Shown: positions 1 through 32,961 of the stretch, one piece after another | Layout: each line of letters opens with the position of its first letter | Numbering within the stretch: position 1 is the first letter of the stretch | Source: an uncultured Eubacteriales bacterium | GTDB taxonomy: Bacteria > Bacillota > Clostridia > Christensenellales > Aristaeellaceae | Reading direction: 5' to 3' | Length of the DNA stretch: 32,961 bases | Assembly: GCA_902790495.1 (NCBI GenBank) | Contig: CADASK010000036.1 | Coordinates: 1 to 32,961 of the forward strand | Notes under the pieces: generated by a model | What the model saw: only the letters and a program-made list of their open reading frames with translations | Told to the model about the DNA's origin: nothing | Database searches by the model: none | Position numbers and translations under genes: made by a program

Positions 1-30
1 TTTCATTGCAGATACATTCTACAACAAAAT

Positions 31-75
31 GGAGCTTTCTTCCACCTCCTCAGTGGTCGAAAGCTCCGTTTTTTG
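31..75 (+). terminator. Intrinsic terminator of an upstream gene
   Basis: GGAGCTTTC (31-39) pairs with GAAAGCTCC (59-67), with an inner CCAC/GTGG stem, followed by six T residues (69-74). It would end a plus-strand transcript entering from the left of the window. A second small GC hairpin, GGGGG/CCCCC with TTTT after it, follows at 80-104. Confidence 0.85.
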
Positions 76-199
76 TGCTGGGGGTTGTGCAACAGCCCCC
101 TTTTCCTGTGCGCAGAAAATACAATCCGCCCTACAGGAAAACCCGGGCGCGCGTCGAATCCGACATACTCAAGCAAGCATAGCAAGGAGGAACCCGAGC

Positions 200-1207
200 A
201 TGGAGATGGCCATCGGCAGGCTGCCCCACGGGCCGCGCAACCTCATCACAGACGTGCCCGGCGTGCGCGTGGGCCACGCCACCGTGGACCGCGGCGACTG
301 CCACACCGGCGTCACCGTGGTGCTGCCGCCCTGCCGCAATCCCTTCGCGGAGAAGCTGACGGCGGCTTCCTGCGTCTTCAACGGCTACGGCAAAACCCTG
401 GGCCTGGTGCAGGTCGACGAGCTGGGCACGCTGGAGACGCCCATCGCCCTGACGAACACGCTCAACGTCGGCCGCGTGCACGACGCGCTGGTGGCCTACA
501 TGCTGGATATCTGCCGGGAGGACGGCATCCGCCTGACCTCCGTGAACCCCGTCGTGTGCGAGTGCAACGACAGCCGCGTCAGCGACATCGCCCAGCGCCC
601 CGTCGGTGAAGCGGAGGTGCGGGCGGCCATCGCCTCCGCCTCGGCGGATTTCGCCCAGGGCGCGGTCGGCGCGGGGCGCGGCACCACCTGCTACGGCATG
701 AAGGGCGGCATCGGCTCCTCCTCCCGCGTGATGGAGCTGGACGGCCGTACCTACACCCTGGGGGTGCTGGTGCAGAGCAACTACGGCGCTTCGTCGGATT
801 TCCGGGCCGCCTACCTGCCGCCGGGCCTCGCCGAGTGTGACCGGGGCAGCATCATCCTGATCGTGGCCACCGACCTCCCCCTGTCCGCCCGCCAGCTGAA
901 GCGGGTGCTGCGCCGCGCCTCCGTGGGCATGGCCCGGCTGGGCTCCTACATCGGCCACGGCAGCGGGGAGATCGCGGTGGGCTTCACCACGGCGCCGCTG
1001 ATGAAGAGCGGCGGCAGCTTCCTCACCCAGACCGTGCTGCGCGAGGACCTGATGAACCTGCCCTTCCGCGCCATCGGCGAGTGCGCCGAGGAGGCCATTC
1101 TGCAGTCCATGTGGCACGCCGGGCCGGACCGGGCGCTGGACGGCAGCGCCATCCCATCCCTCAGGGAATATCTGCAAGAGCAAGCCAAGGAGGATCCGAA
1201 GCCATGA
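200..1207 (+). CDS. dmpA: P1 family (DmpA-type) aminopeptidase
   Basis: 335 aa, cytoplasmic, no signal peptide. It resembles the DmpA/BapA family, which removes N-terminal D- or L-amino acids or beta-amino acids from peptides and matures by cutting itself between Gly and a Ser nucleophile. The family pattern is visible throughout: ITDVPGVRVGHATV near the N-terminus, GAVGAGRGTTCYGMKGGIGS in the middle, and DRGSIILIVATDLPLS, which places the expected self-cleavage at Gly216-Ser217. Start chosen at the ATG at 200 because AAGGAGG at 184-190 lies 9 nt upstream; the open frame extends to 29 but reads through the terminator and has no ribosome site there. It overlaps the next gene by ATGA, so the two are translationally coupled. 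Substrate specificity cannot be read from sequence; D-peptides are suggested only by the neighbours. Confidence 0.9.
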   Translation: MEMAIGRLPHGPRNLITDVPGVRVGHATVDRGDCHTGVTVVLPPCRNPFAEKLTAASCVFNGYGKTLGLVQVDELGTLETPIALTNTLNVGRVHDALVAYMLDICREDGIRLTSVNPVVCECNDSRVSDIAQRPVGEAEVRAAIASASADFAQGAVGAGRGTTCYGMKGGIGSSSRVMELDGRTYTLGVLVQSNYGASSDFRAAYLPPGLAECDRGSIILIVATDLPLSARQLKRVLRRASVGMARLGSYIGHGSGEIAVGFTTAPLMKSGGSFLTQTVLREDLMNLPFRAIGECAEEAILQSMWHAGPDRALDGSAIPSLREYLQEQAKEDPKP

Positions 1208-2061
1208 GACAATTGGGCTATTACAACGGGCGCGTCGGGGAGCTCAGCGAGATGATGATCCCCATGAACGACCGGGTCTGCTGGTTTGGCGACGGCGTCT
1301 ATGAGGCGGCCATGGCCCGCAACGGCGTCATCTTCGCCGAGGACGAGCACGTCGACCGCTTCTTCAACAGCGCGTCCATGCTGGAGATCGACATGCCGGT
1401 GACCAAGCCGGAGCTGAAGGCGCTGCTGGCCGACCTCATCGCCCGGATGGACACGGGCAACCTGATGGTCTACTGCCAGGTGACGCGCGGCGGCGGCCCA
1501 CGCATGCACTGCTTCCCGGAGGGGCCGTCCAACCTGTGGGTCACCCTGACGCCGAAGGAGCTGAACCCCGCCACCGCGCCCGTGGCCCTGATCACGGCGG
1601 AGGACACGCGCTTCCTCCACTGCAACATCAAGACCCTGAACCTGATCCCCTCCGTGATGGCCAACGAGCGGGCCAAGCGCGCGGGGGCCTACGAGTGCGT
1701 GCTCTACCGCCCCGGCGGGCGGGTGACCGAGTGCTCCCACAGCAACGTGCACATCCTGCGCGACGGGGTCTTCCGCACCGCGCCGCTGGACAACCTGATC
1801 CTCCCCGGCATCGCCCGGGCGCACCTGATCCGCGCCTGCGGCAAGCTGGGAATCCCCGTGCGCGAGGAGCCCTTCACCCTCGAGGAGCTGCGCTCGGCGG
1901 ATGAGATCATCACCAGCAGCTCCACCAACATCTGTGTCCGGGCGAATCAGCTGGACGGCCAGCCCGCCGGGATGAAGCGGCAGGAGCTTTTCGACGCCCT
2001 GCACGAGGAGGTCTATCGCGAGTACTTTGAAGCTACAGGTGGTATGGACGTCATGTCCTAA
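1204..2061 (+). CDS. dat: Class IV PLP aminotransferase, D-amino acid transaminase type
   Basis: 285 aa. Fold-type IV aminotransferase (D-alanine aminotransferase, branched-chain aminotransferase and aminodeoxychorismate lyase family). The PLP lysine is Lys143 in CNIKTLNLIPSVMA, the usual context in D-amino acid transaminases; GDGVYEAAM near the N-terminus and ITSSSTNICVRANQLDG near the C-terminus are also typical. It would move the amino group of a D-amino acid to a 2-oxo acid. The ATG overlaps the stop of the preceding peptidase (ATGA), with AAGGAGG at 1187-1193 inside that gene. Location between a DmpA-type peptidase and an M55 D-aminopeptidase supports D-amino acid use over branched-chain or lyase activity, but this is inference. 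Confidence 0.85.
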   Translation: MRQLGYYNGRVGELSEMMIPMNDRVCWFGDGVYEAAMARNGVIFAEDEHVDRFFNSASMLEIDMPVTKPELKALLADLIARMDTGNLMVYCQVTRGGGPRMHCFPEGPSNLWVTLTPKELNPATAPVALITAEDTRFLHCNIKTLNLIPSVMANERAKRAGAYECVLYRPGGRVTECSHSNVHILRDGVFRTAPLDNLILPGIARAHLIRACGKLGIPVREEPFTLEELRSADEIITSSSTNICVRANQLDGQPAGMKRQELFDALHEEVYREYFEATGGMDVMS

Positions 2062-2102
2062 CCATCTTTCAGCAAGCCTTCTCAGCCCATCCCTATCACG
2101 CA

Positions 2103-2237
2103 GGCGGCCGAAGAGTCCAGAGGCGATCGGAAAGCCTCTGGTCGCCGCCCGCAGGCGGCGAAATCCTCTGATAGCAGGTGTTCCGCGCCTGCGGGCGCGG
2201 GGAGGGGGCTTTGCGATCGCCCCCTCCACCCCTTCGC
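2103..2237. repeat. Two inverted copies of the A/B hairpin repeat
   Basis: Copy 1a (minus, 2103-2164) and copy 1b (plus, 2181-2237) lie head to head with their A hairpins inward, giving tail-B-A:A-B-tail. Copy 1a has A stem CGCCGCC/GGCGGCG and B stem CCAGAGGC/GCCTCTGG. Copy 1b has A stem CGCGCC/GGCGCG and B stem GAGGGGGC/GCCCCCTC. Both A loops are TGCG. The B loops are TTTCCGATC (1a) and TTTGCGATC (1b). Confidence 0.85.
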
Positions 2238-2305
2238 CCCTCGCCCTTACGGCGGTGATATTTATACTCAAATTGAATAAATATACAAGGAGGTGTTCTA
2301 TCCTT

Positions 2306-3100
2306 ATGAAACTATTCATTTCCTCCGACATTGAAGGCACCACCGGCATCACCCTCTGGGACGAAACCACCAACGGTCACTCCCGCTACCCCTACTTCCA
2401 GGAGCAGATGACCCGCGAGGTCGCCGCGGCCTGCGAGGGCGCTCTGGCAGCGGGCTGCGACGACATCCTCGTCAAGGACGCCCACGACAGCGCCTGCAAC
2501 CTGATCCCCCTGAAGCTCCCCGAGGAGGTGCGCATCTTCCGCGGCTGGGGCAGCGACATCATGAGCATGATGGCCGGGCTGGAGCGCGGCTATGACGGCG
2601 TGTTCTTCACCGGGTACCACTCCGCCGCCGGCATGGACACCAATCCCCTCTCCCACACCATGAACACCCGCAACAACTACGTCCGCATCAACGGCATCAT
2701 CGCCCCGGAGCTGATGATCAACAGCCTCACGGCGGCCTACCTCGGCGTGCCCGTGCGCCTGGTGACCGGCGACAGGGGCCTGTGCGAGTGGATGCAGGCC
2801 ATCAACCCCAACGTGGAGACCGTCGCGGTCAGCGAGGGCCGCGGGCGGGGCTCCATCTCCATCCACCCGAACAAGGCGGTGCGGTTGATCCGCGAGGCCG
2901 CCGAGCGCGCCATGAAGAAGGACGCGGCGGACTGCATGTTCCCGCTGCCGGAGCACTTCCACGTGGAGATCTCCTTCAAGGATCACTATCGTGCGAAGGG
3001 CGCGAGCTATCCCGGGGTGAGGCAGACCGGTACCATCACGGTGGAGTATGACGCCGAGGATTGGATGGATGTCCTCAGGATGCTGGACAATGTTCTGTGA
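2306..3100 (+). CDS. dppA: M55 family D-aminopeptidase (DppA-like)
   Basis: 264 aa, close to the roughly 270 aa of Bacillus subtilis DppA, a zinc D-aminopeptidase that releases D-Ala from D-Ala-D-Ala and similar peptides. The metal ligands of the family are visible: Asp8 and Glu10 in SSDIEG, His60 in KDAHDS, His105 in GYHSAAG and Glu135 in IIAPELMIN. No signal peptide, so it acts in the cytoplasm. Start chosen at the ATG at 2306, with AAGGAGGT at 2287-2294 spaced 11 nt upstream; the open frame further upstream runs through the repeat pair and is not coding. It is separated from the aminotransferase by 244 bp containing that repeat pair, so it may have its own promoter, though I see no convincing one. 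A strong terminator follows. Confidence 0.92.
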   Translation: MKLFISSDIEGTTGITLWDETTNGHSRYPYFQEQMTREVAAACEGALAAGCDDILVKDAHDSACNLIPLKLPEEVRIFRGWGSDIMSMMAGLERGYDGVFFTGYHSAAGMDTNPLSHTMNTRNNYVRINGIIAPELMINSLTAAYLGVPVRLVTGDRGLCEWMQAINPNVETVAVSEGRGRGSISIHPNKAVRLIREAAERAMKKDAADCMFPLPEHFHVEISFKDHYRAKGASYPGVRQTGTITVEYDAEDWMDVLRMLDNVL

Positions 3101-3108
3101 GTAAAACA

Positions 3109-3155
3109 AAACGCTTTCGGAAGCGTCCATTGCGGATGCGTCCGAAAGCGTTTTT
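3109..3155 (+). terminator. Intrinsic terminator after dppA
   Basis: AACGCTTTCGGA (left arm from 3110) pairs with TCCGAAAGCGTT (3141-3152). An inner GCGTCC/GGATGC stem caps it, and TTTTT (3151-3155) follows. Confidence 0.88.
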
Positions 3156-3194
3156 CTTCTATCCTTCCAAATTGGATTGTTCAATTGAAACGCA

Positions 3195-3328
3195 TGCGGC
3201 CGAAGAGTCCAGAGGCGATCGGAAAGCCTCTGGTCGCCGCCCGCAGGCGGCGAAATCTCCTGCGCAGAGGTTCCGCGCCTGCGGGCGCGGGCAGGGGGCT
3301 TTGCGATCGCCCCCTGCACCCCTTCGCA
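3195..3328. repeat. Two inverted copies of the A/B hairpin repeat
   Basis: Same head-to-head arrangement as the pair at 2103-2237. Copy 2a (minus, 3195-3256) matches copy 1a over about 60 bp. Copy 2b (plus, 3271-3328) has B stem CAGGGGGC/GCCCCCTG where copy 1b has GAGGGGGC/GCCCCCTC, so both sides of the stem changed together. Confidence 0.85.
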
Positions 3329-3369
3329 TCGCCTTTACAGGCAACTAAACGATTTGGCAGCAAAAGCAT

Positions 3370-4413
3370 TTACCACTGCTTCAGCTTCAGCAGATTATCC
3401 ACCACGGCCATGGATTCCTCCAGGCGGCGGGTGTAGTCCCCGCGGACGAAGACAATCTTGTCCCCGAAGCCAAACTCCCTGTACATGCCGATCAGGCGCT
3501 CGTTGAGCTTCTCGCGGCGCTCCTGGTCGCCGTTGAGGCGCTGGCCGTCCGCCACCCACTTCACGTCGGGCAGCAGGTACAGCAGCACGTCGTACTTCTC
3601 CGGGTTGATGAAGGCCTCCACGATGCGGTTGCGGTGCCCCATGTACAGCTCGCTGTAATAGTTGGTCACCACCGCGTCGGTGTCAAAGAAGCAGACCTTG
3701 TTGGAGGAGCGCAGGGCCTCGTAGTCCTGCTCGGCCTGCAGGTAGGCCATGCGGGCGAAGTCGTCGTCCGTGTAGATGGTCTCGTCCCCCGCCAGGTAGT
3801 GGTGGGCGTAATACCGGCCTACCTCCTCCGACCAGGAGGTGTTGTAGAGCTTGGCCAGGCACTTGGTCAGCGTGGTCTTGCCGCAGCTCTCGGTGCCCGC
3901 GATCAGCACCTTCTTGGCGAAGAAGGGACGCGCCGGGCCGAGGATGTAGTGCCAGTTGTTGAGGATGTCCGAGCGGATCTCCGTGGCGGAGATGGGGTAG
4001 CGCGTCCGCGAGGGGTCGAACAGCTCGATGACGCTCTCCGGGAAGTAGGTCTTCAGCGGCTCCACGTCACTCTGGTCCCCGAGGAAGAAGGCGTTGATGG
4101 TCTCCGGCACCACCTCGCGCATCCGCTGGCTCCACTCGGGCCAGCCGAAGGGCTCCTCCGCGATGTCCGTCTCGTCCAGCACCCGCACCTCGATGTGCTC
4201 CATGTCCTGCACCTGCTGGCCGATCCACTGCTTGCGCAGCTGGTAGGTGACGGTCGGCAGGCCGGCCTCCCGGCAGATGCGCTCGGTCTGCGCGCGGTTG
4301 TCGGAGATGACCACGATCAGCTTCTCGCAGCGGGTCGAGGCCTCGATCATCTGGTAGAGGTGGCCGCGGTGCGGCGGGCAGAAGCGGCCGAAGTAGACGC
4401 CGGTCTGGTACAT
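3370..4413 (-). CDS. nadR: NadR-like NMN adenylyltransferase / nicotinamide riboside kinase
   Basis: 347 aa, two enzyme domains for NAD salvage. Residues about 1-155 are a nucleotidyltransferase with the phosphate-binding motif PPHRGH (His15, His18) and the second motif ISATEIRSD (141-149); it would join NMN to ATP to give NAD. Residues about 165-347 are a P-loop kinase with GTESCGKTT (173-181), expected to phosphorylate nicotinamide riboside to NMN. Enterobacterial NadR has an extra N-terminal helix-turn-helix that represses NAD genes; here the protein begins directly with the transferase domain, so no repressor role is expected. The start at 4413 is set by AGGAGGT (4421-4427) 7 nt upstream. 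It is a single-gene unit, separated from the GNAT gene by a terminator and a repeat copy. No PnuC transporter is in the window. Confidence 0.9.
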   Translation of the reverse strand: MYQTGVYFGRFCPPHRGHLYQMIEASTRCEKLIVVISDNRAQTERICREAGLPTVTYQLRKQWIGQQVQDMEHIEVRVLDETDIAEEPFGWPEWSQRMREVVPETINAFFLGDQSDVEPLKTYFPESVIELFDPSRTRYPISATEIRSDILNNWHYILGPARPFFAKKVLIAGTESCGKTTLTKCLAKLYNTSWSEEVGRYYAHHYLAGDETIYTDDDFARMAYLQAEQDYEALRSSNKVCFFDTDAVVTNYYSELYMGHRNRIVEAFINPEKYDVLLYLLPDVKWVADGQRLNGDQERREKLNERLIGMYREFGFGDKIVFVRGDYTRRLEESMAVVDNLLKLKQW

Positions 4414-4476
4414 GGTAGTTACCTCCTGTGGCTTTTCAAGGCGCTCCCGTTTGATACTACGCCTTATTTCGCAGAA

Positions 4477-4535
4477 GAGGTTTCGGCCTGCGGGCCGACC
4501 CGGGGGCTTTGCGATCGCCCCCGGGACCCCTTCGC
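4477..4535 (+). repeat. A/B hairpin repeat, copy 3
   Basis: A stem TCGGCC/GGCCGA with TGCG loop, B stem CCCGGGGGC/GCCCCCGGG with loop TTTGCGATC, tail ACCCCTTCGC. Identical to copy 6 (12830-12888) over about 60 bp. Lies upstream of nadR, on the opposite strand. Confidence 0.85.
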
Positions 4536-4577
4536 CTCCCTATGCAAAATCAAAAAACTTGAAGGCCCTTCATTCAC

Positions 4578-4610
4578 AAAAACTCCTCCGATTGCGCGAA
4601 GGAGTTTTTT
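4578..4610 (-). terminator. Intrinsic terminator after the GNAT gene
   Basis: AAAACTCC (4579-4586) pairs with GGAGTTTT (4601-4608) around a 14-nt loop. On the minus strand the right arm ends in a run of T, so it ends the prs-GNAT transcript; the A/T runs on both sides could also act in the plus direction. Confidence 0.8.
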
Positions 4611-4613
4611 CTT

Positions 4614-5129
4614 TTATGCTTCCGTTTTTGCGGAGATGGCATAGCTGTAGCGCACCTGCAGCAGGCTGTACCCGTTGCGGTTGACCGTGCGCGTTTCCGA
4701 GTCCCGGCGGAAGCCGTAGTGCTCGAACAGGAAGCGCGCGCGGAAATTGTCCTTGAGCAGCCAGAGATACACCCTGGCGCAGCCGAGCTGCCGCATGTTC
4801 GCCACCGCGTGGTTCACCAGCGCGATCTTGTGCTCGGCCACGGCGGGCGTGAGTATCTCCACCAGCTCGATCCAGCTCTCGGCCTTCTCCCGGTCGATCC
4901 AGTAGACCATCAGGCCGCAGATCTCGCCGTTCTCGCAGATATAGTCCAGGGTCCAGCCCTGCTTCTGCCACTGCTGCAGCTCATGCTTCACCGCGTCGCG
5001 GTCAAGCCGGATCAGTGAGTCGCTCGGGATGTAGCCCTGGAAGCGGTTTTGCACAAAGCGGATGCGAAAATCCGCCAGCCGCCCGCAGTCAAACTGGCCT
5101 GCGGTGCGGATATCCGTGATCGTCCCCAT
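4614..5129 (-). CDS. GNAT family N-acetyltransferase
   Basis: 171 aa. It has the general layout of a Gcn5-related acetyltransferase: a central acetyl-CoA region, and a C-terminal stretch with NFRARFLFEHYGF, matching the family N-x-x-A-x-x-F-Y-x-x-x-G-F pattern. The acceptor (small molecule, protein or antibiotic) cannot be told from sequence. The ATG lies 6 nt after the stop of the PRPP synthetase gene and has no clear Shine-Dalgarno of its own, so it is probably translated by coupling to prs. The two genes share a terminator at 4578-4610. No residue suggests a known drug-resistance subgroup. Confidence 0.8.
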   Translation of the reverse strand: MGTITDIRTAGQFDCGRLADFRIRFVQNRFQGYIPSDSLIRLDRDAVKHELQQWQKQGWTLDYICENGEICGLMVYWIDREKAESWIELVEILTPAVAEHKIALVNHAVANMRQLGCARVYLWLLKDNFRARFLFEHYGFRRDSETRTVNRNGYSLLQVRYSYAISAKTEA

Positions 5130-5135
5130 AGCGTT

Positions 5136-6356
5136 TCAGACCAGCCGGATGCCGGCGGCCTGCTGCTCCTTCTTGTAGTTGTCCAGCAGCTTCTGGATGC
5201 GATTGTAGGGATTGAGCAGCTTGCTCAGCGAGCGGTTGTGGTTCAGCGTCGCGATGATGTAGGAGATGTACTTGCTCATGTCCGCCTCCACAAACCAGGG
5301 CGCTTCCTTCAGCTCGGGCCTGCGGTAGGTCAGGTTGGTGGAGATTACGCGGTCGATGACACCCTCGCGGTAGGCCTTGTCGTAGCTCTCGATGCCGTTG
5401 GTGAACAGGGCGAAGGTGCAGGCCGCAAAGATGCGGTTGGCCCGGCGCTTCTTCAGCTCCCGCGCCAGCTCGATGACGCTCTCGCCGGAGGAGATGATGT
5501 CATCCGCCACGAAGATGTCCTTGCCCTCCACGCTGTCGCCGATGTACTCGTGGGCGACGATGGGGTTGCGGCCGTTGACGATGCGAGTGTAGTCGCGCCG
5601 CTTGTAGAACATGCCCATGTCCAGCCCCAGCACGGAGGCGTAGAAGATGTTGCGGTCAATCGCGCCCTCGTCCGGGGAGACGATCATCAGGTGGTCGCGG
5701 TCCAGCTGCAGGGTCTTGTCCTTGCGCAGCAGGGCCTTGAAGACCTGGTAGGAGGGCATCACGCTCTCGAAGCCGCAGGTCGGGATGGCGTTCTGCACCC
5801 GCGGGTCGTGGGCGTCGAAGGTGATGATGTTCTCCACGCCCAGCCGCTCCAGCTCCTGCAGCATGGACGCGCAGTCCAGGCTCTCGCGGGAGGAGCGGCG
5901 GTGCTGCCGGCCCTCGTAGAGCATGGGCATGATGACGTTGATGCGCTTGGCCTTGCCGGCCATGGCGGCGATGATGCGCTTGAGGTCGGCGAAGTGCTCG
6001 TCCGGGCCCATGGGCACGGTCTGGCCGTACATGTCGTAGGTGCAGTTGTAAGCGCCCACATCGCAGAGGATGTAGATGTCGTAGCCGCGCACCGACTCCT
6101 TGATCATGCCCTTGCCTTCGCCATTGCCAAAACGCGGGCACACGGTTTTGATCAGAAAGTCTTGCCTCTGTACACCCGGTGAGGTGCGCATGTCGTCAGA
6201 TTCTCCGCTCTCTTCTGTGTGCTCGCGCCATCTGGTCAGGTATCTATTTACTTTTTCTCCCATTTCCTCGGTGCCGCGCATCGCGATCAGCCCGAGGGGG
6301 CCTACAGGATAGGTCAGAAAGGAATCATTGTTCCAGGTGCTTACAAAATCAGTCAT
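5136..6356 (-). CDS. prs: Ribose-phosphate pyrophosphokinase (PRPP synthetase), long form
   Basis: 406 aa, longer than the usual 310-320 aa. It would make PRPP from ribose 5-phosphate and ATP for purine, pyrimidine, histidine and NAD synthesis. Visible family features are RGYDIYILCDV (strand near the ATP site), GRQHRRSSRESLDC, ITFDAHDPRVQNAIP (counterpart of the metal/ribose loop), and the PRPP loop VADDIISSGESV near residue 282. The extra length is mainly N-terminal (residues about 1-80). Start placed at the ATG at 6356, after GGGGGAG about 5 nt upstream; a longer frame to 6434 would cross the predicted -10 box. It is the first gene of a two-gene unit with GNAT. NadR and PyrR in the same window also act on PRPP- or NAD-linked metabolism, but are not in this operon. 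Confidence 0.88.
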   Translation of the reverse strand: MTDFVSTWNNDSFLTYPVGPLGLIAMRGTEEMGEKVNRYLTRWREHTEESGESDDMRTSPGVQRQDFLIKTVCPRFGNGEGKGMIKESVRGYDIYILCDVGAYNCTYDMYGQTVPMGPDEHFADLKRIIAAMAGKAKRINVIMPMLYEGRQHRRSSRESLDCASMLQELERLGVENIITFDAHDPRVQNAIPTCGFESVMPSYQVFKALLRKDKTLQLDRDHLMIVSPDEGAIDRNIFYASVLGLDMGMFYKRRDYTRIVNGRNPIVAHEYIGDSVEGKDIFVADDIISSGESVIELARELKKRRANRIFAACTFALFTNGIESYDKAYREGVIDRVISTNLTYRRPELKEAPWFVEADMSKYISYIIATLNHNRSLSKLLNPYNRIQKLLDNYKKEQQAAGIRLV

Positions 6357-6393
6357 TGCTTCTCCCCCACTCGGCATGATTTTGTCCCGGCTT

Positions 6394-6423
6394 ATTATAA
6401 CCCAAGTCGGCTGGAAAGAAAAG
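6394..6423 (-). promoter_or_regulatory. Candidate prs promoter
   Basis: A perfect TATAAT on the minus strand (6394-6399) lies 37 nt before the prs start. The -35 region is poor (TTTTCT-like), so the call rests on the -10 box and its position. Confidence 0.45.
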
Positions 6424-6465
6424 CACTTCAGCACCCCGACACAGGAAATTTACATCCTTCGGCCA

Positions 6466-6509
6466 ATCTGGTCGCATAACAAACCAGATGGCTGTTTCCT
6501 CCCAGCCAT
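6466..6509 (-). terminator. Two adjoining hairpins after the CapA gene
   Basis: ATGGCTG (6488-6494) pairs with CAGCCAT (6503-6509), and ATCTGGT (6466-6472) pairs with ACCAGAT (6483-6489). The stems share two bases, so they cannot both form fully. They lie just after the CapA-family stop on the minus strand. The T-tract is weak (GGTTTGTT), so termination is a guess. Confidence 0.4.
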
Positions 6510-6522
6510 TTCCTGTCACGGC

Positions 6523-7656
6523 TCACTCAAAGTCCAGTGGATACTCCTCCACGGCGTACTCCAGCTTCCTGCCGTTGGCCTTCAGGGTGGTCAGCACGCT
6601 GTCGATGGCGGTGTCCTTGGTCAGGATGGTCGGGATGAAATCGTTGCGGTCGGTGCGGGAGGAGATGCGGATAGGGATGATCCGGAAGCCCTCGTTGGTG
6701 ATGGTCTCCCCGCGCTTGCGGAACCGGGTCTGGAACACGAAGCTGGACATGTCGTCGGGCTTGGTGTTGCCGGCAAAGCAAAAATTGCCCAGGGAGTAGC
6801 AGATGTACACGCCCTTGTACAGCTCGATGGGGTTCAGCCGGTGGCTGTGGTGGCCGATGACCAGGTCGGCGCCGGCGTCCACCGCCAGGCGGCCCATGCG
6901 GATCTGGTTCTTGGTGGGCGCGTAGTCCTTCTCATTGCCCCAGTGGAAGGACACCACCACGATGGGGTAGCGCTCCTTGGCCAGGGCGATGTCGGTGGGC
7001 ACCTTGTCCCAAAGGGAATCGTAGCGGTCGATGCACAGGTAGCTGAGCATGGCGATCTCCACGCCCTTCACCTCTTTGACGCCCACGGTGGTGGAATTGC
7101 TCCACACGATGCCCGCGCCCTCCAGGGCCCGCTGGGTGTCCTCGTAGGCCTCCTCGCCGTGATCCATGATGTGGTTGTTCTCCAGGGATACGGCCTCCAC
7201 GCCGTTGTCCGCCAGGATGGACACATAGCTGGGCGGCGCGGAGAAGAGGAACTGGTTGTTCTTCTTGTTCGCCGGCACATAGGTGGAGTCCGTCAGCGTG
7301 CCCTCGAAGTTGACCAGCGTCATGTCGTCGGCCAGCAGGGTGTCGCGCATGTTGCGCATAGTGAAGTTGATGTCCCCGCCCTGGCGCTTCAGCTCGTCGT
7401 TGAAGATGTCCGCCCGCTTGCGGCTGTCCCCGCCGATGGTGAAGTCGCCCGTGCAGGTCAGGGTGATCAGCACGGAGCCGTCGTCCTCGTAAATGCTCTT
7501 CTCCGCCGGCACCGCCAGCTCGTTGCCCTCGTCGTCCAGCATCACCTCCTCGGTGATGAAGCCCGCGATGGAGAAGTCCTCGTCCTCCTCCTCGGCCAGG
7601 GCCAGGAGAGGCAGGGTCATGGTCAGCGCCAGCAGCAGCGCCAGGAATTTGCGCAT
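6523..7656 (-). CDS. Secreted CapA-family (PGA_cap) metallophosphatase-fold protein
   Basis: 377 aa with a signal peptide (MRKFLALLLALTMTLPLLALA, cleavage near residue 21), followed by an acidic stretch and a CapA/PgsA-type domain. Family motifs seen: CTGDFTIGG, VNFEGTLT, SLENNHIMDHGEEA, VVVSFHWGNE, VIGHHSHRLNPIELYKG and YSLGNFCF. Members are linked to poly-gamma-glutamate export or anchoring (CapA/PgsA), but many stand alone, as here, with no capB or capC nearby. Role as an exported hydrolase or polymer-handling protein is inferred. The start at 7656 has GGGAGG (7664-7669) 7 nt upstream. A repeat copy with the extra module lies between it and the upstream aminotransferase. Confidence 0.82.
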   Translation of the reverse strand: MRKFLALLLALTMTLPLLALAEEEDEDFSIAGFITEEVMLDDEGNELAVPAEKSIYEDDGSVLITLTCTGDFTIGGDSRKRADIFNDELKRQGGDINFTMRNMRDTLLADDMTLVNFEGTLTDSTYVPANKKNNQFLFSAPPSYVSILADNGVEAVSLENNHIMDHGEEAYEDTQRALEGAGIVWSNSTTVGVKEVKGVEIAMLSYLCIDRYDSLWDKVPTDIALAKERYPIVVVSFHWGNEKDYAPTKNQIRMGRLAVDAGADLVIGHHSHRLNPIELYKGVYICYSLGNFCFAGNTKPDDMSSFVFQTRFRKRGETITNEGFRIIPIRISSRTDRNDFIPTILTKDTAIDSVLTTLKANGRKLEYAVEEYPLDFE

Positions 7657-7706
7657 CGGTGCGCCTCCCTTCGTTTAATGGGATTTCGCCGCCCCAAAAG
7701 CGGCGG

Positions 7707-7805
7707 GCGAAGGGGTGCAGGGGGCGCCGAACGCCCGGAAAACTCCACAGTGTGGAGTTTTCAGTGAGGCGAAAGCGGCAGCGACATGATCGCAAAGCCC
7801 CCTGC
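7707..7805 (-). repeat. A/B hairpin repeat, copy 4, with apical module
   Basis: Minus-strand copy with B stem CAGGGGGC/GCCCCCTG. After TTTGCGATC the loop is extended by about 62 nt containing the hairpin GAAAACTCCAC/GTGGAGTTTTC. Hairpin A is missing. The module is the most divergent of the five seen. Confidence 0.8.
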
Positions 7806-7837
7806 TAAATGATTAACAGAACAAACGATGGATAAGC

Positions 7838-9028
7838 TCAGGCCAGCGCCTTGATAAACTGTTCCATCCTTTCCAAAGCGATATTCAGCTTATCAATCCC
7901 CGTCGCATAGCTGCACCGGATATGCCCCTCGCCACAAGGCGCAAACGCCGTCCCCGGCACGCAGGCGACCTTCTTCTCCGTCAGCAAACGCTGACAGAAC
8001 TCCTCGCTGCTCAGCCCGGTCTTCTCAATGGACGGGAACACATAGAACGCGCCCTTGGGCTCAAAGCAGGGCAGCCCCATCGCCCGAAAGCCCTCCACCA
8101 TCAGCCGGCGGCGGCGGTCGTAGCTCTCGCGCATCCGCTCCACGTCCTCGTAGCCGTTGAGCCGGCCGGCCCGCAGGGCCTCGATGGCCGCGGCCTGACC
8201 CTGGCGCGGCGCGCAAAGAATCGCGTACTGGTGGATCTTGTTGATCACCGTGATCAGCTCCGCCGGGCCGCAGATGTAGCCCACGCGCCAGCCCGTCATG
8301 GCGAAGGACTTGCTCATGCAGTTGATGGTCAGCGTGTAGGGCTTCATGCCCTCGAGGGTGGCGAAGGCCGTGTGCTGATGCCCGCCGTAGCGCAGCTCAG
8401 CGTAGATCTCGTCGCTGAGCACCAGCAGCTCGTGCTCGCGCACCACCTCGGCGATGGCCTCCAGATCCTCCCGCTCCATCACCGCGCCGGTGGGGTTGTT
8501 CGGGTAGGGCAGGATCAGGGCCTTGGTGCGCGGGGTGATGGCCCGGCGCACGTCCTCCGCCTGCAGGCGGAATTCCTTCTCCGCCCGGGTCAGAACGCCC
8601 ACGGGCGTGCCGCCGGCGAAGATGACGCTGGGGCTGTAGCTCACGTAGCTCGGCTCGGGGATCAGCACCTCGTCGCCCGGCTCCAGGATCACCCGCAGGG
8701 CCGTGTCGATGGCCTCGCTGGCCCCCACCGTCACCGTCATCTCGGTGGCGGGGTCGTACTTCACGCCGAAGCGCCCGTCCAGGTACAGGCTGATCTCCTC
8801 GCGCAGCTCCAGCAGGCCCCGGTTGGGCGTGTAGGAGGTCTCGCCGTTGAGCAGGCTGTCGATGGCCGCCTGGCGGATGTGGTAGGGCGTCACGAAATCC
8901 GGCTCGCCCACGCCCAGGGAGATGACGCCCTTCATGGTGCTGGCCAGGTCAAAGAAACGGCGGATGCCGCTGGGCGGCACGGCGGCGATGGCGCGGTTGA
9001 GGTACCGCTGATAATTCACGTCACTCAC
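7838..9028 (-). CDS. Class I/II PLP aminotransferase (PatA/aromatic type)
   Basis: 396 aa, fold-type I aminotransferase of the AspC/PatA group that moves amino groups between amino acids and 2-oxo acids. Seen: GVGEPDF (40-45), GASEAIDTALR, PYPNNPTG (NPTG 178-181), LSDEIYAEL (205-212), the PLP lysine Lys240 in CMSKSFAMTGWRVGY, and the C-terminal substrate arginine in HIRCSYAT. The start is a GTG at 9028 that overlaps the stop of the Lrp gene (GTGA), so the two are co-transcribed and coupled. The true substrate (aromatic, aspartate or N-acetyl-diaminopimelate) is not evident. The Lrp partner suggests amino-acid-responsive control. Confidence 0.88.
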   Translation of the reverse strand: MSDVNYQRYLNRAIAAVPPSGIRRFFDLASTMKGVISLGVGEPDFVTPYHIRQAAIDSLLNGETSYTPNRGLLELREEISLYLDGRFGVKYDPATEMTVTVGASEAIDTALRVILEPGDEVLIPEPSYVSYSPSVIFAGGTPVGVLTRAEKEFRLQAEDVRRAITPRTKALILPYPNNPTGAVMEREDLEAIAEVVREHELLVLSDEIYAELRYGGHQHTAFATLEGMKPYTLTINCMSKSFAMTGWRVGYICGPAELITVINKIHQYAILCAPRQGQAAAIEALRAGRLNGYEDVERMRESYDRRRRLMVEGFRAMGLPCFEPKGAFYVFPSIEKTGLSSEEFCQRLLTEKKVACVPGTAFAPCGEGHIRCSYATGIDKLNIALERMEQFIKALA

Positions 9029-9516
9029 GGCGAGATCACCAGCCGATTGTCCGTTTTCGTCTCCTCAAACACCACGCCGTCCTCCTTGTAGCGCTTGAGG
9101 ACAAAGCTGGTGGCCGTGCCGGTCACCGTCTCCAGGGTGGAGAGCTTTTCCGACACGAACAGCGCCAGCTGCTTGAGGGTCGGGGCCTCCACCAGCACCA
9201 GCAGGTCATAGCTGCCGCTCATCAGGTAGACGCTCTTCACCTCGTCGAAACCGTAGATGCGCTTGGCCACGGCGTCAAAGCCCATGTCGCGCTGGGGCAG
9301 CACCCGCACCTCGATCATGGCCTCCACGCGCTCGCGGTCGGTCTTGTCCCAGTTGATGGTCGGGGCGTAGCGCAGGATCACATGCTCCTGCTCGAGGCGG
9401 TCGATGGTCTCGGCGACCTCCTCACAGCTCGCGCCGGTCATCACGGCCAGCTTTTCCAGGCTCAGGCGGCAGTCCTCCTGCATCAGCTCCAGCAGGGCGT
9501 TTTCCAGCTGCGTCAT
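9025..9516 (-). CDS. Lrp/AsnC family transcriptional regulator
   Basis: 163 aa. The N-terminal helix-turn-helix (about residues 1-50: LENALLELMQEDCRLSLEKLAVMTGASCEEVAETIDRLE, here given only in outline) is followed by an AsnC-type ligand/dimer domain (about 65-145) with VKSVYLMSGSYDLLVLVEA. Start placed at the ATG at 9516, because AAGGAG (9525-9530) is 8 nt upstream of it; a GTG at 9522 would leave only 2 nt. It is the first gene of a two-gene unit with the aminotransferase, a common layout in which the regulator senses the amino acid made or used by its partner. A good promoter lies at 9553-9581, and it is divergent from the DUF368 gene. Confidence 0.88.
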   Translation of the reverse strand: MTQLENALLELMQEDCRLSLEKLAVMTGASCEEVAETIDRLEQEHVILRYAPTINWDKTDRERVEAMIEVRVLPQRDMGFDAVAKRIYGFDEVKSVYLMSGSYDLLVLVEAPTLKQLALFVSEKLSTLETVTGTATSFVLKRYKEDGVVFEETKTDNRLVISP

Positions 9517-9552
9517 TGCCACCGCTCCTTTCCTTCAATAAGTTACCCGCAC

Positions 9553-9581
9553 ATTCTACAACAAAGTGGCCCGCGTTGCAA
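9553..9581 (-). promoter_or_regulatory. Promoter of the lrp-aminotransferase unit
   Basis: On the minus strand, TTGCAA (9576-9581), a 17-nt spacer and TAGAAT (9553-9558), 36 nt before the lrp start. Confidence 0.7.
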
Positions 9582-9681
9582 GTGCGGAAAACGCGGGAGG
9601 CCGCGTCGGACGCCCGGTTTTTCTCCCAGCGGCCATCCGGCTCAAAATTTACATACCTTTCAGCCAAATCGCACATTCGTG

Positions 9682-9702
9682 ACAGAACTTTTGATGTTCT
9701 GT
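9682..9702. promoter_or_regulatory. Inverted repeat between divergent promoters, possible operator
   Basis: ACAGAAC (9682-9688) and GTTCTGT (9696-9702) form a perfect 7-bp inverted repeat with a 7-nt AT-rich centre. It lies between the lrp promoter and the DUF368 promoter, 22 bp before the latter's -35. Binding by the adjacent Lrp protein is a guess. The rest of the 308-bp gap (9517-9824) holds only the two promoters. Confidence 0.4.
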
Positions 9703-9724
9703 AACCATTCCTTCACGCCTTGGT

Positions 9725-9754
9725 TTGACCGTCCGGCGATGCCGGTGGTAAAAT
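9725..9754 (+). promoter_or_regulatory. Promoter of the DUF368 gene
   Basis: TTGACC (9725-9730), an 18-nt spacer and TAAAAT (9749-9754), about 70 nt before the start codon. Confidence 0.65.
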
Positions 9755-9824
9755 ATCCAGCGTGAGGCAGGCCTATTCTGTCCCAAATGAAATTGTCATG
9801 GGAGAGGAGTTCTTTACTGCATCC

Positions 9825-10712
9825 ATGAAGAAACTGCTGGATATCCTGCGCGGCGCCGTCATCGGCCTGGCCAACGTCATTCCCGGCGTCAGCGGCGGCA
9901 CGATGATGGTCTCGATGGGCATCTACGATACCATCATCAACTGCATCACCCATCTTTTCTCGGATTTCAAGAAGAGCCTCAAGACGCTCTTTCCCTATCT
10001 GGTCGGCATGGCCCTGGCCATCATCATCGGCTCCGTGGCCCTCAACGTGGCCTTTGAGCGCTTCCCGCTGCCGACCAACACGCTGTTCATCGGCCTGATC
10101 CTCGGCTCCGTGCCGATCATCCTGCGGCAGATGAAGGGCCTGAAGCTCAACACCCTGAGCGTGTGCCTGTTCCTCGTCTTCTTCGCGCTGGTCATCGTGC
10201 CGAAGGCCATCGCCAACCGCACCCTGGTGGACGGCAATGAGGCCGGCGGCAACGGCGCGCTGTCCCTGTCCTTCGGCGGTATCCTCCTGCTGGTGGCTCT
10301 GGGCGCTCTCTCCTCCGCGTCGATGGTGGTGCCCGGCATCTCCGGCTCCATGATGCTGAAGATCCTGGGCTATTACAACCCCATCGTGGTGGACACCCTG
10401 GGCGGCATGTTCAAGAACGCCCTGCCCGCCCGCGACTGGGCGGCGGTGGGCCACAGTGTGCTGATCCTGATCCCCTTCGGCATCGGCATCCTGATCGGCC
10501 TGTTCGGCATCGCGAAGCTGATCGAGGTGCTGTTGAAGAAGTGGAAGGGCTACACCTACTGCGCGATTCTCGGCATGGTGGTGGCCTCCCCCGTGGTGAT
10601 CCTGATGGACAAATCCATCTACGCGATGGGCACCGGCTGGGGCATCCTGCTGGCCTCCCTCGTCACCTTCGCCCTCGGCTATTTCGCCGCCACGAAGCTG
10701 GGCGGAGACTGA
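9825..10712 (+). CDS. DUF368 membrane protein (PopT-type undecaprenyl phosphate translocase family)
   Basis: 295 aa, about eight to nine hydrophobic segments. The N-terminus LLDILRGAVIGLANVIPGVSGGTMM is the DUF368 signature, repeated in weaker form as SASMVVPGISGSMML near residue 190, consistent with an internal duplication. DUF368 proteins have been reported to return undecaprenyl phosphate from the outer to the inner leaflet of the membrane so the lipid carrier can be reused in cell wall and polysaccharide synthesis. Start chosen at the ATG at 9825, which gives the family's usual N-terminus; GGAGAGGAG (9801-9809) is 15 nt upstream, longer than normal, and an in-frame ATG at 9798 is the alternative. 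Divergent from lrp; followed by a wall-binding protein gene. Confidence 0.88.
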   Translation: MKKLLDILRGAVIGLANVIPGVSGGTMMVSMGIYDTIINCITHLFSDFKKSLKTLFPYLVGMALAIIIGSVALNVAFERFPLPTNTLFIGLILGSVPIILRQMKGLKLNTLSVCLFLVFFALVIVPKAIANRTLVDGNEAGGNGALSLSFGGILLLVALGALSSASMVVPGISGSMMLKILGYYNPIVVDTLGGMFKNALPARDWAAVGHSVLILIPFGIGILIGLFGIAKLIEVLLKKWKGYTYCAILGMVVASPVVILMDKSIYAMGTGWGILLASLVTFALGYFAATKLGGD

Positions 10713-10785
10713 GGCCCGCGCCTGAGATTTGATTCTGCTGCACTGTTTGTTTCTTAACCCGACCGATTTGAGGAGGCGTTCTCAC

Positions 10786-11523
10786 ATGAAGAAGTTTGCT
10801 GCGCTGGTTCTGTGTCTGGCTCTGGTCGTATGCGCCTGCGCGCCCGCGATGGCCGCGACGGTGTACAAGCTTGGCTCGCGCGGCACCGCTGTGCGCACCA
10901 TCCAGCAGAAGCTGAATGACCTGGGCTATGCCGACCTGAACGTGGACGGCGTCTACGGCAAGTCTACCGTGGACGCGGTGGTGCGCTACCAGACCGCCAA
11001 CGGCCTGAAGGCCGACGGCAAGGTGGGCCGCCGCACCATGACCAAGATGTTCGGCACCGCCAGCATGGACAACACCGCGAAGGAAGGCCGCTATGGCGAG
11101 GGCAGCACCGGCGCCGCCGTGCGCGCCATCCAGCGCGCGCTGAATGCCCTGGGCTTCACCGTGAAGGTGGACGGCACCTATGGCCCGAAGACCACCGAGG
11201 CAGTCCGCGCCTTCCAGCGCGCCAACAACCTGCCCGCCGACGGCATTGTGGGCAGCTCCACCCTCGAGGTGCTCTCCGGCGGCAAGGCCATTGCCAACGT
11301 GAAGGCGAAGGTCTATCCCAAGCTGAAGCTGGGCTCCAACGGCAAGGACGTGACCAAGCTGCAGAACCGGCTGAAGGCGCTGGGCTTCTACCAGGGCCCC
11401 GTGTCCGGATACTTCAACAAGCTGACCGAGGAGGCTGTGATTGTGTATCAGCGCTCCCAGGGGCTGAAGGAGGACGGCATCGCCGGTCAGGCCACCCAGA
11501 CCCGGCTCTATGCGGGAACCTGA
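10786..11523 (+). CDS. Secreted protein with three peptidoglycan-binding domains
   Basis: 245 aa. An N-terminal signal peptide (about 1-23, ending AMA before ATVYK) is followed by three PG_binding_1 repeats at roughly 26-88, 100-162 and 178-242. Each has the pattern G-x-x-G-x-x-V-x-x-I/L-Q-x-x-L-x-x-L-G and ends in D-G-x-x-G or similar: YKLGSRGTAVRTIQQKLNDL, YGEGSTGAAVRAIQRALNAL and LKLGSNGKDVTKLQNRLKAL. No catalytic domain is present, so it probably just binds wall glycan or acts as an anchor or spore/cortex-associated protein. Start set by AGGAGG (10771-10776), 9 nt upstream. A perfect terminator follows. No close partner is evident; the DUF368 gene lies 73 bp upstream on the same strand. 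Confidence 0.88.
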   Translation: MKKFAALVLCLALVVCACAPAMAATVYKLGSRGTAVRTIQQKLNDLGYADLNVDGVYGKSTVDAVVRYQTANGLKADGKVGRRTMTKMFGTASMDNTAKEGRYGEGSTGAAVRAIQRALNALGFTVKVDGTYGPKTTEAVRAFQRANNLPADGIVGSSTLEVLSGGKAIANVKAKVYPKLKLGSNGKDVTKLQNRLKALGFYQGPVSGYFNKLTEEAVIVYQRSQGLKEDGIAGQATQTRLYAGT

Positions 11524-11541
11524 GGTTCCAGGCACATCGAA

Positions 11542-11578
11542 TGCCGCCGCAGGCAGATTTGTCTGCGGCGGCGTTTTT
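11542..11578 (+). terminator. Intrinsic terminator after the peptidoglycan-binding protein gene
   Basis: GCCGCCGCAG (11543-11552) pairs with CTGCGGCGGC (11563-11572), followed by GTTTTTG. Confidence 0.92.
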
Positions 11579-11589
11579 GTTAAAGGGGA

Positions 11590-11697
11590 TTCCGCGCCTG
11601 CGGGCGCGGGTCAGGGGCTTTGCGGTCGGTCCGGGGCTGCCGCCCGCTCTCCGCTGAAAACGCCATAACATGGCGTTTTCCGGGCGCCTTCGCCCGC
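11590..11697 (+). repeat. A/B hairpin repeat, copy 5, with apical module
   Basis: A stem CGCGCC/GGCGCG with TGCG loop is intact. The B left arm (TCAGGGGC) and the extra module are present, but the B right arm is deleted. In the module hairpin GAAAACGCCAT/ATGGCGTTTTC, a T-A pair of the other copies is replaced by G-C on both sides. Confidence 0.8.
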
Positions 11698-11749
11698 CGC
11701 TCTTGTTTTGGCAGCTACTTTTGATGTTTGTATGACTGTGGGCGTTAAG

Positions 11750-11912
11750 TCTTGGCTCTCCCTCTGGGAGAGCTGTCGAGCGAAGCGAGACTGAGAGGGC
11801 TGGCGCGGCAGAATCGTTACGATCACCCCGGTCTTAAGTTCGGCCTTCGCAAAGCAATCAAGCCTTCCCCTTTGGGGAAGGTGGCAGCCCGCTGGCGGGC
11901 TGACGGATGAGG
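11750..11912 (+). repeat. Two tandem hairpin repeats of a second family
   Basis: Unit one (about 11750-11803) has GGCTCTCCC/GGGAGAGC, then TGTC, then a short GAGCGAAGCGA hairpin and GACTGAGAGGG. Unit two (about 11861-11912) has CCTTCCCC/GGGGAAGG, then TGGC, then AGCCCGC/GCGGGCT and GACGGATGAGG. They share layout rather than sequence. From memory, similar elements are scattered between genes in many gut Clostridia; I cannot check this here. Confidence 0.65.
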
Positions 11913-11939
11913 TCCTCCGCGAAGTCCTGGGGCAAAAGG

Positions 11940-11968
11940 TTTACAAATCCTTTTCCGGGTGTTACAAT
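11940..11968 (+). promoter_or_regulatory. Promoter of rfbF
   Basis: TTTACA (11940-11945), 17-nt spacer, TACAAT (11963-11968); the start codon is 45 nt downstream. Confidence 0.75.
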
Positions 11969-12013
11969 GATGACATTGTTTCCAGCGACATCAGCGGAGA
12001 GGAGGCTTCCGGG

Positions 12014-12793
12014 ATGAAAGTCGTGATCCTGGCCGGCGGTTTCGGAACGCGTTTTTCCGAGGAGAGCCAGTACAAGCCCAAGCCTATGATCAACATCGGC
12101 GGCATGCCGATCCTCTGGCACATCATGAAGGGCTACTCCCACTATGGCTACAACGACTTCGTGATCTGTGCCGGCTACATGCAGCACGTGGTCAAGGAGT
12201 GGTTCGCCGACTACTTCCTGCACACCAGCGACATCACCTTCGACTTCACCCAGGGCAACAAGATGATCGTGCACAACATGCACACCGAGCCCTGGCGTGT
12301 CACGGTGGTGGACACCGGCCTGCACACGATGACCGGCGGCCGCGTGAAGCGCATCCAGCCCTACATCGGCGACGAGCCCTTCATGCTGACCTACGGCGAC
12401 GGCGTATGCGACGTAAACATCGCCGACCTGGAGCGCTTCCACCACAGCCACCGCAAGCTGGCCACCCTGACCAGCGTCATCCTGCAGCAGCAGAAGGGCG
12501 TGCTGGACATCGGCGGCGACAACGCCGTGCACTCCTTCCGCGAGAAGGGGCTGACCGACGGCACGCCCATCAACGCGGGCTTCATGGTGCTGCAGCCGGA
12601 GGTGTTCAACTATATCCAGGGCGACGAGACCGTGTTCGAGCGCGACACCCTGCAGCGCCTGGCGGAGGAGGGCCAGCTGATGAGCTACTCCCACCACGGC
12701 TTCTGGCAGTGCATGGACAACAAACGCGAGAAGGACATGCTCGAAAAGCTCTGGGCCACCGGCGCCGCCCCGTGGAAGAGCTGGGAGGACTAA
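12014..12793 (+). CDS. rfbF: Glucose-1-phosphate cytidylyltransferase
   Basis: 259 aa, the usual length. It would make CDP-glucose from CTP and glucose 1-phosphate, the first step to CDP-linked deoxy- and dideoxyhexoses. The nucleotide-binding start VILAGGFGTRFSEES, the KPKPMINIGGMPILWHIM segment, the metal site LTYGDGVCDV and the sugar-binding GTPINAGFMVL stretch identify RfbF rather than RmlA. SD GGAGAGGAGG (11996-12005) lies 8 nt before the ATG. It is followed by rfbG, rfbH, gtrA and an SDR gene on the same strand, but a 313-bp gap with two repeat copies and a separate promoter lies before rfbG, so rfbF may be transcribed partly on its own. Confidence 0.95.
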   Translation: MKVVILAGGFGTRFSEESQYKPKPMINIGGMPILWHIMKGYSHYGYNDFVICAGYMQHVVKEWFADYFLHTSDITFDFTQGNKMIVHNMHTEPWRVTVVDTGLHTMTGGRVKRIQPYIGDEPFMLTYGDGVCDVNIADLERFHHSHRKLATLTSVILQQQKGVLDIGGDNAVHSFREKGLTDGTPINAGFMVLQPEVFNYIQGDETVFERDTLQRLAEEGQLMSYSHHGFWQCMDNKREKDMLEKLWATGAAPWKSWED

Positions 12794-12829
12794 TACTATT
12801 CTCAGGTAAGAAAGCTTCTTCTTTCAAAA

Positions 12830-12888
12830 GAGGTTTCGGCCTGCGGGCCGACCCGGGGGCTTTGCGATCGCCCCCGGGACCCCTTCGC
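12830..12888 (+). repeat. A/B hairpin repeat, copy 6
   Basis: Same sequence as copy 3 (4477-4535): A stem TCGGCC/GGCCGA, B stem CCCGGGGGC/GCCCCCGGG, loop TTTGCGATC. Lies directly after rfbF. Its tail is followed by GCATGCGCTTCAATTG, closely matching the outer flank of copy 2a. Confidence 0.85.
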
Positions 12889-12916
12889 GGCATGCGCTTC
12901 AATTGGGAAGTTCTAT

Positions 12917-12945
12917 TTGAGAAGAGTATAACTCTCTATTATTGT
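12917..12945 (+). promoter_or_regulatory. Candidate promoter upstream of rfbG
   Basis: TTGAGA (12917-12922), 17-nt spacer and TATTGT (12940-12945). The spacer holds an inverted repeat AGAGT-ATA-ACTCT (12923-12935). Repeat copy 7 lies between this promoter and rfbG, so it would be part of the leader RNA. Confidence 0.5.
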
Positions 12946-12962
12946 TCAACTTAAAGAGGCAG

Positions 12963-13070
12963 GGCGAAGGGTTGCAAGGGGCTCGGAGCGCCCGGAAAAC
13001 TCCATGTTATGGAGTTTTCAGCGGAGAGCGGGCGGCAGCCCCGGACCGACCGCAAAGCCCCGCGCGGAAC
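12963..13070 (-). repeat. A/B hairpin repeat, copy 7, with apical module
   Basis: Minus-strand copy. The B stem is shortened to GGGGC/GCCCC. The 65-nt module is complete, with GAAAACTCCAT/ATGGAGTTTTC. Hairpin A has lost about 10 nt including the TGCG loop. It sits in the predicted rfbG leader. Confidence 0.8.
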
Positions 13071-13106
13071 CCCCTGCAACAGATTTGTAACACAGGAGTT
13101 GCATTC

Positions 13107-14171
13107 ATGGATCTCAAATCCTTTTACCGCGGAAAGCGCATCCTCGTCACCGGCCACACCGGCTTCAAGGGCAGCTGGCTCTGCCGCATGCTCACCGGTT
13201 TCGGCGCGGACGTCACCGGCTTTGCGCTGAATCCGCCCACCCATCCGAACCTCTTCGACCGCGCAGGCCTCTCCGGCCGGATGACCGACATCCGCGGCAG
13301 CGTGTGCGATTTCGCCGCCCTGTCCGCGGCCTTCGCCATGGCCAGGCCTGAGATCGTCATCCACCTGGCGGCCCAGCCCATCGTCCGCGAGAGCTACCGC
13401 ATGCCGCGGGAGACCTTTGAGACCAACGTGATGGGCACTGTGAACCTGCTGGAGTGCGTGCGCCTGGACGGCGGCGTGAAGAGCCTGCTCAACGTGACCA
13501 CCGACAAGGTTTACCTCAACCGCGAGGACGGCGTGCCCTGCCGGGAGGACGACCCGCTGGACGGCTACGACCCCTACTCCAACAGCAAGAGCTGCTCGGA
13601 GCTGGTGACCCACAGCTACGCCGCCTCCTTCTTCCGGGATGTGTGCCCCGTCTCCACGGCGCGGGCCGGCAACGTCATCGGCGGCGGCGACTGGGCCGCG
13701 GACCGCATCGTGCCGGACTGTGTGCGCGCCGCCCTGCAGGGCAAGCCCGTCGAGGTGCGCAACCCCGGCTCCGTCCGCCCCTATCAGCACGTGCTGGAGC
13801 CCCTGAGCGCCTACCTGCTCATCGCCATGCGCCAGTGGTGGGATCCCGCCCTGGCCGGCTGGTACAACGTCGGCCCCGGCGCGGAGGGCTGCGCGTCCAC
13901 GGGCGAGCTGGCGGATCTCTTCGGCGCGGCCTGGGGCGAGGGCTTTGCCCGCGTCTCGCCGCCACAGTCCGGCAGCGCCCCGCACGAGGCTGCCTTCCTG
14001 CGCCTGGACTGTGAGAAGATCGCCCGCACCCTGGGCTGGAAGCCCGTGTGGGACATCCGCCGCGCGGTGGCGGAGACCTGCGCCTTCACCCGCGTCTGGC
14101 AGGCGGACGGCGACATCCCCGCCGAGATGGACCGCGAGATCGACACCTACCTCAAGGAGGCCGCACGATGA
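13107..14171 (+). CDS. rfbG: CDP-glucose 4,6-dehydratase
   Basis: 354 aa, extended short-chain dehydrogenase/reductase. It would turn CDP-glucose into CDP-4-keto-6-deoxyglucose with bound NAD. The NAD motif is VTGHTGFKGSWL near residues 14-25; the active-site region TTDKVY and the Tyr-x-x-x-Lys pair YSNSK (in DGYDPYSNSKSCSE) are present, as is ARAGNVIGGGDWAADRIVPD, typical of RfbG. The start at 13107 has AGGAG (13094-13098) 8 nt upstream. The open frame extends leftward through repeat copy 7 without a ribosome site, which is not coding. The stop overlaps the rfbH start by ATGA, showing tight coupling. Confidence 0.95.
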   Translation: MDLKSFYRGKRILVTGHTGFKGSWLCRMLTGFGADVTGFALNPPTHPNLFDRAGLSGRMTDIRGSVCDFAALSAAFAMARPEIVIHLAAQPIVRESYRMPRETFETNVMGTVNLLECVRLDGGVKSLLNVTTDKVYLNREDGVPCREDDPLDGYDPYSNSKSCSELVTHSYAASFFRDVCPVSTARAGNVIGGGDWAADRIVPDCVRAALQGKPVEVRNPGSVRPYQHVLEPLSAYLLIAMRQWWDPALAGWYNVGPGAEGCASTGELADLFGAAWGEGFARVSPPQSGSAPHEAAFLRLDCEKIARTLGWKPVWDIRRAVAETCAFTRVWQADGDIPAEMDREIDTYLKEAAR

Positions 14172-15508
14172 CCTGGAAGACCGAAGCCGAAGCCCGCGAA
14201 GCCATCAAGGCCATGGTCGCGGACTATTACCGCCAGTTTCACGCGCCCCAAAAGCCCTTCGAGCCCGGCGACCGCGTGGCCTACGCCTCCCGCGTCTTTG
14301 ACGAGCGGGAGATGACCGCCCTCACCGACGCCGCCCTCGACTTCTGGCTGACCACCGGCCGCTTCTCCGAGGCGATGGAGAAGGGCCTGGCAGACTACCT
14401 GGGCGTGCGGTACTGCCACCTGGTCAACTCCGGCTCCTCGGCCAACCTGCTGGCCTTCATGGCGCTGACCTCCCCCGAGCTGGGCGAGCGCGCCATCCGC
14501 CGGGGCGACGAGGTGATCGCCGTGGCCTGTGCCTTCCCCACCACCGTCGCGCCGATCCTGCAGTTTGGCGCGGTGCCCGTGTTCGTGGACGTGACGCTGC
14601 CGCAGTACAACATCGACGTGAGCCGCCTGGAGGCCGCCCTCTCCCCGAAGACCAAGGCCGTGATGCTCGCCCACACCCTGGGCAATCCCTTCGACCTGGC
14701 GGCGGTCAAAGCCTTCTGTGACCGGCACGCCCTCTGGCTGATCGAGGACAACTGCGACGCCCTCGGCTCCCTGTACACCATCGGGGGTGAAACCCGCAAG
14801 ACCGGCGCCTGGGGCCACATTGGCACCTCCTCCTTCTACCCGCCGCACCACATGACCATGGGCGAGGGCGGCGCGGTCTACACCAACGATCCCCTGCTGC
14901 ACCGCCTGCTGCTCAGCTGGCGCGACTGGGGCCGCGACTGCATCTGCCCCTCCGGCCACGACAACTTCTGCGGCCACCGCTACGACGGCCAGTACGGCGA
15001 GCTGCCTGCGGGCTACGATCACAAGTACGTCTACAGCCACCTCGGCTACAACCTGAAGGTGACCGACCTGCAGGCCGCCATCGGCGTGGAGCAGCTGAAG
15101 AAATTCCCGGCCTTCGCCCAAAAGCGCCGGGAGAACTGGGCCACCCTGCGCGCCCTGCTGGCCCCCGCGGAGGATCGGCTGATCCTGCCCGAGGCCGCGC
15201 CGAACAGCGACCCCTGCTGGTTCGGCTTCCTGATCACCGTGCGCGAGGGCAGCGGGCTGAGCCGCAACGAGGTGGTGCGGAAGATCGAGGCCGCCAACGT
15301 GCAGACCCGCATGCTCTTCTCCGGCAACCTGATCCGCCATCCGTGCTTTGACAGCCTGCGCGGCACGGACGCCTACCGCGTGGTCGGGCCGCTGGATGTC
15401 ACCGACCGGATCATGCGGGATACCTTCTGGGTCGGGGTCTATCCGGGGATGGATGAGGCGAAGCTCGGCTATATGGCTGAGACTATCCTCAAAGCTACAG
15501 CCCTTTGA
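14168..15508 (+). CDS. rfbH: CDP-6-deoxy-4-hexulose 3-dehydratase (E1 type)
   Basis: 446 aa. Removes the C3 hydroxyl of CDP-4-keto-6-deoxyglucose with PMP and an iron-sulfur cluster, the committed step to 3,6-dideoxyhexoses. In the DegT/AspC fold the PLP lysine is replaced by histidine, as in E1: SSFYPPHHMTMGEGG has His227-His228 where aminotransferases have Lys. Likely [2Fe-2S] ligands are Cys196 (EDNCDALGS), Cys258, Cys260 and Cys268 (CICPSGHDNFC); the C-x-C-x7-C spacing fits the pattern I recall for E1. Starts inside the rfbG stop. E1 needs a reductase (E3, RfbI/AscD type) to finish the reaction; none is in this window. Confidence 0.95.
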   Translation: MTWKTEAEAREAIKAMVADYYRQFHAPQKPFEPGDRVAYASRVFDEREMTALTDAALDFWLTTGRFSEAMEKGLADYLGVRYCHLVNSGSSANLLAFMALTSPELGERAIRRGDEVIAVACAFPTTVAPILQFGAVPVFVDVTLPQYNIDVSRLEAALSPKTKAVMLAHTLGNPFDLAAVKAFCDRHALWLIEDNCDALGSLYTIGGETRKTGAWGHIGTSSFYPPHHMTMGEGGAVYTNDPLLHRLLLSWRDWGRDCICPSGHDNFCGHRYDGQYGELPAGYDHKYVYSHLGYNLKVTDLQAAIGVEQLKKFPAFAQKRRENWATLRALLAPAEDRLILPEAAPNSDPCWFGFLITVREGSGLSRNEVVRKIEAANVQTRMLFSGNLIRHPCFDSLRGTDAYRVVGPLDVTDRIMRDTFWVGVYPGMDEAKLGYMAETILKATAL

Positions 15509-15529
15509 TGCACGCCACCAAGGCGGCGA

Positions 15530-15586
15530 GCGAAGGGGTGCAGGGGGCGATCGCAAAGCCCCCTGCCCGCGCCCGCAGGCGCGGAA
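15530..15586 (-). repeat. A/B hairpin repeat, copy 8
   Basis: Minus-strand copy with A stem CGCGCC/GGCGCG, TGCG loop, B stem CAGGGGGC/GCCCCCTG and loop TTTGCGATC. It fills most of the 115-bp gap between rfbH and the GtrA gene and ends about 37 nt before that start codon. Confidence 0.85.
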
Positions 15587-15623
15587 TCCTCCTGTAACAA
15601 CGGAAAAACCAGTTTCACTCAAT

Positions 15624-16163
15624 ATGATGAAGAAAAAACCTATCACCTGGCTGGAGGCCAAGGTCCAGGGCACGCCCTTCGCCTTCCTCGGTCAGTTCAT
15701 CCGCTTCGGCCTGGTGGGCGTGAGCAACACCCTCATCCAGTACGCCATCGAAATGCTGGGCTACTACGTGGTCTTCCGGGACACCTCCTTCGAGGGCGCG
15801 GCCTCCCTGCTGCGGGGCCTCGGTCTCAGCGGCGTCACCGGCGAGGCCGTGCGCGTGGTGGTGGTCACGGCCATCGGCTTCGTGATCAGCGTTACCAACG
15901 CCTACTACTGGAACAGCCGCTTCGTCTTTGGCGAGGGCGGCAAGCCCGTGCGCTCCTGGGCCGGGTATTTCAAGTCGGTGGCCAGCTACGGCTTCACCGG
16001 CCTGGTGCTCGCGCCCGTCCTCAAGCTGTGGATGCAGGGCTGGGGTCTGCCCTACTGGGCCGTGACCCTGCTGACGCTGATCGTCACCATCCCGCTGAAT
16101 TTCGTGCTCAACAAGCTCTGGGCCTTCCGGCGCAGAGATCACACCGGCAAGGAGGAAGCATGA
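15624..16163 (+). CDS. GtrA-family membrane protein
   Basis: 179 aa with about four membrane segments. GtrA-like proteins are small polytopic proteins linked to polysaccharide or teichoic acid glycosylation, often thought to move lipid-linked sugars across the membrane. Seen: FIRFGLVGVSNTLIQYAIEML in the first segment, ISVTNAYYWNSRFVF between segments two and three, and PLNFVLNKLWAFRR at the end, all typical. Start taken at the first of two ATGs at 15624; no clear Shine-Dalgarno lies upstream, where repeat copy 8 ends. The stop overlaps the next gene by ATGA. Position between CDP-sugar genes suggests the finished deoxyhexose goes to a membrane-linked glycan. Confidence 0.85.
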   Translation: MMKKKPITWLEAKVQGTPFAFLGQFIRFGLVGVSNTLIQYAIEMLGYYVVFRDTSFEGAASLLRGLGLSGVTGEAVRVVVVTAIGFVISVTNAYYWNSRFVFGEGGKPVRSWAGYFKSVASYGFTGLVLAPVLKLWMQGWGLPYWAVTLLTLIVTIPLNFVLNKLWAFRRRDHTGKEEA

Positions 16164-17077
16164 CGGAGAGAAGCATTCGACGCGCGGTGGTCACCGGCCC
16201 GACCGGCGTGGTCGGCTCGGCCCTCGTGCGCTGCCTCATCGGCCACGGCGTGGCGGTGTATGCCGTGGTGCGGCCCGACAGCCCCCGGCGCGCCACTCTG
16301 CCGGAGGGTGCGACACCCGTGCTCTGCGGCCTCCGGGACATCTCCCGCCTGCCGGAGCTGATTCCCGGCGGTGCGGACGCCTTCTTCCACCTCGGCTGGC
16401 AGGGCGCCGTCGGCAAGGACCGGCAGAACCCCGCGCTGCAGGCGCAGAACCTCCCGGCCAGCGTCGCCGCGGCGCAGGCGGCCGCCGCCCTGGGCTGCAG
16501 CGTGTTCGTCGGCGCGGGTTCCCAGGCCGAGCACGGCCGCGTGGAGGGCCTCATCCGGGCGGACACGCCCTGCCATCCGCTGACCTGCTACGGGGCGGCG
16601 AAGCTCTGCGCGGGCCAGCTGACCCGCGAGGCCGCGCGGCAGGCGGGCATGGCCCACGTCTGGCTGCGCATCCTCAGCGTCTACGGGCCGAACGACGCCC
16701 CGACCTACGCCATCCCGATGATGATCCGCACCCTGCGCGAGGGCGGTACGCCTGCCCTGACCCCCGGGGAGCAGCTCTGGGATTACATCTACAGCGCGGA
16801 CGCGGCGGAGGCCCTGTGGCTGGCGGCCCTGCGCGGGCGGGACGGCGCGGTCTATCCCCTGGGCAGCGGTCAGGCCAGGCCCCTGCGGGAATACTTCGAG
16901 ATTCTCCGCGACGCCTGTGCCCCCGGCGCGCGTCTGGGCTTCGGCGAGGTGCCCTACAGCCCTGGCCAGGTGATGCACCTGCAGGCCGACCTGACGCCCC
17001 TCACCCGGGACACCGGCTTCCTCCCCCGCCACACCTTCGAGCAGGGCATCCGGGAAACCCTTGAGGCTATGGCGTAA
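16160..17077 (+). CDS. NAD-dependent epimerase/dehydratase, likely CDP-sugar 4-ketoreductase
   Basis: 305 aa, extended SDR fold. The NAD(P)-binding motif is VVTGPTGVVGSAL (9-21) and the catalytic pair is YGAAK (Tyr-x-x-x-Lys), followed by RILSVYGPNDAPTYAIP. It keeps the layout of CDP-abequose or CDP-paratose synthases, which reduce the C4 ketone of the 3,6-dideoxy intermediate, and sits right after rfbH and gtrA, so that role is likely but not proven; the stereochemistry of the product cannot be read from sequence. SD AAGGAGG (16149-16155) is 4 nt before the ATG, which overlaps the gtrA stop. It is the last gene of the cluster and is followed by repeat copy 9. No glycosyltransferase for the finished sugar is in the window. 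Confidence 0.8.
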   Translation: MTERSIRRAVVTGPTGVVGSALVRCLIGHGVAVYAVVRPDSPRRATLPEGATPVLCGLRDISRLPELIPGGADAFFHLGWQGAVGKDRQNPALQAQNLPASVAAAQAAAALGCSVFVGAGSQAEHGRVEGLIRADTPCHPLTCYGAAKLCAGQLTREAARQAGMAHVWLRILSVYGPNDAPTYAIPMMIRTLREGGTPALTPGEQLWDYIYSADAAEALWLAALRGRDGAVYPLGSGQARPLREYFEILRDACAPGARLGFGEVPYSPGQVMHLQADLTPLTRDTGFLPRHTFEQGIRETLEAMA

Positions 17078-17093
17078 AAGGAAGGATTTGTCC

Positions 17094-17153
17094 CCGAAGG
17101 TTTCCAAAGGGCGATCGGAAAGCCCTTTGGTCGCCGCCCGCAGGCGGCGAAAT
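17094..17153 (-). repeat. A/B hairpin repeat, copy 9
   Basis: Minus-strand copy. A stem CGCCGCC/GGCGGCG with TGCG loop, B stem CCAAAGGGC/GCCCTTTGG with loop TTTCCGATC. It ends 7 bp before the -35 box of the MscS promoter. Confidence 0.85.
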
Positions 17154-17159
17154 CCGGCG

Positions 17160-17188
17160 TTGCCAAAACAGCCCATCTGTGCTATGAT
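17160..17188 (+). promoter_or_regulatory. Promoter of the MscS-yhbY unit
   Basis: TTGCCA (17160-17165), 17-nt spacer, TATGAT (17183-17188), 33 nt before the MscS start. Confidence 0.75.
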
Positions 17189-17220
17189 GGGCCATCTCTC
17201 CCGCGAAAGGCGGTGTGTCC

Positions 17221-18063
17221 ATGAGCGCCACCATCAGCCCCGAGGACGTGGAGGGCTACGTCGCCCTCGCCAAGAGCCTGGATCACACCCAGCTGATCTA
17301 CGCCGGCATCACCCTGCTGTTCGGCCTGGTGATCGTGCGGATTATTACCGCGCTGATCCAGAAGCGCATCGACCAGAAGGACGTCGCGCGCCAGCGCAGC
17401 ACCAGCATGATCAAGCTGATCGTGCGCTTCGTGCTGGACTTCATCGTGGTGATGCTCGCCGCCAACGTGGCCGGCATCCCGCTGACCTCCTTCGTGGCGG
17501 TGTTCTCCGTCATCGGCATCGCCCTGTCGCTGGCCCTGCAGGACATCCTCGCCAACCTGGCCGGCGGCATCATCATCATGGCCACCAACCCCTTCGAGGT
17601 CGGCCACTTTGTCGAATACAACGGCATCTCCGGCACCGTGCAGGACATCAGCGCCATGTACACCCGCCTCGGTGCGGCGGACGGCCGCGTCATCTTCGTG
17701 CCCAACAAGAACCTGACCACCTCCCAGGTGATCAACTACTCCATGAGCCCCCAGCGCCGCATCGAGCTGACGGTCTCCGCCTCCTACGCCAGCAGCCCCG
17801 AGGCGGTGCGCGAGGCCGTGCTGGACGCCCTCAGCCATGTGCAGGCCGTCGCGAAAACGCCGGAGCCTATTGTGCATCTGGAGAGCTACGGCGACAGCGC
17901 CATCATCTACAGCATCTTCTGCTGGTGCGACGCCGCGGTGTTCTGGGCCACCAAGTATGAGGTGAACGAGGCGCTCTACGGCGCCTTTGCGTGCAAGGGC
18001 GTGGCCATGACCTATCCGCACCTCAACGTGCATATGATATCGGACGAAAACAAAGGAGAATAA
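17221..18063 (+). CDS. MscS-family small-conductance mechanosensitive channel
   Basis: 280 aa, the standard MscS size. Three N-terminal membrane segments (about 24-46, 60-82 and 86-118) are followed by a cytoplasmic beta domain and C-terminal alpha/beta domain. The pore helix region FSVIGIALSLALQDILANLAGGIIIM shows the Gly/Ala packing pattern of MscS TM3, and NPFEVGHFVEYNGISGTVQDISAMYTRL is the usual middle domain. It opens under membrane tension to release solutes during osmotic downshock. Start chosen at the ATG at 17221 (AAAGG at 17206-17210, 10 nt upstream) rather than the in-frame GTG at 17215. yhbY follows 4 nt after the stop, and its Shine-Dalgarno lies at the end of this gene. Confidence 0.93.
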   Translation: MSATISPEDVEGYVALAKSLDHTQLIYAGITLLFGLVIVRIITALIQKRIDQKDVARQRSTSMIKLIVRFVLDFIVVMLAANVAGIPLTSFVAVFSVIGIALSLALQDILANLAGGIIIMATNPFEVGHFVEYNGISGTVQDISAMYTRLGAADGRVIFVPNKNLTTSQVINYSMSPQRRIELTVSASYASSPEAVREAVLDALSHVQAVAKTPEPIVHLESYGDSAIIYSIFCWCDAAVFWATKYEVNEALYGAFACKGVAMTYPHLNVHMISDENKGE

Positions 18064-18067
18064 ACCA

Positions 18068-18355
18068 ATGACAGGCAAGCAGCGCGCCATGCTCCGCAGC
18101 ATGGCCAACACCATGGAAACCATTCTCTACATCGGCAAGGACGGCATTGTGCCCGGCACCGTGCAGCAGGCCGACGACGCCCTGGAGGCCCGCGAGCTGA
18201 TCAAGGGCTGCGTGCAGCAGGGCGCGCCGCTGAGCGCTCGGGAGGCCCTCGTGGCCCTCTGCGAGGAGCTGGGCGCGGAGCCCATCCAGTGCATCGGCCG
18301 CCGGTTCGTGATGTACCGCCCCAGCAAGAAGCACCCGCGCATCGTGGTGGAGTGA
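18068..18355 (+). CDS. yhbY: YhbY-family (CRM domain) RNA-binding protein
   Basis: 95 aa, a single CRM domain. Family features seen: LTGKQRAMLRS-type start (here MTGKQRAMLRSMAN), YIGKDGIVPGTVQQADDALEARELIK, and the C-terminal IGRRFVMYRPSKKHPRIVV. YhbY (YqeI in Bacillus subtilis) binds pre-50S ribosomal particles and is thought to act in ribosome assembly. AAAGGAG near 18053-18059 overlaps the end of the MscS gene. It is the last gene of this two-gene unit, with a strong terminator right after. Confidence 0.93.
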   Translation: MTGKQRAMLRSMANTMETILYIGKDGIVPGTVQQADDALEARELIKGCVQQGAPLSAREALVALCEELGAEPIQCIGRRFVMYRPSKKHPRIVVE

Positions 18356-18373
18356 CCAACAGAAGACCCCAGA

Positions 18374-18407
18374 CGAGACCTTTCGCATGAAAGCGTCTCG
18401 CTTTTTT
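18374..18407 (+). terminator. Intrinsic terminator after yhbY
   Basis: CGAGAC (18374-18379) pairs with GTCTCG (18395-18400), with an inner CTTTC/GAAAG stem and one bulged base, then CTTTTTT. Confidence 0.92.
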
Positions 18408-18468
18408 CACTTTCGCGTGTTGCTCAGCGAGCCGGCAGCCGTCTTCCGCTGAGAGGTGTCCCTGAGGA

Positions 18469-18497
18469 TTGATTTCACCCGTCAAACGTAGTATCAT
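18469..18497 (+). promoter_or_regulatory. Promoter of the envelope redox gene set
   Basis: TTGATT (18469-18474), 17-nt spacer, TATCAT (18492-18497). A GC-rich leader hairpin GCCGGCAG/CTGCCGGC (18514-18544) follows, ending 10 nt before the Shine-Dalgarno of the first gene. The hairpin may affect mRNA stability. Confidence 0.6.
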
Positions 18498-18568
18498 GAT
18501 CCTCAGATCCAGGGCCGGCAGCGTGTCGCTGACGCTCTGCCGGCGCGGTGTCCCGAGGAGGAAGCATG

Positions 18569-19084
18569 ATGAGAAAAGCTCTGGCGTTCCTTTTGGCGGT
18601 CCAGATGGCTGCCGCGCTCCCGGCGGGGTATGCCGCCGCGGAACAGCCCCGGCTGAGCCCATGGGGCGCTCCGGCCGTCAGCGCCTCCGCCATCACCTAC
18701 ACCGTCCTGGTGCGGGACGCGGCGGACGCTGTGCCCCTCGCCGGGGCCATGGTGCAGTTCTGCTCGGACACCCTGTGCGTGGTGAGCCCCACGGACGCCG
18801 AAGGCACAGCCGTCTTCACGATGGAGCCCGGCAGCTACACGGCCCACATCCTCAAAGTGCCGGATGGCTATGACGCGCCTGCGGAAGAGCTCACGCTAAC
18901 GGCAGAGAACCCCGTGGCGGTCTTTGCCCTGCGCAGGATCGGCGCGGCGCAGACGGACATTCAGCCGCTCACCAGCCTCATCCGCGCCGGGCTCCAGCGT
19001 TGGACAGACGATCCTGTCATCGGCGCGTTCCTTGAAAAGTGCGGCGAGAAGATTGCCGAAGCGCTGCAAGCCATGGAGCAGTAA
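18569..19084 (+). CDS. Secreted prealbumin-fold (SpaA-like) protein
   Basis: 171 aa. A signal peptide (about 1-25: RKALAFLLAVQMAAALPAGY) precedes a domain of about 75 residues that resembles SpaA/Cna-B or carboxypeptidase-regulatory folds: YTVLVRDAADAVPLAGAMVQ, then TDAEGTAVFTMEPGSYTAHI and the YDAPAEELTLT stretch. The C-terminal 45 residues are helical, with a single Cys in EKCGEKI. No sortase motif or membrane anchor is seen. Start placed at the second of two ATGs (18569), 8 nt after GAGGAG (18555-18560); 18566 is the alternative. First of four genes that look co-transcribed. Function not known; possibly a partner or substrate of the redox proteins that follow. Confidence 0.7.
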   Translation: MRKALAFLLAVQMAAALPAGYAAAEQPRLSPWGAPAVSASAITYTVLVRDAADAVPLAGAMVQFCSDTLCVVSPTDAEGTAVFTMEPGSYTAHILKVPDGYDAPAEELTLTAENPVAVFALRRIGAAQTDIQPLTSLIRAGLQRWTDDPVIGAFLEKCGEKIAEALQAMEQ

Positions 19085-19122
19085 GACACATCATCCATAT
19101 ATAGAGTGAAGGAGGGTCCGGC

Positions 19123-19557
19123 ATGGCGTGGAGAAAAGCCTATCGGGTGCTTTTTGCGGTGCTGCTGACGGCGCTGACCGTGCTGCTCTGTGCCGGGGCC
19201 ATCCGGATCTGGCAGGAGGGCGCTGTCCGCAGGGCGGAAGACCCGCTGGCGGCGGTGTACACCCCGGAGCTCGTGGAGGCGCAGCTTCTGCGCGTGCGCC
19301 CGCTGCTGTGGTCCGTCGCGGTCATGGCGGCTGCGGGGCCGCTGCTGGGTGTCCACGGCGGGGACAGCGACCGCAGCAGGGCGGAGAAGGACAGCATGCC
19401 TGTCCGGGTGCCGTCAGCCAAAAACATCCACGCCGTCCGGCTCGTCCTGCTGGCAGCCGCCGCGGTGTTTATTGTCTTAGGTGCGCTGAACGGCAGCCTG
19501 CGCGACGTGCTGCTGAAGGCGATCAACATCTGTACGGAGTGTATCGGCCTTGGATAA
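19123..19557 (+). CDS. CD1871A-type CXXC motif membrane protein
   Basis: 144 aa, about three membrane segments (7-27, 61-80, 106-125). It ends in INICTECIGLG, the C-terminal CXXC signature of the CD1871A family, small clostridial proteins of unknown function. Such genes are, from memory, usually next to a membrane 4Fe-4S protein, as here. The CXXC lies near the end of the last membrane segment and may form a redox-active disulfide or bind metal; this is inference. GAAGGAGGG sits just upstream of the ATG. The stop is 1 nt before the ATG of the ferredoxin-thioredoxin gene, so the two are strongly coupled and probably act together. Confidence 0.75.
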   Translation: MAWRKAYRVLFAVLLTALTVLLCAGAIRIWQEGAVRRAEDPLAAVYTPELVEAQLLRVRPLLWSVAVMAAAGPLLGVHGGDSDRSRAEKDSMPVRVPSAKNIHAVRLVLLAAAAVFIVLGALNGSLRDVLLKAINICTECIGLG

Positions 19558-19558
19558 G

Positions 19559-21028
19559 ATGAGACGGGAAACCTGGTGGCAGCGCCACCGCCCGACGACT
19601 AGGCGGCTGGTCCAGGTCTACAGCGCGCTGCTGTACAACGCGCACCTGAAGGGCTTCGTGACCGGCGAGATCTACCGGGGCCCCGCCAAGGCGCTCTGCG
19701 TCCCGGGCCTCAACTGCTATTCCTGCCCCGGCGCGGTGGCCGCCTGCCCGCTGGGCGCGCTGCAGAACGCCCTGGCCTCCACAGGCCACCGGGCGGGCTG
19801 GTACGTCCTGGGCATCCTGCTGCTCTGCGGCGTGATGCTCGGCCGGACGGTCTGCAGCTGGCTCTGTCCCCTCGGCTGGCTGCAGGAGCTGCTGCACAAG
19901 CTCCCGACGCCCAAGCTCAGGAAATCCGCCGTGACCCGGGCGCTGACCTGGCTGAAGTACATTGTGCTGGCGGTGTTCGTCATCGCCCTGCCCCTATGGT
20001 ACGGCCTGGCCCAGGACATGCCGCTGCCCGCCTTCTGCAAGTACATCTGCCCGGCGGGCACGCTGGAGGGGGCCATGGGCCTCCTGCCGACGCACCGGGA
20101 TTTCTTCGGTATGCTGGGCGTCCTGTTCACCCAAAAATACGTGATCATGCTGGTCGTCGGCCTGGCCTGCGTGTTCTGCTACCGCTCCTTCTGCCGCTTC
20201 CTGTGCCCGCTGGGCGCGATCTACGGCCTGTTCAACCGCTTCAGCGTCGTCGGCGTCCGGGTCGACCCGAACCGCTGCAGCCAGTGCGGCGCCTGCGTGC
20301 GGCACTGCGAGATGGACATCCGCAGCGTGGGCGACCGCGAGTGCATCCACTGCGGGAAGTGCATGGCGCACTGCAGCCAGGGCGCCATCTCCCTGCAGGC
20401 CGGGAAGCTCACGCTGATGGCCCCGGAGCTCCCCGGAAAGGAAACAGCCCCGGAAGCCCATCGAAAGCAAAAGGCCCTCGGCCGGGCGCTCTGGGGCGCG
20501 GCCCTGGCGGTGCTCTGCTTCGCCCTGCTGTGGTTCAACGTGCTCGACCCCGCCAGCGCAAAGGAAACGGAACCGCGCTGGGAAAGCGACGCCCCCGTCG
20601 GCTGGGAGGTCGGCCAGCAGCTGGAGGATTTCACCGCGGACTGCCTGGACAGCAGCGTCTTCCACCTGGCGGAGCACCGCGGGGAGGTCGTCTTCATCAA
20701 CCTGTGGGCGACCTGGTGCACGCCCTGCGTCCATGAGCTGCCTTTCTTTGACGTCCTGGCCCGGGAGAAGGCCGACGCGGCCGTGCTGGCCATCCACTCC
20801 GCCCTGGTGACCGACGACCCGGCCGCCTACCTGGCGGACAAGGGCTACACCATCCCCTTCGCGACGGACACGGAGGACGAGCGGCTGTTCCGCCTCGTCA
20901 ACGGAAGCGCCACCCTGCCCCAGACCATTGTCCTGAACCGCTCAGGCGAGGTGGTGTACAACCAGGTCGGCTCCGTGACGATTGAGGCGCTGGAGGCCCT
21001 CTACGACACCGCGGCCGCCGAACCTTGA
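19559..21028 (+). CDS. Membrane 4Fe-4S ferredoxin fused to a TlpA-like thioredoxin domain
   Basis: 489 aa, two parts. Residues 1-330 are a polytopic NapH/YccM-like iron-sulfur protein: LNCYSCPGAVAACPLG (51-66), two Cys-Pro membrane motifs WLCPLG (101-106) and FLCPLG (214-219), KYICPAG (161-167), and two ferredoxin clusters C240-x2-C243-x2-C246-x3-C250 and C262-x2-C265-x2-C268-x3-C272. After a membrane segment (about 309-328), residues 345-489 are a TlpA/ResA-like thioredoxin with NLWATWCTPCVHELPFF (CxxC 387-390) and a cis-Pro region SATLPQTIV. The topology suggests electrons pass from the clusters to an extracytoplasmic dithiol, replacing CcdA/DsbD. That path is inference. Start taken at the ATG at 19559, 1 nt after the previous stop; a TTG at 19550 is the alternative. 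Confidence 0.82.
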   Translation: MRRETWWQRHRPTTRRLVQVYSALLYNAHLKGFVTGEIYRGPAKALCVPGLNCYSCPGAVAACPLGALQNALASTGHRAGWYVLGILLLCGVMLGRTVCSWLCPLGWLQELLHKLPTPKLRKSAVTRALTWLKYIVLAVFVIALPLWYGLAQDMPLPAFCKYICPAGTLEGAMGLLPTHRDFFGMLGVLFTQKYVIMLVVGLACVFCYRSFCRFLCPLGAIYGLFNRFSVVGVRVDPNRCSQCGACVRHCEMDIRSVGDRECIHCGKCMAHCSQGAISLQAGKLTLMAPELPGKETAPEAHRKQKALGRALWGAALAVLCFALLWFNVLDPASAKETEPRWESDAPVGWEVGQQLEDFTADCLDSSVFHLAEHRGEVVFINLWATWCTPCVHELPFFDVLAREKADAAVLAIHSALVTDDPAAYLADKGYTIPFATDTEDERLFRLVNGSATLPQTIVLNRSGEVVYNQVGSVTIEALEALYDTAAAEP

Positions 21029-21104
21029 CGGAAACAAAGGCATTGCGCAGCAAAAAGGGGCTGTGCGCCGTTGGATAGAAAACAGACAACAGGAGGTCAG
21101 ATCC

Positions 21105-22103
21105 ATGAAAAAGCATGGCTGGTTGGCACTGGTGCTGGCACTGACGCTGGCGTTTGGATCCATGGGCACGTCATCGGCGCAGATCTTTCCGCCCGCCGGC
21201 GAGGGACAGTTCGGCCTGTCGGCCGTGGTGCTGTGCGAAGCGCTGCCCGTCCATCAGGAGCCAAGCGCTTCCGCCGCCACGGTGAAAACCCTGAGCTTCG
21301 GCGACATCATCATCGTGCAGCCCGGGGAGGACGGCTGGGCCGCCTGCTTTCTCTCCGACGACGTGGACAGCAGCCAGGCGGGCTACGTCCAGACCGCTGA
21401 CCTGGGCGTCGACCCCGGCTGGTTCCTCACAGAGGATCCCACGCCGGTCTACGCCTGGAACGACACCGCGGCCCCCCGCCTCGCGCTGCTGGAGCCCAAC
21501 ACCCTGGTGCCCGTGCTGAAGACCGAGGGCAGCTGGGCCGTGATCAGCCTTCCGGGCGCGGCCGGCTGGGTGTATGTCTCCAGCCAGACCGCGAGGCAGA
21601 ACGGGGAACGGTTTGAAGCCACCGTCGTGCTGGAGGGCATGGAGGAGACCATCCGCTGCGAGCACATCGTCAACGACAGCCTCGGCATTGAGATGGATTA
21701 CGACTACGAGAGCTTCCTCCGCCTCAGCGAAGGGGGCCGGGAATGCTTCATCTCCTTCTACGACGACCCGCAGCAGCCCCTCAACCGCCTGGAGGTGACC
21801 TTCACGCCCCAGGACGCCGAGGCTGCCGCCGACGCCGTCAGCGCATCCCTCTCCGGCGCGTACGAGGTCATCCGGGAGCACCGCACCCTGCAGAACGCGG
21901 GCGACTGCACCGTGATCGACGCCTCCCGCGAGAAGGGCACCGACCGGATGCCCGATCTGCTGCAAACGGTGTACGTCATCCCTGCGCCGGGCGGCTCCAT
22001 CGTGGCCGCGGCCCAGTACACGGTCGAGGGTGCCGAGGGCTTCGGCGCGCGGATCAGCCAGATGATGAACACCCTCGCCCTCACCGGCGAGCGGACGCAG
22101 TGA
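21105..22103 (+). CDS. Secreted SH3-like domain protein
   Basis: 332 aa. Signal peptide about 1-25 (KKHGWLALVLALTLAFGSMG, then AQIFPP). Two SH3b-like stretches follow: LCEALPVHQEPSASAATVKTLSFGDIIIV (about 38-100) and TPVYAWNDTAAPRLALLEPNTLVPVLKTEGSWAVISLPGAAGWVYVSS in outline (about 113-160), the second with the W-x-x-V/I...G-W-V-Y-V end typical of wall-binding SH3b units. The C-terminal half (about 165-332) is an alpha/beta region I do not recognise. It may dock to wall peptides and serve as a client of the thioredoxin protein before it. AGGAGGT (21091-21097) is 7 nt upstream. Last gene of the four-gene set, 76 bp after the previous stop. Confidence 0.75.
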   Translation: MKKHGWLALVLALTLAFGSMGTSSAQIFPPAGEGQFGLSAVVLCEALPVHQEPSASAATVKTLSFGDIIIVQPGEDGWAACFLSDDVDSSQAGYVQTADLGVDPGWFLTEDPTPVYAWNDTAAPRLALLEPNTLVPVLKTEGSWAVISLPGAAGWVYVSSQTARQNGERFEATVVLEGMEETIRCEHIVNDSLGIEMDYDYESFLRLSEGGRECFISFYDDPQQPLNRLEVTFTPQDAEAAADAVSASLSGAYEVIREHRTLQNAGDCTVIDASREKGTDRMPDLLQTVYVIPAPGGSIVAAAQYTVEGAEGFGARISQMMNTLALTGERTQ

Positions 22104-22138
22104 TTGCGGGCGGCGCTTGTCTGTCCCCTCTGCACTAA

Positions 22139-22179
22139 AACAGGGCTGCTGCACGAACAAAAAGTGCAGCAGCCCTGTT
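22139..22179. terminator. Bidirectional hairpin between convergent genes
   Basis: AACAGGGCTGCTGCAC (22139-22154) and its perfect complement (22164-22179) form a 16-bp stem with a 9-nt loop. On the minus strand it is followed by TTTTAG; on the plus strand the T content is low. It separates the SH3 and EAL genes. Confidence 0.75.
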
Positions 22180-22219
22180 GCTGTTGATACGATTCTCATT
22201 TATGGTTATCTTTCAAAAA

Positions 22220-22343
22220 GAGGTTTCGGCCTGCGGGCCGACCCGGGGGCTTTGCGATCGATCCGGGGCTGCCGCCCGCTCTTCGCTGAAAACTCCATAA
22301 CATGGAGTTTTCCGGGCGCTCTGAGCCCCCGGGACCCCTTCGC
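22220..22343 (+). repeat. A/B hairpin repeat, copy 10, with apical module
   Basis: Same core as copies 3 and 6 (A stem TCGGCC/GGCCGA, B stem CCCGGGGGC/GCCCCCGGG). After GATC (22256-22259) it carries 65 extra nt (22260-22324), then resumes at GCCCCCGGG. Copies 3 and 6 are its empty form. Confidence 0.88.
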
Positions 22344-22359
22344 AGCGTCGAAAAGGGTA

Positions 22360-23142
22360 TCACTTATGCCCCATCGGCAGGGCGTAGAGCTTCACGTACT
22401 TCTCCATCTCCTCCATGGTCATGGGCGGGCTGATCAGCGAGCCCTGGCCCTTGAAGGTGCCGATCTCCTCGAAGAACTCGAACTGATCCTGGGTCTCGAT
22501 GCCCTTGGCGCACAGGAACATATCGATGGTGTGGGCCATGTGCTGGATGGCGATGGCGATCTTGCAGGTCAGCTCGTCCTCCGGGATCTGGGCGGCATAG
22601 CTGCGGTCCAGCTCCAGACCGTCGAAGTGGATGCGGCGCAGCAGCGGCATGTTCGTGCGCGAGGTGCCGAAGTTGCCCATCACCAGGGCCACGCCCAGCT
22701 CGTCGTGGATGATGTTCAGGTTGCGGCAGCCGTCGTCGTTGATGTCCTGCAGCTCGCTGACCTCGAACTGAAGGCGCTTGGCCTCCAGGTCAAAGTCGTT
22801 CAGGCAGGTGCGCACCTGCTCCACAAAGTTGTCGCTCTCGGCGAACTTGGGCAGCAGGTTGAGCGAGAGGGTCAGATTGGACTTCACGCGCAGGCTGATC
22901 TCCTTGGTCTGGCGCACGGCCTCGCGCAGCAGGGTGATGGAGAAGAGCATCGTGAGGGCCTCGTCCTTCTCGATGATCTCCAGGATCGGCCAGGAGGGGA
23001 TCAGGCTGCCGTCTGCCGCCTTGAAGTAGGCCGCATAGACTTCATAAGTATTGCAGGTGTTCTTGCCGAACGTCCACTTGGGCTGGGCGTTGAGCACCAT
23101 GGTATTTTTCAGGATCATGTCGGAAATCGTGCCGAGTTCCAT
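22360..23142 (-). CDS. Degenerate EAL-domain protein
   Basis: 260 aa, essentially one EAL domain. The fold is visible in order: YEVYAAYF (33-40) where the EAL motif should be, LSLNLLP (93-98), LQFEVSELQDI (124-134), VMGNFGTS (154-161), FDGLELDRS (173-181), AKGIET (212-217) and GQGSLISPP (232-240). Active c-di-GMP phosphodiesterases have EAL, DDFGTG, LKIDxS and EGVET here. This protein has EVY, GNFGTS, Glu for the Lys, and Lys for the Glu, so metal binding and catalysis should be lost. It may still bind c-di-GMP or a protein partner. The start at 23142 has GGAGG 8 nt upstream. No signal peptide or membrane segment. Monocistronic. Confidence 0.82.
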   Translation of the reverse strand: MELGTISDMILKNTMVLNAQPKWTFGKNTCNTYEVYAAYFKAADGSLIPSWPILEIIEKDEALTMLFSITLLREAVRQTKEISLRVKSNLTLSLNLLPKFAESDNFVEQVRTCLNDFDLEAKRLQFEVSELQDINDDGCRNLNIIHDELGVALVMGNFGTSRTNMPLLRRIHFDGLELDRSYAAQIPEDELTCKIAIAIQHMAHTIDMFLCAKGIETQDQFEFFEEIGTFKGQGSLISPPMTMEEMEKYVKLYALPMGHK

Positions 23143-23312
23143 CGTGAAGCCTCCTTCGGGTGTGATGTTGTCTATGGGGCAGGTTTTCTATCTGGTATGA
23201 TTCCACGTATTTGGTCAATATCCTGCCAGCCGTGACATTTTTTGCAGATTTTTCAAATGACAATTTCATATCAATCTTTACTTTTCTGACAGAGGAGTTT
23301 CCTCTCTATGCG
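23143..23312. other. AT-richer leader region upstream of the EAL gene
   Basis: About 170 bp with lower GC than its surroundings. It should hold the EAL promoter on the minus strand; a TTGACC is present near 23213 but no convincing -10 box lies 17 nt away. I see no small gene. Confidence 0.4.
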
Positions 23313-23450
23313 CAGGGGATTTCGCCGCCTGCGGGCGGTGACCAAAGGGCTTTCCGATCGGTCCGGGGCTGCCGCCCGCTCTCCGCTGAAAACTCCATAA
23401 CATGGAGTTTTCCGAGCGCTCCGAGCCCTTTGGAAACCTTCGGGCCGCAT
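23313..23450 (+). repeat. A/B hairpin repeat, copy 11, with apical module (filled)
   Basis: A stem CGCCGCC with TGCG loop, B stem CCAAAGGGC/GCCCTTTGG, loop TTTCCGATC followed by 65 extra nt at 23360-23424, then GCCCTTTGG and tail AAACCTTCGGGCCGCATC. Apart from the module it differs from copy 12 by little more than one base of the core. Confidence 0.9.
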
Positions 23451-23553
23451 CCTTTGGGTTGAGCTGTTTTATTTGGCTACAGGGGTTATTCTATGAGTAT
23501 TTGGCTTTCCATACGATTGTTCGCGCATACGACCAAAAGCGTGTGCGGGGGGT

Positions 23554-23617
23554 CCGGGGGACACACGTCGCAACGTGTCCCCCGGTGTCCTTTGCTACTT
23601 TCCCACATGGGAAAGTA
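23554..23617. repeat. Two strong adjacent hairpins in a gene-free region
   Basis: CCGGGGGACAC (23554-23564) pairs with GTGTCCCCCGG (23575-23585). Ten bases on, TACTTTCCCA (23596-23605) pairs with TGGGAAAGTA (23608-23617) around a 2-nt centre. No T-tract follows either. They sit between repeat copies 11 and 12 and belong to neither. No coding potential is seen here. Confidence 0.6.
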
Positions 23618-23675
23618 GAACCATCAACTTACGACAGATAGGGTTTTATCATTCAGATTGAATACATTCTATGCA

Positions 23676-23750
23676 GCAGGGGATTTCGCCGCCTGCGGGC
23701 GGCGACCAAAGGGCTTTCCGATCGCCCTTTGGAAACCTTCGGGCCGCATC
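23676..23750 (+). repeat. A/B hairpin repeat, copy 12 (empty)
   Basis: A stem CGCCGCC/GGCGGCG with TGCG loop, B stem CCAAAGGGC/GCCCTTTGG, loop TTTCCGATC, tail as in copy 11. It is the module-free counterpart of copy 11, about 360 bp away on the same strand. Confidence 0.9.
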
Positions 23751-23784
23751 TTTATTCTTGAGCTGTTTTTTATGGCAGCAGGGA

Positions 23785-23807
23785 GATTCCGCGCCTGCGG
23801 GCGCGGG
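23785..23807 (+). repeat. A/B hairpin repeat, copy 13, hairpin A only
   Basis: CCGCGCC-TGCG-GGCGCGG remains; hairpin B is absent. It ends 2 bp before the -35 box of the M42 peptidase promoter. Confidence 0.7.
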
Positions 23808-23808
23808 C

Positions 23809-23837
23809 TTGCACAATTCTGGCATTCGTGCTAAGAT
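23809..23837 (+). promoter_or_regulatory. Promoter of the M42 peptidase gene
   Basis: TTGCAC (23809-23814), 17-nt spacer, TAAGAT (23832-23837), 60 nt before the start codon. Confidence 0.65.
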
Positions 23838-23896
23838 GACTGCGGTTTCGGGATATCATCCATCTGTGATCACATACTGAAGGGAGTCTATCGCTC

Positions 23897-24946
23897 ATGA
23901 GCGCATCCAATACCTTTGCCTTTGACGAGGCGTACTGCCTCGACCAATTCCGCCGCCTGCTTGCCATCGATTCCACCACCAGCCAGTTCCGGGAGATCCA
24001 GGACTACGTCGTCGGCGAGATCGGGCGCCTCGGCTTCCCCGTGACAGTCACCCACAAGGGCGGCGTCATCGCTGACCTGGGCGGCGAGGGCAATCCCCTG
24101 GTCGTCAGCGCGCACCTGGACGACATCGGCCTGATGGTGCGCCACATCAACGCGGACGGCACGCTGAACGTGTGCTCCGTCGGCGGCCTCTATCCGCTGT
24201 ACTGCCTGGAGGAAAACGTGCGCGTCTACACCCGGGACGGCAAGGTCTACACCGGCACCGTCTGCCGCACGCCTAACTCCATCCACGTCACCGAGGAGGA
24301 GCTGCGCACCACCCTCAGCGACTACCGCAAGAATGTGTGCGTCGTGCTGGACGAGCCGGTGAAGTGCGCCGAGGACACCCGCGCCCTGGGCGTGGAGACC
24401 GGCGACATCATCGCCCTGGAGACCCGCATGACCATCTCCAACGGCTACATCAAGAGCCGCTTCGTGGACGACAAGGCCTGCGCCGCCGTGCTGCTGGCCG
24501 CCATGAAGTATATCAAGGAAAACAAGGTCGCCCTGCCCCGCAAGGTGCTGGCCTACTTCGCCATGTATGAGGAGATCGGCCACGGCACTACCTACCTGCC
24601 CGAGGGCGTGAAGGACTACCTGGCCCTGGACATCGCCCCCACCGGCCCCGAGCAGAACTCCGAGGAGCACCTGGTGTCCATCTTTGCCAAGGACTCCCGC
24701 TTCCCCTACCACTGGGAGATGACCAGCGAGCTGCGGGAGACCGCCATCCGCTGCGGCATCGACTATGTGATGGACATCTTCACCCCCCACTACGGCACCG
24801 ACGGCGACGCCTCCGTGCTGGCCGGCTACGACATCCGCCACGCCGCCATCGGCCCCGGCACCGCCAACAGCCACGGCTACGAGCGCACCCACATCGACGG
24901 CCTGAAGAACACCTACGCCCTGACGCTGGCCTACATGCTGCGCTGA
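23897..24946 (+). CDS. M42 family metallopeptidase (glutamyl/deblocking aminopeptidase type)
   Basis: 349 aa, usual length. Co-catalytic metal aminopeptidase, forming large cytoplasmic assemblies in known members and trimming peptides from the N-terminus. The ligands can be traced: His73 in SAHLDDIG, Asp191 (bridging, FVDDKA), Glu225-Glu226 in YEEIGHG (one catalytic, one metal), the Asp of ALDIAPTG, and His326 in SHGYERTH. The PDZ-like insert typical of M42 lies around 90-165. The start at 23897 has AGGGAG (23881-23886) 10 nt upstream. No signal peptide. It is a single-gene unit with its own promoter. With the DmpA and M55 enzymes it gives three aminopeptidases in this window, though it is not linked to them. 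Confidence 0.92.
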   Translation: MSASNTFAFDEAYCLDQFRRLLAIDSTTSQFREIQDYVVGEIGRLGFPVTVTHKGGVIADLGGEGNPLVVSAHLDDIGLMVRHINADGTLNVCSVGGLYPLYCLEENVRVYTRDGKVYTGTVCRTPNSIHVTEEELRTTLSDYRKNVCVVLDEPVKCAEDTRALGVETGDIIALETRMTISNGYIKSRFVDDKACAAVLLAAMKYIKENKVALPRKVLAYFAMYEEIGHGTTYLPEGVKDYLALDIAPTGPEQNSEEHLVSIFAKDSRFPYHWEMTSELRETAIRCGIDYVMDIFTPHYGTDGDASVLAGYDIRHAAIGPGTANSHGYERTHIDGLKNTYALTLAYMLR

Positions 24947-25027
24947 AGTTAAACATTTTGTCATCTTTTCGTTGCACAATCGACCTGTTCTGAGAAGAAT
25001 TGGCTGATTGTCGTTCCGGATTTGCTC
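24947..25027 (+). other. 3' region of the M42 gene
   Basis: A weak inverted repeat ACAATC/GATTGT (about 24977-25013) with a small inner TTCT/AGAA stem. No T-tract, so termination is uncertain. Nothing else is seen before the pyrR promoter. Confidence 0.3.
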
Positions 25028-25056
25028 TTTACAAACCCACGGAACTATGCTATACT
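25028..25056 (+). promoter_or_regulatory. Promoter of the pyrR-uraA operon
   Basis: TTTACA (25028-25033), 17-nt spacer, TATACT (25051-25056). Transcription should start near 25063, just before the PyrR attenuator. Confidence 0.82.
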
Positions 25057-25075
25057 GCGCACGGTCATCCAAGCG

Positions 25076-25225
25076 ACCCCTTTAAGGACAGCACAGAGAG
25101 GCTGGAAAGGCGAAGCGGCGATGGAACACCAGACAGGGCCAAGCATTCCCGCATGTCCGGTGACATAGCATGAGCAAAACTGCGCCTTTTCCGCCAATCC
25201 AGCGGAAAAGGCGTTTCTTCTTTTC
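25076..25225 (+). promoter_or_regulatory. PyrR-dependent transcription attenuator
   Basis: The PyrR recognition loop CAGAGAGGCT (25094-25103) is held by AGC/GCT and CCTTT/AAAGG stems (anti-antiterminator). The terminator is CGCCTTTTCCGC (25183-25194) with GCGGAAAAGGCG (25202-25213), followed by a T-rich tract to 25225. GGAAAGGCG (25104-25112), next to the PyrR loop, can instead pair with the terminator's left arm CGCCTTTTCC with one bulge, forming the antiterminator. UMP-bound PyrR would hold the first stem and let the terminator form, cutting pyrR-uraA expression when pyrimidines are plentiful. All three competing elements are visible. Confidence 0.9.
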
Positions 25226-25259
25226 TGCCCGCGAGTCCAAAAGCTCAAACAAGAGCGAC

Positions 25260-25316
25260 GCGAAGGGGTGCAGGGGGCGATCGCAAAGCCCCCTGCCCGC
25301 GCCCGCAGGCGCGGAA
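25260..25316 (-). repeat. A/B hairpin repeat, copy 14
   Basis: Minus-strand copy with A stem CGCGCC/GGCGCG, TGCG loop, B stem CAGGGGGC/GCCCCCTG and loop TTTGCGATC. It lies inside the pyrR leader between the attenuator terminator and the Shine-Dalgarno. Confidence 0.85.
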
Positions 25317-25370
25317 CCCCTGCAGAAAGACCAAACGGCTTCACGAATGACCCAGAATGGAGCACCTCCT

Positions 25371-25922
25371 ATGACAGAGACCAAGCCCGGCCAGCTCAAG
25401 GCCCAGCTCATGGACAGCGCGGCCATGCAGCGCGCGGTCAACCGCATGGCGCACGAAATCATCGAGCGCCTGGAGCCGCTGGAAAACGTCCTCCTGGTGG
25501 GCATCCGCCGCCGCGGCGTCCCGCTGGCCCAGCGCCTGGCCGACACCATCTCCCGCTACGAGGGCGTGACCGTCCCCGTGGGCGAGGTGGACATCACCCT
25601 CTACCGCGACGACCTGACCCGCATCGCGGATCAGCCGAGGGTCGGCGGGGCCAGCCTCCCCGAGGACGTGACCGGCCGCACCGTGGTGCTGGTGGACGAC
25701 GTGGTCTACACCGGCCGCACCGCCCGCGCCGCCATGGAGGCCATTCTCGCCCAGGGCCGCGCCCAGCGCATCCTGCTGGCGGTGCTCATCGACCGCGGCC
25801 ACCGCGAGCTGCCCATCCGGGCGGACTTCGTGGGCAAGAACATCCCGACCTCGCACACCGAGCGCGTGGGCGTGCGTGTGACCGAGATCGACGGCGACGA
25901 CGGCGTCGCCCTCTACGAATGA
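25371..25922 (+). CDS. pyrR: PyrR, pyrimidine operon attenuator / uracil phosphoribosyltransferase
   Basis: 183 aa, typical. Binds mRNA leaders with UMP or UTP to promote termination, and has the type I phosphoribosyltransferase fold, often with weak uracil phosphoribosyltransferase activity. The PRPP loop is [17 protein letters not shown] (105-121); [13 protein letters not shown] (41-53) and [13 protein letters not shown] (70-82) are family hallmarks, with the basic RRR in the RNA-binding face. Start at the ATG at 25371, 8 nt after GGAG (25359-25362); the frame upstream passes through repeat copy 14 and is not coding. It is first in an operon with uraA and is controlled by its own attenuator at 25076-25225. 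The biosynthetic pyr genes are not in the window. Confidence 0.95.
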
Positions 25923-25991
25923 TGGGATCCGGCCTCCGCCGGTGAACATAGATGAACCGATGTGACTCAAGCGACAGGAAGGAAGGACATC

Positions 25992-27326
25992 ATGAAGAAT
26001 CAAAACGAGAAACTGTCCACAGGCAAGTTTGCGCTGCTGGGCTTCCAGCACATGTTCGCCATGTTCGGCGCGACCGTGCTCGTGCCGACGCTCACCGGGC
26101 TGTCCATCAGCGCCACACTGTTGTTCGCGGGTCTGGGAACGCTGCTGTTCCACCTGATCACCGGACGCAAGGTGCCCGCGTTCCTGGGCTCCTCCTTCGC
26201 CTTCCTGGGCGGCTACGCTGCGGTGCGCACCCTGGTGCAGGCCGGCCTGCCGGACGCACCCTCCAACGCCTGGATCCCCTACGCCGGCCTGGGCGTGCTG
26301 TGCGCCGGCCTGGTCTACGTGGTCGTGTCCCTCCTCTTTAAGGCCTTCGGCCCCAACCGCGTCATGCGGTATTTCCCGCCGATCGTGACCGGCCCCATCA
26401 TCATCTGCATCGGCATCACCCTGGCCAACAGCGCCATCAACAACTGCGCCACCAACTGGTGGATCGCCCTGCTGGCCGTGGTCATCGTGGTCATCTGCAA
26501 CATCTGGGGCAAGGGCATGGTCAAGATCATCCCGATCCTGCTGGGCGTCGTCGGCTCCTACGCGGTGGCGGCCCTGTGCGGCCTGGTGGACTTCACCCCC
26601 GTCAAGGAAGCGGCCTGGATCGGCCTGCCCTTCAAGACCGAGGAAACCGTCTTCTCCCTCTTCGGCAAGGCTGACAGCTCCCTGATCATCTCCACCATCG
26701 TCGCCATGGTCCCGATCTCCATCGCCACCATGATGGAGCACATCGGCGACATGTGCGCCATCTCCTCCACCGTCGGCGAGAACTTCGTGGAAGACCCCGG
26801 CCTGCACCGCACCCTGCTGGGTGACGGCCTGGCCACCTCCCTGGCCGCCATGTTCGGCGCACCCGCGAACACCACCTACGGCGAGAACACCGGCGTGCTG
26901 GCCCTGACCGGCGTGTACAACCCCTCGGTCGTCCGCATGGCCGCCGTGCTGGCCATCGTCTTCTCCTTCTGCCCCAAGTTCGCCGCCCTGATCTACTGCA
27001 TGCCCGCTGCCACCATCGGCGGTGTGTCCCTGATCCTCTACGGCATGATCTCCGCGGTCGGCGTGCGCAACGTGGTGGAAAACCAGGTGGACTTCACCAA
27101 GAGCCGCAACGTCATCATCGCGGCCCTGATCATGTCCCTGGCCCTGGGCATCGCCTTCTCCAGCGTCGGCGCCATCGCCTTCACCATCGGCGGCGTGAAA
27201 ATCTCCCTGTCCGGCCTGGCGGTCGCCTCCCTGGTGGGCATCCTGCTCAACGCCATCCTGCCCGGCAACGACTATGTCTTCGGCAAGAGCGACCTGGGCG
27301 ACAAGTCTGTGAACTTCAAGGTGTAA
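25992..27326 (+). CDS. uraA: Uracil permease, NCS2 family
   Basis: 444 aa with about 14 membrane segments, the NCS2/UraA layout. Imports uracil with protons. Family motifs: LLGFQHMFAMFGATVLVPTL at the N-terminus, the TM3/TM8 region with SSFAFLGGY and MVPISIATMMEHIGD (the Glu in EHIGD is the substrate-binding acid), and FGAPANTTYGENTGVLALTGV near TM10, where NTTYGENTG is the conserved uracil site. Start at the ATG at 25992, just after GGAAGGAAGGA. It follows pyrR by 69 bp, so uracil uptake is under the same attenuator. A 16-bp bidirectional terminator follows. Confidence 0.95.
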   Translation: MKNQNEKLSTGKFALLGFQHMFAMFGATVLVPTLTGLSISATLLFAGLGTLLFHLITGRKVPAFLGSSFAFLGGYAAVRTLVQAGLPDAPSNAWIPYAGLGVLCAGLVYVVVSLLFKAFGPNRVMRYFPPIVTGPIIICIGITLANSAINNCATNWWIALLAVVIVVICNIWGKGMVKIIPILLGVVGSYAVAALCGLVDFTPVKEAAWIGLPFKTEETVFSLFGKADSSLIISTIVAMVPISIATMMEHIGDMCAISSTVGENFVEDPGLHRTLLGDGLATSLAAMFGAPANTTYGENTGVLALTGVYNPSVVRMAAVLAIVFSFCPKFAALIYCMPAATIGGVSLILYGMISAVGVRNVVENQVDFTKSRNVIIAALIMSLALGIAFSSVGAIAFTIGGVKISLSGLAVASLVGILLNAILPGNDYVFGKSDLGDKSVNFKV

Positions 27327-27341
27327 TCGAAAGCGAATACA

Positions 27342-27383
27342 GCATAACAAAAGGACGGCCCGCAGGTCGTCCTTTTGTTATGC
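27342..27383. terminator. Bidirectional terminator between uraA and the GH94 gene
   Basis: A perfect 16-bp inverted repeat starting GCATAACAAAAGGACG (27342-27357) and closing at 27368-27383, with A/T runs in the stem on both sides. It serves two convergent genes. Confidence 0.92.
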
Positions 27384-27392
27384 CTTTGTTGT

Positions 27393-29831
27393 TTAGCCCA
27401 TCACGACGCGGACTTCGCACACGCTGCCGGCCTTCGCCACGGGCAGCACGTTGCCCTCGATGGCCTGGCCGTCCACGGTGACCTGCTTCACGCCCTTCTG
27501 CACGCCGTCCGGGTTCTCCACCGTGATGCGGTACTCCGCGCCGCGGTAGACGCGCTTCACCGTGAAGCCGCCCAGGGTGTGGGGAATGCAGGGATCGATG
27601 CGCAGGCCCTTCAGCGTGGGCTGCACGCCCAGGATGTACTGGCTCACGTTGACGAAGGTCCAGGCCGCGGTGCCGGTCAGCCAGGAGTTCTTGGCCTCGC
27701 CGAAGGTGGCCGCGTCCTTGCCCGCGATCATCTGGGAGTACACATAGGGCTCGGTGCGGTGGATCTCGCTGATGTCCTCAATGTAGGCGGGCGAGGTGCG
27801 GCTGTAGACCTGGAAGGCGCGGTCGCCGCGGCCCACCACGCACTCGGCGCAGGAGATCCAGGGGTTGTTGTGGCAGAAGATGCCCGCGTTCTCCTTGTAT
27901 CCCGGCGGGTAGGAGGAGATTTCGCCCAGCTCCAGGTGGTAGCGGGTGTAGGCCGGCTGCAGCAGCACGATGCCGTACTTGGTGTCCAGCCGCTCCTCCA
28001 CGCTCTGCATGGCCTGCAGAGCCTCGCCCGTCTTCAGGCCGACCTCGCCCATGACGCACATGCCCTGGGGCTCGATGAAGATCTGGCCCTCCTCGCACTC
28101 CCTGCCGCCGACCACGTGGCCCTCGGCGTCGTAGGCGCGGCGGAACCAGGCGCCGTCCCAGCCGCCGCCGTGCAGGATCGCGTCCTCCATCTTTTCGACG
28201 GAGGCGCGGGCCGCAGCCGCCTCGTCTGTCAGGCCGCGGAGCTCCAGCAGATCCGCCCACTCCTTGCCGTACTTGGCGAACATGCCGGCGATGAAGACGC
28301 TCTCCGCCACGGGGCCGTCGCTGGGGCCGCTGGTCTGGAAGCTCTCGCCGGGCTCGTCGGAGAAGCAGTTGAGGTTCAGGCAGTCGTTCCAGTCGGCGCG
28401 GCCGATCAGCGGCAGGCCGTGGGGGCCCTTGTGGGTATCGGTGTAGCCGAAGGAGCGGCGCAGGTGCTCCATGAGGGTGGCGGTGTTGTTCGGGTCGCAG
28501 TCGAAGGCCACCTGCTCGTCCAGGATGGTCTCGTCGCCGGTCTCCCGCACGTAGGCGCAGGTGGCGGCCACCAGCCACAGCGGGTCGTCGTTGAAGCCGC
28601 TGCCGATGTCGGCGTTGCCCTTCTTGGTCAGTGGCTGATACTGATGGTAGCTGGAGCCGTCCTCGAACTGGGTGGCGGCGATATCCAGGATGCGCTCGCG
28701 GGCGCGCTCGGGGATCAGGTGCACGAAGCCCAGCAGGTCCTGGCAGCTGTCGCGGAAGCCCATGCCGCGGCCGGTGCCGCTCTCATAGTAGGAGGCGCTG
28801 CGGCTCATGTTGAAGGTCACCATGCACTGGTACTGGTGCCAGGTGTTGACCATGCGGTTGAGCTTCTCGTCCGGGGACGTGATGGTGAAGCGCTCCAGCA
28901 GGCCCTTCCAATAGGCGCGCAGGGCGGAGAGCGCCTCGTCCACCTGGGCGTCCGTGGCGTACTTGGCCAGCAGGGCGTGGGCGCGGGTCTTGTTGACGAC
29001 GCCGGGCGCGGCCCACTTCTCCGCCTTCGGGTTCTCGATGAAGGCCAGCACGAACACGAGGCTGCGGGTCTCGCCGGGCTGCAGCTTCAGGTGGAAGTGG
29101 TGCACCCCCACCGGCGACCAGCCGTGGGCGATGGAGTTTGAGCACTTGCCGTTCTCCACCGCGGCGGGGTTCGCGGCGGAGCGGTACGCGCCCAGGAAGG
29201 CGTCGCGGCTCGTCTCGAAGCTGTCCGGCACCGCGTTGGCGGCGAACACGGTGTAGTGGCGGCGGCGCTCGCGGTACTCGGTCTTGTGGTAGATCGCGCC
29301 GCCCTCGACCTCCACCTCGCCCGTGGAGTAGTTGCGCTGGAAGTTGTTCGCGTCGTCCACCGCGTTGTACAGGCAGAACTCGATGTAGCTGAACAGGTCG
29401 ATTTCCTTCGGCGCGCCGGTGGTGTTCTGCACCTTGACGCGGATCACCTCGCAGGGATCGCCCACGGGCACGAACATCTCCTGGGTCGCGGCGATGCCGT
29501 TCTTCGCACCCTCGATCACCGTGTAGCCCAGGCCGTGACGGCAGGTGTAGCTGTCCAGCTCGGTCTGGGTCGGCTGCCAGCCGGGATTCCACACCGTATC
29601 GCCGTCCTTGATATAGAAGCGGTGACCCTCGCTGTCCGTCGGCACGTTGTTGTAGCGGTAGCGGGTCAGCCGCAGCAGCTTGGCGTCACGGTAGAAGCTG
29701 TAGCCGCCGGCCGTGTTGGAGACCAAGCTGAAGAAGCCGTCCGTGCCCAGGTAGTTGATCCAGGGCAGCGGCGTGCGGGGCGTGGTGATGACGTACTCCT
29801 GGCGGAGATCGTCGAAGTGTCCGAATCGCAT
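27393..29831 (-). CDS. GH94 family glycoside phosphorylase (cellobiose phosphorylase-like)
   Basis: 812 aa, the size of cellobiose phosphorylase. It would split a beta-glucoside with phosphate to give alpha-glucose 1-phosphate, saving ATP. The N-terminus [14 protein letters not shown] with PLPWINYLG and NTAGGYSFY is characteristic; the helical barrel has [25 protein letters not shown] and [10 protein letters not shown], where Asp483 is the expected general acid, and [10 protein letters not shown] closes the barrel. The sugar specificity (cellobiose or another beta-disaccharide) cannot be fixed from sequence. The start at 29831 has GGAGGAGG about 9 nt upstream. No signal peptide, so it works on imported sugar; no transporter is in the window. 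Product glucose 1-phosphate is also the RfbF substrate, but the genes are far apart. Confidence 0.93.
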
Positions 29832-29872
29832 GGCAGGTTGCCTCCTCCTCTTGCTGTGGAAATTGTGCCTCT

Positions 29873-29878
29873 ATTATA
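29873..29878 (-). promoter_or_regulatory. Candidate -10 box of the GH94 gene
   Basis: TATAAT on the minus strand, 41 nt before the start codon. No good -35 match lies 17 nt upstream, so an activator may be needed, or the call is wrong. Confidence 0.45.
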
Positions 29879-29915
29879 CCACTTTCTCCGCGTTTGAACA
29901 GAGCAAGTTTTTCGC

Positions 29916-29944
29916 TTGACATATACCCCCATAGGGTATATAAT
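29916..29944 (+). promoter_or_regulatory. csoR-copA promoter with CsoR operator in the spacer
   Basis: A perfect TTGACA (29916-29921), 17-nt spacer and TATAAT (29939-29944). The spacer holds a palindrome ATATACCC-CCAT-GGGTATAT-like (about 29921-29942), matching known CsoR operators with their TACCCC/GGGGTA core. Bound CsoR would cover both boxes; Cu(I) would release it. Confidence 0.9.
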
Positions 29945-29970
29945 GCCCTCGCTAGAAGGGAGTGAACGCG

Positions 29971-30285
29971 ATGTCTGACCAGGTTCGTCAGGAAGCCTGC
30001 TGCTGCGCGCGCAAGAAAAAGCGCACGCCTGAGGAGGTGCAGGCCCTCGCCCACCGGCTCAACCGCGTGGAGGGGCAGATCCGCGGCATCCGCGCCATGC
30101 TGGAGAAGGACGCCTACTGTCCCGACATTCTCACCCAGGTGGCCGCCGCCACCGCGGCGCTGCAGTCCTTCGGCCGCGAGCTGCTGGCCAGCCACATCCG
30201 CTCCTGCGTGGTGGAGGACATCCACAGCGGCAAGGACGAAGCCGCGGATGAGCTGATTGCAACCCTGCAAAAGTTTCTGAAATAG
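29971..30285 (+). CDS. csoR: CsoR copper-sensing repressor
   Basis: 104 aa, all-helical DUF156 family. The Cu(I) ligands are Cys50 (AYCPDIL), His75 and Cys79 (ASHIRSC), the Cys-His-Cys set of true CsoR rather than RcnR/FrmR or CstR types. [15 protein letters not shown] (30-44) is the conserved DNA-binding helix. The N-terminal [10 protein letters not shown] has three extra cysteines in a row, unusual, possibly an added metal or thiol site. Start at the ATG at 29971, 8 nt after AGAAGGGAG; a GTG at 29962 overlaps that ribosome site and is unlikely. copA follows 13 bp later. The operator in its own promoter shows autoregulation. Confidence 0.95.
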
Positions 30286-30298
30286 GAGTTTTTTCTCA

Positions 30299-32821
30299 AT
30301 GAAACAATACATCGTCACCGGCATGAGCTGCGCCGCGTGCCAGGCGCGGGTCGAAAAGGCCGTCAGCAAAGTCCCGGGCGTCACCTCCTGCTCGGTCAGC
30401 CTGCTGACCAATTCCATGGGCGTGGAGGGCACCGCCGACGAGGCCGCCGTCATCCGCGCGGTGACGGACGCGGGCTACGGCGCGTCCCCCAAGGGCTCTG
30501 CCGCCGCCTCCCCGACCGCCCGCCAGGCCGCCGACGAGGAGGCCCTGAAGGATCACGAGACCCCCGTGCTCCGGCGGCGCCTCATCGCCTCCCTGGGCTT
30601 CCTGCTCCTGCTCATGTACTTCTCCATGGGCCACATGATGTGGGGATGGCCGATCCCCGCCTGGTTTGAGGGCAACCACGTGGCCATGGGCCTCGTGCAG
30701 ATGATCCTCAGCGCCATCGTGATGCTGATCAACAAGAAGTTCTTCGTCAGCGGCTTCAGGGGGCTGGTGCACCGCGCGCCCAACATGGACACCCTGGTGG
30801 CCCTGGGCTCCTCCGCCTCCTTCGTGTGGAGCGTCTACGCCATCTTCCGCATGACGGACGCCCAGGTGCACGGCGGCGCGGAGGCGGCCATGGCCTGGAT
30901 GGATCAGTTCTACTTCGAGTCCGCCGCCATGATCCTGACCCTGATCACCGTGGGCAAGATGCTGGAGGCCCGCAGCAAGGGCAAGACCACCGACGCCCTG
31001 AAATCCCTGATGAAGCTCGCGCCCAAGACCGCCACCCTCGTGGTGGACGGCCAGGAGCGGCAGGTGGACATCACGGAAGTGCAGACCGGCGATATCTTCG
31101 CGGTGCGCCCCGGCGAGGCCATCCCGGTGGACGGCGTGGTGCTGGAGGGTGACACGGCGGTGAACGAATCCGCCCTGACCGGCGAGTCCATCCCCGTGGA
31201 CAAGACCGCGGGCGACACGGTCTCCGCCGCCACGGTCAACCAGTCCGGCTACATCCGCTGCCGCGCCACCCGCGTCGGCGAGGACACCACCCTCTCCCAG
31301 ATCATCCGCATGGTCAGCGACGCGGCGGCCACGAAGGCCCCCATCGCCAAGGTGGCCGACCGGGTCAGTGGCGTGTTTGTGCCGGCGGTCATCTCCATCG
31401 CCGTGGTGACGGCCCTCATCTGGCTGCTGGCCGGGCGCGACCTCGGCTTCGCCCTGGAGCGCGGCATCTCGGTGCTGGTCATCTCCTGCCCCTGTGCCCT
31501 GGGCCTCGCCACGCCCGTGGCCATCATGGTCGGCAACGGCAAGGGCGCGCGCAACGGCATCCTCTTCAAGACCGCCGTGTCCCTGGAGGAGACGGGCAAG
31601 GCCGCCGTGGTGGCCCTGGACAAGACCGGCACCATCACCCGGGGCGAGCCCGTGGTGACCGACATCCTCCCCGCCGAAGGCGTCCGCGAGGCCGACCTGC
31701 TGACCGCCGCCTACGCCCTGGAGGCCCGCAGCGAGCATCCGCTGGCCCGCGCCGTGGTGGCTGAAGCCGAAAAGCGCGGCATCGTCCTGAGTGATGTGGA
31801 GGGCTTCCAGGCCGTGCCCGGCAACGGTCTCACGGCCCAGCTGAACGGCGCTGCTCTGGCAGGCGGCAGCCGCAGCTACATCGGCTCGCTGTGTGACCTG
31901 ACCCCGGAGGAAGGCCGTGCCGCCGACTCTCTGGCCGAGGCCGGCAAAACCCCGCTGCTCTTTGCGCGGGACGGCCGGCTGCTGGGCGTCATCGCCGTGG
32001 CGGACACCATGAAAGAGGACAGCCCCGAGGCCATCCGCCAGCTGCGCAGCATGGGCATCCGCGTGGTGATGCTCACCGGCGACAACCAGCGCACCGCCGA
32101 GGCGGTCGGCAGGCAGGCCGGCGTGGACGAGGTGATCGCGGGCGTGCTGCCCGACGGCAAGGAGCAGGTCATCCGCTCCCTCGGCAAGTACGGCAAGGTG
32201 GCCATGGTGGGCGACGGCATCAACGACGCCCCGGCCCTCACCCGGGCGGACATCGGCATCGCCATCGGCGCGGGCACGGACATCGCCCTGGACGCGGCGG
32301 ACGTCGTGCTGATGAACAGCCGCCTGACCGACGTGGCCGCCGCCATCCGCCTCAGCCGCATGACCCTGAAGAACATCCACGAGAACCTCTTCTGGGCCTT
32401 CATCTACAACGTGATCGGCATTCCCCTGGCGGCGGGCGCGTTCATCCACCTGACCGGCTGGGAGATGAACCCGATGTTCGGCGCGGCGGCCATGAGCCTC
32501 TCCAGCTTCTGCGTGGTCTCCAACGCCCTGCGCCTGAACCTGAAGGATATCTACGCAACCACCCACGACAAGCCCCAAAAGACCTGGACATTCAGAAAGG
32601 AGAAGAAACCCATGACCAAGACCATGAAGATTGACGGCATGATGTGCACCCACTGCGAAGCCCGCGTGAAGAAGGCCCTGGAGAAGCTGGACGGCGTGAC
32701 CGAGGCCGCCGTGAGCCACACCGCCGGCGAGGCCGTCGTGACCCTCTCCGCCCCCGTCGCGGACGACGTGCTGAAGAAGGCCGTCGAGGATCAGGACTAC
32801 ACCGTCAAAAGCATCGCGTGA
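30299..32821 (+). CDS. copA: P1B-type Cu(I)-exporting ATPase with N- and C-terminal metal-binding domains
   Basis: 840 aa. Pumps Cu(I) out of the cell with ATP. Domains: HMA domain 1 (1-65, [11 protein letters not shown], Cys11 and Cys14), membrane helices, actuator loop with LTGES, the Cu site Cys397-Pro-Cys399, phosphorylation site DKTGT (Asp441), SEHPLARAV (nucleotide site), [12 protein letters not shown] hinge, last membrane pair, then a second HMA domain (772-840, [11 protein letters not shown]) after the linker of about 20 residues. A CopZ-like domain at the C-terminus is unusual; most CopA proteins keep HMA domains at the N-terminus, with CopZ as a separate downstream gene. TAGGAG lies 10 nt before the ATG. 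Co-transcribed with csoR. Confidence 0.95.
32612..32821 (+). CDS. Possible internal start giving a free CopZ-like chaperone
   Basis: Inside copA and in the same frame, AAAGGAG (32596-32602) lies 9 nt before an ATG at 32612. Translation from it would give 69 aa, [19 protein letters not shown] onwards, a full stand-alone CopZ (beta-alpha-beta-beta-alpha-beta, CxxC at residues 12-15). The ribosome site is as good as those of the other genes here. This could yield both the fused and free forms, or be a remnant of a separate copZ whose upstream stop was lost. Expression is not shown by sequence alone. Confidence 0.55.
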
Positions 32822-32842
32822 GGATAAGCGCACACAAAAACA

Positions 32843-32911
32843 GGCAGCCTTGGGGCTGTCTGTCAGACCATCAACAAAGTCTCGTCGCGAGCCAAGCGGC
32901 GAGATTTTGTT
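32843..32911 (+). terminator. Terminator region after copA
   Basis: A 16-pair stem with three or fewer wobbles is formed by AACAAAGTCTCGTCGC (32873-32888) and GCGGCGAGATTTTGTT (32896-32911). A smaller hairpin CAGGCAGCC/GGGCTGTCTG precedes it (about 32841-32863). Confidence 0.75.
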
Positions 32912-32961
32912 ATGAAAAAGGTGCAGAAACCAAAAGGAAAAAGGAGGAGGATGTCGAATAT
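32912..32961 (+). CDS. Possible start of a next gene, cut by the window edge
   Basis: An ATG at 32912 opens a frame MKKVQKPKGKRRRMSN that continues past the end. A second in-frame ATG at 32951 follows AAGGAGGAGG (32941-32950) closely (3 nt from the last consensus base). Either could start a gene, but too little is seen to name it. Confidence 0.35.
   Translation, partial: MKKVQKPKGKRRRMSN

Follow-up and report, generated by a model that had tools for sequence, protein, structure and literature searches.

A pseudoknotted repeat common to bacteria and phages looks like an undescribed RNA element

A contig of an uncultured gut bacterium of the Eubacteriales carries a short structured repeat at many places, and the question raised by this locus is whether such a repeat is mobile DNA, an RNA with a function, or both. 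In the 32,961 nt of DNA that we analysed (the window), the original prediction had placed the repeat at 16 sites on both strands, each with two hairpins, A and B, and it is indeed present at all 16, with the stems and loops as named. The conserved foot on the 5' side of hairpin A reads RRRR-TT and the 3' end reads TTCGS. The fold is complete at 13 of the 16 places; the other three (11590, 12963 and 23785) are damaged, and five long forms (7707, 11590, 12963, 22220 and 23313), with an insert of 62-65 nt in loop B (length measured in the three at 7707, 22220 and 23313), had been left unseparated.

Two head-to-head pairs stand at the beginning of the series. In the first, the copy at 2108..2164 (-), with hairpin A, stem B CCAGAGGC, loop TTTCCGATC, linker ACTC and tail TTCGG, faces the copy at 2179..2237 (+), with stem B GGAGGGGGC, loop TTTGCGATC, linker ACCCC and tail TTCGC; in the second, the left half at 3200..3256 (-) has stem B CCAGAGGC, linker ACTC and tail TTCGG, and the right half at 3269..3327 (+) has stem B GCAGGGGGC, linker ACCCC and tail TTCGC. 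The same linker ACCCC and tail TTCGC occur with stem B CCCGGGGGC in the complete copies at 4478..4535 (+) and 12831..12888 (+) and in the long form at 22221..22343 (+; insert of 65 nt), and with stem B GCAGGGGGC in the complete copies at 15530..15588 (-) and 25260..25318 (-) and in the long form at 7707..7805 (-; insert of 62 nt), which lacks hairpin A. Stem B CCAAAGGGC is accompanied by linker AAACC and tail TTCGG in the complete copies at 17094..17153 (-) and 23683..23742 (+), as well as in the long form at 23319..23443 (+; insert of 65 nt). As for the damaged places, the long form at 11588..11693 (+) keeps hairpin A and the 5' arm of stem B and has lost the 3' arm, the long form at 12963..13075 (-) combines a collapsed hairpin A and a shortened stem B with an insert and tail TTCGC, and the truncated copy at 23785..23808 (+) consists of hairpin A alone.

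Loop B, previously taken for a free loop of fixed sequence, is not free: in all 13 complete window copies (10 ordinary and 3 long forms) it pairs with the 3' tail, the G or C of the loop being matched by C or G at the last base of the tail. The octamer GCGATCGC, to which attention had been drawn, is no more than the place where the loop meets the stem in a single subtype. The conserved core of approximately 31-40 nt has the arrangement of an H-type pseudoknot, with the loop TTT-S-CGN-TC pairing with the tail TTCG-S'; in RNA it would comprise stem 1 (stem B), the loop UUU, a stem 2 made by SCGN of the loop with UCGS' of the tail, and the two bases UC. Of 433 copies, 373 have C-G as the outer S/S' pair of stem 2, 56 have G-C and 4 are exceptions, and both types coexist within single genomes; the covariation of stem 2 rests on this pair, because the search patterns prescribed the two inner ones (CG with CG), which are therefore uninformative. 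Among 84 distinct cores, inclusion of the pseudoknot gives 95.0% paired cells vs 82.3% after shuffling and a covariation score of 0.379 vs 0.158 (0 of 500 shuffles in both tests, although copies and types are interrelated, so that these p-values overstate independence), and pairing falls to 56% when the pseudoknot is slid by one column. Stems 1 and 2 thus covary in pseudoknot order, and the proposal of selection on structure is strongly supported and extends beyond the two hairpins.

The linker that precedes the tail adds a further regularity, in that its bases correspond one by one to those of stem B, in parallel orientation and in a single register. Over 82 distinct stem-linker types, the linker base opposite a stem G is C at 272 of 279 positions, and the mutual information between linker and stem is 0.79 vs a shuffled mean of about 0.25 (maximum 0.362; 0 of 1000 shuffles), with values of at most 0.261 for other registers and antiparallel readings. 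It reaches 0.844 when the first linker position is left out (shuffle maximum 0.333) and 0.761 in host copies alone (shuffle maximum 0.434). The parallel and antiparallel readings are distinguished by asymmetric stems, namely GGGAG with CCCTC in G120, AAGGGAGG with linker AACCCTCC (the stem being deduced from its own 3' arm), and AGAGG with linker ACTCC; of ten long forms, nine obey both the loop-tail and the linker rule. Covariation demonstrates stem 1, the parallel linker match and, within stem 2, the outer pair. The linker pattern agrees with an H-type pseudoknot that contains a third strand, a fold that we consider very probably correct. The linker would cross stem 1 parallel to its 5' strand, with linker C opposite G-C pairs and linker A or U opposite A-U pairs.

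H-type pseudoknots with a triple helix between loop and stem are known from telomerase RNA, the SAM-II and preQ1 riboswitches, and the frameshift signals of luteoviruses. The present core shares with them stem 1, stem 2, a short loop 1 and a linker across stem 1; it differs in that the linker tracks stem 1 across many variants, where it can be read as covariation, and in that we saw no ligand, frameshift or telomerase context. The 82 types represent natural variation in a putative base-triple code, enough for the rules of triplex formation to be studied by evolution.

Does the core act as RNA or as folded DNA? Its stems are nearly strictly Watson-Crick, without clear excess of G.U over A.C (16 vs 13 and 9 vs 8 in two counts), and this, together with the strand-neutrality of the host copies, leaves room for a folded DNA strand that would serve in mobility. 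On the other hand, the fourth pseudoknot pair is A-U in 50, G-U in 24, C.U in 10 and U.U in none of 84 cores (the tail U being fixed by the search pattern), and this pattern, together with the sense-strand placement behind viral stop codons described below, favours RNA. The core probably works as RNA, and the original statement that the repeat is "most simply an RNA" appears likely, if unproven.

The viral contigs, which we assume to infect this family of Clostridia, contain copies that mostly lack hairpin A and retain the pseudoknot core. Their position at gene ends was assessed by a stop-codon test on 74 copies without hairpin A: on the sense strand, 33 of them have the stop codon of an open frame no more than 25 nt upstream, and in 16 an antisense stop lies as near, which is also above random (7.9% of random positions); 22 copies have a sense stop only vs 5 with an antisense stop only. 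The next start on the sense strand follows within 80 nt in 25 of the 33, by a heuristic count. Among the upstream ORFs tested, 21 of 30 are virion or packaging genes, ten of them encoding the major head protein, an association that is partly one of ascertainment, because hallmark genes are what identifies short viral contigs. Since the knotted fold of the bacterial repeats recurs directly behind virion genes in phage sequences, the repeat looks like an undescribed RNA element common to phages and bacteria.

The explanation that we favour, with about even confidence, is a 3'-end or intercistronic RNA element of phage messages that has been amplified in hosts as a REP-like repeat by some putative mobiliser. 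The 3'-end role in phage operons, taken by itself, is in our judgement evenly balanced between right and wrong. On leaving the polymerase, the core would fold at the 3' end of the message into a mechanically stable end that halts exonucleases working in the 3'-to-5' direction or keeps the polymerase over the T-rich patch immediately downstream, and intercistronic 3' ends would result behind phage genes whose products are in heavy demand, such as that of the major head protein. The ENE elements of PAN and MALAT1 protect RNA 3' ends by a triple helix. The proposed principle of resistance to 3'-to-5' decay is the same, whereas the fold is another one, without poly(A) tail or U-rich internal loop, and the repeat is bacterial and phage-borne. 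Several observations speak against the favoured explanation: a 3'-end function of every host copy does not predict strand-neutrality in hosts, G.U does not clearly outnumber A.C in the stems, 317 other host copies have no surplus of T-runs, and antisense stops near the viral copies exceed the random level. More tentatively, and with confidence clearly below even, the repeat may constitute an undescribed class of RNA, a pseudoknot with a third strand that follows its own stem one base at a time, which serves phages as a detachable 3'-end module behind their virion genes and has been captured and amplified in bacteria without a REP transposase. If so, its sharing by phages and hosts would mean either a parasitic RNA element that travels from one to the other or a repertoire on the host side which interacts with RNA control in phages. 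The repeat is a candidate 3'-end control element for the late operons of phages in a gut lineage about which little is known.

It is tempting to regard the repeat instead as mobile DNA of the REP/REPIN or MITE kind without any RNA function, whose folded single strand is the substrate of some putative transposase, the hairpins and the tail-loop pairing serving as guide and cleavage site. Much in the host genomes would suit such a reading. A model built from ten window copies (R1) finds further copies genome-wide: 57 places at E<=0.1 over 333 kb of the own genome and at least 150 in the full genome, with both orientations equally frequent. Within the order sampled, cellular copies are nearly confined to a single Clostridia family, and within the genus their number is patchy, from 0 to at least 150. 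The head-to-head pair at 3200-3327 matches full-length at several other places of the own genome and thus recurs as a unit. In the congener G010, 12 copies could be compared at 9 sites with syntenic flanks, of which 8 (11 copies) have no pseudoknot loop and 1 is shared; the gaps orthologous to 12831..12888 and 17094..17153 are without the element, and that of 15530..15588 holds a long-form remnant only. Host copies evidently turn over fast. The nearly strict Watson-Crick stems also agree with a DNA substrate.

Placement in hosts is intergenic and neutral with respect to strand. Of 51 copies counted, 47 fall outside called genes; of the four inside called ORFs, those at 2108 and 2179 lie in an over-extended start, because the Pfam domain begins only at 2306, the copy at 25260 is taken to lie in a likewise over-extended start, and the fourth is L007. 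Relative to genes, 16 host copies are sense and 18 antisense, and in a second set 42 and 43; on short host loci, a coarse gene prediction placed 57 of 304 copies within ORFs, which we take for errors of the gene caller, and these 57 were retained in the count.

The search for a mobiliser weakens the DNA-only reading. Y1_Tnp is absent from the own genome and shows no association with the repeat in a sample of 200 family genomes (present in 14 of the 41 that bear the element vs 63 of 159 others, with two 200-genome searches treated as the same draw); it was found in 3 of the 14 genomes whose copy numbers are lower bounds. A Y1_Tnp/RAYT mobiliser was therefore rejected, as was a TnpB guide RNA of IS200/IS605, since the TnpB domain PF07282 occurs in 0 of 12 genus genomes. 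The viral copies also argue against the DNA-only reading, being mostly without hairpin A and favouring the sense strand at gene ends, and we know of no triplex-like linker code in substrates of REP- or MITE-type transposases. We consider a repeat without RNA function rather unlikely; that the host copies spread as DNA, by some mobilising agent, is quite probable. In the genomes of the family, the core has multiplied between genes in either orientation, usually preceded by hairpin A and in some cases carrying a helical insert in the loop.

The likeness to REP, BIME and REPIN elements with RAYT, as these are presented in PMC3733652 and PMC3116915, lies in a short, palindromic, high-copy, extragenic repeat with inverted pairs copied as units and fast turnover. 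It differs in combining two hairpins and a pseudoknot within about 60 nt, in its occurrence in viral contigs, where the first hairpin is usually missing, and in its lack of association with a Y1 transposase. In REP repeats the hairpin has a GTAG or CGTC tag at its foot, according to PMC3733652, in which a term search found none of Firmicutes, Clostridi and pseudoknot; in the present repeat that place is taken by RRRR-TT and TTCGS. We speak of a REP-like repeat family with which the usual REP transposase is not associated. Our limited survey of the literature, which does not establish absence from print, yielded no description that we recognised as this element. Other candidates for a larger unit were rejected: an outer stem of the purine leader with the linker or with downstream bases appeared in single copies only, the leader being independent of linker type, and the flanks of 30 copies in G000 pair no better than mismatched flanks; longer MITE-like flanking repeats in G002 concern a few copies only. 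The congeners with empty sites are too diverged for the exact ends of the insertions to be seen.

A pseudoknot-type intrinsic terminator or pause signal is a sub-case of the favoured explanation with a mechanism other than exonuclease blocking: the fold would be completed at the RNA exit channel with the polymerase over T-rich DNA, causing partial termination behind the head gene. The original remark that no T-tract follows is right for the DNA directly after the hairpin, and misses a T-rich patch some 6-12 nt past the tail in own-genome and viral copies. TTT occurs at +5..+15 in 10 of 28 own-genome copies (4, 8 and 4 in later intervals of equal length) and in 36 of 104 viral copies (13, 11 and 7), and the review PMC12288461 gives 11-12 nt from a pause hairpin to the RNA 3' end. 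Placement behind genes of the major head protein agrees as well, and with the intrinsic terminators and pause hairpins of that review the repeat shares a GC-rich fold at gene ends and T-rich DNA downstream. However, the fold here is a pseudoknot and its patch is spaced, unlike the adjacent T-run of ordinary terminators; the 317 other host copies have no T-run excess (63 vs 125, 67 and 42 in later intervals); the NusG pause motif TTNTTT at +3..+18 gives no clear signal (7 of 104 viral copies vs 5 and 1 in later intervals); and the next gene often follows closely. We hold this mechanism to be on the unlikely side.

The compact pseudoknot with fixed unpaired bases, and the tandem arrays of about 110 nt in G025, could recall a ribozyme of the small self-cleaving type or a ToxI-like antitoxin RNA, in which pseudoknot repeats stand beside a toxin gene. 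As the original prediction had it, the family is not a recognised one: Rfam 15 gave no match in the window at the gathering score, and at E<=1 the three sub-threshold matches in the window and the single one among ten viral loci all lie away from the copies, which makes this reading very unlikely. Pseudoknots directly behind stop codons might also suggest a signal for readthrough or frameshifting at phage head genes, which we find highly improbable, since host copies are intergenic in both orientations and the spacing between stop codon and stem varies (0 to 22 nt, with 8 of 33 at 0), so that in many copies the fold would lie inside the ribosome.

Judged by covariation, the intergenic repeat of the window is an H-type pseudoknot, predicted to comprise stem 1 (stem B), loop B, stem 2 (the loop bases SCGN with the 3' tail UCGS') and a linker, with hairpin A in front. 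The repeat is present at all sixteen places listed in the original prediction, and 130 intact copies parsed from 24 genomes give the order purine run, TT, hairpin A, 5' arm of stem B, loop TTT-S-CGN-TC, 3' arm of stem B, linker and TTCG-S'. The variable loop base S is complementary to S', the last base of the tail. From 321 distinct copies with the loop motif and stem, found under 50 genome labels, 7 without the TTCG tail were set aside; the remaining 314 comprise 266 C-G and 45 G-C combinations and 3 exceptions, with some copies counted twice since some labels denote one genome twice (e.g. SVHA and G035). In a set of 433 copies, with identical contexts removed, viral copies included and the tail required, the respective counts are 373, 56 and 4. 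Both kinds coexist within several single genomes.

The claim that the structure is kept by compensatory change is borne out by 84 distinct cores of a single length class, in which 95.0% of cells are paired, the pseudoknot included, as against 82.3% after shuffling (0 of 500 shuffles reach the observed value). Cells altered on both sides number 148 compared to 44.9 in the shuffled data (again reached by 0 of 500), such change affects 8 of the 13 pairs (matched by 3 of 500), and sliding the partner by one column brings pairing to 56%. The outer pair of stem 2 varies on both sides (C-G in 56 cores, G-C in 24, unpaired in 4), the two inner pairs are fixed by the search pattern and thus uninformative, and the fourth is A-U in 50, G-U in 24 and C.U in 10, its U side being fixed by the pattern.

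The linker follows stem B both in length and in bases: the stems CC-AAAGG-GC, CC-AGG-GC, CC-AGGGG-GC and CC-AGAGG-GC occur with the linkers AAACC, ACC, ACCCC and ACTCC, respectively. When 82 distinct stem/linker pairs are set in a parallel register, such that the 3'-terminal linker base faces stem position three as counted from the loop, a stem G faces linker C in 272 of 279 positions, a stem A faces A 77, T 18, G 7 and C 4 times, a stem C faces A 10 and G 6 times, and a stem T faces A 8 and G 5 times. The mutual information of stem and linker is 0.79, against a mean of 0.257 and a maximum of 0.358 when linkers of the same length class are shuffled 1000 times, and shifted or antiparallel registers give at most 0.261. 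Because the viral copies and those of another host genome (G120) were retrieved with patterns fixing GGC next to the loop, the calculation was repeated with the first linker position omitted (0.844; shuffles at most 0.333) and with only the non-viral copies, which comprise 51 types; here the value is 0.761, no shuffle exceeds 0.434, and the second-best register gives 0.407. Exceptions to the rule occur, e.g. AAAGGAGGC with GCTCCC. The simplest structural reading of these sequence patterns is an H-type pseudoknot whose linker would lie as a third strand in a groove of stem 1.

Five copies in the window are long forms, in which an insert of 62-65 nt with its own hairpin sits in loop B, behind the CGATC position; this site, which separates stem 2 from stem 1, is a usual one for an extra helix in pseudoknots. 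Of ten long forms with both arms in the sampled loci, nine obey both the S/S' and the linker rule, and one has a broken tail. Three copies (L078:14238, L191:945 and L211:3745) are chimeric: their stem B has a 5' arm whose subtype differs from that of the 3' arm and the linker, which looks like recombination within the loop.

Two scans of viral contigs yielded 103 distinct copies at 71 loci, 74 of them lacking hairpin A. The pseudoknot and the linker code are common to the viral and the host forms, whereas hairpin A is so often absent from the former, which marks the pseudoknot as the selected core of the element. Among these 74 copies, the stop codon of an open frame lies 25 nt or less upstream, in 33 on the sense strand (in 15 of them at 0-2 nt) and in 16 on the antisense strand, as against 7.9% for random positions; where only one strand has such a stop, it is the sense strand in 22 cases and the antisense strand in 5. 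The 29 viral copies with hairpin A have a nearby stop in 4 sense and 2 antisense cases. A PHROGs comparison covered 30 upstream ORFs, 28 from the 33 sense-stop copies plus those of the second copy of locus L240 and of L254. It assigned 10 to the major head protein, 2 each to major tail, portal and tape measure proteins, 1 to the large terminase, 2 to the small terminase (both weak or second-best matches), 2 to adaptor or neck proteins (one weak), and 1 each to an HNH endonuclease and a primase; 2 are of unknown function and 5 had no match. These gene kinds are biased, because hallmark genes select short viral contigs; strand and stop distance are less affected. One 24-kb viral contig (L234, L341) carries three cores, behind an unknown gene, a head gene and a tape measure gene. 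By a heuristic criterion, a start codon preceded by a purine-rich stretch follows within 80 nt downstream in 25 of the 33 sense-stop copies. Past the tail, at +5 to +15, TTT is present in 36 of 104 viral copies (13, 11 and 7 in later equal windows), in 10 of 28 in the own genome (4, 8 and 4), and in 63 of 317 in other hosts (125, 67 and 42), where amplified lineages dominate.

The viral core often stands where it would be of use for a message to end, or to be processed between cistrons. Such a fold, a pseudoknot plus a third strand, should block 3'-to-5' exonucleases well and could also slow the polymerase. Our preferred reading, for which the odds seem to us about even, is a 3'-end element acting as a barrier or pause. 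Rfam gave no match at any copy searched, in the window or in ten of the viral loci; the repeat is a structured nucleic-acid family that Rfam does not contain, and its third-strand code is unusual and readable.

In cells, the copies look like a mobile repeat and need not function where they are located, because their placement is strand-neutral and they turn over. The own genome, a 2.47-Mb draft (94.5% complete), holds at least 150 matches to R1, a covariance model built from an alignment of ten short copies; 57 places at E<=0.1 lie in 333 kb (the window and 15 sampled stretches), and the 51 left after omission of six weak matches (E of at least 0.005) were used for gene context. The loop motif TTT-S-CGN-TC is present in 46 of the 51. 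Between co-directional genes 16 are sense and 18 antisense, 9 are convergent, 4 divergent and 4 inside called ORFs; by rough gene calls, the 304 copies in host loci include 42 sense and 43 antisense ones. Fourteen of the 51 fall in the 33-kb window; a 120-kb part of contig 1 (G000:C1, L001-L006) has only 2 and may be a young region or binned contamination. Three regions with 26 copies were compared with the congener G010, the aligned DNA being about 75-93% identical, and 12 copies at 9 sites had both flanks. At 8 of these sites (11 copies) G010 has no pseudoknot loop, one of them being a long-form remnant, which indicates gain or loss of copies between the species; at the ninth the alignment spans the site and G010 holds a copy. 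Head-to-head pairs repeat as units, the pair at 3200-3327 matching in full length at several other places in the own genome.

In its genome behaviour the repeat resembles REP and REPIN, but it lacks their tag and is not associated with their transposase. Y1_Tnp was not found in the own genome, nor a TnpB domain in 12 genomes of the genus; Y1_Tnp occurs in 77 of 200 genomes of the family, in 14 of 41 that bear the element versus 63 of 159 others, if both draws of 200 are taken as the same genomes. In the host genome G002, some copies (L079:9753, 14192 and 16087) share longer flanks that have ATACYRATCTCAG-like ends, which gives the impression of a core nested within a MITE. In L060 (G120), near 1501-1560, one copy stands 2 nt before an ATG and a purine-rich leader precedes the element.

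R1 scores well only with hairpin A, so that bare pseudoknots are undercounted in the following figures. R1 matches 11 of the 12 genomes of the genus (from 0 to at least 150 copies each) and, in the family, 41 of 200 genomes, which represent 13 of 50 genera. In a sample of 396 genomes from the order it matches 8 at E<=1e-4, 7 in the same family and 1 in another. Beyond the order one exact pattern was scanned; among the matches listed (at least 80 records), the titles are uncultured Clostridia, Clostridiales, Eubacteriales, Ruminococcus or Christensenellaceae, and several name goat, sheep, deer or buffalo gut. In the host genome G025 the element is arrayed in tandem at several loci, including L065:3866-4140, the repeating unit measuring about 110 nt.

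The window has further features. Another palindromic repeat, likewise dispersed (CTCTCCCTCTGGGAGAG and CCTTCCCCTTTGGGGAAGG), occupies 11756-11881, directly behind copy 11590, and occurs also at L015:11766; similarity to other parts of the own genome (78-85%) extends to position 11801. The left edge (1-104) recurs at two other places in the own genome (99-100%) and in two congeners (92-94%). On the plus strand, 25075-25219 matches the Rfam model of the PyrR binding site below threshold, with 39.1 bits against a gathering score of 54, and lies some distance upstream of a xanthine/uracil permease gene.
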